A DNA stretch of 64,000 bases from Cristatella mucedo (lineage: Eukaryota; Bryozoa; Phylactolaemata; Cristatellidae): positions 686,501 to 750,500 of the forward strand of contig WPIO01000098.1 of NCBI GenBank assembly GCA_009760855.2, written 5' to 3'. The position numbers and the translations under genes are program-made. This document shows positions 1 through 64,000 of this stretch, one piece after another (position 1 is the first letter of the stretch; each line of letters starts with the position of its first letter). Below the pieces are notes generated by a model. That model made no database searches. It had not been told where the DNA came from and worked only from the letters and a program-made list of their open reading frames with translations.

Positions 1-74
1 CAAGGTTCATCAAAAGTCGATTCAGGCGTCAGGCACTCGCTAAAGTTAACCGTAGCTGGATAATAGATGGAGAC

Positions 75-79
<5 letters not shown>

Positions 80-135
<56 letters not shown>
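80..135. repeat. (AG)n microsatellite
   Basis: A nearly perfect AG dinucleotide run of about 28 repeats, preceded by a short interrupted AGACAG stretch. It lies inside the 20-bp minisatellite region. Confidence 0.98.
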
Positions 136-139
<4 letters not shown>

Positions 140-2420
140 TGGCAAGGCAGATAGGAATGACGAAGGCTGAGATTCAATCATCAAGTCGGTGTCCAAAATG
201 GCAAGTCAGGGATGCAATCAGAGGGGCTAGGTAGTAGGTAGCCTGGTACAGTGGTAGTCGATAACTTTATTTGGACCTAGCTAGGGTAGCCATTTAGCTT
301 GGGATCGACCTGAGCTGCAGCTCGTTCTGTGGTAACGGTTAGTTCTCAGTGCTTGGCATCCTTTCTCAGAGTTGATTACAGTAGGCATCAAAAGAGCACA
401 GACAACAGCTTGTATATTACTGCCGATACTAGAGGTGCCATCCAACCAATACGCGTTCAGGCTCACAGCGGCTCATGCTCAGTGCTATGACTTACCGACG
501 GTCAGATCATGACTCCGAGTGAGCGAGTGCTGTAGAGCCCATGCTTAGGTAGCACATTGGTCATAAGTAAAACATAATGTAGTTCATACATAATCATAAA
601 TCGAAATGCTCATAAACCTAGCTTTATATGGCTATTACACAAGCACTAAATCCAACTTCAGCTAGCAAGTTCACATCCTGAGCACAGGCGAGAAGCTGCC
701 TAAACAAGCAAGGTATAGATGCACTTTGCAAGTGAGTAGTGCTTTCTACAAGATTCGTGTATCCTACAATCAGATACATGGTTGGTAATTTGCAGAGGCC
801 CCTAATAGGTTAAACCTTTCGGCATATCAGGAATTACTTTAGCATGGCACACAGGCAACATTCCAGTCTGAGTGGCATTCGAAGATGCACTTTGTGATGG
901 GCCACAAATAATCGATAGACCTCGTAGTTAGCCTATCTGAGAAGCACTGTAAAAGAAATATATGCATTTAGCAAGGAAGAGGTGCACTTTTGAAAAGTAG
1001 GGGAGGAATTAGGCACCGTAGAAATGTGTCAGCAAGGCAGGAAGACGCTCGGAATGGTATCTGGCATATGGCAGACCAGGGAGGCTCCTGGTCGGCAAAG
1101 GATCAATCGCTTAGGCTAAATTTATTCCAAAAAGTCCGGAAGTCAATTGGAAATGTAAGAATAGACTCGCCGACGTGGAGAGAAACTTTAAATTTAAGAG
1201 AGACCTGCGAAAACTTACAGATTTCGTAGGGGAAGCTTCAATTGTTAGTGCAGATGAACTCGACAAGGCAAACAAGCATTTGGCGAGGATGACCAGTGAT
1301 CAGCCAATGAAGGATGGACTGGGGAAGAAGCATCGGTACTCGTCTAGGCATGCGATGCTCCCGAAGGCTGCGAGAGGAGCTCGGAGTGGCAGATGTGCTA
1401 CATCGCAACGGTTTGACAGTTCTCGTTAAAGCAGGCAAACGCTGCGCGTTAATAAGAGTGCTCCGACCGGCACGATCTGCCTAAGGCTTTCAAGCACTCT
1501 CTGCGTAAGCTGTGCTCGGATAACCTTCGGAGCGTCCAGCGCGGCAGTCAGGCAATTACCTATGGTCAAAGGTACTCGCCGCCTGAGCTTGTTTTTGTCT
1601 GGCAGAAGAGAGGACTTTGATTACTCAGCCAGGCAGAAGTGATCACTATTAGAGCAGGAGAGGCAACCGTCGAGGAAGGGACGTGACGCATTGTGGCGCT
1701 AGGGGCATGGAGCGTTGTGGCGCTAAACACTGCTGCAAACATTCAGCAAGACAGGAAGGCAGTCAAAAATGCGAAAGCGAATTCGGCCACCAGAGCAGTC
1801 AGTCGGGATCTCAGACATGTGCTTGGCAATTTGGACAGGCATTACACAGATCGGAGTTAGTCGGTTGGGCCAAGTCAAACAAGCATGCCCTCGATAGATT
1901 TCACAAGGCGTACAGGTGCTCCTTTGGCGGAGGTGCGAGCAGCCAATACAAATGGGAAATCGAAAGCCAGTGTGGTACTGGGTGAACATGGGAGATATTT
2001 TAAAATAATTACAGGTGTTCGGAGAAGCTGTTGGAAAATCAGAAATTGACTCGGCCCACTAAGAGCAGCTCTTTAATTAGGTTAGACAGTCACCGAAGCT
2101 GATAATTAGTCGTTAGCAAGCGATGAGCTTGGCAAGTTGAATTCGCCCTTGGCTATGCGGATACTCAGTCAGCCAGCTCAGGGCAGACATTATAAAGGCT
2201 CCGTGCTCAGTGTGCAAAATGCTCAAAGTAAGTCACAGTGACCTTCGGATACGCAAGTAGGCATTCGCGTCCGATGACAAGCTTAGGGATTTGCTCTGAG
2301 TAAGCGAGATACGTCTTTGAAAATACGAAAGTGGTCTGCTAATTGCATGGACATTGGCCCTGTGGACTAAAAACGTCGGCAGGCCAAGATGAATTCAGTG
2401 AGGCACATGGAAAATAAAGG

Positions 2421-2575
2421 TGATTTAACAGCCTCATAATATATAGTGGCACAAGAGCCTTGCATGCCATCACCACTGCTTGCAACGATAATAAATGATT
2501 GACTACAGCAGGATTCAAACACAGGACTTAAGGACCGAGGTCGGGATGAGCAACCGCCTTATTAGTGTGTTATTA
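2421..2575 (-). mobile_element. SINE2 copy (tRNA-derived)
   Basis: On the minus strand it reads a degenerate Pol III promoter region, an internal body and a 3' end matching TGTTAAATCA. The B-box region reads GTTTGAATCC on the minus strand. The body (gccatcaccactgcttgca on plus) matches the other SINE2 copies in this window. It is inserted in the 20-bp minisatellite. Confidence 0.75.
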
Positions 2576-4305
2576 CGGCCTATTGATTGCTATGCAAGGC
2601 AGAGGTGCATTCATCTAGGATAAGAAATGAATCACCAACGTGTATATATGCTCAGCAAATTAAAGACTGAACGGCCCAGTCAGACAGGCACTTGCAAATG
2701 TCCATGGACATTTCAAAATGCAGAGATATTCTTGGAAAAAAATAGGAGCTCTGCAGCGGAGAAATGCAATTGACAAGGCTAAGGAAGTCTTGAAAAATTA
2801 AACTGGTCTGGGAAAGACTGAGAAAACGTTTGGGCAGCACAGAAGCAATAGAACAGGAAAAAGGTACGCTATGATCCTAAGGATGTTCGGACACAAAAAA
2901 AAGAGTTTATCCAGGCACTGTAGGCACACACTCCAGCCACACGAAACAGTGAATTAGCGAGGCTGTAAAGCAAGTACAACGATACGGCCGATAGACACTC
3001 AGCTTCCCAGATCATGTCGAGGCGATGCAGAGATGCAAAATAAATAGCTTAGATGTTCGAGGCAATTGAGACAGCCATTTGGTCAGGCTGAGAGGCTTTC
3101 GGCAACACAAGGATGCACTAGGCGAAGATATGCACCATTGGCAAGCAAACGGGGCACTCGAAACGTCATTCGGCAACCTATAGGCGAGCTCTGAATTAGG
3201 CATACGGATGCATGGAAAAGCCGAGGCACTCGGCGAGAATTACTAAAAATTGGCAAGGGAGAGGCCTGCTCCTAAAGTCAGGCAAACTCTGGGCTAGATC
3301 AAATATTATTCAAGAAGACATTGAGGCATCATGTGACGGTCAGAAGCACTCGGCAAGGCTAGAGTCTCCCTGAACGCAAAAGAGGCATCGGACAGGCAAA
3401 GAGAGGCTCAACACAAAGGGAAAAGAGAGGCACTGTGGGCGAGGGAGGCTGAGAAGAACTCGGCAAGGTAGAAAACCCCTCTGCGAAAAAGAGAGACTTG
3501 CAGCTACGTACAGAGGTACTCTGCAATTAATAGAGGTAGTCGACGAAGCGTAGATGCATTCATACACAACTGAGGCCTTTGCTACAGAGACATTCACGAC
3601 GGGTTTGAAATGCTTAGAATGGGGAAACCGATCTAAGGAAAACAGATTTGCATTGGGCGTAGTTTATATTCAAAGGCTAAGTGGTACTCAGTAAGCCAGA
3701 TAAATAATTCGCACTTACAGTAGACGGTCACTCGGCTTCTAAGAGGGGCAATTTACAAGGTAGCGATGTGTGTGTAAGCTCGCATGCAAGCTCAAACAGG
3801 CAGGTATACCGTCAGTGCTACCGCAATCATCTCAGCAAGGCAGACAGGCAGTGGCTAAGGCCGGTTGGAGAACGGCCTAGAGGCATAAGCAAATACAAAT
3901 AAAAGTACATAAACAATTGCGATAGCAGTGAGGCATCTATAAATACGTTTACCGGGTTAGCTCCGGGGGGCTAGGCGAGCGAGAGAGGCACGTGTATAGC
4001 TTGCAAGCTTAAAGCCAGTGTAGCACTCGATAAGACAAATAGACTAGCACTAGAAGAGGCAGAGACAGACTCGGCAAGGCAGTGAGGTACGCGAAAAGGC
4101 AAAAATGGTTCTCGTTGAGGCAGGAAATAGCTGAGCAAAGCACAGTGTAAGTTGGAAAGGTGAAGGGGTGGAAATGGGTGAGTGGCTCTGGAGGACATGT
4201 TTTCAGCAGAGCAGCGAAGGCGATCATCAGGAAAGTAGGAAAGCGAGTAAGTGAGCGCTTGTATTCAAGGCTCCCAATCGTAGGTGCTCGACAAGGTCTG
4301 TACCC

Positions 4306-6409
4306 TCACCAAAAAAAACTCATCTTCTAATGATTTCCCAAGTAGTTGAACTAGTAGCAAATCAGCTGGTGTTCACGTATGAATCAATAAGACGCACATA
4401 CAAATTTTGGGCAAGGTTATCGTGACCCATGTATGCGTACGATTAGTCGAGAAATTATACGTCGAGTTGAATGATTACACACGATTCGGAATATGGTGAA
4501 GCTCAAAAATAACATTAATGTCCGTCGAGGGTTAGCAAAAGTTGTAATCGCATGGTAACTAGTAATTTATACCTTCACCTACAACTTAACTGAAAGGCAA
4601 TTGAAATATGCATGTCAGTGACAGAATCAATGTGGGCTCATAGGAATCGATGAGCAACAAACTGCATGAAAGCATAATCAACCAGCCTAACTCAAACCAC
4701 CTATTTTAAGAATAGTAGGTCGATTCTACACAAAGCAGGGAGAAGAGCTCTGGACCGAAATTCCCTCACATTCTAAGCCCGGCTCCTAATTTATCCGTCG
4801 CCTGCTTCAAAGGCCTGTTTTATTATTCTTTCCGACAGCATGAGCCTCTCGGTCATCCATGAAATCATAGCAGCTCAGTGCTCGATGAGCAGCGGTGATC
4901 AGAAGTAACTCACCTGCCAGGCGGACAAATTTCTCTGGGTCACACCAAGCACTACTGCGGCACCGACTCCACGTTTCGCATCTCTGTCAAGTTTTGCTTC
5001 TAAAAGTAGATGGTAAGATTTCAAGTAATGGTGCCGGTACGCATATGGACCACAACTAAGGAGCAGCGAAGTGCTGCCTATCATGGATTACCTACCGCTC
5101 AGTTAGTTGGCCGCTCCTGCGACGACTGCAGCCGACGTAGCAAGATGCACGAGCACCAGCCGACTGACGTTCAACGTGGTCTCTGATCTGTAATTTAAGG
5201 GAGATGCTGCAATCGATAAACAGCCAATCAGAATTGTTCGCATAAGGCTTACGCCATTGTGTAAGCTATCCGCCTGTCGAAGCTGGTAAGACTGGGGCTG
5301 TTTCAGGCCTTTTTTGGCAGTGTTGGGCAGTCTCGACAAGTACTGCCAAAACGGGAGCGAAGTCTCTGGCGAGACCTCTGCTGATCAGCTCGGAAGCGGC
5401 TCGGAATAGGAATGGCACGGCCCAGAAAGTGTAGCAAATGCCTCCCTTCCCTTTTACAGGTAATTGGGTCGGCAACGACGACCTGTGCAATTAGTAGCAA
5501 AGAAATACTGCATTCACTTGGACCAAGGAGACGGATTGGGCGGAGAAGGTCGAACGAGCCGTCAGTGCGGCCGCCACCACCGGCCTCTGGTTATCCGAAA
5601 GGTGTACCGGCCTTTGAGTTGCCGGCTGAGGGCTGTACTGACTGCTCTGTCATACTTTAGAAAACCTTTGACGACAACGGCCTGAGAGTGCATGAATTCA
5701 TTAATTGCCAATTTGCACACACCTGAATTGAAAGTGATTAAGTAATCCATTCGAATCGGGCTACTCACTTCCCGTTTAGTCAAACGTGAAATTCACTAGC
5801 GTGTATTTTGTTAAAGCTTGTGAGCGAAATGAATCATAATAATGCAAGCGTGGCCATTTCCTAGGCTGACAAGTTGAGGTCGTCGTCCCAGACCTTTTTT
5901 TCTGTAGGATCTTCTGACCCACTAACGGAGAGTTAGCCTTTCTTGCACCTCCCACACGCCTAATCGCCTGGGGAAGCTATCCATAATTGGAGCTATCCAA
6001 ATCACAAACAATAGCAATCAAAAGTATTGATTCCGAACACAGCCCTGTGCTGCCTCTAGCTCAATCTCCCAGTTACCACGAAGCCCAAGCTGCCTCTACG
6101 CGGGACAGTTGTTGATGCAACGATTTAGCTTCCCTATTTAATGCTGTTCAGAGGTTCATGGATTATTAATCCAGCTATTGTAGAATAAATCAAAGTGCCC
6201 CATATCTTGGTGAGACTAAGCAGTAGAGCGATGAAATCTGATCTACATTGGCAACCCTATGGTTGCTGAACCAAGCAACATCTGCAGTCTCTTCAGTCAT
6301 TCAAGCTGAAAATTTCTGGGAGGCTTACTGATCGACTGCTCAACAAAAAGTAGTCTACTAGTCTCTTCTAGTCTACTCTCAAATCTTGCTTTAAAAAACT
6401 AAAACTTAC
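4306..6409. other. Unassigned stretch, no gene seen
   Basis: Mixed-composition DNA without a recognisable repeat or gene. A cluster of overlapping frames of 60-85 codons on both strands at 5100-5780 follows local GC content and contains no domain I recognise. Confidence 0.5.
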
Positions 6410-6566
6410 TAGCTGATTTAACAGTGTTTTTTATAGCGACAGAAAAGCATTTTACGGCTGTGGCAACCGTCGCAGCGGCAATACACGATCGCTCGCGGCA
6501 GGATTCGAACCCACGACCTCGACACCAAGGCGTAAAAAAGAAACCACCTTATCTAGGGTGCCATCA
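6410..6566 (-). mobile_element. SINE2 copy, well preserved
   Basis: One of the clearest members. On the minus strand: a tRNA-like head beginning GATGGCACCCTAGATAAGG, a B-box GGGTTCGAATCC, a body with the GGTTGCCACAGCCGTAAA segment, and a 3' end of TTAAATCAGCTAGTAAG followed by a T-rich tail. Length is about 157 bp. tRNA origin follows from the B-box and its spacing to the head; this is standard for SINEs transcribed by RNA polymerase III. Confidence 0.85.
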
Positions 6567-6954
6567 AGACTCACCGTACAGCACGTTAGAATAAGAACAC
6601 ACTCAGCGATACCTCGTTTTAGAACCCCTAGCTGTTAACATACACTGATACATGCCGGGGTTCACATTGCCAATGTCGTTACTTCATTGTGTTCATGCCT
6701 GCCAAAATCTTGCAGCTACCATGTGCTGAGGCACTTGCGATTTGACGTACGTGCTACTAAGTTCCGGCACTGTGCTAGCTAGTACTTAATGTGATGCCGA
6801 GCGTCTTTCGCATTGCATGAACTGCTCACAGAAAGCAATCGAGTTCACTGATGACGCTGTACACATGTGTTGTTATTCTTGCTAAGACTTCAGCCGGGTT
6901 CAGAAATAATTCGTCTAACTTGTTATGTTGTTTTAGCTAGCTAGTGGTGAGCCT

Positions 6955-7085
6955 GATGACACACTAGTTAAGGCGGAGAATTTTTACGACGTAGATCCCG
7001 GGGTCGTGTGTTGTAAGACTGTGGTGAGTGATTCTTTATCTCAGCTGCAAGCTGGGGTGACTGCTGTAAGGCTCTTATATCACCA
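6955..7085 (+). mobile_element. SINE2 copy, 3'-truncated, first of an inverted pair
   Basis: Plus-strand head GATGACACACTAGTTAAGG corresponds to the SINE2 tRNA-like start. It is followed by a degenerate B-box region (GGGGTCGTGTGTTGTAAG) and the body through TAAGGCTCTTATA. The 3' hairpin is missing. It abuts a minus-strand copy directly. Confidence 0.7.
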
Positions 7086-7178
7086 CACCACTGCTTGCTG
7101 AGAGAAATATAGCCTTTCCCACCGTAGCGCTTGAACCCGTGACCCAGGAGGTGAAGAGCAGCGAACACCGTACCTCCC
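7086..7178 (-). mobile_element. SINE2 copy, truncated, second of an inverted pair
   Basis: The plus sequence reads CACTGCTTGC, then a B-box complement GCTTGAACCCGTGACC, then GGTGAAGAGCAGCGAACACC, matching the minus-strand SINE2 order body, B-box, head. It lacks the 3' end and shares its left edge with the preceding plus-strand copy. Confidence 0.6.
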
Positions 7179-7511
7179 TTAGGAGGCTGATACCTATGCG
7201 AGCGATTAAGTTGGTCAGGCACCAAGATTGCCAATTGCTAACAGTCATAGGTAGTGATGCACTTGTGATCGACAATCCGCCTTTTCAGGTACTTTCAGGT
7301 GACTAAACTGCTGGAAAAGTTAGCAGTTAAGCCTCTTCAGTTGTCTTTAATTCATCTTCAGAAGAATTCATTTGTCCAAACTAGTCACCTATTCTAAAGA
7401 AATAGTGTTTCTCATAAGTATTGTTGGCATCTTTCCCCATTGCCAATAGAATTTGGGCGTCCAGGGCATGCGAGCGAAGAAAAGACTCCTCGAAATTAAA
7501 TTACATTTAAT

Positions 7512-7560
7512 GGTAGCTGATGAAACAGCCTCATATTTACAGCGGCAATAGAGCTTTTGC
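7512..7560 (-). mobile_element. SINE2 3'-end fragment
   Basis: The plus sequence TAGCTGATGAAACAGCC, followed by ACAGCGGCAATAGAGC, matches only the 3' hairpin and adjacent body of SINE2. Nothing of the tRNA-like head remains. Confidence 0.5.
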
Positions 7561-7599
7561 AGCTAGCACACCTATGGCAGTGTGCAAAGAAGAATTCTC

Positions 7600-9670
7600 T
7601 GGTGCATGTCTTAAAACCAGTACCTGGGTCGTAAAAGAGAGTACCGCGAGAGCTCAGTCAACTGTAACCGTTTCAACACCTCGTGTGTTGCTTTGTGCTA
7701 GCTGGACAGCTCATGACATGCGTGCATTACTAAATGAGTTCCCAGATGCTATATTTGAGGCTCAGAAATGTAACCATACTTGTAATGAGGGTCTCAAAAC
7801 TATAGCTATAACTAGACAACAGTTAAATAACCATTCGCTAAATTATGAGCAAGATATAGTGGATACATTTTTTATTGAAAAGAGCTATTCAAGCAATGAA
7901 TAGCAGCTTGGTGCTGCTAAAGCATATACAGGAAGATCGGTTCACAACAAATATTTTCGCCCAGCAAATACATCTTGTGGGACAGCATAATCTCAGAAAC
8001 GGTTGCTGGCAATGCATCTATTCAAGCGGTAGGATCTCAGGTGAGGAAATTAAAATGCAAGCAGGGACTCGAACACCTGCTTGCAAACATAGCATTCACA
8101 TTACATGAGCTGCCAGTGCTCGGTGCATCAAGTAAGAGCGCTTGTAACACATAACAAGGCGATGAAGAAGTATTTATGTCAAATCATAGTGATTTTTCTA
8201 CCGCAATTATTCTCGTGTGGCACACAAGCAAAGGAACTAGTAATGGTAGTTGCCGCAAGACTGGTCCAATTGCTAGTGTGCCATGAGAGATCGCCACAAC
8301 GGCTCGTTGACTATAACTTCGGGTGACAAGAATTGTGTATCACGTGTCACGAACCATCTCATTCATAGAGGCAAGTGAAACCGATACCTGCAGAAGGAAA
8401 GCACGCCAGTGCAGATATGGTTACAACTGCAAATATAGTTATACGTACGCAGCACAGTCTTAACCATTGCAAGAAAAATGTGTTGTTCATAAAGGAAATG
8501 TAGGTCAACTAAAGCAACGAGAAGTGCACTAATTTGGTATTAAGTGGTGATCTAACTACTGAATATCAGCGGAACCGAGACCCTTGCCGTGATTGTGCGC
8601 CTTACGATTCACGTAAAGCTCAGATCGTCCAGACAGAACGTAGATGATGCCTGGAGGTCAACCTATGAGTAATGCCCTATTAAATAAGCAAAGTACGTTC
8701 AACGGTGTGCGTTTACCAACCAAAAATTTCCTGCCGCTCCGGACACTTATTTTAGCCTTGTCAACTACGTTACTCACCTAGGTAAATAGCAGTTGCCCAT
8801 ATACCAGCTCCTCCGCCGCCACTCGGATCTCGCACGGTCGGCCAAAAGTTGAAGTTCCTAAACATTATTAGGTCAATAAAAGAAATCAGCTCACTTCATG
8901 CTCTCAGGGTGATCACCAGACGCCAACTCGTCAACTCGAGCGGTGCGTTCTCCTCGTAATCAAGCTTTTCCATCGACGACTTGAGCACTATGGTCATCTA
9001 AGTAGCAGCCCTAAAATCGAGTCACACAATTTTACGGACTCTGCTTTCGCATATATGCCGGTCGCTCACTCTGCTACAGAGTTGAGCACAACAGCTTAGA
9101 GCTCACCCTGAGCGACTCGCGAACAAAGCAAGAAAATCGGACGCCAGGAGCAGGACGAGCCGCTCCTCACCGCTTGACTGAAAAATGTGATGCTGCCGGC
9201 TGACGAGCCCGCCAGATAATAAGCGTTCGAGAGCTCAGCTGTCGCGCTTTCGATTCGCCGAACCACCTCCCTACCCGCCTCTGTCATCCAATAGTGATCT
9301 CGGACACTGCGGCAAGGTCGCTTGCTGCTGAACGCGTCTCAAGGACCAATTAGATGCTGTACATGCGAGCTGCTAGACGACGGGTGCATGTAGTCAATCG
9401 CACAACCGCAATCATTGTCGCAAGGGAGTTAGGCATGAGCCACCGTAAGACGTGGTCGATATCAGTAGCCATCTAACTAAACTGCATCTTTAGAGAAAGC
9501 TTATTTTCACAGACTCAGTCGATTACCGTGCTGTGACTGATTCGTAATTGACCTGTCATGATGGCTGTGAGAGCCAGCACAGACGGAAGTTGGGCATGAG
9601 CACGCGAGCAGTTGCAGTTGGCGGCGAAATTCTTGCTACGACCAGGATAGACAGCATGCCGTGTCGGTTT
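7600..9670. other. Unassigned stretch, no gene seen
   Basis: The 127-codon open frame at 7520-7903 starts inside the SINE2 3' fragment and has no recognisable domain. A B-box-like complement (GGGACTCGAACACC) occurs at 8064-8077 without a convincing SINE around it. 9060-9300 is somewhat GC-richer. Nothing else is identifiable. Confidence 0.45.
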
Positions 9671-9889
9671 TCATAAAAGATGCCTCCTCGCAAAGATTGC
9701 CCAATCGCAGCTATTGCAAGCACTTTTCAATGCCCGGTGCCACTGAGATACGTCGCATTGCGTAATCTTCTCCCTCCCACTCTAGTCAAGCCCGCATGCC
9801 GGCAGTCTCGGCGTAGCCTCAGAACTGGCTAGGCAGCAGGCCAGCAGCCGAACAGTAGCGGCTGTAAGTCTCTTCCTGCCAAGCAGTTT

Positions 9890-10802
9890 ATGTCGGTTGC
9901 CCCGTCGGGCGTACATATCGACAACCGGATCGTCAGCCTGGCAATCGGCTCGCTGGGCTCAGCTCGCCGTCCGTCAGCGCGCACGCCCGTCGAGCACGCT
10001 AGTCCTAGGCTCCGAGACGTCCAAAACGTCCAAAGCGTCCAAAATTATGCGCGTTCAAGAGGCCCATTGCTCTCATTCCGAGTGCGCGGCGGCAACACCG
10101 CGGTCCGCCCCCCTCCTCCCAGCTTGTTGTCACGCAGCCGGCCGATGCTCCAGCTACCGCATTTCGGTCAGCGTTAACCGGGGCGTGTGCGAAGGGATCG
10201 AGGACGAGTGCAAGACGCGCGCTGCAGACAACCGCATCTAAAGCTGATGCAGGTGACTAGGAGTGCGTGTGCCTTCTGTCGCCTTTGCGCACGCTCGCCC
10301 ACGCAGCAGTGAATGGGTGCGGGCGGCGCGCACTGGGCTGCGGCCGCGGCGCGCGGATGCAGGCTTCGCTTGTCCACACCCTCGCCCAGTAATGTAGCAG
10401 CAGTCTGATGCCGCAGTCGCATCTCGTACTGACGCGCGAGAACGCGTTCGTGCGTGCCGAATCTTAGCACGAGCACGCTTTCAGCTCTCGCCGCGCACGC
10501 TCGAAAAGCGCGCCGGATACCGGACGTGCCCGCCATTGGATACCGGCGCCCCGCTCCAAGCTCGGCCGGCGTACGTAAGCGAGCCCCGGACGGCCCCACC
10601 CCCATGCGAGTGAGACGTTCAGCGTGCATCGGGTACGAAGCGGTGCGCCGCCGCATAGCGGATGCAGTGCGGCCGCAGCGTCTGCGCAGAAATGGCATGA
10701 GGGTTCAGGCCGCGACCGACCGGCGGGCGGACGGAAGTGAGTGGGTGTCGGCCGCTGATGACGACTCGCCGCGGCCAACGCTAGTGCTAGTGCCGTCTGG
10801 AA

Positions 10803-10850
<48 letters not shown>

Positions 10851-11230
10851 GAGCCCATTAGCATTAGCGCTCACATTGCCCAGTCAGAGTGCGCTGCTGC
10901 GCCTGCTCGCTTTGGCGATCGAGGCTCTGCCGCTGGTTCTGCCAGTCATCTGCCCATCCAGCAAAGGCGAGAGTCTCAGCTTCCAGCGATCTATAGGGTC
11001 ACAGCCGTATGGCGGGCGGCGGCTGTATCGCCGCGGAGTTCACTCCGGCGGCGACTGCTCGCGGCTCGACGGCGGGCGACGCGAACACTCGACGTTTCGC
11101 GCGCGCGCGGCGTCGCTGTGCCCGCTGGCCGGCCGCGGCCGGTGCGGTCTGCTTGTGCGGTGCGCCGAGTTGCATGGCACGCTCGCGGCGTTGGTCGTTC
11201 ATCGAGCCGGCTAGGAGCTCGTAGTGGCCG
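9890..11230. other. CpG-rich T block, copy A
   Basis: Dense in CG dinucleotides and NotI-like GCGGCCGC-type stretches, unlike its surroundings. Open frames of up to 174 codons occur on both strands here, as expected in GC-rich DNA with few stop codons; they are Arg/Ala-rich, overlap in antisense, and are not conserved as protein in copies B-D. The block ends with ATTTACGACAAATAAA, which contains a canonical poly(A) signal. It could be a CpG-island promoter or an unmethylated repeat; neither is shown. Confidence 0.6.
10811..10846. repeat. (GA)n microsatellite inside T block
   Basis: About 18 GA repeats. At the equivalent place in unit 2 (14823-14829) only about three repeats are present before the shared CCCATTA, so the expansion is specific to this copy. 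Confidence 0.97.
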
Positions 11231-11579
11231 TGAAGCAAAATGACCGGCACTGTTTATATTTACGACAAATAAACACGTTTAAGGACATCTTGGCCGCTTT
11301 GGGTTTAGAATTGATAACGTAGCTGTTTGAGGTTGTTAGTGTCCACGTTGACGTGTTCGATTATAGTGGCATGCCACGATTTTGCATTTTTTCACATTGC
11401 GGTTTTAGATTTAGATTTTGTTGTTTTTGGTTTATTGTTAACTCGTAGTAGGGAAAAACTGTATGCAGGAAATATTTCTCAAAATGCAGACATTAGAGCA
11501 AAAACAGACAGACGCTGGTGACCGAGCAATGCCAACGATACTACCCGCGTCTCAAGAAGCATCACAGTCAAGGTATCCC

Positions 11580-11870
11580 TCTCTGACCGAGGATACTGCA
11601 GATATGGATGCTCAGTAAGCAGGCCCAGATTAGCCCAACACTCTGCCGCCGAGTTTCTTTTGCAGCGGAAGCTTAAAGCGTTGTCCGCCTCATCGTCTGC
11701 AGGTCTTTCAGCCCAGAGAGCCAGTACTAGCCGAAAGCCAAGGCTTTACAGTCGCCTGCTTTTCCTCGCATACTAAAGTGCAGGTACCTGTATTGCATGT
11801 AGGTGTGCAGGGTGCAGGCACGTGCTGTCTTGACGCTCCAGCGTGCCGCCGGGGCTGCATCGGCGGTCCA
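11580..11870. repeat. V segment, diverged relative of 26600-26971
   Basis: 11640-11790 aligns by eye with 26790-26910: both carry a GCCGCCGAGTT motif, a CAGT(A)CTAG-like stretch, GCCAAGGCTT/GCCAAAGCTT and a GCATAC/GCATGC end. On the minus strand, the frame that is open at 26575-27009 is broken here by indels and a TAG. It lies between unit 1 and unit 2. Confidence 0.45.
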
Positions 11871-12504
11871 ACCCATTCGAGCAGCTCGGATGGCTAAGTA
11901 ATTACCAGCAAGTCCGGTTGACGTTCAGTGCTGCTTGGAATTTCCTGCTCTTCGCTCATGGCGATATTATGTCTGGAGCCGTTTTCCACCACGGGGTCGG
12001 TACGGCGTGAGAAACTGGAGGAGGATTTATTCAAGAGCACCCTGCAATCAATTACGCACATGTATGGCGCATAGTAGTGGCCGACTCAGTGAGCTCGCTG
12101 CCGGTTCGGCCAGCAGGTGGCCAGCATCTCAGTGTGGAACTTTGGCCTTGATGCCTCCCTCCCTCGCTCCCCCAAACGCCTAGGTCGAGTCTTGAGCAGC
12201 CATCATCCAAATCAATTCAGCAATCGTACGTGTTGTTTACCGGCTGCTTATTCTAACACTAAATGCCCACTGCTGCTTGGTCGGCCGTGTTCAAATGCTC
12301 ATCGGTGAGGATGGACCAGCATTTCCATTTTCAGAAGCAAGCTGATGAAATGCCAAACACAAGCCAGCGTAGGAAATCGGCTAGTGAGAAAGGGGATCGG
12401 GTCGGATCTGCCTGGCTCATCTCCGTGAAGGAACTACTCTGATTGACAGTCTACTATAGTTCTGAATCTGCCGACTGCATGAGCAGAAAAAAGCTGGCTG
12501 GAAA

Positions 12505-12570
12505 CGTAGTGCCCCACCAGGCCTTTCCCACAGTTAGTCCTTGGTTAGTACCCCCACCAAGCCTTTACAA
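12505..12570 (+). repeat. M minisatellite (~40 bp), 1-2 units
   Basis: One and a half units of the pattern CAAGCCTTTCCCACAGTCAG / ACCTTGGTTAGTACCCCCAC, seen in longer form at 19685-19995 and 21590-21870. Confidence 0.6.
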
Positions 12571-13698
12571 TGGTCAGATTGCTTTGTATTCTGGCTTAGC
12601 CGATTTAGCGCTTCTATTCTTTCTCTGCCAGCTTGCAGCTGGCTATCCGGGCAAGCGCCTAGGCTCCAGAAGGGGGTGGGTCAGCACGCTGTGCTCATGG
12701 CAGACGATTGCGGCCACGCTTCAGCAGGCCACAAATCTGGCTTCGCTGTGGTGGGCATCTTAAACAGGGTGCATTGAGTGGGCGTTGCGTGCTATTGAAC
12801 GTTCGACCATGGCAGTTGACCAGGCAGAGCAGCAGTAAAGTTGTTTTAAATTGCAGCAGGCTTACCACGGCCGAAGAGCAGTTACAAAATAGTCGTCTGT
12901 GGAGGCTCGATTGCTCTAGCTTGCTTCGTTTTGGCAGACGTGTGTATCAAGCGATTTGCTAGCATCAGTAGGGCCCATATCTTGCTTGTGGGTCGGGCAC
13001 CCTTTGGAAGTGAACATGTAGCCATATCTCGCTCGAGGAACACCAAGTCCCCATGCAGGCAAGCAAGGGTGTGCAGTCCGTCTCTGAACATCAAACTATT
13101 GTCGCATGCACTTGGCTATGCTTCAAGTTCGGCATGCTGTGTAATCTTCGGAAATAAACCTATGCTCTCCTCACCACTCAAAACCACAAGCATGTATCCC
13201 GCAGATACAGCAGAGTTCCATGTAACACAGCATTTGTGACTGTGTATGCTCACAAGGTTACTTCTGAACTTAGTTGAGTCCTGCAACACTCAGCATGTAT
13301 TGAGCAAAGTATTTGTCTTGCTAACGGTCTCGTTAGTGAAGAGCTAGCCTCAAGCATCGTTGCATTTTCACGATTGTGGAGATTGTGTCAACTATTCCAG
13401 CAGCATTCTACAGCAGCACTAGAGCAAACGATCTCTGGCAGAAAACGGTGGCGCTCGTGGTGCTAGCGCTATCGCTTGAGCATGGCACTGGCTAAAGTTG
13501 GCTTTGGCCTGCCGCCACTAGCTAGTCCTGCATGCGACGAAACGACTGACACGCAGGCTGCGGCCTCGGCCTCTGTATCTAGCAGCCACAAGCCAGAGAG
13601 GGATAGCGCCAGCAATGCAGCAGCCTGGACGAGGGGAGGAAACAGTGGATGCTTCCTACTTTCGAAGATTGCCCATCGCAGTCATTTAAAGAAGTACT

Positions 13699-13855
13699 AG
13701 CTGATTAAACAGCCTCTTTTGTGTAGCGGCAGAAGAGCCTTTGGGGTTATCACCACCGCTTGCAGCAGCTAAAAGGATTGCTCACTTAAGAACTTGATCC
13801 CACTAACTTGGTGCTCGGGTAGATGAAAAGCAACCGCCTTACACAGTGTGCCTTT
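13699..13855 (-). mobile_element. SINE2 copy at S/T junction (filled site)
   Basis: The 3' hairpin appears on plus as AGCTGATTAAACAGCC; the body is GGTTATCACCACCGCTTGCA; the tRNA-like head ends in CAGTGTGCC. It is inserted between gcccatcgcagtcattt and aagcgcatccgatgagcgg. The corresponding places in unit 1 (about 9705-9745), unit 3b (about 22970-23005) and unit 4 (about 29555-29590) are uninterrupted, so this is a real insertion into one paralogue. Confidence 0.88.
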
Positions 13856-13869
13856 GTGTCTAACAAGCG

Positions 13870-15420
13870 CATCCGATGAGCGGTGTGACTGAGACGTGCG
13901 GTATTGCAAAAGACTATCCCCGTCCCATTCTAGTCAGCCGGCCCGCAGTCTCGATATAGCCTTGGAAGATGATAGTAGCAAGACAGCAGCCGGCCTGTAT
14001 GGGGCTCCTATTCAAGTCCTGCCATGTAGCTTATGTGTCTCGATTGTCCATCAGACCTCCAGCCCAGCGTCCTGATAGCTAGAACAAGCTTGCTGTCCAC
14101 AGCTGCAGAAACCCGGCGTACTCGTTCAAGTCTCTCATTCCTAGCCGGGCGGGTACCATTTGCCACCTAGCCCGCCGATCCCTCAGCTGTCCTGCCTCCA
14201 GCGCCGTTACCTGGGACGCGTGCGGAGAGCAGATAAAGGACTCGTGCAACAGACAACCGAATCTCGTACTGACGCAGGAGATTAGGAATGCGTGTGGCTG
14301 TCGCTGCCTTTCCGCATGGACGCTAGCACAGCAAGGAATGGGCGTGGTAGGAACGCCTTGGTCCGCGACCAGCAGATGCAGCCGTCGATTGCCTACCCTC
14401 TCGCCCACTCTCCGAACAGCACTTTGATGCCTCGATGGCATCACGAGCTGTAGCTGAAGCCGCTAGTGCTATCGCACGAGCGGAATCGAATCGAGAGCAC
14501 GTTTTCAGCTCGCGAGACCAGGGCTCTGCAAAAGGGCACCAGAAAGCACAGGCTGCCGCCATTTGATACCGGCGCCGGCACGAAGCAGTGCCGCCTTCCA
14601 TTTTAGCACCGCTGCGAGTGCGCAGCTCAGCGTGCTTTGGGATGGTTTGAAGCTGCTGGTCTCAGCCCCCGAGTGGATGCGGCAGCAGAGGCATGTGCGT
14701 GGAAATGGCACGATGGTTTATGCCGCGACCGATCGGCGGGCGGATGGAAGTGGGTGGTTGTTGGCCACTAATGAGGGCTCACCGCGGCTTGCGCTAGCTC
14801 ACGTTGCCCCAAAACACGAGCGGAGAGAGCAAGCCCATTAAAGGTACGATATCTCAAGTCAGACTGCGTCTCTGCTTTTCAGGTAGCCTCCGCCGTGGGT
14901 TCTGGCAGCCAGCTGCATGCCTAACAAAGGCTAGTCTCTGATGAAAGCGAGCTGTAGGGTAAGAGCCATCTGGTGGGTGGCTGTAGAAGTTGTTAGCGGG
15001 CGGATGGCTGGGGGCCGGTTACTGTGCCACGCACTGGTTGACAGCTGAGCCGAGGGCCGGCCACGTGCGACTGAGTGCACCACACCGCTCTGATAGCTAG
15101 CTCCTGCGGTAGCTTCTCGCGGCTCGACGGGGGCGGAGGCGCAAATAGACGAAGCTTCACGCGACTCGTGCGAGGCGTCACAAGCTTGGTCCCAAGAGGC
15201 CGCCGCGGCCGGCAGGGCGAGTCAGAGCGCCGAGCCGCTGTGCACGCTCACAGTGCCATTGGTTGAACGAGCTAGCTCACTTATTTCTTCGGGCAGAGCT
15301 CCAGCAGTGGTCTACAAATGCGATCCCCGGTGCTTGTTATATTTACGACATACGAATGTGTTTAAGGATGTCTCGGCCGGTTTGGGTTTAGGATTTTGGG
15401 TTAACTGCTTAGGGGTTAAC
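13870..15420. other. T block, copy B (CpG-decayed)
   Basis: Parallels copy A from the S/T junction through the ATTTACGACA end, but many CG positions of copy A read TG or CA here (for example TCTCGTACTGACGCAGGAG against TCTCGTACTGACGCGCGAG). The AATAAA of copies A and D reads ATACGAAT here. The short Arg-rich frames are not conserved. 15381-15422 carries GGGTTTAGG/TTAGGGG stretches. Confidence 0.65.
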
Positions 15421-15604
15421 GACGTATGAATATATATTTAATATTATATTGGTAAAGTTTTTGTATTATTTGGCTGGTATAGTTGTGAAATTAAGTAAAA
15501 ATGGTTTCAATTTATTTTCAACACGTTTTAGGGAAAAACTAGGCCAAAAATACAGCATACAACGCATTTATCATTGGCTAAATTAACAACTGCTAGTAAT
15601 CGCC

Positions 15605-15692
15605 TTCCTTTACAGCAATTTTAAAGTGCCTAGAAAGAGATCGAGTTCTCTTAGGTCGCTCTATCATATACACTATTATTATTATTATCATC
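15605..15692 (+). mobile_element. LINE1-type 3' end fragment
   Basis: Carries CAGCAATTTTAAAGTGCCTA, then the stem-loop AGAGATCGAGTTCTCT, then GGTCGCTCTATCA and an ATTATTATT tail. This is the same 3' terminus as the longer LINE1 copies at 44175-44815 and 41953-43105. Only the last ~90 bp remain, the usual result of 5' truncation during target-primed reverse transcription. Confidence 0.8.
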
Positions 15693-15699
15693 ACTTTTA

Positions 15700-17010
15700 G
15701 CGGCATGCTACGGGCAGTGTGCCCATAGCCGGCCGTGAGGTGGCTCTACGAACTAACATGGCTGCATTTGCTTGCCTCGCAGCATATGAATTTGGGGACC
15801 AGAGAGCAGCTTTCGGCTGATCGGAATCGGATGAGCTGCAACCGGCTGCTGAACCTCTATTGCAGGTGATCGAGCTCATTAGCGAAGGCTCGAGAATGTG
15901 CAGCAGCTGCCGGAGGCATCGCGAGCTCGGCGCCCGAGCTCCTGCTGCTGGTGAAATGGAGCTCGCTGTCGGCGAAAGGCCATTCTCGGCCGACGCCCAC
16001 CCTTGCACATCTACATTTTTCATCGATTGCCGTAGACACAGAGCCGGTGCACCCACAAATTATTATCCAGAACATGGTGTGAGTGTAGGGCCTAGTGAAC
16101 TGTTGCCGCGAGTGAATGAGCAGAGCACGGACCACCAGTAAACGGGCCGGGAACTTTAGGCTGCAAATATTATCCGCAGCCGGGTGCCTAAGCACTTCTG
16201 TGACAATCCCTTTTCCTCTAAACTAATGGGACTAAAAACCAGTATAAAGGCTGCACAGAAAAACGATTGAGACACTCTCCCTCGCTTACTAGCAACTGAG
16301 TGGCAAATATTGTTTTAAAAAAACGTAAGACAACACTAACAAAAGTGATGGCATTCGTGCATTGGAAAAACAAGCAATGTGACTGCTGCTAGCCGAGCGT
16401 TCAACTTCATCATGTGATGCTCTAGCCTATCAGCTTTGCAGCTTGCTCTTGGGGAAAAATAATGCGAACAGGTCAATAAACGATTGCCGTCCAGTTGCTG
16501 AAATGGGTAAGCGCTTATATCAAGCGTGGTTGGCCCTGCTCCTGCATATTTCTGCTATATGGAGTCTGTAGTATCTGAAATCCAGATGCCACTTTCTTGA
16601 AACTAACGCTTGAAAAAATAAAACCGCTCATCAATGCAGTTTTCTGCGCTTTAGCCGCTGGGGTCATTAAAGAACTTTTTCCACGGCTACTGCAAATGTA
16701 AGTCTTGACCGACTAAGCAGCCCTATAAGTTTTGCGACCTTAGTCGTGTACTCGAGTCTTTCGATGGGTACACTTTTTTCACACTACCGACGTGGTCTGA
16801 GCAGGTTAGGCAACTTTCCACTTATTAAAACTTCGAGCTCCAGGTGGCCTTATCCATGCCTATCTTCCTGCGCTTCTAGTCACTTTCTAGCCATTGGTGC
16901 CACCTACGGCCACTATATTTCTTCTACCTTTTACTTACGTGAAGCCAATAGGTAAGGCAAATAGGTAAGACTCACTTTTATTACAGGCACAGGTTACAGC
17001 GTAAAAAAAC
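15700..17010. other. Unassigned stretch between composite units
   Basis: Two overlapping minus-strand frames (112 and 119 codons, 15697-16195) are opposed by a 93-codon plus-strand frame. None has a recognisable domain. 16200-17000 is AT-richer and featureless. Confidence 0.4.
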
Positions 17011-17011
17011 A

Positions 17012-17175
17012 CTGGCTAATTTAGCAGTACATTTTTGTAGAGCAACGGAGGAGCCTTTACGACCATTGCCACCACTAGCAGCTGAAATAAAAGATCGTAA
17101 GATGCCTGATTGGAACCCACGACCTCGGGACTGAGGGCTTGAAAAGCAACCACCTTACCTAGCGTACCATCTTGA
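17012..17175 (-). mobile_element. SINE2 copy beside block P
   Basis: Well-preserved head: on plus, GGAACCCACGACCTCGGGAC, then GGCTTGAAAAGCAACCACC and TTACCTAGCG. The 3' end is degraded (CTGGCTAATTTAGCAG). Its head directly joins the P-left sequence at 17176, as at 20492 and 30425, so it is probably an inherited component of the composite repeat. Confidence 0.85.
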
Positions 17176-17999
17176 CTGCCCTCGGGAGTTGGCCCAACAG
17201 AGCAGAGCCATAGATTTCGAAATTGACTGCACATAGGTGCGATATCCTGTGTAAATGGCAGGCAGTAATGTTGCATGTAAGTGAACGCTTACAAGAGCAG
17301 GCGCGTGTTCTCATGCAGCTCCAGTATACAATCATAGCTGCGCCGGCTGTTCAATGCGTTTGAGCAACTCGAATAGCTATTTAATTAACAGGGCATCTGC
17401 ACAGACGCTCCCTACTTCATGGATTTGACTGCCTCTCGTTCAAGGCCATGATAGGTCTGGAGCCGTTTTTCACTGTGTCAGACATGGCCTGAGGAACTAC
17501 AGAAGGTTTTCTCCGAGAAGTTCCGATAATCAATTACATAAGCGTATTAGCCAGTAAGCTGGGCAATCTTGCGTTGCAGCCAACAGATGGCAAGCTTTCA
17601 GTGTGGCATTGAGGACGAGTTGGGCCGCCAAAGAAGCCGGAAGAGTATTCAGCTGCCATCAGCCGAATCAGCTCGGCAATCGCACCCAGTTCATGGCCCA
17701 CCCATGGCAGCACTCAATGCACCCTACTATTGGGTCGGCCGTTTTGCAATGACCGTTGGTCAGGATTAAATGCTGTCTCCATTTTCAAAATCAAGCTGGG
17801 AAAAATAGCCAACCGAACCAAAGACATTCGGCACAATGAGGCTGGGTGGAGAGTGATTTGCAGCGACGACCACCCTTGCATATCTTCCACTCTGGTTGGT
17901 AGGCTCGTTATCGTTCTGCTTCTGCCGAGTGTTTAAGCAGAACCAGGCTTGCTGGCTGGCAGTACACAAATGGAAGACTAGAAAACCAGCCTTTAGAAT

Positions 18000-19400
18000 T
18001 GCAAGACGACGGCATAGTAGCATCAACAGGAATGGCTGGTGGCTGCCAACGCCGCAGCAGCTGCAGCAGACGAGACAGAGGTAGCTGCAGCAAACCAGCA
18101 GCACTATAGAGAAAGTAATGGTGACAGCAGCAAATAAAGTTGCGGTCATACCAATGCAGCTGCTGACACAGCAAACACAGTGGCAGTGGCATTAAATGCA
18201 GCAGTACGAGCAGAGATGTTGGTGATTACGGAGGCAGTTGTGATGATGGTGTAAGAAGTGATGATTCCGGCAGAGGCTGTGAAATGAGTGGTATCAGCAC
18301 AAGCAGCAGTGAAGGTCGATGCAGCAGCAGCAGAATCAGCGAAGGCCACATCAGAAAAGCATGCAGGAAGCAAGGCAGCAGCAGCACCAAATCCTGCTGC
18401 AGATGGAATTACGTCATCCATCTAAGTGACAGCAGCAGCTGCACGGATAGTATTGGAAGTAACACCGGCAGCTGCAGTGGCTGGAGCAGTGGCAGCACAA
18501 GGGTCATCGTGACACCAGCAAGAATCACAGAGACGGTGGCAAGTGCCACAACTGCAGCAGAAAGGATGAAGGCAGCAACAGGGGCGGCGGTAGCAAAAAG
18601 AAATTGGGAGCAGCATCAAGAACTGCAATGGCCATCACATCACAGTGGTCACAGTGGCAGCTGAAGCGGTGGAAGCTGCGTTGACAGAATCAACACTGGC
18701 AGAGATTAAATCAATCGAGCTGCACGGGTAGTGGAGATTATAGCAGCCGTAGTGATGGAGTTGTGCAAGCATTGACGAGGCAGCGGCAGCTTTAAAATGA
18801 GAGGCAGCCCTACAAGCAGCAGTGGGAGGAGTCACAAAGCTGTCAGGAATTCACGATGATGGCTCAGTAGCGGAAGCAGCAGCGGAATAACAGCAGCAGC
18901 CGTAGTAGCTACAGAAGGTACGAAAACAGCCGCAGCACCAAAGGGAAATCGGTTGCAGCAGCAGCAACTGCGGTGTCAGTCATACCACACTAGCTGCAGC
19001 CGAATCAGAAAACATCGGAAGCAGCATTGAGAGCAGCACCACTAGCAGATAAGGAGGCACTTTGAGCTGCATGGGTGTTGGTCACTATATCATCCTTAGT
19101 GGTGGGGTCATACGAGCAGTGACAATGCTAGCAGAGGCTGTAAAATGACAGGCAGCAGCTGAAGAAGCAGCTGAACAAGACACGGTACCAGCAGAAGCAG
19201 TTAAGACTACATCCGCAAAAAAGGCAAGAGGTAATGAAGCAGCATCAGCAACAACTCCTGCTGCTGCATCAATTGAAGCAGCCGTCCAAGTTAGAGTTAC
19301 CGCAGCAGCAACAGGACTGTTAAAGCTGGCAGTGACAACTGCAGCTTCAGTGGTAGAAACGGCAGCAGCAGCCACAGCAGCACATGGTCAACCATGGCAG
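18000..19400 (+). repeat. A block: degenerate GCA-triplet array
   Basis: Rich in GCAGCA, GCAGTG, GCAACA and similar triplets, keeping the same triplet phase for hundreds of bases (for example 18175-18540) despite in-phase TAA and TGA. Plus-frame products would be Ala/Val/Thr-rich, and antisense frames also Ala/Thr-rich. A longer motif (GCTGTGAAATGA/GCTGTAAAATGA) recurs near 18278, 18795 and 19137, so larger segments were duplicated. It is more likely a decayed triplet repeat than a gene; a pseudogene of an Ala-rich repeat protein is the alternative. Confidence 0.65.
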
Positions 19401-19684
19401 ATGCAGATACAGTTATGTGTGAGAGAATGTAATCGTACTGGCTCGTCTGCCCTCAGAAGGAGCAACCAAGTGTCAGAATACAAATGTCTATACTCTACAA
19501 AAAATAAAGTGATCAGAAACAGCCTCATTTGTGGCCCCTTTCTACATAAGTCATGAAATGGCTGGAAAGAAGTTGAAGGCATCGCAGAGTGGAGACTGCG
19601 TTGCACTAGGGAAGGAATCCTCAAATAGTAGGCCCCACGATGGACTGACTAGCTGCAAAGCGATAAACGAGTCGAGTTCGGCAT

Positions 19685-19995
19685 TTAGTCTAACCAACCC
19701 AACGCCCCCTCGCCCCGTCAGACCTTTGGTAGCATTTTAACCGAGCCTTTACCACTGTCAGACCTTGGGTAGTGCCTACATCAAGCCTTTCCCACGTTTG
19801 GCAATTCCGAAATGCCCACATCAAGATTTTTTACAGTAAGATCTCCGTAGCACGTAATCGAAAACTTTCCCACGGTCAGACCTGTGATAACGCCACCACC
19901 AAGTCTTTACTATGGGCTGACCTCCCACAACGCCCCCCCCCGAAGCCGTTCCCACAGTCAAACCTTTACTAGTGGCCCCACCTACCCTTTCTCAC
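19685..19995 (+). repeat. M minisatellite (~40-bp unit), about 7 units
   Basis: Tandem units of 36-42 bp around the pattern AAGCCTTTCCCACGGTCAGA then CCTTTGGTAGTGCCCCCACC. Units differ by scattered substitutions and small indels. One unit contains a C8 run near 19934. A shorter second patch lies at 20205-20285. Confidence 0.75.
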
Positions 19996-20384
19996 GGTCA
20001 AACTGCTTTGTGGTCCTGTGTCGAATTAGCCCCTTTTCGCTTTTTTCGATTAAACGGAGCAGGCGGCCCGGGCAAGACAGGTGGAGAATGCGGTGCACTA
20101 GAGAAGGAACCCGCAAACAGTAGTTCCCACGATGAACTGGCCAGCGTGTGAAGCACTAAATGAGTCCAAGTTCGACAGTGAACCTAACCAACCCTATGCC
20201 GACCCCCGTCTGACCTTCAGTAGCACCTTAATGAAGCGTTTCCCACAGTCAGACCTCCGGCAATGCCCCCAACGAGGCATCACTACCGGCAGACTGATTC
20301 GCATTGGGAGCACATTTTTAAATCACACGCCGTTCCCTCGGACAGCAGTAAGGGTTGCCATTCCATGCCTGTGAATTCGCTGCT

Positions 20385-20492
20385 CTTGCCACAGCTAGCG
20401 TGCGCAGTAAAGGACAGCTTGCTGCAGGACTCGAGCATACGATCTCAGGACTGAGGTCCTGAAAAGCAACTGCCTTACCTAGTGTGCCATCG
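20385..20492 (-). mobile_element. SINE2 copy beside block P, 3' end missing
   Basis: Keeps the head and B-box side (on plus GGACTCGAGCATACGATCTC, then CTGAAAAGCAACTGCCTTACC and TAGTGTGCCATC). The 3' hairpin and much of the body are lost. It is joined to P-left as at 17175 and 30425. Confidence 0.8.
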
Positions 20493-21589
20493 CAGAGCAG
20501 AACTGAGCACTAGCTTGCGAAATTGACCCCCCAAACTGGAGATGAGCATATAAATTGCCGGCAGCCGTGTTGCATGTTCATGCATACAACAGCAGCCACG
20601 TGCAGTCTCTAAGCCACAGAGAACAGCCAGGGTTGCAGAGGCTGGTCGACGTATTCACGTGCAGATCGGATGGCTACGTAATTACGAGCACGTAAGATAG
20701 ACGTCAGCACTGCCTGGAATTTCCTGCCCCTTGCTCACGGCCATATTAGGTCTGGAGCCATTTTTAACGGGGTCAGGTACGGCATGAAAAAATGGAATAA
20801 GGTTTTTCCCAGAATGGCGAGCAATGAATTACACAAGTGCGTTGCTTCATAGTCGCTAACTAGACTTTCTTTCGGTGCTACAAGAAACGTGGCTAGCATG
20901 TCAGTGAGGAATGTAGGGCGGGTCGTGTCACAGACTCTACAGCAGCTGCTGCTACCCGAATCAATAGAGGCAATCGCAGGCTGTTCACTGCATGCTTATT
21001 CTCGCACTCAATGCAAAATCTACTGTCGGGTCGGCAATGTTAAAGCGATTACTTGTCAATATTTATTACTATGTTCATTTACAAAAGCAAGCTCAGAAAA
21101 TACAGAACGGCAGCACAGAAAACTGAAGAGGGTCAAGTGGGTCGAGTGACATTGCTGTGTCTCTAAAGCTTCCACTCTGGTCGGTAGCCTCGCGATTAAT
21201 CTGCATTCAACGACTGTTTCAGCCGAAACAGGCTAGCTGGCTAGCTGATAGTCCTGGAAGCTAAACGAGGCAACGATATCCCCTAAGCTTAGGCCACACG
21301 TTCCGGTTGGTTTCTTTGAACACGCATGACAGCTGTAACGCATGCACCATGCCACGTCACCGTGCACAATCAGTGATTTTTCTAGTACCATACACCGGGC
21401 GGAGGAGGAGAAGGAGGGAGAACACTAACCCAGAACACGATGCCAATCTCTGCCGAGCGTCCGTTGATTTATGGCATGCTGCTCGAAGCCTCGGCTGCAT
21501 GGCTATATGGAATCAGTCAATTGGTTGATAAATAAATTCAATGAAATATGATTGCACAGGCAGAGACTGCTCCCTCAAGTACAGCTACT

Positions 21590-21870
21590 CCGGCCATCTG
21601 TTTATCCAGCCTTTTCCACCCCTCAACGTAAGACCTTCGGCAGCACCTTAGCTGAGCTTTCCCATGGTCAGACCTTGGGTAGTGCCTCCCTTAGCCTTCT
21701 CTAAGGTTGGACCTCCCGCAATGGCCCCACCAAGCTTTTCCTCGGTCGGACCTTTGGCAGCACGTCAACGAAGCCTTTCCCGTTGTCGGACTTCCACAAT
21801 ACCCCACAAAGCTGTTCCCACAGGCATTTCTTCGCTGGTGCCCCACCTAGCCTTACCCACGGTCAAACTG
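21590..21870 (+). repeat. M minisatellite (~40-bp unit), about 7 units
   Basis: Seven consecutive units can be set under one another (for example AGCTTTCCCATGGTCAGACC then TTGGGTAGTGCCTCCC). Same family as 19685-19995. Confidence 0.75.
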
Positions 21871-23569
21871 ATTTGTATTCCTTCGCCGAATGAGTCCTGT
21901 TTGGTATTTTCCGACTGAGCGGAGCAGGTGGCCCAGGCAAGCGCCCAAGCCCGAACCAGATTGATGGGCGTTGCTCGCTACGTGCATTGCAGACGATTGT
22001 GGCAACGTCTCAGAAGGGAGCTAATTCTGCTTCGCTCCGGCGGGCAGATTAAGCAGGCTGCACTGGGCACGGGGTGCAATCCCGGAAACATCAAAATATC
22101 GCAGTCGGTTAGTCAGAGCCGCAGTTAAGTTGCTGAGAAATGAAGCTTGGCTACCACGGCAGGAGAGCAGATGAAATATTGTCAGCAGATTAGGCAAAAT
22201 AAGCAAGCTGACTGCTATATGCAATCGGGTGTATCCAGCATCTTCTTGCCATCATAAAAATTTCAACTCGTGTCTGTTGGTGGGGTGCCCCCTGGTATTG
22301 CACATGAAGCCACTGCTCAACGCAGACCAAACCGCCACACATACCAGCATAGGAGCGCAGTCGTTCTCTGAGCATCAAACTTTCGTCATGTCCGTGTGGC
22401 TATGGTTCACGCTAGGGCGCGATGTGCATGTTTTGCACCTGAACCTGCTCTGTGCGTCCCACACGTAAAAAAGCATGTAGCGCACAGACAGCCACGTTTC
22501 CGATATCACAGCAGTAGTCAATCTGACGGCTCACAAGGCCACTGGTGACCTTTGCCGGGTCTTGCAACACTCAGTAGGTACTGAGCCAGGTATTCGCTTT
22601 GCCAACAGTCAATTTAGCAGAGAGCTAGCTTGAAGTTTCGCAGCATTTTTCATATGGCAGCAATACAATCATCTAATTCAGCTGCACTGTACAGCAGGGC
22701 TAGCGAGGCAAGCGATTGCCGGCAAAAACGGCGGCGCTCATGGCCCTAGCGTCATAACTCATGCACGGCACCCGCTAAAGTCGGCATAGAGCTGACGCCA
22801 GCAGCTGGGCCTTCACTCGATGACACACGCCAGCGGCACAGAATGCTGCCCCACTCTCTGTGGATAGCAGCCGCAAGTAGCTGAGCGACTGCGGAAGTAA
22901 AGCCACAGCTGTGCAGGCAGTAGCAAACAGTAGATGCAACCTCATCTGGCAGGTTCCCCGCAGCTATTGCAAGAGCATCTAATGAGCACCGCTGTGACTC
23001 AGCTCATTGTGAAATCCATCCCTCTAGTCAGCCGGCCTGCAGTCTTGACGTAAGATCAGAGCTCGTTCAGCTGCAGGCATGCAAGCACAAGGACTGTAGC
23101 TGCTCCGAGGGCCCTTCCAGCCAAGAACATTAAATGTCTCGATTATTGATTAGACCATCAGAATAGCGTGCTGCCAGCTAGAACTAGCTCGCTGTCTGCT
23201 CATGAATATACGGGTCGGGCTTGTCTAGGGTTCTCACAGTCCCAATCAGGCAAGCTTTTTGTCTGCCCAGCTTGAATTTCTTTTATCGATAGACCACTTC
23301 CGGCTCATTCTCGGCTTTTGAATGATTCCAGCACTGTTGAGACGACGAGGCTCAGATTTTTTTGAGGCAAGCTTTACCGTTAAAGAGGACGGCTATGGCA
23401 AGGATACCGGCATGCAATACCAACAGCTGCACTCCGGGTAAAGCCACCATCGAAACCGAGGAATTAAAACATGTGACCGGTTGCGCTTTTGCTCAGACAA
23501 AATAAATCTATCTGCTTACTAATTTTTAACTCGTAGAGAATTGAGTACAAATAAGAAATGAGCTGAATT

Positions 23570-23720
23570 GGAAGCCTCGTTTTGTGTAGTCGAAAGAAAG
23601 CCTTTGTGGCATTCGCACGTTGCTTCGTCGCATTCGCAAAAACCAGACTGGCCGGCTGCACGTTTAAAACCCTACGACCTGAGCAGTCTAAAAGTGCGAG
23701 CACGTCACGCCGGGCTTGAG
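23570..23720 (-). mobile_element. Decayed SINE2 copy
   Basis: The plus sequence AAGCCTCGTTTTGTGTAGTC followed by GAAAGCCTTTGTGGC matches the 3' half of SINE2. The tRNA-like side is represented only weakly by AAACCCTACGACCTGAG. Confidence 0.5.
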
Positions 23721-23805
23721 TCCCCACGCAATTAAAGCTGCATGCTGTGCCGCTGCATGGCAGATCGGGAGCATTGTCGCAGCTCACGTAGCTCTTCTCT
23801 CGGCC

Positions 23806-24188
23806 TCCATCTCTCTCTCTCTCTCTCCATCTCTCTGTCTCTCTCGCTCCCTGTCTGTCTCTCTCTGCCTGTATCTCTGCCTCCATCTCTCTCTCTCCCT
23901 CTCTCTGTCTCTCTCTGTCCCTCCCTCTCTGCGTCTGTCTCTGCCTCTCTCTGTCTCTCTTTCTCCAACCCTCCCTCCATCTTTCGGTCTGGCTATCTCC
24001 GTCTCTCTCTCTCTCTCTCTTTCTATCTCTCCGTCTCTCTCGCTCTCTGTCTGCCTGTCTCTCTCTCTCCCTCCCCCTGTCTCTCTCTCTGCTTCTCTCT
24101 GCTTCTCTCTGTCTCTCTCTGTCTTTCTTTGCCTCTTTCTGTCTCTCTCTGTCTATCTCTATATCTCCCTGTCTCTATCTGTCTATCC

Positions 24189-24278
<90 letters not shown>

Positions 24279-24345
24279 CTCTCTCTGTCTCCTACTCTTT
24301 GTCTCTCTCTCTGTCTCTGCCCCTGTCTTTATCTCTCTCTGTCTC
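23806..24345. repeat. Long CT-rich tract with pure (CT)n core
   Basis: About 540 bp of CTCTCTGTCTCTCT-type sequence, with an uninterrupted (TC)n core of some 80 bp at 24192-24274. Open frames of over 200 codons on both strands here encode only Ser/Leu or Arg/Glu low complexity and are not genes. Confidence 0.97.
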
Positions 24346-24757
24346 TATGTGTTAGTCCTCTGCGGGAACTAATCACAATCCCATGTAAAGCCCCACCGTT
24401 ACCTGGAGCATATGCGGATATATGAAGGACGCGTGCAGAATGCATGCCGAAAACAGCAGAATCTCAGGCCGACGCAGGCAATTGGGCGTGTTGTCGTAGC
24501 TACAGCCGCCTTTAGTAAGCTGGCTAGAGCAGCTGCAACTGGATTTGGGTCGCACACGACAAGCTGTGTCCACGAGTTTCGGATGCAGCCTCTGTCTGGC
24601 GACCCTAGCTCCGAGCAGCCCGACAACAGCGAAGGTGATAACGCGTTTTCAACTCTGGTTGCCTGTATTTGGAAAGCAGCCGTGGTCCATCATTTCTTGC
24701 CTGCGCCTTGTAGCCGGCTATCGCGACCTATATGGACAGCAGGAAGCACTCGGCTTC

Positions 24758-24835
24758 CATGCACGTTGTTGAACCCCCAACAACTCGGGACTGAGGGTCC
24801 TTGAAAAGCAACCGTCTTACCTAACATGCAGTTCG
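24758..24835 (-). mobile_element. SINE2 head fragment beside block P
   Basis: On plus: TTGAACCCCCAACAACTCGG, then GGGTCCTTGAAAAGCAACCG and TCTTACCTAACATGC. Only the tRNA-like portion remains. It is followed almost at once by P sequence of unit 4, with P-left deleted. Confidence 0.7.
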
Positions 24836-25149
24836 CTGCCGGTGAAGAAACTGCCAGACGTGTTCTTCCAAGAACGCCAGGGGGGGGAGCAATGAATTAC
24901 GCACGTGTATTGGTGCACGTGGTCGCAGACCTCCAGGAGCAAAGCTGCCGGTTTTGCCCAGCAGGTAAGCCAGCACTCACTGCCGGAACTTGGGCTTAGA
25001 GGACTTCTCTCCCCCCGAAGAAGGTTGAGTCTTGAGCTTATATTTTGGCGTTGGGGTGTGCAAAGGCAAAAGTACATTCATTACCTGCCTAAAAGCCGAA
25101 TCAAGGAAATTCGCGCACGTCAGTGCAATTTTGCTGGGTCAGCCGTGTT

Positions 25150-25180
25150 AAAAAAAAAAAAAAACAAAAAAAAAAAAAAA
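25150..25180. repeat. A-rich homopolymer tract
   Basis: About 30 A residues with one C interruption, in P of unit 4. The other P copies read ordinary sequence after the shared TCGGCCGTGTT-like motif at this point. Confidence 0.95.
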
Positions 25181-25904
25181 GCTTGACAGCTACTAAGACA
25201 ATTGGCAGGGAGATGAGGGTGTCATTTGGGAGATGTACACTGCTAGTCTCTCTCCAGTTTTTCCACGGCTGTTTGAAAGCCTCAGCGCTCGTTCTGCATT
25301 TTACCATACTGTGTTTTCCGCAGAAAAGGCTTGTTGAATGGACGGCTTAGAGTCTTGCAAAGGGCTTGCATGAAAGAATTGATATCCACGAGTGCTCCGC
25401 CAAGCTTTTTCGGTCAGTTTTTGAACACGCTGACAGCTCTAAAGCCTGCACCACGCCTAAGAGAACAAGCGCTGAGTACTCGTGGTAGCATAGGGGGGGG
25501 GCAGAGGCGGAGGTGGCACACGAAATTAGAACACTTGCAATCTCTGCGAGTTCTGTCGATTCAGAACAGGCTGCTCGAAGCCTGAGAGGCAAGCGAGTCA
25601 ATGCGACAGACACAAGCACTTCGATGAGCCACTGTCACGCCAGAACAGCACTGCTTAGGCCGGGTACCCAAAAGGTGAAGGCTGTCCACAGAATCACTCG
25701 AATGACAATCACGGACTCTAAAAGCCGTTATCGAGCAAATGTCTAGGCTTTGCCTTAGAAAATTTTGTTGAGCTTGTTAGTGCATCAACATTTTACACAA
25801 TTACTTTAAATGATGGGAGCATGTAAGGGTCAATCCTTCCCAGTCTGCTAATATACCGAGTGAGCCATCTGTCCCAAGCCTGAATCGCTGCTGCAGGCGG
25901 GTGG

Positions 25905-26075
25905 CGTGGATGGCCACGAGGTTGCGAGTCGATTCACGACCTCGGTCCCAAGCTCGTGCGTGTTAGAACCGCCACAGCGATCCTTTCAGTGCCGCTGCAC
26001 GCGATGGTGATATGAGGCAGGGAAGGCTCTTCGCTCGCTTCTTGCAGGCTGAGGCTGCTGGTAACCACCAGCTGG
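25905..26075 (+). mobile_element. SINE2 copy, diverged, plus strand
   Basis: Order and spacing match SINE2 on plus: CACGACCTCGGTCCCAAGC-type head, GCGATCCTTTCAGTGCCGCT body, GATGGTGATATGAGGC, GGAAGGCTCTTCGC, and a 3' end of GAGGCTGCTGGTAACCACCA ending near CAGCTGG. The last part of the 118-codon minus-strand frame at 25934-26290 is therefore SINE sequence, not a gene. Confidence 0.6.
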
Positions 26076-26574
26076 GCGCCTGCCTCGAGCAGCGCAGCCA
26101 GCCGCATGTAAGCCTGCGTAAGCCAAGGCAGCTTGCCTGGGTGGAAACGCTGCCCTGGAGCTACAAAGTGGCCTGGCATTGCCACTCGAGTGCTCGCACG
26201 GAGGGTAGCAGTGTTACGCCACCACCGCACGCCGACAGTGCAAGTAGGGGTGGGCCACTTGAGCGCCGACCAAACCATGCAGAATGGCACTTTTGCTCCC
26301 TGGCTCTATCGGTCGGCTTCACCTTTGCCCAGTGCTTGCTTGCAACTGGGTGAATTGCAAGTGCACTCTGTTCCTGGGCGTCATGCACAGGCGCCGAGAA
26401 GGAGTCTTTCGGTGAACGTGGAACCACGACTTTCTCCGAGCAGTCTACCGGCAGCTTTACTTTGGTGGCAGCCAGAGCCGCAGCCATCTGCGATCTACCT
26501 TCAGCTCGCTCTCTGGCAGCGACTGGACATACATCCTCGTATGCTCAGCACCTGGGTGCGGACAATCTAGGTGC

Positions 26575-27009
26575 TCATGGAGGCGAGTCATTTGAGATGA
26601 GCTGCGCAAACAGGCGGCTGATAAGTGGCACTGCGCCGATAGTGTCGGCAGATTGACTGGAGGGAGGCCGAGACATAAGAATTCGTCTCGGACAGGTGTC
26701 TGTATCGATGGGCAGAATGGGCACGCGTGCACGAATTTTACCAAGAATACGGTAGAGTAGAGGCTCAATAGTCTGCAGCTGTGATCTCTTTGCAGCCCTA
26801 ACTTGAAGCATTTTGGCCTCAGTGCCGCCGAGTTCATCACTACAGATTGCCAGCACTAGGCAAACGCCAAAGCTTCTTAGTCGCTTGGCCAATCCTGGCA
26901 TGCTACGAGCCTCATGAGCTGAGTGCTGCATGGACAGTGAGGGCTTGCAGCAAACATCCACGAACGAAAGCCTGAAAGAGACATCGAGCATTGGCGATCT
27001 CATCAGCAC
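26575..27009 (-). other. Open frame of 144 codons, function unknown (V segment)
   Basis: One of the longer frames outside low-complexity, strongly GC-rich or retroelement DNA. The product is of mixed composition, including LRSFGVCLVLAICSDELGG and RVPILPIDTDTCPRRILMSR, which looks more protein-like than its neighbours. A splice-acceptor-like CTCTTTCAG lies on the minus strand at 26972-26980, so the real part might begin near 26971. I recognise no family. Related but frame-broken sequence occurs at 11640-11790, so at best one copy of a duplicated segment is still open. Chance openness is the main alternative. Confidence 0.25.
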
Positions 27010-27059
27010 ACGCGTGCGTGGAATCCTGACTCTCAGGCAACGCTACGCGTATCAGATGT

Positions 27060-27185
27060 TCACAACGCGCACACCTCGCACGCACACACTTCCTCGTACA
27101 AGAAAACGCAGCGGACCTACAGATGCGCACACACACGTACACACACAAACCACCGTACATCGTAAAACCCACAACCACACCACAT
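27060..27185. repeat. CA-rich tract
   Basis: Interrupted ACAC/GCAC sequence. The Thr/His-rich frame over it (26930-27190) is low complexity. Confidence 0.8.
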
Positions 27186-27419
27186 CATGAAAACTATCGC
27201 ATCATTTGGGCGTGTGTACAAGCAAACCTGTACTTGCAGGCTCGCGAATCCCGTGTTCCACTACTTGTGAAAGAAGCAGAGTTCCATCATCAGAATCACA
27301 TTACAAGAGGCACAGAAGCCAGGGCTGATTTCACAGAGCAGCTACTATGCGGATGATCCTAACTGATGAGAGACCATTTCTTGAAAACTTTGAAACAGTG
27401 GAATGACTAAGTAATATGC

Positions 27420-27925
27420 TACACGGCAGCCACTGACTGCCACAAGCAGAGGTGATTTCAGCAGAGAACAGCCGCAGATAATAGCAGTGTAAGTGTGTAA
27501 CAGCTGCAAACTGCCGTGAGCGTTATCCCACGGTAGCTGCGAGCATGAAGAAACAGTGGCGGGTGACATTGAAGGCAGCGCAACTAGCATGAAAGGTTTG
27601 CAAACCTACGCGGGACTGGCGATTCCAGGCAGACAGCCGTGATGGCGGGTGCAAGCTGAGTGGACGAGTGCGCGCAGTGCCATTGAAATGAGTGACAACA
27701 CCTCCAGCACACAGTGGAAGCCCGCCACGTAGCAGCAGGAAGCAGGACATCTACATGAGAAAATTAGGCAGAAAGCAAGCGCAGCACCAGTAGCACGTCG
27801 CTGCACCCAGTGCAGAAGGAGCTACGTCTAAGGGATAGTAGGCAGCTGCAGCAGAACGGGACTCATCGAGGCAGGCAACAGCGCAGCTTCAGTGGCTTTG
27901 AGCAGCAACACGCAGCTGGTCATCT
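27420..27925 (+). repeat. A block: degenerate GCA-rich array of unit 4
   Basis: GCA/CAG-rich sequence similar to 18000-19400, including GCCATTGAAATGAGTGACA, which corresponds to the GCTGTGAAATGAGTGG motif there. More diverged than the other A blocks. Confidence 0.55.
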
Positions 27926-28371
27926 TTGCATAATGCAGTAGGCTTATGTGAGCGAGCTGACTTTTCTGCGCGTGGGAAACCACAATCAAGTCCCAAACTA
28001 ACATTTCTCGGCAAAATCTAACAAGGGAGTAAACAGACAGTATGGTATGGACCGCTTTTGTGAAAGTCGTAAGTCAGCAGGAAAGCAATGGACGGCGGCG
28101 CTAGAATGAAGAGGGCATAGCACTACTGAGAGACATCTCAGAACCGTGGGTGAGTTCACAGGACGGGTCTGAACGGCCTGCTGAGCAATGAGTGCGTCAC
28201 CTGAGTTGCACCCATTCACGACATCCGGCCTCAGCGAAGCCAGATAATTCGGCAGCGCTACACCAAGCCTGACGGGTCTGACTTGACTTTCACCGTTGGG
28301 TGCCGAATAAGCGGACCTTTCGCAGTCTTGGAACTCAGCGAGAAGGGGGTTGCTTTCATTACGATTCATCC

Positions 28372-28490
28372 AAATGTCGGGCTCAAACCCCTGCCGTCGG
28401 AGATCCTTTTTATCGCCACTGCAAGCGGTGGTGATAGCCGTAAAGGCTCTGCTGATCGCTAGTGCAAAAGAGGCTTTAGCTCAGCGAGTA
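28372..28490 (+). mobile_element. SINE2 copy lacking tRNA-like head
   Basis: Begins near the B-box (GGGCTCAAACCCCTGCCG), then GGAGATCCTTTTTATCGCC, GCAAGCGGTGGTGATAGCCG and TAAAGGCTCTGCTGATCGCT. The 3' hairpin is replaced by GAGGCTTTAGCTCAGCG. Starting at the middle is consistent with 5' truncation. Confidence 0.75.
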
Positions 28491-30329
28491 TTTCCTCGCT
28501 AGCATGGGATGGCCCAGCAAGGCCCAGGCTTGAGCATGGTGGACATCCACAGTTTTGGAAAAACGGATCAAACACTCCCAGCAAACAGCTACCTGCCTTG
28601 CTTCGGTGGACAGCTTGAACCGGCGGACTCTTTGGCAAAGGTCTCGCTAGCTGCGGACAACGCCTCGACTCGCAGGCGGTCGGTCAGAAGCAGTAGTCGC
28701 CAAGAAATAAAGAGACAAGGAAATAAAGACACAAAGAAAGCAAAGAGAATAAATACCATGGACAGATGCGCAGTTGAACCATCAGCGGAGGAGGGTAAAA
28801 TCATCAAGCCATAGGTAAATTGGCAGCCGGGCGCATCAAGAGAGTCACCAGTATCAGTGGGCTCATATCGAGCTTAGGGTTCAGTTAGCCTTATTGAATG
28901 AACATTAGGCAACAGCTCGAAGCAGACGTCCGCTACGTGCAGGCATAGCGCGTGTGCCCAGTGCGTCTCTGGAGAGCATCAAACTATGCACTTCTACGTC
29001 TGACGTGCTGTGCATCTGGCACGTTATCCTGGGCGTGTGCATCAGAACGTATCAAAAAGCGCATAGCCCACAGACACGGCTGAGTTTGCTGCATCGGAAG
29101 CACTTTGCTCACACTGATCGCTCACAGCCACTGGACGCTGCCCTGTCTCAGCAACAGTCAGGCATACTGAGCCAGGTACCTGCTCTCGCCCAGCCATCGG
29201 CTTTATCGCATTGCCATCCTCAAGTGTCGGCTGATTTTCCACGATATTTGGATTGTGTCTACTATTCCAACAGATCCTACAAACGAAATAGCCTCAAGCA
29301 AGCGACTCACTAATCGCTGAAAAAGGCAGACCTTGCTCACGAGTGAGGAAATCGCTGGAGATGGCATGCAGCCAGCTTATTAGGTAGCTCTAGCATGCGA
29401 CAAACCACTTGATGCACATATAATGCTGCTCACTCCGCCCACTGTGGATAGACAGTTGGCACGAGCGGCTGAGGGCATAGTGACTCGCAAAGGCTGCTGC
29501 TGTGTGGGGGCCGTAGTAAACAGGCAGGTGCAAGCCTCTTCCTCTCGAGGCTTTCTCCGTCGAAGCCATTTGCAAGCATATCCAGTGATCGGTGCGGACT
29601 GGAGCCGCGTCGCTTATGCGAAACCAGAACACCCAGAGTCAGCAGCCGCAGGCTCAGACCGCAACTCCAGAACGACGTACAGCCATGGCAAGTTGGCGGG
29701 ACTGCAGCCCGCTTTGAGGCACTTACCGTCACCTAGGTTTACGTGTCTCAATCATCGACCAGACCACCGTCTCAAGTGCACGCTGCTAGCTAGCCCAGCT
29801 GGCTGTCCGCACGTGATGCACGCATCAGTAGGGGCTGGTCTAGGGTTCTCAGTCCTTGCCGGGTAAGTCCCACCGTCGCTGCCTGCCAAGGGCCGCGCCG
29901 CCTCAGCTGCCGTATATCCGCCACCGTTACTTCCAGAAACACGTGGAAAGGGATGACGGGACCCTGATGCATACGCGTGCCAAGAGACATCCCCAGGCCG
30001 ATTCGAAAGCAATTGGGCCTGCAAGCGACTGCGGCCGCGCTTCGCATGCAGGCTAGGTCAGCGCACGGATTTTGGTGGCACAGGTGACGCTGCGTCACGA
30101 CTGAAGAGACGCATCTGATGCAGCCTAACACCTTACGTGACTCGCTCACGTCGGCCAACACATAACAGTATGATGCCACGCTCATGTACATGCGAGCTCA
30201 TAGCGGAGGGTTCACGACACGCATTCACAAGTGCACAATCGCAGCAGGGGCCCGTTTGTACTTTCCCATGACCCGACCTCTCAGCACGCTGTCAGGGGCC
30301 AACATTTCATGCCTGTGACCTTTGGCGTC

Positions 30330-30425
30330 CAGGGCCACCGCCAGCAGCCGCCATCCCGCAGGACGTGAACCACGACCTCGCGACTGAGGTCCGGAAATGC
30401 AACCACCTCAACTAGTGTGGCTTCA
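30330..30425 (-). mobile_element. SINE2 copy beside P-left, in T of unit 4
   Basis: On plus: GGACGTGAACCACGACCTCG, ACTGAGGTCCGGAAATGCAA, CCACCTCAACTAGTGTG. It is followed by P-left (GATATGGCATGATAATTGCC, like 20545 and 17250). The 3' half is largely lost. Confidence 0.75.
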
Positions 30426-30639
30426 GCGGCTGTAATTTGGCACTAGCATGAAATGAGCACCTGTGCGTGCCGAAGTCCGACAGCCCACGCGAAGAGATAT
30501 GGCATGATAATTGCCTGCAGCAGTGTCGCAAGTAAGTGCAGATGCGACGCTCCGTCGGCCACGCGTCCAAGTGTGGTCATTGTTAGTCGCACTGCTTCAC
30601 AGTCGGTCGCCGCCCCATCCTCCGGTCACCATTACCAGG

Positions 30640-31770
30640 AGGCCCGAGCACGAGACGTAGTGACGCGTGCGGATATCGCGATGGGAATCAGAACTCGCAG
30701 AACTCAGGCCGACGCACGCGATCAGGTGTACATGCAGCATCAGCCGCTTTTTCGTCATCCCTTGCGCGCGCCAAGCGGCGAATGTGAATGACTGTGGGTG
30801 GCACGCAGGTGTGCCTGCGGTAAGCCGATGCAGCCTACGTTTGGAGATCTCTATCGCCGAGTCGCCGCTGGGTTACAGCAACTCGGACGTTTTCAACCCG
30901 GCAGCGCATGCCAGGAGCTGTAGGCGGGAGCGCACAGACGCGTCGGTGCGGGCCGAACGGTATAGCGAGCGCGTTTTCATGTCGCCGAAAGCGGTGCTAG
31001 AAAAGGGCGCGCGAAAACAGGATAGTGGGAGCTGCGCCGATACCGGCGGCTACTCGCAGCGGAGCCGGCTTCCGTTCGCGCGTCCCCGCCCATTCGGCCT
31101 GGGCTATTGAGCGCTTTAGCGTGCTGGAGGACTGAGCTGTGCGCCGCCGCGACCGTCGCGCGGACGCAGTGCGGCACAGCGGCGTGTGCGTAGGGAATGG
31201 ACGACGAGAATACCACGCCGCGGCCGAACGAAGGGACGCACTTTGAAGTGAGCGGGTCCCGAAGCGTTAATGTAGGCGCACCGCTGCGCGTGTGTGCTGG
31301 GCGCGCGCACGCCTCGCAACGCGAGCGAGGGGCGCGCGCGGGGAGTACCGCCCCTTTGGCTCTGGCATTTCGGCCTCGTCAGACTGCTCGGCGACTGCCG
31401 TTCTGCGATGCCGCTCTGGCGCCGGTTTGGCAGTCAGCTGTACCATTAACAAAGCGCAGAGTCCCGCCACGCAAGCCAAAAGTCGCGGCCGTCGATGTGG
31501 CGGTGGTGCCAGTGAAGGCTCGGTCTGAGCGCTTGTTAGGGGGCTTGAGCAGCGGCACCAGCGGCAGGTCGGCAGCTGAGCGGACGCCGGGCCGGCCGCA
31601 CTTGCTGCGCGGCGCGCACGCTTGTCGGCGAGGCCTCGCCTCAGCGTAGCTCGCTTGCAGCCCTGGCGGACTGGCGGCGGAGGCGCGAGGTACCGACGCT
31701 GGGCGCGCGCGGCAGTGCCCACTTAAATGGCCGCGGCCGGCGCGGTTGGGCGCAAATAGCGCGCCGAGCT
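30640..31770. other. CpG-rich T block, copy D
   Basis: CG-dense sequence with GCGCGCGC and CGCGGCCG stretches, comparable to copy A. It carries opposed open frames of 144-151 codons on both strands that follow composition. Just past it, at 31820-31840, is ATTTACGACAAATAAA with a poly(A) signal, as in copy A. Confidence 0.55.
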
Positions 31771-31898
31771 CGCCTTTGGTTGGAGTGCTGAGAAATGTCA
31801 TCGCCAATCCCATTGTTTGAATTTACGACAAATAAAAAGAGGTTCTAAAAGATATCTCGACACTGATACTGTTTCGGCGGCGGTCTGAGCTGAGTAGT

Positions 31899-32412
31899 TA
31901 TAATAATAATGATGATCACATTGCACGTGGATAGCGCCTCAGATGAACTAATCTCTTTCTAGGTGACTTTGACATTTGCTGCAAAGTGTACGCAATAGAA
32001 TAGTAACGTTAAAATCAAGCGTGAAAACAAACAAAATGAACACCATGGTTAGGGGTTACATGCACAGGGTCAGCATGCAAATGTGGTTCGTGGGCTGGCA
32101 AGTGCGACGCTCACGACAGACAAGCCTAGCGGCAGAGTTGTGCACCAGCTGCAATCGCCTGATCGCACATGCTGGTAGGCCAGTAAGCAGTGAGCGGGCT
32201 GAAGGTCGAGGACGAGATGTCACGGAATGCATGGACCAACTCTGTACGTCGTATCCTTATTCCTTCCACGATGCATAGTTTATGCACGTTACGGAAGACT
32301 GAAAATAGCATGATTTGACTCGGGAGCTGATGTGGTCGTCTAACGAGAGGCCGCTTTTAACATGACCTGATTCTAACTGATGCAAATGAGAGAAATGGGC
32401 AGAGCCAATTTA
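31899..32412 (-). mobile_element. LINE1-type fragment (RT C-terminus + 3' end), internally deleted
   Basis: Minus strand: part of the segment after the RT palm that reads LGVIF...LQLVQNSAARL in better copies, then the 3' untranslated region with TGCATGCTGACCCTGTGCAT, the stem-loop region AGAGATTAGTTCATCT and an ATTATT tail at 31901. The join between 3' UTR and coding part near 32097 skips several hundred bases present at 41953-43105. Confidence 0.75.
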
Positions 32413-32585
32413 AGTCACCTTCCAATTTTGTGATTAGGCCCTGCCACAACTAGTAAGTTGCGTTTTGTTTAGGCTCTTAGATTTAGTGCCGTTATTTCTC
32501 CACATCTTCCTTCTTAGACTTGATCAAGATTATCACTGACGTTAACACGTTTGCATGGAACAACAGGTGGAGCCGTGATGCATAC

Positions 32586-32730
32586 ATGGCGGTTGCTTTC
32601 ACGACCTTTGGTCCTGAGGCCGGGCCTGATCTCCGTGGGCGATTCTGTGTATTGCCACTGTAAAGGTGGTGATAGCCGTAGCTCTTCTGTCGCTAGTGGC
32701 TAAAGAGGTTGTTTGAATCAGCCTTGATTT
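32586..32730 (+). mobile_element. SINE2 copy, plus strand
   Basis: Head GGCGGTTGCTTTCACGACC, TCCTGAGGCCGGGCCTGATC, GGGCGATTCTGTGTATTGCC, GGTGGTGATAGCCG, TAGCTCTTCTGTCGCTAG, and a 3' end GGTTGTTTGAATCAGCC. The B-box is destroyed. Confidence 0.75.
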
Positions 32731-32739
32731 TTTTTGGCG

Positions 32740-33570
32740 CAACATTTTCAAACTTGGTTTATTGAAAAATAAGTCTTTGGTCACTGATGTACACTAGCAT
32801 GATATGGCAAAGTGCCCATCGCTTGCTGAGTTTGTTAACATGAATCACGCTTGTGGTAGCTGGCCGGTCAAAGTGCCCAGTTGTGAACATGTGTTTCATT
32901 TCTGAGAGCTGGACATGGTGGTCAAATCAGAGAGCACTGCTGGTGATGAGGGTCCTTCCGGGTAGCCCAGCACTGTTCACTGAGACATTTGGCAAATTTC
33001 CTTGGGACCCTGCTTTAAAAGAATAAGCGTAATATTGTCGGAGGGAGAAAGCCTAACCGCAAAGGAAGTCAGCCCCGAGCGCAAGGAAGTCGAAGGATGG
33101 CTGTAAGGCCCGAACAGCCGGTCACCGTGACAATGTAAGTCAGTCAATATTTGAAGTAGCACTCAGAGAACTGTGAATTCCCTTCATTCAAAAGGGCTTC
33201 ATATGCCCAACGATCCATGACGCCGTAGCCGATCTTAGTCGAGAAGAGCGCCTTAACTGTTGACCAGAAATACTAATATCCATCGCTGTCAGTAATGGGC
33301 ACGTTGTTAATCTTTTCCTCAACCAATTGTAATATAAAAACCGGCCAAAGCATTCTGATAAGATTGATTAAAGCAGTCCATTTAGCTTATGACGAGCCAA
33401 GGAATATTGTTTTGTAAAAGCGCACCAAGTGACACTCCCAAAAGCTATGGAACCCGAAAACAAGGCAACGCAGATTACAAGCAAGCCGAGCGGCACCAAA
33501 TCGATCACGTGTTTCTGCTAGCTTAGCAGCTTTCAGCTTGTGGGGTCAGCGCGTAAAACAGAGAAATCAT
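32740..33570. other. Unassigned stretch, no gene seen
   Basis: No repeat family or coding segment recognised. Frames here are at most 61 codons. Confidence 0.45.
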
Positions 33571-33576
33571 TAAAAA

Positions 33577-33750
33577 ATACTAGCTGATTTATGATTTAAC
33601 AGCCCTACTTTAGCAGCGACAGAAGAGCATTTACGGCCACCACCAATGTACGCAGTGCGATAAAGGATGGCCAGCCGCAGGATTCGAACCACGAGATGGC
33701 AGAGTATCGAAAAGAGCCGCCTTGGCTGTCAGGCTGCTGCACTGCCCACG
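33577..33750 (-). mobile_element. SINE2 copy with duplicated 3' motif
   Basis: On plus: TACTAGCTGATTTATGATTT then AACAGCCC, a local duplication of TGATTT in the hairpin. Body GCCACCACCAATGTACGCAG. B-box complement GGATTCGAACCACGAG is well kept. Confidence 0.82.
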
Positions 33751-35326
33751 CTCTTAGCTTGAGCGGTATGCATTGCTTCCGGCACTGAACGACGCAGACC
33801 TGAAGAGCGCTGGCTGTTTTTGAACGGGCGTCCTGCCAGTTACTGTCAAGTTTCTAAGCTCTGATCAAGTCGGGCTGCACGGCACTAACTAAGCAGGCCT
33901 AATAGTACCAACACTCTGCAGGCTGTAATGCGTTTCTTTGAGTAAAACTTGTAGCTTAGCGCCACTCCTACAGTGTTCCAGGAAAAGGAAGAGCCAGCAT
34001 TGTTGACTGTAAGAGGTTTCTATAGTCACTGGCCGTTTCTTGCACACTAAATTTGTTGTGAATATGTTGCATGCAGGTGAGGGGCTTTTGCATGAGTAGA
34101 AGCAGGCTCGAGCGGTCTCGCAGCGTGCCGGTGTAGAGATAGCTGCATTTGATAATTATATATTTTGATAATATGATGCGCTGCGATGGCGGCTCTATCA
34201 AGACAGGTCATGGTGGTCATAAGGTGGGAAAGTAATTTGAGCACGTCCACAAGCGTTCAGAAGCACTGCTCGGAACCCCGCCCTGCTCGCCCATGGCCGT
34301 ATTAGGTCTCGGATGCCGTTCTCCAGCCGGGGTCAGTGGCGTATTTCTAATCTGAGATGGCTTTTTTTGAAGAGTTTGTGCGATCAATTATAAGCGAACG
34401 TATGAGCGGTAGCCGCCTGTGAAGCTACGAAGCTTGGGCAGCAGGGTGGCCAGCTTATTAGCGGGCTGGCCTGGCTGTGGAAAAGCCAGCAGGGCTGGCT
34501 CGGCAGGCTTCAAACTGGCTGTTGAGGCGTGGGCCAAACCGTCATTGTCAGGCCGAATCAAGCTTGGGACTGCACCTGTTCACCCATCCTTATTCTAGCA
34601 CTTAATGCATTCTTTTCTGTTGTCGGATATGTTGACAATCGTCATTTAGTATGGAAGATCTGTAGATTTTAAAAAGCCAACCAAAAACTAAAGAGCAGAA
34701 TAGAAATTGGTGGGCTGGGTAGGGGTGTCCTGTGATCTGCCACGCCATCTCTCCGAAGCTCACTCTGATCTGTGTCTTGTCAGGCTTGCATCTGCCGACG
34801 TCCACAGAAATGATCCTGACTGGCTGGCAGTCTTGCAAGCTGCAGGAAGAAACTGTAGTCCGAAGCTTGGGCCAGCGCACTGCCGCTTCCGTCACGCCGG
34901 ATCACTCACCGAAAGCAGTGGAGCATTCCTGTCGATAATAAGAGGGGGAGAGGCTTCAGAATTGTGCCAATCCTGCACGTGAGCGACTCATGATGCAGGC
35001 AGGTTGCTCCAAGCTCCTGCAGTATGAAGTCGATGCAGACGGAGCCACATTACAGGCACTTTGATCGATGGTGCAGCACTGCCAGCGCCGTAATTATTGA
35101 GCCGCCTTTCACACAGTACCAGAATCAATTAGAGCTATTCGCGTGACTGCACGAAGCCATCTTCCTAAGCTGATGCCGGGCCTGCCCTGCATACAGTCTG
35201 ACACTGGGGCTTTGGCCAGCCTGTTCCGGCACTGAAGAAGGCTCCTATATAGTTTAGCCTAATATGTCACCGGCAGCGGGAAGGTTTGGTTGGGCGCCTA
35301 ATGGATAATTGCTATCTGTCCTCCCT

Positions 35327-35351
35327 TCTCTCTCTCTCTCTCTCTCTCTCC
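35327..35351. repeat. (CT)n microsatellite
   Basis: About 12 CT repeats, uninterrupted. Confidence 0.95.
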
Positions 35352-35802
35352 CAAGGGATGGTGCGGATCAAATATTCAGTAGAGAGCGGACCCAGAGGAG
35401 CACTCCTCAAAGGTTGCACACGGAACTTAACTGAAAGGGTCTCGACCGAGGCACAATAAATACAAAGCTTGGGTTGCTCGCCACTGCTGCTGTGAGATCC
35501 TGGCCACATGCTGAAGAAAAACGACTTCACTTTAGTACCGAACGCATCATATGTGTGATTTGGCACATCGACATCGTAGTCGTGGTAAGTATGCACATGC
35601 GTTGTTGATGGCAGGCGCGAGCATCTGGTCGATGTGGTCTACGATACTTCTGGGCAGAAGGGTAATGGCATACTGCATCAACAGAGTGAGCACGCAGGCA
35701 GCCAAATGTTTGCACAAATGATGCAACGCGCGAAATCATATACACTAACACAGGTATGGCTGGCACTAGCAACCTCCGCGCTCCCAGCATATGCATCCAA
35801 AA

Positions 35803-35972
35803 ACTTAGCCGATTAAAACTGCGCCTTTTGCATAGCGACAGAAGAGAGCCTTTGAGCAGTTATTCTTGACCGCTGGCAGTGATGATACAGAATCGCCCGC
35901 CGGAATCGAACACTACGACCCGACCGAGGTCGCGCAAGTAAATCAGCTTTACTGTAGTGTGCTGCATCACAG
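35803..35972 (-). mobile_element. SINE2 copy
   Basis: On plus: ACTTAGCCGATTAAAACTGC (3' hairpin), GCGACAGAAGAGAGCCTTTG, GACCGCTGGCAGTGATGATA, CGGAATCGAACACTACGACC (B-box complement), ACTGTAGTGTGCTGCATC (head). Between P and A of unit 5. Confidence 0.82.
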
Positions 35973-36469
35973 CTCATATTCAGCAGCTGTAGACTCTATG
36001 TAGATAGCATACTCTTAGGGCACTTGTAAGCCTGAGGAAAAGGCACTCACACACGCATGCACACATACTCAACAAGCCTGAGCGCACACATACTCATTCA
36101 TATATTTATAAGCACTTGCCAAGCTCCATTGCGATAAAAAGATTAGGACCATATTATTTTGTCACTACTATAAGAATAAGGATCCTTCATAATCAGCTTC
36201 AACTAGAGAGGTGCCGCATTGAACTCTGCTCGTTTTGAGTATTACAAGTACTAATGAGAACTCGAAAACTAAGACCTTCTAACTCAGCGGTTCCCCCAAG
36301 TCAGAGTCATGACCTTTACGTGGGTCGAACGACCTTTACTATTGTTTACTTAAGAACATTGGGAGCATCTAATTCCACATTTTGAACAATATAATTTTAT
36401 TGCTCTTAGTTTGCTACAGCATGATAAACTGTATTCAATTGTCGTGGCTTAAGGAGGTTTTAAAACAGC

Positions 36470-37020
36470 AGTAACTATAGTGGCAGCCAATTAGAGTAAT
36501 AGCTGCTGTTGTATCAGCAGTGACAGTGGCATTGGACAGCAGCAGACCTGTGCAAAAGTGCTGTCACTCCATGGGTGCAAGGATAATGGCACTGGAAAGG
36601 CATCTAATATGGTATTTGGCGACAAAGTGACGCAACCATCTTTGGCATTACAAATGAGAAGCAGCAGTAAGAGCAGTAGGAAGGCAGCTGAGTAGGGCTA
36701 AAGTTTATCACTGAGCTGGTTTGGTCTAGCGGTTACAGCTTGCATCAAGGTCTGAATAAGGTCGGGTTCGAGCCCCGAGGCACATATGTGGAAGAAAACT
36801 GAATAGAGACCAAGTTCTCTTGGGGCGCTATATAAATGAATTATTATTATGCATGTAAAGCAGGAGAGAGGCTAAGCATCAGCCTAGCAGGCTAGTAGCA
36901 GCAGCTCGTACATCAGCAGATGCGGTGTATGTGTTTGTCACAGCAGCAGATGCTGCTGCAGAGCAGATACACTGGTGCCCGCTGCAGTTGCAGAAGCGGC
37001 AGCAGCACTAGGGTCAATCG
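36470..37020 (+). repeat. A block of unit 5, split by SINE1
   Basis: GCAGCAGTGACAGTGGC-type sequence on both sides of the SINE1 copy, with AGCAGCAGATGCTGCTGCAG near 36945. Same orientation as the other A blocks. Confidence 0.6.
36711..36850 (+). mobile_element. SINE1 copy a (tRNA-derived, LINE1-like tail)
   Basis: A-box-like TGGTCTAGCGGTTA at 36722-36735 and B-box GGGTTCGAGCCCCG at 36764-36777 give a tRNA-like head. It continues through GCACATATGTGGAAG to a tail with the stem-loop AGAGACCAAGTTCTCT, then GGGGCGCTATATAAATGA and an ATTATTATTAT end. The stem-loop and ATT tail match the 3' end of LINE1. Known precedent: many SINEs share a 3' tail with the LINE that moves them. Confidence 0.9.
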
Positions 37021-37269
37021 TAGCTGTGGATGCCATCCAGGCAAGAGAAGACCTTTGCTCGGTTGCCTATTAAAGCCAGAAACTATGTGCACAGTAATGT
37101 AATTGGCCATATCTACCTGCAAAATCAGCGTTGCAAACATTTAACTGGATTTGAATTACCAAGAAAACAAGCACGATGGCTGAGAGCTGCGGGAAAGCGT
37201 TCCTGTAAGTGAGGGGAGGCATCCGAAAACCGTGACGGCTACGACGGACTGGACTGGCCGGCCAGGGAG

Positions 37270-37330
37270 ACGAATGAGTCACCTTCGGTAGTGCCCTCTC
37301 TCCAGAGAAGCATTTCAGGGGTCAGACTGT
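37270..37330 (+). repeat. M minisatellite patch of unit 5
   Basis: CACCTTCGGTAGTGCCCTCT, then CAGAGAAGCATTTCAGGGGT and CAGACTGTTTTG: one to two M units followed by the start of N, as at 21840-21875. Confidence 0.5.
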
Positions 37331-37904
37331 TTTGTTGTCGGGAACCAAAAAATAGAGCCCTTTGCTTTGCGCCGGCAGCCAGCCGTTGGCGCTGTAGCCG
37401 CGGCCAAGCCTCAGCCGGGTGCACGCAATGCAAGTTGCACGCTTGTCAGACGCAGCTGGCCTCTCGTTGAGGGAGGCAAATCGTCCTGTTTGGCTCCGGT
37501 GCGGCAGCTTAAGCCACGCTGGCCTGCGTTGCATTGCTGGAAATGCTTGACTCCGCAGTCGGTTTGGTAGGGAGATGCACAGAACTCCTGTCGAAATGTA
37601 ACATGCCACGGCCGTCGACAGTTGAACCATTATCATTAAAACTAGGCCAGCGGATATATGACTCAGAGATGGCATTGCCGAGTTTCCAGTAACAGTAAGT
37701 GATAATGCAGTGCCAGAGAGAGCTTCCATGGCTTGCACTTGAAGATGAGGGCAGATCAACCCACCATGCAGGCAAGCAAGTCCTTGAGCTGCGCCCATGC
37801 TACTCACTATCTCAACTGCCTTCACGCCTGCTGGCTTCCCACTTTCTTTGCTGCGTGAGACGAAGTCTGGTAACTATCGAATGTATACTGAAAGCCTCTT
37901 GGCC

Positions 37905-37985
37905 AGTCACTAACAATAGTCAGCACCCTCCTTGCATAACACCAATATAGTCTTATGGCTCTATGAGGTTTACGGAGAGATGATA
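37905..37985 (+). mobile_element. LINE2-type 3' end fragment
   Basis: AACACCAATATAGTCTTATG, GAGGTTTACGGAGAGATG and a tail ACTACATTGCAATTACAT parallel the LINE2 3' end at 41790-41880 (CATAGTCTTTATGACTTTG, GAGTTACAGACGGAG, ACATT repeats). Confidence 0.55.
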
Positions 37986-38333
37986 CTACATTGCAATTAC
38001 ATGGTTTCTTAAAGGCATGCAAATCAGACGGTAGTCGCCTGTCCATTCAACTGCTGCCGCAGCTTCGTTGCTACCTCTACCTCCGGTGGGTATGCTGTGC
38101 AATATCTTGTTCAAGCCTGCAATAGCTAAGAAGCATGCTGCCCACAAACGGAGGCTAAGATTCCTGGTATCTAGAATTGTCACTTGACGAGGCTCAGGGC
38201 AACGAAGAGCATGGTGCCAATTTAAAGTAGGCGTCAGCGGCACCGCTTATTGTCATTTTGCAACGAAATGCCTGCAGCGCGCATTAACGATCTACTGCAT
38301 CGGTGCCTTGCAACCAAGAGTGGCTGAGGATAT

Positions 38334-38360
38334 GCAGCAGCAGCAGCAGCAGCAGCAGCA
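38334..38360. repeat. (CAG)n microsatellite
   Basis: Nine uninterrupted GCA/CAG triplets, followed by AGCAACAGCAGCACATGCAG. Unlike the A blocks it is nearly pure, so it is young or recently expanded. Confidence 0.95.
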
Positions 38361-38399
38361 AGCAACAGCAGCACATGCAGCAGTAGCGCGGTATCCCGG

Positions 38400-41300
38400 C
38401 TACTCCGGCGATGGTGAATGGTGGCGGCTGGTATTCGCCGAGTCAGCCGAGGATCATAAGTCGAATCTTGAATGATCTAGTTAATGGCTCCTTTGTGCTC
38501 GCTCGCAGCTTAGCTTTGCCGGGTTTCCAGCGCATATCTCATGCCAAATGGCACATAGCGCTGCATCAAGCCGCCCGGTTGACTTTCTGTAGACAACTGG
38601 TGCCTTCCCGCTTGTCGTCTAACTCCGTGTGCCAGCAGTCACTGACCCGCGACGAAAGAATCACGACAGCCAGTCAATGGCACTCGTGAGTGAGTTTTCC
38701 AAGAGCGGCCACTATCTGGCCATAAAAAATAGCAGACAGATTCAGAAGCGTGTATGTGTCATACTGCTGCTTTCCACTTTAGAAATGCTGGCGAAGGCTG
38801 TCAGCGCAGACGGGGTGAAATACTGCCCAGATGCTGCACCCTATTCGTCTCCCATCACTACAGTTGAGCATGGAGGTAGTTTTGGAATGATTGTTGATAT
38901 TTCTGCCGGTGTATATGATCAGTGTGCACAATGATATTGTAAGTCGTCCGGAAGTAGTGAGCTGGATGTCATGTGACCTTAAGAACTTAACATTCATAGC
39001 CATACTTAAAACAGTACATAGAATTGCAATAGTTAATATTTGGTATGTTTTGTCAGCAGCGTCGGCCGAGTCACATGCATATCAGAAACTGTTAGTTACA
39101 GACACAGCAGGACATAGCCGCATGGCCGGCTGTGACCACTTTTGCTTGTACAGCTCACGGCATAAAAATGATATCCACTCAAGCGATACGTCATCCGTGA
39201 GTTGGGGAGACAGCCGCAGTTTCCCAGTCGCCCACGATATGCTATTATTATTGTAACACCTAAGGTGCAAGTGTCGGCTAGCCCCTTTTGAAACCATTTG
39301 ATTCACTGCTTTCTGCTCCTAGGCTGCCAATACTGCACCACCAGCCTCTCTATATCTCCTCGTTCTCTTTCTCCCACTCTCCTCGTAATCCCGCAGTTAC
39401 TTCCTGCCAGCCTAGCTTTTAAGAATCTGAAGCCGCACGAGCAATGGCAATACTGTGCCTCTAATGCTACGTCAGGGTGTGGAGTGTATAGCAGTATGTG
39501 AGGAATTAATCGCCACAACAATTATATTATAAATTTTTCGATACAGTATGCAAAATCGCGCAGTGGTTGGCTGTAATTGAAGGGACTCGGGATTTACACC
39601 ATTCATAATAATCAGCCCTTTTATCTCGAGCTCCGTGTTCCCAAGAACCTATGTTGTCTTGACGACAGTGGTTAATCGAGGTAATCCTTACTTCTAATCT
39701 GATTCGTAAGTTCATTTGAACCAGCATTTAGCATACAGGAAAGACTCTGGATTCGTTGCAATGAGCCAAAGCTATACTGAATGTGCTGTTTGTGAGACTC
39801 TCCTGCGTACTGACAATTTAAGCCAACTATAACACGCGCTGGGTTCCTATGTCAGGTGTGTAAGGATGGTTAGCCATTGACATAGAAGAGCCACCGCCAG
39901 CTGTGCAGTGATGGTGTGTGCAGCCTGTCGCGCACGTGGATCCAGATCGGGCGTAAAACATTCTCCAGTCACAGGAAAATTTGGCAGCGCTCTGTTTGTG
40001 GGAAAGCGATTTTTCTGTTTATGAGGTTCTCGCACCTTGAGCTGCAAGCTCCAGTCATAATCTCTCCGATCGGTGCCTTCTAGTGATTTTCTAGGACTAA
40101 ACAGCGCCGCAGATTTTTGTGTGTGGTAGATGAAAGCTGTGTACCTACAGCGAGTACTGCTCGCACTGCTTACATCGTAACAACTCTTTAAAATACGTCA
40201 TGCATGGACCCCATATCATATTAATTTGCCACGAACCACGAGAAGACGTGTTTAGAAATAAAGATGACTTCTTCTAATCTGATTGACCCTCCACCGTATT
40301 TCATGCAAACATAGGAAGGCTGCAGATAAGGCACGACTAACCGAAGCCTTGACCAGAAGCATTGCTCTTGCGAAATTACACTAAACTCTCCTTACAATCG
40401 CCATAACAGTGGGGGGGAACTTTCTCAGATATTATCTAACTGTACCTTTATTGCAAAGTGATCTTGCTTTCTAGGCAGAACAATTGTCTATGAAAATGAG
40501 GAGCGAAACCTTTGCCAACTTGTGGAGTTTTGCTGGAGCAAACATCCTAAAATGCAAATAAATAAAAGACTGTTATGTATCGGCCCTTGTGCATTCCGAT
40601 TATAATTTTAATGATTCTTCATTGCTTCATAAATAACGGCAAATTGACCAGTGTAAGTCGCCTGAGCATTCTTTCTCAAACCCGACTGCTGATTATGAGT
40701 ACTACATGTTTCAATGGAACTTGCAATCTGCACTTGAAAGCCAAGGGTGATGGCCTTAAAAGCAGTCTGTGAGCATGTACTATTAAACCAAGCTGAAACC
40801 TGACCTAAGAGCAATCCTTGTATGCTAGCGGGACGTAGGTGAACAACGTCAATCGCCAATCGCACCACTGGAGCCGGCCGTGTTTGATTAGGTGAAGAGT
40901 CTCTCGTGGCAGCCTTCCAAAGCTGAGAAGTAAATTAACTAGCTAAGTTTCACTCAGACCAAGCGCAGATTTTTTTTTCTTTTAGATCCTGTCAATGCAA
41001 ATCGACTGACTACCCCTCTTGTGTTCAGCCCCTATTGCCTTTAACGGAATTATTGCCTTACACGAGAATGCTGACAGCTTACGGCCATTCGTCTCATTTT
41101 CATGGAGTCCTAATAGTCACGATAGCTATCATTAGCCACCGGCAAGTTGTGACACATTGACGACTAGTAGTACGACCGCGAATCGATAGTCTGGCACATA
41201 GCTATTTATATAGAGATTAAATTATCGTATTTTCATAAGACAGATCGCTTAATATAGAGTAGTGCGACACACGCAAGCTTTGCCGACCAGTCAAAGATAA

Positions 41301-41515
41301 AGTAAAGGATTCTGATTGTGCAGGATAGGAGCGTTCAGAGATGGAGCAGGTATGACTAATGGCACCATCCAGCATGCCACATCAAATGAGCACTTTCAGG
41401 GAAGCAGGACAACAAAACCAGAGGAGTCACAACTAAAGATGCCACATAAAGCTGACAGGTCTTGTATGCTCACCACATTTGGGTGCATACGTGTCGTGCG
41501 CCGCAATATGTGTCG
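38400..41515. other. Unassigned stretch, no gene seen
   Basis: About 3 kb of non-repetitive-looking DNA. The 101-codon (38629-38934) and 121-codon (38891-39256) plus-strand frames overlap and contain no domain I recognise. 39500-41300 is AT-richer. Confidence 0.4.
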
Positions 41516-41519
41516 CTAG

Positions 41520-41585
41520 TGATTATGTGTGTGGTGTGTGTGTGTGTGTGCAGGCGTGTGTGCACGTGTGTGTGCACGTGTTCGG
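41520..41585. repeat. TG/GTGTGC-rich tract
   Basis: Alternating GTGTGTGTGTGTGCA and GCACGTGTGTGTGCACGTG, that is, purine-pyrimidine alternation. Confidence 0.9.
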
Positions 41586-41597
41586 TGTGAGATATGA

Positions 41598-41705
41598 TGG
41601 CACGCTATGTAAGGTGACTGTCTTTATGACCTCGGTCCCGAGGTCCTGGTTCGTGCATGCTGTAGTGATAGCCCGTAAAAGCTCATCCGTCTGCTATCAG
41701 TCTTC
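41598..41705 (+). mobile_element. SINE2 copy with internal deletion
   Basis: GGCACGCTATGTAAGGTGAC head, GACCTCGGTCCCGAGGTCCT, GGTTCGTGC at the B-box, then directly TGTAGTGATAGCCCGTAAAA and GCTCATCCGTCTGC. About 35 bp of the body between B-box and GTGATAGCC are missing. Confidence 0.7.
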
Positions 41706-41724
41706 ATTTATTTGCATAGGAGGT

Positions 41725-41885
41725 TTGTCCAGCAAAACTCCCCAAGTTGGCAAAGGTTTGCTCCTCATTTTCGATACCAAACTCTCCTAAGTAGCACACA
41801 CATAGTCTTTATGACTTTGTGGAGTTACAGACGGAGATACATTACATTAAATTACATTGCATTATATTATATTTTTGCATTACAT
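41725..41885 (+). mobile_element. LINE2-type 3' end fragment with (ACATT)n tail
   Basis: CACACACATAGTCTTTATGA, CTTTGTGGAGTTACAGACGG, then ATACATTACATTAAATTACATT. The reverse complement of the same terminus is at 53944-53990 in the long LINE2 copy. Confidence 0.8.
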
Positions 41886-41952
41886 GGTGGTATTATATGT
41901 GTGCTTGTACACTCGTATATGCACATATGTGTGTGGCTTTTATGTGCGTATC

Positions 41953-43105
41953 TATAATATTAATAATAATAATAATTCACTTTATAAAGCGCCCTTAGAG
42001 AACTTAATCTCTCTCTAGATGCTTTAAATTTGCTGCAAAGTGAAATGCAATTGAATGGTAAGTAAAATCATGCTTGAAAAACAAGCAAAATGAATAATAT
42101 GGTTAGGGGTGACATGCACAGGGTCAGCATGCGAATGTGGTTGGTGGGAGCATGCACAGTGTCAGCACGCATAAGCACATCAAGGACGAATCACAGGGAC
42201 CCATGCACAATGTCAGCACGCATAAGCACACCAAGGACGAATCACAGGGACCCGCTAAATGCTGTCCTAAATAGGTGTGTTTTTAGGTTCCTTTTAAATG
42301 TGGTCAGGTCGGGGGATGTTTTGACGCAGGTCGGGAGGGAGTTCTAGGCTTTGGTAGCATACGAACTAAATGCACGGTCTCTGAAGAATTTGAGGCTGAA
42401 TGAAGAGACCTAAAAGTGAGCGACAAAACCTTGAAGTCAATCCGTTGCTTGACTGATAGCCAGTGCAGGTCGGCGAGAAGTGGAGTAATGTGGCAACTGC
42501 GACGCCACGACAGACAAGCCTAGCTGCGGAGTTTTGCACCAGCTGCAATCGCCTGTTCGCACATGCTGGTAGGCCAGTAAGCAGTGAGTTGCAGAAGTCA
42601 AGACGAGATGTCACGAATGCGTGGACCAACTTGAACGTGGTATCCTTATCTAAACAAGCCCAAATTTTAGCAATTTTATGAAGCTCAAAATAGGCAGATT
42701 TGACTGTGGAGCTGATATGGTCGTCTAACGAAAGGTCGCTTTCGAATATGACACCTAGATCTTGAGCTGATTCAGCCGGATATATGCTGGCAGAGCCGTG
42801 AAAGCCTAGATTGTGCTTGGCAATCACATCAGCAAGAGGGAGAGTATAAAACGTGAAAAGAACCAGACCTAGCACTGAGCCCTAAGGTACTCCATATTTC
42901 AGAGGTACATCAGATGATCTTTGTCCATTCACGTCAATACTCTGGAGTTTTCCACTGAGATAGGACCTGAACCAATGTAGAGCAGTGCCAGTGATGCCCA
43001 GGCGAGATGAGAGGCGCTCTAGAAGAACTTTGTGATCAATGGTGTCAAAAGCTGCCGAAAGATCAAGCATAACAAGCAAAGACAGTCTACCCATGTCTGC
43101 ATTCC
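41953..43105 (-). mobile_element. LINE1-type non-LTR retrotransposon, 5'-truncated and dead (RT fragment + 3' UTR)
   Basis: Minus strand: RT begins in LSLLVMLDLSAAFDTIDHKV (43090-43030), then LHWFRSYLSGKLQSI and PLKYGVP. The next codon, normally Gln of the PQGS motif, is TAG at 42882-42884. The frame reopens with GSVLGLVLFTFYTL but jumps from NLGFH to an AESAQDLGVIF segment, so the region with catalytic YADD is deleted. RLDFCNSLLTGLP and LQLVQNSAARLV follow, then a frameshift, a 3' UTR with a 51-bp duplication, the stem-loop AGAGATTAAGTTCTCT and an ATT tail at 41955-41976. L2/CR1-clade by motif. Confidence 0.93.
42151..42252. repeat. 51-bp tandem duplication in LINE1 3' UTR
   Basis: Two copies (42151-42201 and 42202-42252) of a segment starting CATGCACA and ending CACAGGGACC, differing at a few positions. 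The homologous 3' UTRs at 44560-44640 and 50265-50325 have a single copy. Confidence 0.85.
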
Positions 43106-43159
43106 TATGAGTGAATACATGTGCCGGTGCGTAAGGGGACATTTATTTGTGCATGAAAA

Positions 43160-43330
43160 TTTGGGTGAGTATACGTGAACGTCCCTTTTTGTATGCATGC
43201 ATGAGAAGGTGGACCATCGTACAGGCATGGAAGTGTGCATATGTTCTTATATGTGTGTTCGCGTGTGTGCTCTCACTGAGTGTGCATGTGTGCAGGCATC
43301 TCTGTGCACGTGCACGTTTGTGTGTGAATT
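43160..43330. repeat. TG-rich tract
   Basis: Interrupted GTGTGC/CATGTG sequence; the Cys/Val-rich frames over it are low complexity. Confidence 0.7.
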
Positions 43331-43334
43331 TGAA

Positions 43335-44170
43335 GGTATGGTTTCTTGCTATTCAATCTGGGAAGCCTGCCTGTCCATTGGCTTTCTTAACTAATTTCGA
43401 GTTTCTACTTCACTTTAAAGTTATACCAACACAGCCTACATCTCAGAACCTGCTGAGGTCACACAACACCCGGACTTGCCTCTATTTAAAGCAACCAAAC
43501 ATATCGAGCTATTTGATAGAGCGTTTTTAAGGCCTTTGCAAGTCGTTCTTAGCTAAGCAAGTCTTTGTCATTTTTTACTAGTGTTATTTTTTACTATTTT
43601 TTACTTTGGGCACTGCCCAATGTAACCACTAAGCAATTGATATAATGACATTATAGGGTTTTTTGACAAACGTCCAACTACTACTATTAGCCCATCATTT
43701 AAGTTCCCCAAGAACTTTCCAGGTATACATATATTGAAAAACATCGAGCATAATGTCTTTTTAACAAGTCTGCGACGACTCTGTACTGCTTGTACAGATG
43801 TAAAGGCCAACATTTGCACTATACTGGAGTCGGAGGCTCTCATTTTCTTACCACCCTTACCAAGACTCTTATCTTCTAAGCAGTTCTGACAACGCAAAGT
43901 GTGCATTAAAGAGGGCAGAAAAAAGGCTTGCAATCTCAAGCAGCAGACAATTTTCATTGAAAGTTACAAGATTAAATTTTAATGAATCCCTATAAAATCA
44001 GTAAAATTAACAAGTATGACAAGAATCAGTAGGAATCAGAAATCACAGCACTTAAAAGCTAATTTTAAGCGAATGCAACTAAAATTGTGTTCATTTATTG
44101 GAATAAAATGACAAACTAATGGCTTAAATCAAAACGAGATTTGGGATTGAATAGTCTAACCATTTTTAAC
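43335..44170. other. Unassigned AT-rich stretch
   Basis: No gene or repeat recognised. A 118-codon minus-strand frame at 43601-43957 has no familiar motif. Confidence 0.4.
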
Positions 44171-44174
44171 TGTT

Positions 44175-44815
44175 TAATAACCCCAACGGACAGTAACCTC
44201 CACAGCTAGGCTTGTCGGTCGTGTGCATTGCACTTGCCACATCACCCTACTTCTAACCGACATGCACTGGCTACCATTCAAGCAACGGATTGACTTCAAG
44301 GTTTTGTGGCTTACTTTTAGGTCACTTCATTCTTTGGCTCAAGCCTATCTCTAAAATCTACTCCCCACCAGGCATCGTACCACCATCTTTTCGGAATCCA
44401 ACAGTCTACCAATACCTCATACAAACCTCAAATCCTTTGGAGCAGTGTATTTAGTTCGTATGCTCCTAAAGTCTGGAACTCACTCCCGACGTGCGTTAGA
44501 AAATTCCCTGACTTGACCACTTTAAAAAGAACTGAAACACACCTATTTAGGACAGCATTTAGTGGGTCCCTGTGATTCGTCCTTGATGTGCTTTTGCGTG
44601 CTGACACTGTGCATGCTGCCACTAACCACATTTGCATGCTGACCCTGAGCATGTCACCCTTAACCGTGGTATTCTTGTTCTTTATCAAGCATGATATTTC
44701 TCACCATTCAATTGCATTTCCCTTTGCAGCAAATTTAAAACACCTAGAAAGAGATTGAGTTCTCTGACGGCGCTTTATCAAGTGCAATATTATTATTATT
44801 TTTATTCTTATTATA
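44175..44815 (+). mobile_element. LINE1-type 3' fragment (C-terminus + 3' UTR)
   Basis: Plus strand codes a decayed version of the post-RT end: TARLVG-like start, LTDMHWLPFKQRIDFKVLWL, then a stop, LKSFGAVYLVR and related segments. The 3' UTR carries CTTGATGTGCTTTTGCGTGC, GCAGCAAATTTAAAACACC, the stem-loop AGAGATTGAGTTCTCT, GGCGCTTTATCAAGTGC and an ATTATTATT tail. Same family as 41953-43105, opposite orientation. Confidence 0.9.
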
Positions 44816-44819
44816 GTAG

Positions 44820-46280
44820 CAATTACCTATAGATTGATCTAGGCACCACCGTGTTTTGGTCTCTATTCAAATTTTGGCAGTTCGGATAAGGCCCGTCTAA
44901 CAATATGCTTTAATCTTTTAATTTCTTCTTACTTTTTAATAATTTTTTACTTAAAACCATATGTTAACTTAGGTCAGATTGGTACATGATCATTTGCATG
45001 CAGAGAGAGACAAGTTCATCATGATAACTTAAAATCATGCAAATAAAAATTATAAGTATCAGTTAAATTTTCAGTGTGCAACACCGCAATGGGTACACTG
45101 GAATATATATTTCTTTACTTGTAGAAGAGCATTAATGGCTATCACAAGACTTTGCACTAAGTAATACAGAATTTCCCCATTGGGAAAACAAATCTCGACT
45201 CCATCTGAAATGTGAGCACAGAGCTGCACTTTGAGATAGTCCTATAGAAATGCGAAACAACTGAAAACCAATTATGATTTTAAGATTTGAACGTACACAT
45301 TTGTTATCAGAAGCTGTAGAGTCAACCAAACCTGGCTAAGTATGCAGATTTTGAAGTTGCACTAAGAAATCCACATAAAAGTGTGCATGCAACGAGTTGT
45401 GTTCACCGCTTGACTTAATTCATTCTTATCATTCTTTCAATAGATTTAATTTGTGTACCTGTCTCCTTTAGTAACTGTCTCTGAGTAGCCTGAAGTGACA
45501 CTTAGTGTTGGATCACGTTAAAGGTGCTTAAAATAGTTCAGCTTAGGAATATTGAAGCACAACTATTCATTTGTATCCACAGGCTCGGGAGAAATCAATC
45601 AGGTCTTGGCCGACTTTGTATTTCAGGCACTATGAAATCAACAAGTTACGAAGGACTTCTCGTCACCTGCATGGGCAGATTTAGTAGCTTCACTGATTGA
45701 CATGAGCCTTCCCACTGACATTATTAATTTATATTTACACAAATATAAAGTGCCACGAAAGATTTCAAGTTCTCCCAGGGAACATCCGTGGATTCTATGT
45801 CTAGACGCTGACCTTCTTGGACAAGCAGTCCAGATCTTCCATTTAGGTTAACCATCTACAATGAAATGAGCGACAACCTGTTCCTGCTAACCGGCAGCAG
45901 AGCCTTAGGTCACACTGGTAAAGGTAGTCTATGCTCTAAAACTTATAGACTATTGGCAACCAAAGCTTTGTCTTTACAAAGGCAAGAAAGTGAGACTCGC
46001 TTTTACATTTCCCACACGTCTACTCACTGGTGCTGATTGTGGCACATGCTGTCTAGCCGTGCAGAGCTGCTGCATCCATGCAGCTCACTTCCTCGGCCAC
46101 CCTCTAAGCTCAGCTGTGTATCTTCCTTTTTTTGCGTCTAGAAATAAAGCTAGTTGGCCACAGTATGCATACCGAATGTCGCTTAGTTCAGGCTTTGAGT
46201 ACACCACAAAAACCTTCCTACTTCACACCGACTTATTCTTTGAAGGAATTGCAAGTTTTTGGCAGAGGAACATTACAATC
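44820..46280. other. Unassigned AT-rich stretch
   Basis: Nothing identifiable except a LINE1-like terminus remnant at 45738-45782 (AAAGTGCCACGAAAGATTTC then AAGTTCTCCCAGGG) without an ATT tail after it. Confidence 0.4.
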
Positions 46281-46284
46281 ATTC

Positions 46285-47880
46285 AAAGACTTTATCAATG
46301 CCGGGTTAAATCGACTGCATAATACTGACTCATTTCCAGGAAGCTTGCATAAATAGCAAGGTCATAGGCCTCGGCGGTAGGAGTCCAGAACGGGGCATGC
46401 ATACCCGTTTAAATTAGTGATTTGGCTGCAGAAACGCGTTTTCCATGCGCACTCATCTTCTCCCCAAAAAACAACCGAACGCGAGCCAACAGTGAGTGCG
46501 GGTGGATAGTTGTGACCAGTAGCGCTTGCACACCAACGTGCTTGTGCACAAGCTGAGCACGCACACATGGTTGGAAAAGCCGGTGATCCAGTTTCGTACG
46601 AAGGGTGAGCAAGCAGGCCGCTTTGTCGGTTGCCTGTACAGGCGGCACATACAGGCTATTGTTCGCTCGAGGAATAATGCCCAGCGTTGGTGGTTGCAAT
46701 GGCTTAGTCGGACCCGTAGTGCTTGCGTGCCCGAATGCAGCTCAACAGAATACATACTTTCATACACCTGTACAAGCCGTTGAGCTCGCACATCACGCGA
46801 TCAAGGTAAGCAAGCAGTGTGGGTACGTGCACGCGAGTGCGAACGCTGTGCGGCCCTGCCGGCTGCACTATCGGCTTGGTGCGCTGGACAATTTCTCAGT
46901 TGCCCGTGCAGATGTAGTGAAATAGATAATGGTCACGGCTTCAAGTTCACGACAAAAAAGAGTTCGTGCTTATATAACTTATTCTTATTTGTAAATTTGG
47001 GGCAGAAATGCATTGCATTTATTCACCAATGCGATCAGTACAGGGTTAAAAGGCTTGTACAAATACTGACCCCTTTACAGGAAGCATTCCAAGATACCAC
47101 GGACAGGTAGGTGTCCTGAACGGGGCATAAATAGCTCCTAAAAATAATCATGGACCTCAAAATGCCTTTTCCAACGTGCACTCTCCCATTCTCATGGAAA
47201 ACACCGGACGAGAGCTGGGAGCGGCTGCGGCTGGATACCTTGGCATAGTTGAACCCTGAGCTCTCTCGCCAGTCCACACGGTGGTGCGCAAGCTGCGCAC
47301 GCAGGTTGAGCATGAAGCTTGCGCACGCCGGTTGCGCACGCCGGTTGCGCACGCGGGTGCACAAGCAGTGCGAGCCAGTTGCCCAACCGTTCGCTAGCCA
47401 GACGGGGTTGAGGAACCTTCCTGAAATCCATAGAGGTTGCGTGCGCACACGTGCGGGTGAGCAAGCAGTGAGCATGGGTGGAGATGCGCCAGCTTCGCCG
47501 TGCGGGCACACCTGCTGGTACGATAGCTGCGAGTGCAAAATTGTGCCTTTGGATGAACACGCAGGGCGTTTTTTTCGGTTGTCCCCCCCCCACAGGCGTT
47601 TATCGAGGTCAGGGGTCAGGGCCGGCTCAAGCGACAATACCCAACCGAAGCTCGTCGAGTTTGAGTCTGCGAGGTAGAGCAAAATAAGAAGTCTCCTGCT
47701 TTGATGGTGTCATCTATTTAGTGTCGGCCGAGCCTCGGCCGCTTAGCAAGCTAGCAGCAGGCTGTATACATTATACTGAGGCTGCAGTCGACAAATAGCC
47801 ATTGGTCAACCGGTAAGTGCCGCCAGCAACGCCAGTAAGCTAGCATCCGGTGCTGCTTGAGGCATGCTGCGTAGTCTGAC
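46285..47880 (+). repeat. Tandem pair of a ~740-bp repeat
   Basis: 46285 onward and 47025 onward run in parallel: CCGGGTTAAATCGACTGCAT / CAGGGTTAAAAGGCTTGTAC; ACTGACTCATTTCCAGGAAGC / ACTGACCCCTTTACAGGAAGC (one base over the printed parts omitted); GTCCAGAACGGGGCATGCAT / GTCCTGAACGGGGCATAAAT; and a shared GCGCAC-rich middle. The second copy continues to TGTCGGCCGAGCCTCGGCCG and GGTCAACCGGTAAGTGCCG. A third copy is at 58565-59540. The 215-codon minus-strand frame and antisense 142-codon frame over it are composition-driven. Confidence 0.65.
47320..47361. repeat. 13-bp tandem TTGCGCACGCCGG, 3 units
   Basis: Three direct units in the GC-rich middle of the ~740-bp repeat; related GCGCAAGCTGCGCACGC lies just before. 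Confidence 0.85.
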
Positions 47881-48059
47881 GAACGTACTGAATGGAGCTA
47901 GTTGGTGACTCTGGAGACATTTCATCTTCGATGCCTGCTTCACCACGTTTCCTATGCCTTGTGACCATAGCGACTGTATCGAATGAGCCCCGACCGTGCA
48001 TGCCTCCACCGCCGTGCCCTACAGCAGACGACAGCCGCTGCAGACTCGGTCATAGCATT

Positions 48060-48131
48060 CAGCACAAGGAGGACGAATCAGATGAACCTACAAATTATAG
48101 TGGATCCATCTGATTCGTCCTCTTTGTGCTG
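48060..48131. repeat. Inverted repeat, 25-bp arms with 22-bp spacer
   Basis: Left arm 48060-48084 and right arm 48107-48131 are reverse complements with a single mismatch (AGGAGGACG versus AAGAGGACG sense). The right arm is the 5' edge of a LINE1 3' UTR fragment; the left arm is an inverted copy of that edge. Confidence 0.92.
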
Positions 48132-48300
48132 GCGCTGTGCATGCTGCCACTAAGCACATTTAAGTACGAAAACTGCATGTCACCTCTAACCATGTTATAC
48201 TCGTTATCATTGCACTCAGTACCACTGACCGTTTGATCGCACTTTATACGCAGCAAATTTGAATTGTATATAGTCAAATTAAGTTCTCTGAGGGCAAAAT
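48107..48300 (+). mobile_element. LINE1-type 3' UTR fragment
   Basis: TGATTCGTCCTCTTTGTGCT, GCGCTGTGCATGCTGCCACT, CACCTCTAACCATG, GCAGCAAATTTGAATTG and AAATTAAGTTCTCTGAGGGC match the LINE1 3' UTR; the stem-loop's first arm is degraded and there is no ATT tail. Confidence 0.78.
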
Positions 48301-48457
48301 GAAGTTGCTTTAATTGCTTTATTACTATCGCTATGATATGGCATAACAAGATATTTGGTTATCCGAGGGTGCTCTAAAATGCATTTTTATCACAATTAAT
48401 GTGAACCAATTTCATTTCTCATAGTGAATATAGCCATTCTCATAATTTAGTAAAGAA

Positions 48458-48545
48458 AATATTAGCTGAATCAATGTAGCCCATTTATATGCAACAGTAG
48501 AAGAACCTTTCGGCCTCGGCTCTGCTAACATAATTGCAGTCATGT
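48458..48545 (-). mobile_element. SINE2 3'-half fragment
   Basis: On plus: TTAGCTGAATCAATGTAGCC, then GCAACAGTAGAAGAACCTTT. The head is missing. It lies just before SINE1 copy b. Confidence 0.5.
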
Positions 48546-48567
48546 TAAAAATTTACCTTTGCATTAA

Positions 48568-48712
48568 CCGAGCTCGTTTGGCCAGCGGTTAGGGTGCTCG
48601 CCCCGACCGAGGTCTGACTGAGGTCGTGGGCTCGAGCCCCGAGGCATATGTGAAGCGCCTGAATAGAGACTAAGTTCTTATGGGGCGCTATATAAATGAA
48701 TTATATTTATTA
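48568..48712 (+). mobile_element. SINE1 copy b (tRNA-derived, LINE1-like tail)
   Basis: A-box-like TGGCCAGCGGTTA at 48579-48591, B-box GGGCTCGAGCCCCG at 48628-48641, then GAGGCATATGTGAAGCGCC, AGAGACTAAGTTCTTATGG, GGCGCTATATAAATGAATT and an ATT-rich end. The second stem arm is mutated relative to copy a. The best evidence that SINE1 is a family is that two unlinked loci share head, body and tail. Confidence 0.9.
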
Positions 48713-48719
48713 CCAATAG

Positions 48720-49480
48720 CATTGCAAAAACAACACTTTGTTATAATTATAACATTGAATTTACGTAAATTTACATTAACATTATCAGGCTAATAATTTA
48801 CCTAATAATTGCAATAAAGGGCAGTCAAGGATCTCTTGTAGCATGGGCAAAAGGCCTGAACGCCTGATACCAGTAGGCCAAGGGTCATGCAGCAATACAA
48901 CATCTTCTCCTAACAGCCGTGACAGCAACACTAAATCAATACGAAGCAGAGCAGCCTACATGTGCAAAAAAAATTAAGCCGAGAGTGTGCTGCGAATGAC
49001 TGATGCCAGAATTAAATTCTTGTCCCCTGCAACATGGCTCAATATACGGAACATGGATCTACGCTCAAATATAGCATCGGCTGAGCCACGTCATCTCTGC
49101 AATATCGCTTAAATTTATTTTGTTTGAGAGTGAATCCCAACGCCTAGAAGAAAAGTTTCTGGGTTTTTGTGAATTTCGTAGGTTACCCGTGAAACCGGAT
49201 GCCCTCAATGGTCAGTTTTCACTTCAAACACACAATCCCATTCTTACTGAGGACCTTCTTCTGAGGGAGCATATGGCCCAACATGAGAAGGGTTAAAGGC
49301 ATTGAATTTGGCACGCCTTCGATACAGATTTGAAAAGCTTTCCAGTATTCGCCAAGGAATGTCGTTGTGAGGAATGCATCAGCTCATTTGACTCCATGAT
49401 GAACTGCCTAGGGACTGAAGAGGTGGGCTCTATCACTAGCGTGAGTACCCCTGTATCTGTGCATGTACGCATGTACAAAG
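48720..49480. other. Unassigned stretch, no gene seen
   Basis: No repeat family or coding segment recognised. Confidence 0.4.
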
Positions 49481-49485
49481 TTCTA

Positions 49486-49642
49486 GATGATTTAACTGCC
49501 TCTTGCAAAGCAGCAGAAGAGCCCTAAAGGCTATCAAAACCGCTGGCAGCAGCAATAGAGGATCGCCTACAGCAGTACTCGAACCCAAAACTTCAGCGAC
49601 ATGGTCGTGAATAGTAACCCCCATACATAGAGTGCCATCACC
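49486..49642 (-). mobile_element. SINE2 copy
   Basis: On plus: GATGATTTAACTGCCTCTTG (3' end), AGCAGAAGAGCCCTAAAGGC, GCTGGCAGCAGCAATAGAGG, CAGTACTCGAACCCAAAACT (B-box complement), CATAGAGTGCCATC (head). A further weak 3'-half resemblance follows at 49888-49990. Confidence 0.8.
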
Positions 49643-50074
49643 GACCACCTATGTACACAATATTCGTATCTACATGGTGGGCTCAATGCATTGAACGGCA
49701 TGCTTACAATGCAGCGCAGTTTTTCGATCACACGAGAGCCGTGCACCAACTTAGTATTTATGGGCTTATAGGGGCCACTGACCACGAGGCACATATTCAC
49801 TGCCATCATTTCTCCTGTTTGAATGTTTTTGATTGATCCCTTTCCATTGATGCTGCAAATGCCGGAATCAGTATGCCCGTACTAGACCAATTCACCAGCC
49901 TCATTTCTTTAGCTGCAAAAGAGCCATTTGGTTCTTATTCTGCATTCGGCATGTAATAAAATACAGCCACCTGCATCACTCGGGACCAATAAATGAGGTC
50001 GATAAGTTCCGCCAACTTGCCTGCTGGCGGCAAGCCGAAGCGGCTTTTCCCATAACTAGTAACTTGGTCTTTAC

Positions 50075-50990
50075 AATAATAATGATAACGTTATTACACT
50101 TGATTAAGCGCCCTCAGAGAACACTAATCTCTCATTAGGCCGTTTACATTTGCAGCAAAGGGAAATGCAATTGAATGGTGAGTAAAATCATGCTTGATAA
50201 ACAAACGAAATGAATAAGATGGTTGGGGCTGACATGCACAGGGTCAGCATGCCAATGTGGTTAGTGGCGGCATGCACAGTGTCAGCACGCACAAGCACAT
50301 GAAAGGCGAATCACAGGGACCTAATAAATGCTGTCCTAAATATGCGTGTTTTTAAATTTTTTTAAATGTGGTAAGGTCAGAGAATGTTCTGGCGCAATTC
50401 TAGAGGGAGTTCCAGGCTTTGGGAGCATACGAACTAAATGCAAAGTCTCCAAAGGATTTGATGTTTGTACGAGGTATGTCCTTCTCTTTAATAAGGCTTT
50501 GTAACAAAACCAATGGAGCTGGAATACAGAACTGCTCCAATGCTGAGGGGCATCTGTATGAACTCTGCATACAAATGAAAACATTGATCATTCTCGGCAA
50601 TACCATTGGCATCAAAGATGGTATACTTTGTTGTAACAAGTGGACCAAGCACAAAGACTAAGGGTACCCCGTAATTTATAGAACCTCTTCAGATGACTCG
50701 CCTTACAATTCCGGTCTAACATTTGTTTCCGGGTAGATCAGCCAACTGTTGTTCTGTATGGGTAGCTGTCCAGACTTGAATAGCAGCAATGAACTACTCT
50801 CTCATTACGGTCGACCTTTAAATGCTTGGATAGCATAAATTTTGGTGGCAATAGGATACAGACGTTGGCAAGAGAACAGACCTGTGCTACATGAGGTATT
50901 TCCTGCTTGATGCATCGAAGACTGTTATATGAGCTTGGCTCTTTTTCAGAGCACTACAACCACGAGGTTAGCAGCTGCCTTTACAGAATT
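50075..50990 (-). mobile_element. LINE1-type copy, heavily decayed (RT fragments + 3' UTR)
   Basis: ATT-rich tail at 50075, stem-loop complement, and the 3' UTR GGGTCAGCATGCCAATGTGG-type segment to about 50330. Then minus-strand C-terminal RTNIKSFGDFAFSSYAPKAW near 50460-50400. Above 50560 an RT stretch reads INYGVP, then VLGPL, and FHLYAEF where YADD is expected, so the catalytic Asp pair is lost. The region between RT and C-terminus is deleted. 50830-50990 resembles 60170-60320 and is probably the RT part upstream. Confidence 0.8.
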
Positions 50991-50999
50991 TGGTCCGAA

Positions 51000-53230
51000 T
51001 CAATGCACAATATATTTATGCTGCACAGGTCTAATCTCAATCAGCTCCGAGGCCTTGTGCAGTCAAAGCCGTATGAAGATATCGAGCTGCTACTTCTGCA
51101 AGTACTGGCTATTCGACTGGTCAAAATTTTATTAAAAAAAATATTGAATGATACATGTGGCTATCAGCTTATTAGCCTCTAAGTTGCCACATCAAACGAG
51201 TCACTTTGATAGTGAATCGATTACTCAGCACGACGAACCGTAATTTAACAGCATTAACCGTCGTTATTTCACAGGAAAAAAAAGCAGGCTGAGCTTTGCC
51301 AGGTGCAGTTTTACAGTATTTTTACAAAGTGCCACGTTAGGGCTGCCAGAAAAGGCACGATGATGCCAGGTGTAAGTCGTAGTGCTGTGCGCGTGGCATG
51401 ACCGCCATGGTGCCCTGCCCTAGCCTGACAGGCAGGAGTGCATAATGCTTCGGCAGCCGATTCCTCCCCGCTGATTGGGTGGAGGCATGAGTGAATGGCC
51501 ACTCGGTCATGTGAAATTTCCTGGCCGGCAAGCTTGTTTAGCTCTCGAAGCTGTGAGCAGACGTGTCGTCCTTCTCCAGCTCTCACAGTGCACTGCACAA
51601 AGAGAAAATAGCCTCCTGACTTCATCGCGTTGATTACATCTTGTGGAGATGCCAGTGGCTTCGTTTTCATCGGTGCAAGCTGCACTGCATACCTGCTCGT
51701 CAACATTCCGAGCGACCAAGAGCACACATTGACCCTCACAGTGCTGACTGCAGCAACGCTGACAGCTGTTATGTTCCAGAGCGTAGTTCAAACTGTGTTT
51801 GTGTATGACCAAGTGTCTATGTGTGCAAATGCGAGTGTGCGTGCTTGTGCGCATGCATGTGTTTTGGAGGGTAAAGGTTCGCTTGTGCATTTGTGCACAA
51901 GCGTGTGACTGCAAGCCCCAACATGTACACGGGTCCAATATGTGGTGAATGTGTGGGCACGATTGTATTCATGTGCATGAGCATGCAAGCAAATATACTT
52001 GTAAGTTCGACTAGCTGCGTTTTTCTGCTTGCTTGAATGAGATCAGTGTGTGCATGTGCTTTGGCAATCATGTGTGCATGCCAGGGGCGGGTAAAGTGTG
52101 TGGGCGCTAGTGTGGGTCTCCGTATGAGCGAAGCATGAGGCTGTATGCATGTGTACACGTGCATGCATATGCAAGCGTGCAGGTTTGTGAAAGTGTGCAA
52201 GCCTGAATGCACATGGGCGTGTTTGTCTGAGGGAGAGTGAATTTTTATTCATAAATCTGTGCTTCCGTGAGTGCCGACGTGTGTGCTACCGTGTTATTAT
52301 TTATTAGTACTAGAAACTTTGAAAACCGAGGAAAGGCTGCCGGTAGACTGAACTAGCTCTCTTAGTCAACCACCGAACTCTCGCTGTCTCTAACCTATAT
52401 ATAAGGAAATTATTAAGCTCATTATCTTATTACATCACAACAATTCAATTATTTAATTTTATTTAAAATAAATAAAACCCGGTCACATTATGTTCTTTGT
52501 TTTCACGAATTTCTTTTTCGCATAGAAATTTTAACTGAAGCTTTATATTTTATCCCAAAAATATACAGGTTATTCGTGTAACACCGTAAAAACGTCTACT
52601 GCGGCATGCGATTAGCATCTACCTTGGTGATTGTTGGTGGCACTGTGACGGGCCTGCTTGCCTTGAGGCCTGGCTGCCGTGCAACAGAGCACTCAAAAAG
52701 TAATGTCCAGTGGTGGCACCTACTGAAGCATGTTCCTCGAAGCACCGATGGGTCTTTAGTTGCCCAACTGAAAGAAAAAGTCCTCGAAAGCTTAAAAAGG
52801 CCGACATTGCAGATTAACCTAGCCCGTGCTCACACAAGGTTAACTGTGCTAACCACTTATGCCCAGCGTGGGGGCACTCTCTGAGAGCTGGGCCAATGGT
52901 GACGACCACAGTAGGGTTAATTCCGGTTTCAATTGCCTCCGGCACAGTGAACTTGCATCGGTTGCACCGGTGTACATTGCAAATTCACGATTACTTTATA
53001 CGGCACAAGTTGCTGACAAGGGGTCACATAAATACAGGAAAAGGTGTTCTGCCTCGGCGTTTACTAAGGTGTGCCAGACTAAATGGTATCCACTTTGCAA
53101 TCGCAATCTTGATAAGCACACATGTCGTGAAACCCTGTGTATAGACTCTCTTCAATTCAATTGCAGTGCACGTGTACACAGATTAGTTTCTCCTGGGCTC
53201 ATCTGTATTAAGGCAACCTAGGTCAGGAAA
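51000..53230. other. Unassigned stretch with TG-rich tract
   Basis: No gene recognised. A 92-codon frame at 52606-52884 begins with a hydrophobic stretch resembling a signal peptide but has no known domain. 52270-52570 is AT-rich. Confidence 0.4.
51790..52230. repeat. Degenerate TG/GCATGTG tract
   Basis: About 440 bp of interrupted GTGTGCATGTG sequence. The 131-codon His/Thr-rich minus-strand frame is low complexity. Confidence 0.75.
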
Positions 53231-53239
53231 ACGATGTAT

Positions 53240-53600
53240 GAAGTCAGTGCAGCAACATGCACAAGCAACTGCACTAGCGGCCTTAAGGTATACCCAGGCT
53301 GATATAAGCTCATCTGTTTCCAAAACAGATGCTATTAATTCATAAAGGCGAATAGACTAAGAAAACCATATCTTGACTACTCACCCGCGTGGGTCATGTT
53401 ATGTCTATTATGTAGTAGGTACCATTGGTGCATTGGCTGCTGCTGCTGATAGAAGCTGAAAAAGCGTCTGACAGAGTTTCCTCTCAGAGCTCGTGGCAGA
53501 TCTCAGAGCTCGTAGCAAATCGTAGCCTATGCTCGAGAGGCCCTGGTGAAGGTATGTCAAGCCTGAAACAAGTTCGTCCAAGATGTTGCCACACCTCATC
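53240..53600 (+). repeat. Dispersed repeat X, copy 1
   Basis: Shares with 57905-58235 the order TTAAGGTATACCC / TTTAGGTAAACCC, TTCCAAAACAGATGCTATT / TTCCAAAACCGTTGCTATT, GATAGAAGCTGAAAAAGCGT / GATAGAAGTTGACAAAGCAT, CTGACAGAGTTTCC / CTGACAGAGTTCCC, and GCCTGAAACAAGTTCGTCCA / GCCTGAACAAGTTCGTCCAA. Identity of the element is unknown. Confidence 0.75.
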
Positions 53601-53943
53601 ACAATTTTGGACAAGAGCAAAAGCAAAAGGCAAAGGAATTGGTAAAAATCTGAAACTGGCGTATCTGGATCAGTCGGGCCGCTTGACGATTACTATTGCG
53701 TCTGAAGTAAGAGGCTCATGGAAACCTAAATCTACCAGTGCACTAAATCCTGACGGATAGTCACCGGATGCTTGCTAACCCTCTTTATAGCTTAACACTC
53801 TATGCCCATTAAATGTTCTCAGGCTGCGTCGATTTCTTTTCCTTCTTTTCTCCTCCCTATTGATTTTCTCTCTCTCTCTATGTTTATCAAATCGTGTACG
53901 ATCTGTGATTTTGGGAACTCACGCCCCCACACATCACACCCAC

Positions 53944-55620
53944 AGTGTAACTCCGTCTGTAACTCCACAAAGTCATAAAGACTATGTGGGTGTTACGCAG
54001 GAGAGTTTTGTATAGCACACTCACAGCCTAAGCGGCTTTCGGTGCGCATTTGGTGGCCGACAAACTTTGCCTCACGCAACAAAGAGAAAGTGAGAAGCAT
54101 AGCAGAGTCAGGAGAGCAGATATGATAATGAGTAGCATGGAAGTAGCAGCTCAGGACCGCTGAAAAGGATCAGCCATAGTCGGTAGTAGGAGAGTAATTA
54201 TCGTTGCTTAAGAATTGTGGGCGCGAGTTCAGCATTCTAGGACCCCCAGAGCAAAAGCTTAAGTCGCCAACGGTCTCTAAGCAGAGGAATGGAACAGCTA
54301 ATTTATTTTCCACACAGGATCTAAGGACACGAACAGGGTGAAACTGGTGCAACAGTTCAGCTAGGTGCGAAGGAGCCAAGCCAAGGCAGGCCTTGTGGAT
54401 CACCGTAAAACATTTGCTCTGTATCCGTCGCTCAACCAGCATCAATCCTAGCTTTTTTAGTTAAGGAAACACGTAGTCAAACCTCAGCGACTTGAAGACT
54501 AGCCTTGCAGCCATATTCACAATCAACGGCAGTGGCCTAGTTGCTTTCTTTGGTAGCCCAACCAAAAGGGAATTACCATAATCAAGCTGAGAGAGAACGA
54601 AGGAGCTATTAGAATTGCTTGCAAGCCACAGTGGAAGACAGCTCCTAATCTTAGAGAGGGATCGGATGTGATGGCTAGCTGTAGAAGCAGTGTTCTGAAT
54701 GAAGATTTTAAAATTAAGGCAGCTGTCGAAAGCGACACCCCAACTTTGAGCAAGCGGTCATGGTCGCACAACAGCATCTCATAATCGAAGAGAAAGGCCT
54801 TTTAAACCAGCCACTCAAATGTCAAATGCTGAGAGTGCCCTATGAGCAGCAATCTGTTTTATCGTCATATAGTTTCAAGAAGTTTTCCGACATCCAGGAT
54901 CTAATATCGGCAAGGCAAGCAATCACTTACTCAGTTGCCGCAGCAGATTCCAACGGTTTAGGTGACACATACAGCCGAGTATCGTCAGCATAGAAGTAAT
55001 ATCCTATTCCATGGGCCTTAATGACTTTTCCCACAGATTGAGCATAAACGGTGAACGGTAAGGGACCGAGTTTGAACCCTTGAGAGACTCCGCAGGTAGC
55101 CGGTCTCGTGCATGAGAGCTGACCCCTTACACGAAACGGATTTATTACGATGAGGTAAGTACAATTTAAACCACGCCAGTGCTTCGTCTGCCAGACCGAT
55201 CGCTGTTCTCAATCGCTCAAGTAGAATATCGTGATCAGTGGTTTCGAAGGCAGCTGACACATCTAGCAGAGCTAGGGCAAGACATTTTTGACATCATTGC
55301 AATCTAGAATTAGGTTGTTACCAAAGAGGAGAGCAGTTTTAGTGGTGTGCCGCCTCTTAAACTCTGATTGAAATGCTTCTTACATTTCATTGTTTTCAAT
55401 AGGTTCATTCAAATATTTAGCAACAATTTTTGCAAGAATCTTTGACATGAAAGGAAAAATTGAAACTGGGCAAAATTTTTCAGTAACCTCTGTATCTAAT
55501 CCAGGCTTTTTAGGTATGGGTCTAAAGATTGCCGATTTGAAGGACTTAGGGACCACACCTTATCCCAAAGAAACATTACGAATCTCCATCAACTTGGGAC
55601 GTGATCGTCGCTCATCTTAA
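53944..55620 (-). mobile_element. LINE2-type non-LTR retrotransposon, longest copy, dead
   Basis: Minus strand: RT segments VVPKSFKSAIFRPIPKKPGL (about 55575-55515), CPVSIFPFMSKILAKIV, a TAA, EAFQSEFKRRHTTKTALL, a frameshift, LLDVSAAFETTDHDILLERL, another frameshift, GVSQGFKLGP, and an intact catalytic YADD at 54981-54992. The C-terminal part at 54445-54170 includes CLGLAPSHLAELL. The 3' end at 53944-53990 matches the (ACATT)n-tailed termini elsewhere. L2/CR1-clade by motif but distinct from LINE1. The whole 5' half (ORF1, endonuclease) is missing. Confidence 0.93.
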
Positions 55621-55849
55621 TATTAGCATGTCACAAGCTTTTTCACTCAGAAATATTGCCTTATAAGATCAACCTATGCCTAAAGATATGCGCATTTTAA
55701 ACTGATTTAAATATCAAGTACTACATGTCATATGGTATCATCGGTAACTCTACACAGGCCAAATGAATACGCGGACTTGATGCTCACGAGTTTTAGTTGT
55801 CCACAAAAAAGTAAATAGCTTTCTGCCCTACTAATATTTTCTAACCTAA

Positions 55850-57240
55850 CAGTATCAAAAGCAGAAAACGCTGTGGTAAACGTCGTGCAACCAGTTGCAG
55901 CAGAAGCAGCCATTTTGGGTCAGTGCCAAGGGCAGCAGCCGCAAAGGTGGTAGAGGCAGCCATCTTTGCGGCAGCAGCAGTTGGGGCACAGGGTGTCGCT
56001 GCAGTAAGAACTGAGACTACAGCACCCGCAGAACTAACACTAGTAAAGGTTTCGGTGGCGGGTGCTGAATTACAAGCATCAACTGCAGCAGTGGCAGCAG
56101 CATGGCAGCAGTGACAGCAGTAGCAGCTGAAGCGACCATAAGTAAAAGGGGACAATAAGAGGGGGACGCAGCAACATGGTCTGCAGTGATCGCAGCAGCT
56201 ATAGCAGCAGTTGCTCGAGCGGCTAAACCTCAAGCAGGACTTGGTGTGACGGTATTATGAATAGCGGACTTAACAGTGACAGTGGTGGGCAAAAAGCAGT
56301 GGCATAAGCAGCTGCAGGTGCAGTGACGGATGCAGTGGCAGCAATCAAGGTCAATCTAACAAAGCAGTGGCAGCGGTTATGGTCGCTTAAGCAAAGGTGG
56401 TTGCCTCAGCACCTATTACTGTCGCAGAGTTATTAGCGCAGGTAGTGCCAGTTGTAGCTACGGTGGAAGCAGCAGCAGTAGCAGCTGTGAACAGTGTAAA
56501 TAGCAGTAAGTGGCCGTAGCAGCAGCGACTAAAGCATGACTGAAAAAAGTGATACTAACTGCTCACCAGCAGCAGCAGCAGCAGCAGCAGCAGAGGGGAC
56601 AGTCAAGAAGTGGCAGCAGTAGCAGAAGCAGCAGAAGTAACCACTGCATCGGTGGCCATTGCAGTAGCCGTCAATGTAGCAGTAGCGGCAGCACCACGGA
56701 AAATGGTGGCACCAACGGATGCTGCTTGAGTAGCATGAGCGGCCGCAGCACAAGGATTAATCCTGGCCGTGGTCAATACAGAAGTGTGCGAGGGTGGAGG
56801 TAGCTTGACTACTCATAAAAAGCAAAGACCTAATCTCAGAAAGTTAGTAACTTCCTTCCTCAACAGAATGAAGCAAGGTGCAAGCTGCCTAATCAATGGC
56901 CACTTTCTATAAAGGCCACAAAAATGCTGGACAGAAGCAGAAGGGGTTGCAATGTGGAGAAGGCATAGCACTAGCAAAACCACCCTACAGCAGTAATACG
57001 TACGCCATCCTTGATTTGAAGCTATAAATGAGTCGAATTGGGCAGTGTCCAAACCAAGGCTTTCTCACAGTCAGACCATCAGCAGTGCCCCCACTAAGAA
57101 TTTCCCATGGTCAGACTGGTTCCTGGTCGTTTGCAAAATGGGCCACCGATTTCTCTGCCTGCCGGCAGCAGTGACCCAGGAAGGAATTAACAAGATGGTC
57201 AGGGGAGGGCATGGCAGTGAGCCTGACACCACCTAGGCCT
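55850..57240 (+). repeat. Composite repeat, unit 6 (A, spacer, M, N)
   Basis: A 55850-56800 (GCAGCAGCAG-rich, with a pure (CAG)n core near 56569-56593). Spacer 56925-57040 parallels 19540-19685 (GGAGAAGGCATAGCACTAGC / GGAGACTGCGTTGCACTAGG). M 57040-57125 (CTTTCTCACAGTCAGACC). N 57110-57240 (GGTTCCTGGTCGTTTGCAAA). P, Q, S and T are absent. Confidence 0.6.
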
Positions 57241-57904
57241 AGATCTAGTAGAGCTGAGCGGTAAAAGCTAAAAGTAGTTCTGCCTGCTGCCGGGCGTTCC
57301 TTAAAGTACAGAAGGATTTTAATTTGCCCCAGAGAAAGAAAAATCAGCTGCAAGTTATACAGGCCTCCATAGACTAACCAAGTAGTACTAACCTGTCGAG
57401 TGCTCCCCAAGCAAGCGTTAAGAGCCACTACTGCGCACGAATGTGAAGGTGTGGAAAGGGTTATAGCCCTTGGACCTGGCCGCTGGGTGAACACGCCGAT
57501 GAGCCGGTTCAGGTATACTGTATTTTAGGCCGATTGAACTTGCATGTTTCGCACAGGTGCACACTAAGACCCCAGGCTTGCCTAATTCACCACACGTTGT
57601 TTCCATGTCTTCTCATTAACCTAGTACCACGAGTGTCTGTCTCCTCGTTTGCCTTAGCTCGGTAGCCTAAACTGTATCTTATTTTGCATCGAAAGTTGGA
57701 TGGAGAACATGCAGCTCAACCTTGTGCACCGGTTCTCATGGATGAAATTGTAGTGCACCATTATGGAGATTATTTTTTCAAGATAATCAGCTATTACAGA
57801 AACTTACTAGTTATAAGATAAGTACTAGTCACAGTTCCATCCAGTATCAGTGTGCCAGATAGTTGATGCTCTAGGCTCTCTGGAAACTCTGGTTCATCTG
57901 AAGT

Positions 57905-58235
57905 GTCATTTGACGTGAATGCTGCGGCCAAGCGAAAATGCACCAGCAGCCTTTAGGTAAACCCGTGATGACACCAAACAAATATTTCCAAAACCGTTGC
58001 TATTTAGCGGCAATGCGAGTCAACTGTGGAAAAAAACTCTTGATGCTCACCAGTTTGGCTTATGTCCACTCATGAACTTCGGAGGTCATTGTATGCTGGA
58101 CATCGATAGAAGTTGACAAAGCATCTGACAGAGTTCCCCTCAGAGCTCCTAGCCAAGCCTATGCTTGAGAGGCCCTGCTAAAGTTTTTAAGAGCCTGAAC
58201 AAGTTCGTCCAATATACCGTCTTAGTCCATTAGTA
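57905..58235 (+). repeat. Dispersed repeat X, copy 2
   Basis: Partner of 53240-53600; flanking sequences differ, so it is a dispersed rather than a local duplication. Confidence 0.75.
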
Positions 58236-58564
58236 TTGAAAAACGAGCGGAATCAAAATTCAGACGAATTCGAGAACAATCAGCAATTGAGATAGCCACA
58301 TATATGCCGTGCAGTTTGCCATATATAAAAATGCATCTAAACGAAAAGGCTGAACGGAAGTCATAAATATAGCAGTGCAGCAAACCAAGATGTGACCTGA
58401 ACAGGAATGGGAGTGTGCAGTCTTTTGTCACTTGTACCATCTCTCTATAACGTTCCACAAATTCATAACTTTCTCTACCTCTGTTTATTTCCCTCGCTTT
58501 AGTTCTAACTTTTTGCGGAAGAAGGTGAATTGCATTCACTTCTGACTTGATCAGTGCTCAGTTT

Positions 58565-59540
58565 AAAGTCCAGCACGCATACTGACCTATTTCTGGAAAG
58601 CGTTCCGCCCGTGCAGATTATTTCAAGGGCCTAGAAAGTAATTGAGTCGTCTGAAGGTGCTTTATCAAACGTATTATTGTTATTATCACATGGTACTAAC
58701 AGAACGGGTCCTGAACGGGGCGTATATAGCTCTTTAAACAAGCCACTGGGAGGCTGTGGTACTTTTTACCTAGTACGCTCTCCCCTTCGCTTGAAAAAGA
58801 CAGGACGAGAGCTAGCCGCCAGTGGGAGTGGAACCCCTTGGTTAGTGTCACCCCCTAGCTTAGTGTCACCTCGGATACTAGCATCAGACAGCACAGGTGC
58901 CCAAGCTGCTGGCCTACGTTCACGTGATCCTGCAGCCCGAGGCGGTTGAGCGCCGGTGTGCGAACGCAGGGGTCTTTCTCGGTAGGCCCTATGCCCATAG
59001 GGGCCACCGAGAAAGCGGTTTATTGAGGTCGGAGCCTTCTAACGTAACAATATGCAGCGGCTGGTCGTCGCGTTTACGTGAGCGTGGTAGAGCAAGAGTA
59101 AAAATGTCTCCTGCCACGATGATTTTACCCATTTAACATCAGCGTATATATTTACCTATTTAACGTCATCCCAGACCCTTTAGGGCTCGCCTTTACCCTG
59201 GGACGTCTTAGGTATGCATACGCAAGTGATCAAATTGCCACAGCACAGTCTGGTGAGCGAACAGCATCGGTATGGGAGGCTGGTACTGGTGCGCTACTAG
59301 AGAGCGCTCAAGCTTCTCGCGGCGTTCAAATGAGCAACGGTTGAACAAAGTAAGAAGTCTTGTACTCTAATGGTCTCACCTATTCAGTTTCGGCCGAGCT
59401 TCAGTGGCTTTAGCCAGCTCTCACCAGGCGCTAGGCAATCTACTCCAGCTGCCGTCGACAATTCGACGTCGGCCAAACGGTAAGTCCTGCCAACTATCCA
59501 AGGAAGCTATCATCCCACCCTGACACTTGCAGCTATTTCA
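58565..59540 (+). repeat. Third copy of the ~740-bp repeat, interrupted
   Basis: ACTGACCTATTTCTGGAAAG starts the copy, then a LINE1 3' end intervenes, then GGTCCTGAACGGGGCGTATA, GGACGAGAGCTAG, GGTTTATTGAGGTC, TTTCGGCCGAGCTTCAG and GGCCAAACGGTAAGTCCTGC, in the same order as 47025-47880. Confidence 0.65.
58605..58690 (+). mobile_element. LINE1-type 3' end nested in the ~740-bp repeat
   Basis: CAGATTATTTCAAGGGCCTA, GAAAGTAATTGAGTCGTCTG (mutated stem-loop), GGTGCTTTATCAAACG, then ATTATTGTTATTATC. It lies between two halves that are contiguous at 47080-47120. Confidence 0.75.
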
Positions 59541-59554
59541 CGCTACGATCGCGT

Positions 59555-59645
59555 TTTCTGAGTAGCGAGTACAAAGCTCCTAGAAAGAGATTAAACTCTC
59601 CGAGGGCACTTTACCGAGTTCGTTATTGTTATTATTATATCATCA
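59555..59645 (+). mobile_element. LINE1-type 3' end fragment
   Basis: GTACAAAGCTCCTAGAAAGA, stem-loop AGAGATTAAACTCTCC, GGGCACTTTACCGAGTTCG, then ATTGTTATTATTAT. Directly follows the ~740-bp repeat. Confidence 0.78.
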
Positions 59646-59839
59646 GTTAGACGAACGACCTGACCTAAACTATTCGGTGATTCCGAAAACGTTACTACCT
59701 GCGACATTTATGCCGCATTAGCTTTCCAAAGCCTTTCGATCAGAGACAATAGATAAGTGTAAGCGCCTCCGCCTTAAGCTGCAGCCTAAATCACTTTTAG
59801 GCTTTCTAGTAAGTTGGTCTTCCCGTCGTCTTTTTTGAG

Positions 59840-60340
59840 AAGGTTTAGTTGCAGATAGACCGGAGCCGAAATGCAGTGAAGGCTGAATGCACGGGTGCAG
59901 TCTGCTTAGAAATGAAAGCCTAGATAGTCCTCGGCGATGGCTACGCCAAACGGGATGTTAAACCATGCTACAACAAGTGGACCAAGCACTGAACCTAAGG
60001 ATACCCGATGCTACTTTATACTGGCTCCTCAGGTGACTACTATCAAAACGCTACACAAAAACGTGATTTTCTTTTCAGGTGGAGCAGCAATATGCTGTCT
60101 ATCCAAGTAGCTGTACAGACTCACATATTAGCAATTAGCACTCTCCCATTGCATCAGACTTTCGAGTTCTTGGAAAGCTTCTTCTTTGTGGACTTAAGAT
60201 GCAGACGTTGGCAAGCATAAAGACCTTTGCCATACAAGGTCATTTTCTCAGGGCACCGAAGGCTGTTTCCTCAGCTTGGCTTCATTCAGATTCCTACTGA
60301 TACGAGGTTAACATACTGCCCCAACAAAAGCTCGTCGGAA
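59840..60340 (-). mobile_element. LINE1-type RT fragment
   Basis: Minus strand around 60005-59910 reads LGSVLGPLVVAWFNIPFG, AIAEDYLGFHF, then a TAA where the Tyr of YADD would be, followed by ADCT. This matches the GVPQGSVLGP...FHxYADD stretch of L2/CR1 RTs. 60170-60320 resembles 50830-50990. No 3' UTR is attached. Confidence 0.72.
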
Positions 60341-60344
60341 TCGG

Positions 60345-61585
60345 CGTACCCCCTATTCGGGTGGGAGAGGTATAGTGTGCCTAAAGCTACAGCAGTGACT
60401 GCTTGAGAGATGTGTGAGTGAGCGCTGGCAGACGTATGTTTAGCACGTCACACAAGGAATCGTTGTCAGCTCATGCGAAAAAGGGAGACTGATCAATCAA
60501 CGACGTTACGGTAGACCAGCCGTGGTGGGCTCGTGAGGTGCCTGATGGGAGCCCACGTTAGCTCGTGAGCGATAGATCAGTAAAACCTCACTCATATCTA
60601 TTTATAAAAGCCATGCGCTTTACTCGTAGCAGATAAAAAGCAGGCGTGGACGAAGCCAAGTTTCTTGCATTACAGTATTCGTCATGTTAACAGTTCACAT
60701 GGTAACCTGGGCACTCAGCCATGCTAAAGTTCGTCAGTGCAGCACTTTCTAGACGACTTGGGGATAACCGAACGGCACTCATGTGATGCAAGGCTCATTA
60801 AAGCTCTAACCTAACCTTAAAGGTAACGAGAAAGCACGGCTGACCACGCCGTGTGTAAGTTTAGCTCTTTATTGGTAAAAATTGCAGTTTGCCATCCTGG
60901 TTTAACAGTCATGTCATGTTTTACCCAAGCATCTGGATTTCAGAGGTGCCTTGGTTTCAGGTCTCGAAGCTTGGTCGCGAGCATAGTTCCGGAATGTACA
61001 ATTGGAAAATTCAAGCCGACATGTCACTCGTTGCGCAAGCATACGTGTGGGCCGAGTGCATAGCTTTACGAATGTGAATACGACTACGAATCATAACTAC
61101 CACATTATACATTTTTAAATTTGATTCTCAAACAGTAAAAAAACTATTCAACAGCCCTTCTCCAGCTAAAACATGCTTCATTATAGCTCATATCTTTGCG
61201 TTAAGGTTTACGAATTATAGATTGTTCCCCTGCCTTGCAGATTACACCTGCTGCTGACAAACTTTGATGCAGCAGCAACTATGTGAGCCATGTTCACTTA
61301 CGACCTTTAGTCAGTGACGGCCAAAATACTTCCACCTACATAATAGATCTTTCTTGACCCCACCCTCTCAAAAGCCTCGAAAGCGGAATGCTTCCAACTA
61401 TGGTTAGAAACACCGGTGTTCTGCTTCCAAGGCGTCCCAGGATGTCGACCACTATAACAAGGGTATATATCAGCAGTGCTAGTCCTTCGGCAGCCACTTA
61501 CTAAGGGTCGTATGAGATGCTTGCACATTTTCTCATTTCGCACAAAGAAACCTCAGTAGCGTTTAGTGATTCTATATTTTCTACC
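60345..61585. other. Unassigned stretch, no gene seen
   Basis: No recognisable repeat or coding segment; frames are at most 78 codons. Confidence 0.4.
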
Positions 61586-61589
61586 TAAG

Positions 61590-61935
61590 CAGTGACAAAT
61601 GGCGGCACCACCAGTGGTAGCAGTTGTAGAACGAGCAATAGCAGCGGCTGTAGAGGCAACATATTTTGACACGCAACAACGGCATCAGCAAAAATACCAG
61701 CAGGATCCGCTGTGGTTGCAATAGCATTTGGGTAACATGTAGTGGCTTCAGTGAGAGCAGATTTGACGGAAGCTAAAGCAGTGATACACTAGGAAGTTGT
61801 GGTGGCAACAGTAGCACTAGCAGCAGCACTAGCAGTAGCTGCCGACTTAAACGTCTCCTTAAAATCATCATCTCTATGAGAAGTAGCAAGACTTTGACTG
61901 CATTGGCGGCTGCAGCCACAGTAGCAGCAGCCACG
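61590..61935 (+). repeat. A-type GCA array, left part
   Basis: GCAGTTGTAGAACGAGCAAT, GCAGCAGCACTAGCAGTAGC and similar triplets in the same orientation as other A blocks. Resumes after a LINE2 fragment at 62370. Confidence 0.6.
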
Positions 61936-62360
61936 GCCTGAAGTGGCTCAAGTGGCACACGGTTAAACAGAGCTATGTGTGACCGTTTTGCAAATTCAAT
62001 TAGCTGTTCCATTCCTCTGCCTAATTACTGTTGGTGACAATGATTTGGCAGGTCCTAGACTGTGGAACTCGCTTCCAATGTTGGCAGGCAACGACAACTA
62101 CCCACTTGCTACCAACTATGGCTCATCCTTTTCAGCGGTCCTGGGCTGCTACTTCCATAATACTGACTACCTCGACTGCTTTACGGACTGTGCCACACTT
62201 CCCACTTTCTCTGAGTTGCGTAAGATGAAGTCTGTTTACTACAGAATGCGTACCAAAAGCTGCTTAGGCTGTGAATGTGATATAAAATGGCGTGCTACGT
62301 AACATCCACAGAGTATTCCAGGCTGTGTGTAATTACAGACGGAATACACTACATTACATC
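61935..62360 (+). mobile_element. LINE2-type 3' fragment inside a GCA array
   Basis: Codes IQLAVPFLCLITVGDND, GPRLWNSLPML and GSSFSAVLGCYFHNTDYL, the C-terminal end of LINE2 (compare KLAVPFLCLETVGD at 54300-54250). The 3' end has TGTGTAATTACAGACGGAAT and CACTACATTACATC. The C-terminal frame is open for 107 codons to 62302. Confidence 0.88.
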
Positions 62361-62369
62361 AGGAACAGT

Positions 62370-62535
62370 CGATATGGCAGCGACTGTGGTTTGGGGAAAG
62401 CAGCAGTAGGAACAAAGGTAGCCACAGCGATGGCAGATATCACGGCAGCAATCAGGATGAAGCATTCAGCAATTAGAGATGGCAGCAATCATCACCCACA
62501 AAGCTACATCCATAAAGTTTGGGGCAGCTATAGTC
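62370..62535 (+). repeat. A-type GCA array, right part
   Basis: GGCAGCGACTGTGGTTTGGG, GCAGCAGTAGGAACAAAGGT and GGCAGATATCACGGCAGCAA continue the array left of the LINE2 insertion. Confidence 0.55.
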
Positions 62536-62539
62536 GTAC

Positions 62540-62908
62540 TTAGGCAGCTCTCAGATTAGCTGCAATACTAGCCCTTGCCCTAGTGGCTCTGATTAGGACA
62601 CCTAGAGAAACCAATGGGGGTTAATCTAGCCAAGCCGAATTGAGTTAGATACACTCTAGCTAACAAGGAGCAGAGCCAGGCATCACTCTGACAGCAAGAC
62701 CCACTCAGGTTAGAAAGAAGCTTTGGGCAGACAAAGAGCAGTCAGGATGTGGACCGACTAATGTGCTCGGTTAAACAAAGAATGAAAAGATGGCAAGCTG
62801 GCCCCGGACCCACTTAATAAATTACGGACAGAAACGAATAAGACCGAGAACTGACACCTGGAGCTAGTTCCAGGAAGAAGCAGCCACGGGCAAGATCGGA
62901 AACCAGAT

Positions 62909-62943
<35 letters not shown>

Positions 62944-63465
62944 GGCAAGACGAAAGACAGGGTACGAGGCTGCAGCTTCCATTGCCGATGCGAGACTGCA
63001 CTTTGAGAGCACGTGAGTTGAACCTACGCCGAGGAAAAGCTAAGTGCAATTGAGACCGTGCCTCTTTTTCTGGTGGCTACTGAGTGAGCCGTTTGCATCT
63101 TAAGGGGCTGCAGAGGTCCACCTTCGGGTTCGGGGCCATTGCTAGTGACTCTGGCATAGGGTAGCTTATTGTAATTTGGTCCATTGAGCTGTCTCTTACT
63201 TACATCGGTCAAACCGGTGCACGGATTATATATTATCTTTGTACTTCGGGAGTTGGCGCTGTTAACTCCGTTGGTCTGGTGCATAACCATTACTAACATG
63301 CGCACCAGAAACAGTTACTTTTGGCACCCAGTTGTGGCTGCTTGGGTTTTAACCGTACTGCAGTGGTACATTACACCGTCGACAGGTAGGCAGCCGGGTA
63401 ACGAACACGGCGCGGTAACATAGTTACATTGGCACAATCAGAAACATCAGTACTGATCGAAGAAA
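62540..63465. other. Unassigned stretch with (GA)n
   Basis: Only a (GA)n microsatellite (62912-62939, about 14 repeats) is identifiable. Confidence 0.5.
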
Positions 63466-63469
63466 AAGA

Positions 63470-64000
63470 GACCTAGGCAGCTGTGGCTGTGGAAGCAGCA
63501 TTATTAGTGGCAGCAGGGGTGGCGGCTGCAGGGGTGGCATAAGCCCCTTGATGCCACCAACAGCAGCAGCAGAAAAAACTGTGGCCAAAGTAGCAAAAAC
63601 GCGGCGGCTGCAAACGTGTTGGCCGTAGAAGGGTCAGAAGCAACAGTACCAGCAGCGATACCAGCAGTGGCATATGGACACTTGTAAAAACAGCAGCAGC
63701 TGCAGCTGCAGTGGCAGTTACTCAACAGTATCTGAAGACGGAGCAGAAGCAATGGAAGTGGCAGCAGCTGGAGTTGCAGCAAAGAATGTGGCATGATGCG
63801 CTGCAATAATGGCGGTGATTACAGCAGCAGTGCCGATCGTCGTGCATGCAGTAATGACGCAGTCAGCTGCAGTGAAATGAGAGGAAGCAGCACAAGTAGT
63901 AGTGATGGCAGCCACAGTAGCGACACAAGTAGTAAAGCCTACATAACGTGAGCTAGAAGAGGGTTTGGCAGCAGTAGTAGCAACAAGCAACCATTGCTTC
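63470..64000 (+). repeat. A-type GCA array running off the window end
   Basis: GCAGCAGGGGTGGCGGCTGC, AACAGCAGCAGCAGAAAAAA, GCTGCAGTGAAATGAGAGG (the motif shared with 18278, 18795 and 19137) and GTAGTAGTGATGGCAGCC. Antisense frames are Ala/Thr-rich, as in the other A blocks. Confidence 0.65.

Follow-up and report, generated by a model that had tools for sequence, protein, structure and literature searches.

The analyzed DNA, a stretch of 64 kb of contig WPIO01000098.1 from the bryozoan Cristatella mucedo (hereafter the window), contains a series of more or less complete units whose blocks follow the cyclic order U-P-A-N-Q-S-T, with A being a GCA triplet array and N a 40-60 bp minisatellite (Table 1). 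The letterings differ from those of the sequence-only reading, whose 40-bp minisatellite M is block N here. Unit 1 is without a GCA array between P1 and N1, unit 2 is without Q, S and T, and cleaner copies of the unit 4 blocks, as well as unit 4b, are present in a second contig termed C439. The T tail itself is a dispersed palindromic, MITE-like element, part of which makes up the final ~100 bases of the CpG-rich T0. The right half of the array features additional direct blocks, V and W/W2, that are placed after A-N or Q, and the GCA arrays at its right-hand side are followed outside the window by N at 64.4 kb and V at 64.6 kb.

Table 1. Units, blocks and further features of the locus (positions in the window)
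Feature	Position	Strand	Blocks or details	Basis
Unit 0, partial	9675..11331	+	S0 9675-10010, T0 10127-11331	profile matches
Unit 1	11563..15414	+	U1 11563-11775, P1 11774-12501, N1 12509-12655, Q1 12650-13684, S1 13826-14149, T1 14160-15414	profiles
P slow core, in P1	11918..12020	+	~100 bp	identity over five P copies
Unit 2	17004..20305	+	SINE-like 17004-17181, P2 17252-17963, A2 (GCA) 17951-19500, N2 19578-20305	
Unit 3	20374..24629	+	SINE-like 20374-20492, P3 20551-21247, post-P 21127-21501, N3 21601-21941, Q3 21936-22967, S3 22932-23249, truncated T3 24394-24629	
Unit 4, in error-rich stretch	24759..30261	+	SINE-like 24759-24829, P4 24846-25336, post-P 25216-25593, U4 26702-26905, A4 27400-27950, Q4 28579-29567, S4 29532-29863, truncated T4a 29896-30261	
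Unit 4b	30297..31878	+	pre-P and P start (weak, 30509-30542), T4b 30593-31878 (CpG-rich)	
Unit 5, in error-rich stretch	33841..38364	+	U5 33841-34049, P5 34063-34831, A5 36451-37050, N5 37281-37389, Q5 37400-38364	
W/W2 blocks	46191..47860	+	W 46191-46617, W 46937-47357, W2 47601-47860	
V block V52	52666..53755	+		self-matches, profiles
Right-hand unit	55801..60723	+	A 55801-56800, N 57047-57184, V 57235-58392, W 58501-58970, W2 59024-59522, Q fragment 60615-60723	
GCA arrays	61501..63950	+	61501-62000, 62351-62600, 63401-63950	
Error-rich stretch	24100..41600		sharp edges	three-way test, C439 comparison

Self-blastn of the window, performed with three simple-repeat tracts masked and a cut-off of E<=1e-3, yielded 123 self-matches (100 direct, 23 inverted) vs. 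none in 10 of 10 local dinucleotide shuffles, while a control with the reversed window gave three short ones. The inverted matches lie within multi-copy LINE-tail and SINE-like sequences that are present in both orientations. Block profiles applied to 264 kb (E<=0.01) placed U, P, N, Q, S, T, V, W and W2 exclusively on the plus strand, a few weak minus-strand matches (E 0.2-8) appearing at looser cut-offs, and the triplet array is read as GCA exclusively on the same strand. Among 29 blocks, from a list assembled by hand and with a cycle picked from the same data as were tested, 25 of 28 successive steps were +1 or +2; the best permutation gave 19, and none of 200,000 reached 25. The large composite repeat with one direction and conserved block order that had been proposed from the letters is borne out by these counts, and the self dot-plot check suggested along with it, done here as self-blastn, revealed direct matches between units, the profiles (E<=0.01) placing the unit blocks on one strand. 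As in a macrosatellite, multi-kilobase units lie head to tail in one orientation.

With regard to its extent, the array continues past 57,240, where the earlier description had let it end: beyond the window's right edge lie 11 further block matches, all of them on the plus strand and reaching as far as 84.2 kb (profiles, E<=0.01). At the same threshold no unit block was found in the 100 kb to the left, nor rightward of ~84 kb; the right flank partly reads N, and any blocks in those parts would go unseen. When the whole genome was searched with Q1, T0 and V57, the matches were this locus, the colinear contig C439 and, at three other places, only the final 50-70 bases of T. Full-length dispersed copies in both orientations, as expected of a non-autonomous element, were not found with these three blocks in a search that is insensitive below ~65% identity and did not recover Q3, which is 64% identical and lies on this very contig. 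Profile-profile scoring and a scan of the whole window did not relate V and W/W2 to Q/S/T; far-diverged Q/S/T as their source was rejected, with z at most 1.6 in 13 comparisons. Likewise, kinship of V57 with unit 1, for which a gap-lenient local alignment had given z 5.7 (30 shuffles), was discarded, as that place ranked just third of 178 in the whole-window scan.

Contig C439 is colinear with positions 17,489-52,107 of the window and carries the blocks of units 2-5 in unaltered succession; unit order agrees in these two sequences over this part of the array (17.5-52.1 kb), and the two are presumably alleles. Outside ~24.1-41.5 kb they agree at ~99% of aligned bases. Inside, a three-way test assigned most private differences to the window and not to C439, indel events account for 1,012 of the 2,282 differences (44%), 64% of the indels are 1 bp long, and the stretch probably has the quality of unpolished long reads. 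The window's private differences, the excess of 1-bp indels and the sharp edges led us to reject an ancient divergent haplotype at this place. Because the window holds the error-rich version, the surplus decay of units 4 and 5 is largely an artefact, and a classification of these units as older copies (first K for Q 0.67-1.17) was withdrawn, the private differences being mostly the window's. The statement that blocks are lost or swollen in each unit accordingly stands with the reservation that sequence error explains part of the loss and divergence in units 4 and 5.

Clean copies, i.e., those for which the C439 versions were used wherever a block lies in the error-rich stretch, differ at 32-44% of sites in P, Q, S and T and are thus not the near-identical units of a macrosatellite array. 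K amounts to 0.45-0.58 for P (10 pairs), 0.49-0.66 for Q (6 pairs), 0.42-0.60 for S (6 pairs) and 0.44-0.55 for T (3 pairs). The P tree is nearly a star, with internal branches of 0.014 and 0.036 vs. terminals of 0.22-0.30, and so is the Q tree (0.038 vs. 0.23-0.38). Distances that do not fit a single date were obtained for W (K 0.57-1.03) and N (0.24-0.84), close pairs are V57-V64 (K 0.22), N2-N3 (0.28) and the post-P segments of units 3 and 4 (0.33), larger internal branches occur in the five-copy T alignment (0.103), in S (0.066) and in V (0.168), and nested pairs are formed by T3c with T4ac (support 0.95) and S3 with S4c (0.87). Selection against indels was considered for Q1-Q3, which differ by 10 gaps (0.028 per mismatch), and set aside: 12 simulations with the indel/substitution ratio fixed at 0.05 produced 8-21 gaps. 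Interspersed repeats give a baseline of 0.057, for which 5 of 13 pairs have a member in the poor stretch, and of 0.041 (25 gaps/609 mismatches) when these pairs are removed. The junction from T3 to P4 aligns through the joint with that from T4a to P4b (619 bp, 66.6%), T3 and T4a both break off at T position 386/387, and in each of units 2, 3 and 4b P is preceded by a SINE-like repeat at an equivalent place. Shared junction and shared SINE therefore indicate head-to-tail duplication.

The locus thus probably comprises ~75 kb with ~10 ancient copies, arranged head to tail, of a noncoding unit several kilobases long, and we interpret it, with a probability of roughly 0.7, as a macrosatellite-like array at a single locus in which homogenization ended long ago and was followed by mostly neutral decay. 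One strand, one cyclic order, a common junction, a common SINE and the absence of dispersed full copies from the three-block searches support the decayed macrosatellite or tandemly duplicated locus considered before. An ancestral noncoding unit of several kb would have had the order U-P-A-N-Q-S-T, and A-N-(Q)-V-W in the right half; A and N would already have been part of it and been copied along, as would the palindromic T tail and the SINE-like repeat that several units have ahead of P. Copies may have been made and kept alike via unequal crossing-over or in a single amplification burst, so that the array was presumably homogeneous at an earlier time, and because distances among the P, Q, S and T copies are mostly similar, exchange would mostly have ceased around one date. 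Later decay would have proceeded through base substitutions, deletions and small indels, while A and N slipped and LINEs and SINEs inserted; at least one duplication, that of V at 57 and 64 kb, would be more recent.

Human macrosatellites such as ZAV, SST1 and TAF11-like resemble this array in their multi-kilobase, head-to-tail units that are noncoding or largely so; they occupy one or two places, and the three-block searches gave one locus plus C439 here. The 5.3-kb ZAV unit (60% GC) includes microsatellites, a pair of CpG islands and fragments of LTR elements and LINEs. Their units, however, are reported to be 97-100% identical within an array and to vary in copy number, whereas clean copies are ~60-70% identical here (PMC3018141). 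Mouse Dxz4 consists of ~7 units of 3.8-5.7 kb over ~36 kb and shares with our locus a (variable) tandem repeat inside each unit, but its units differ by slightly above 5%, and CTCF binding and expression have been demonstrated for it (PMC3491370). Large human tandem families likewise carry interspersed elements inside the amplified unit and have lost units from individual copies, a loss attributed to unequal crossing-over; they are spread over several chromosomes at 90% homology, as opposed to one locus and ~35% divergence here (PMC2588610). Giant tandem repeats have mostly been discovered through near-identical copies, while the present array is probably a fossil in which about one third of the bases have drifted; its equidistant copies offer a view of the aftermath of homogenization, one sequence having decayed several times in parallel at the same locus.

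Stepwise tandem duplication, in which single units were copied successively through a prolonged period without the array ever having been homogeneous, would account for the nested structure seen in V57-V64, N2-N3, T3c/T4ac and S3/S4c. We nevertheless regard it as unlikely, since five P and four or five Q copies leave minimal internal branch length and therefore require nearly simultaneous separation.

Within this analysis, most of the unit bears no sign of function; T of units 0 and 4b has kept its CpGs. Codon phase was inconsistent across the 11 block pairs compared, multiples of three make up 36 of 182 indels, and ORF-against-ORF matches between units are short; a reading frame kept between copies, as in a tandem gene family, was not found. 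No RNA fold was seen in 92 windows with 30 shuffles each (lowest z -2.8), block means being slightly negative in 4 of 4 blocks. Evolutionary rates are even along Q, S and T, none of which has a conserved island (p 0.24-0.52 for T). On the other hand, the core in P has a mean identity of 0.762 over five copies, reached in none of 1,000 one-rate simulations (mean simulated maximum 0.698), P additionally holds a fast stretch, and V contains a slow core of 40 bp. A candidate CArG box in the P core was dismissed: it is exact in P3 and P4c, absent from P1, P2 and P5c, and the window has six such sites vs. ~4 expected from simple base counting. CpG o/e is 1.28 in T0 and 1.22 in T4b vs. 0.61-0.75 in P4c, P5c, Q4c and S4c. 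CpG retention is 0.50 for T0-T1 and 0.51 for T0-T4b vs. 0.43 and 0.42 for other dinucleotides, and 0.22-0.31 in P, Q, S and V.

Given the slow core and fast stretch of P and the kept CpGs of T0 and T4b, decay was not wholly neutral. These CpG and core data would suit a tandem series of regulatory or noncoding transcription units in which every copy has T as its CpG island and selection still acts in part, a doubtful interpretation in view of the even rates of T, Q and S, the lack of an RNA fold and a retention of just 0.39 vs. 0.37 in T1-T4b. Furthermore, retention in T is higher still for GpC (0.52-0.58) than for CpG, and part of the CpG effect may therefore reflect base composition. It is equally doubtful that several T blocks would be islands that stayed unmethylated in the germline, as CpGs vanished from their surroundings, and form, with the P core, a multi-copy regulatory or boundary array kept after the copies diverged. 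The array also suggests that CpG-rich parts of giant units can outlive the remainder.

Repeated insertion at a single site of a giant non-autonomous mobile element, a kind of element raised before and suggested by long units without coding capacity and by the dispersed T tail, is very improbable, as the unit blocks lie on one strand, a unit-to-unit junction is shared, and the three-block searches yielded, besides the locus and C439, ends of T at three places and no dispersed full copies. Scarcely credible is an assembly artefact, i.e., one sequence assembled repeatedly with errors: the window does hold a real error-rich stretch, but C439 and window are ~99% alike outside it, units differ by ~35%, and C439 carries units 2-5 in unchanged order. 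The practical lesson from that stretch is that sharply bounded poor assembly sequence made two units seem much older.

The array is made of several-kb noncoding units with the blocks U, P, A (a GCA array), N (a minisatellite), Q, S and T (CpG-rich) and, in its right half, V, W and W2. At E≤1e-3, comparison of the window (G+C 49%) with itself yielded 100 matches in direct and 23 in inverted orientation, vs. none in each of ten local dinucleotide shuffles and three, all short, in the reversed window used as a control. The inverted matches are confined to sequences that are multi-copy in both orientations, i.e., a LINE tail, which we take to be of the L2/CR1 type, and a family that we likewise presume to be SINE-like; for the LINE, a reverse transcriptase relationship is supported by protein comparison. 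Profiles of U, P, N, Q, S, T, V, W and W2 matched exclusively the plus strand at E≤0.01, and the A array reads GCA on this strand at every place meeting the criterion. Along the cycle U-P-A-N-Q-S-T, 25 of 28 steps between 29 blocks, the order of which was put together by hand, amount to +1 or +2, a value as high as this occurring in none of 200,000 permutations. In agreement with the sequence-only reading, the blocks thus share one strand and a nearly constant order. Neither tRNAs (ARAGORN) nor Rfam matches at gathering score were found in the window.

The assembly comprises 572 Mb in 688 contigs, the window being C685:686,501-750,500, and 100 kb were examined on either side of it. To the right, 11 more block matches were found, every one on the plus strand (Table), such that the array does not end at 57,240 as proposed earlier but runs on as far as 84.2 kb. 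Profiles gave no block match past this position in the right 100 kb, part of which consists of N bases in the assembly, nor in the left 100 kb or in window 1-9,674. As GCA-rich composition is present also at about -4 to 4 kb, the left edge may be situated farther to the left. At 9.6-24.1 kb, G+C reaches 0.52, vs. 0.42 in either flank.

A second contig carrying the locus, C439 (35,888 bases; C439:1-35888, with stretches L026, L025, L023 and L024), is colinear with window 17,489-52,107. Between matched pieces, six C439 stretches of 97-391 bases each are absent or almost absent from the window, and one site holds unmatched sequence in both (348 and 534 bases). Outside a poor stretch that holds units 4 and 5, 0.7-0.8% of aligned bases differ, gap openings number 77, 7 and 41 in the three long pieces, and judged by the former value C439 is probably the other allele; inside, 6.8% and 8.9% differ, with 434 and 578 indel events. 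Other units served as referee in 14 comparisons, for which 10 blocks were available and several were employed a second time. Private substitutions were more numerous in the window in 14 of 14 comparisons, e.g., 67 to 15 for Q4 against Q1, 105 to 25 for T4b against T0 and 89 to 21 for P5 against P1 (digits denote units), and private indel bases in 13, the exception being U4 (5 to 14). Two controls outside the poor stretch gave 2 to 1 and 4 to 1. It is the window that is the outlier at ~24100-41600, with ~7-9% mismatches and many 1-base indels vs. C439. The edges, near 24.1 and 41.5 kb, are abrupt and step-like, which would fit a gap filled by unpolished long reads. Directly ahead lies a TC-rich tract of ~540 bases (23796-24352), perhaps the reason for an assembly break there. 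Owing to the poor window sequence, distances first computed from the window copies of units 4 and 5 were wrong, and C439 copies were substituted for them.

Pairwise distances (K) in this set were 0.45-0.58 for P (10 pairs), 0.49-0.66 for Q (6), 0.42-0.60 for S (6), 0.44-0.55 for T (3) and 0.39-0.51 for U (3), with wider scatter in short or simple blocks (N, 0.24-0.84, 28 pairs; W, 0.57-1.03, 6 pairs; W2, 0.36-0.48, 3 pairs; V, 0.22-0.56, 6 pairs). Internal branches of the P tree measured 0.014 and 0.036 vs. terminals of 0.22-0.30; the single one for four Q copies was 0.038, and those for five (~400 bases) were 0.008 and 0.010. The trees of S (0.066), V (0.168) and the initial portion of T (0.042 and 0.103) depart further from a star. 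The truncated blocks T3 and T4a are both cut at T position 386/387, and the two can be aligned across the joint, through the SINE-like repeat of the following unit and into the beginning of its P, over 619 bp (66.6%); a joint common to two units by inheritance implies tandem duplication. As LINE-tail copies differ by only 14-17% in three pairs outside the poor stretch, the array predates those insertions. The family of the open 894-aa LINE frame (Table) looks recent, in contrast to the array. V57 (57235-58392) and V64, right of the window, are 81% identical, and their duplication is clearly later than the rest of the array.

No consistent codon phase was detected in 11 block pairs, two using error-rich window copies; the largest spread was 0.317-0.422 (P2-P3), and 36 of 182 indels in 11 block pairs were divisible by three. 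Among the best 60 ORF-against-ORF matches, interspersed repeats ranked on top and unit-to-unit matches were short. Gaps per mismatch amounted to 0.027-0.093 in clean P, Q, S and T pairs and to 0.041 in eight pairs of interspersed repeats lying clear of the poor stretch. Compared with one-rate star simulations, Q76 and V64 being left out, Q, S and T were free of islands, slow as well as fast (p 0.235-0.764, at modest power with three copies each of Q and T). P contains a slow island of 100 bp at 11,918-12,020 (mean identity 0.762, which none of 1,000 simulations attained, their maxima averaging 0.698) and, with its start near 12,131-12,146, a fast-evolving stretch (p≤0.001), and V a 40-bp island at 53,449-53,489 (p 0.002; 0.029 at 100 bp). 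Consensus folding reached z -2.8 at the lowest among 92 windows.

CpG o/e is 1.28 in T0, 1.22 in T4b (C439) and 0.93 in T1. With CG and GC excluded from the reference dinucleotides, CpG was kept in 0.498 of cases vs. 0.43 for the reference in T0-T1, 0.511 vs. 0.417 in T0-T4b and 0.39 vs. 0.369 in T1-T4b. CpG loss in T0 and T4b was thus no faster than that of other dinucleotides, unlike elsewhere in the unit, where values were 0.22-0.31 vs. 0.39-0.47 (P, Q, S and V). GpC was kept above CpG in T (0.52-0.58). Base composition may contribute to this retention, which may equally reflect use as a promoter, an open chromatin state or biased conversion.

The array resembles macrosatellites such as human ZAV and mouse Dxz4 in unit size, single orientation, a CpG-rich part and internal repeats; its copies lack their homogeneity. 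We therefore prefer the term decayed, macrosatellite-like array to macrosatellite. A narrow keyword search returned no title on such an array, which does not prove its absence from print.

Searched genome-wide, Q1 retrieved itself and C439, V57 itself and three more V copies within the array, and T0 itself, C439, the T1 tail and one place each in contigs C679, C90 and C655, restricted to the last 50-70 bases of T0. Since Q3, 64% identical to Q1 on the same contig, was missed, a distant second array could escape this search. The three places (L029, L031, L032) lie within sequences having inverted-repeat arms; because of these arms and a weak palindrome in the T0 tail, the latter may be termed MITE-like. 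The T1 tail has no convincing palindrome. By eye, the SINE-like family looks tRNA-derived; ARAGORN and Rfam gave no match to it. A TATA-like motif was seen by eye downstream of a GAACGGGGC word in the three W copies at 46390, 47115 and 58710.

Table. Interspersed elements and block matches right of the window (window positions unless a sequence stretch is named).
Feature	Position	Strand	Evidence
Palindromic AT-rich element forming T end	11226-11560		copies in C679, C90, C655
SINE-like family	2409-2571, 6389-6592, 13683-13861, 17004-17181	both across family	self-comparison
SINE-like family	20374-20492, 28323-28518, 33559-33723, 49470-49669	both across family	self-comparison
LINE frame, open, 894 aa	L009:7103-9784	-	endonuclease/reverse-transcriptase relatives, nearest match 72%
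N	64,400	+	profile
V (V64)	64,595-65,749	+	profile
W2, two matches	71,059 and 71,219	+	profile
Q piece	72,559	+	profile
N	76,658	+	profile
Q (Q76)	76,787-77,378	+	profile
V	78,041-78,889	+	profile
W	80,608	+	profile
W2, two matches	81,073 and 84,109	+	profile
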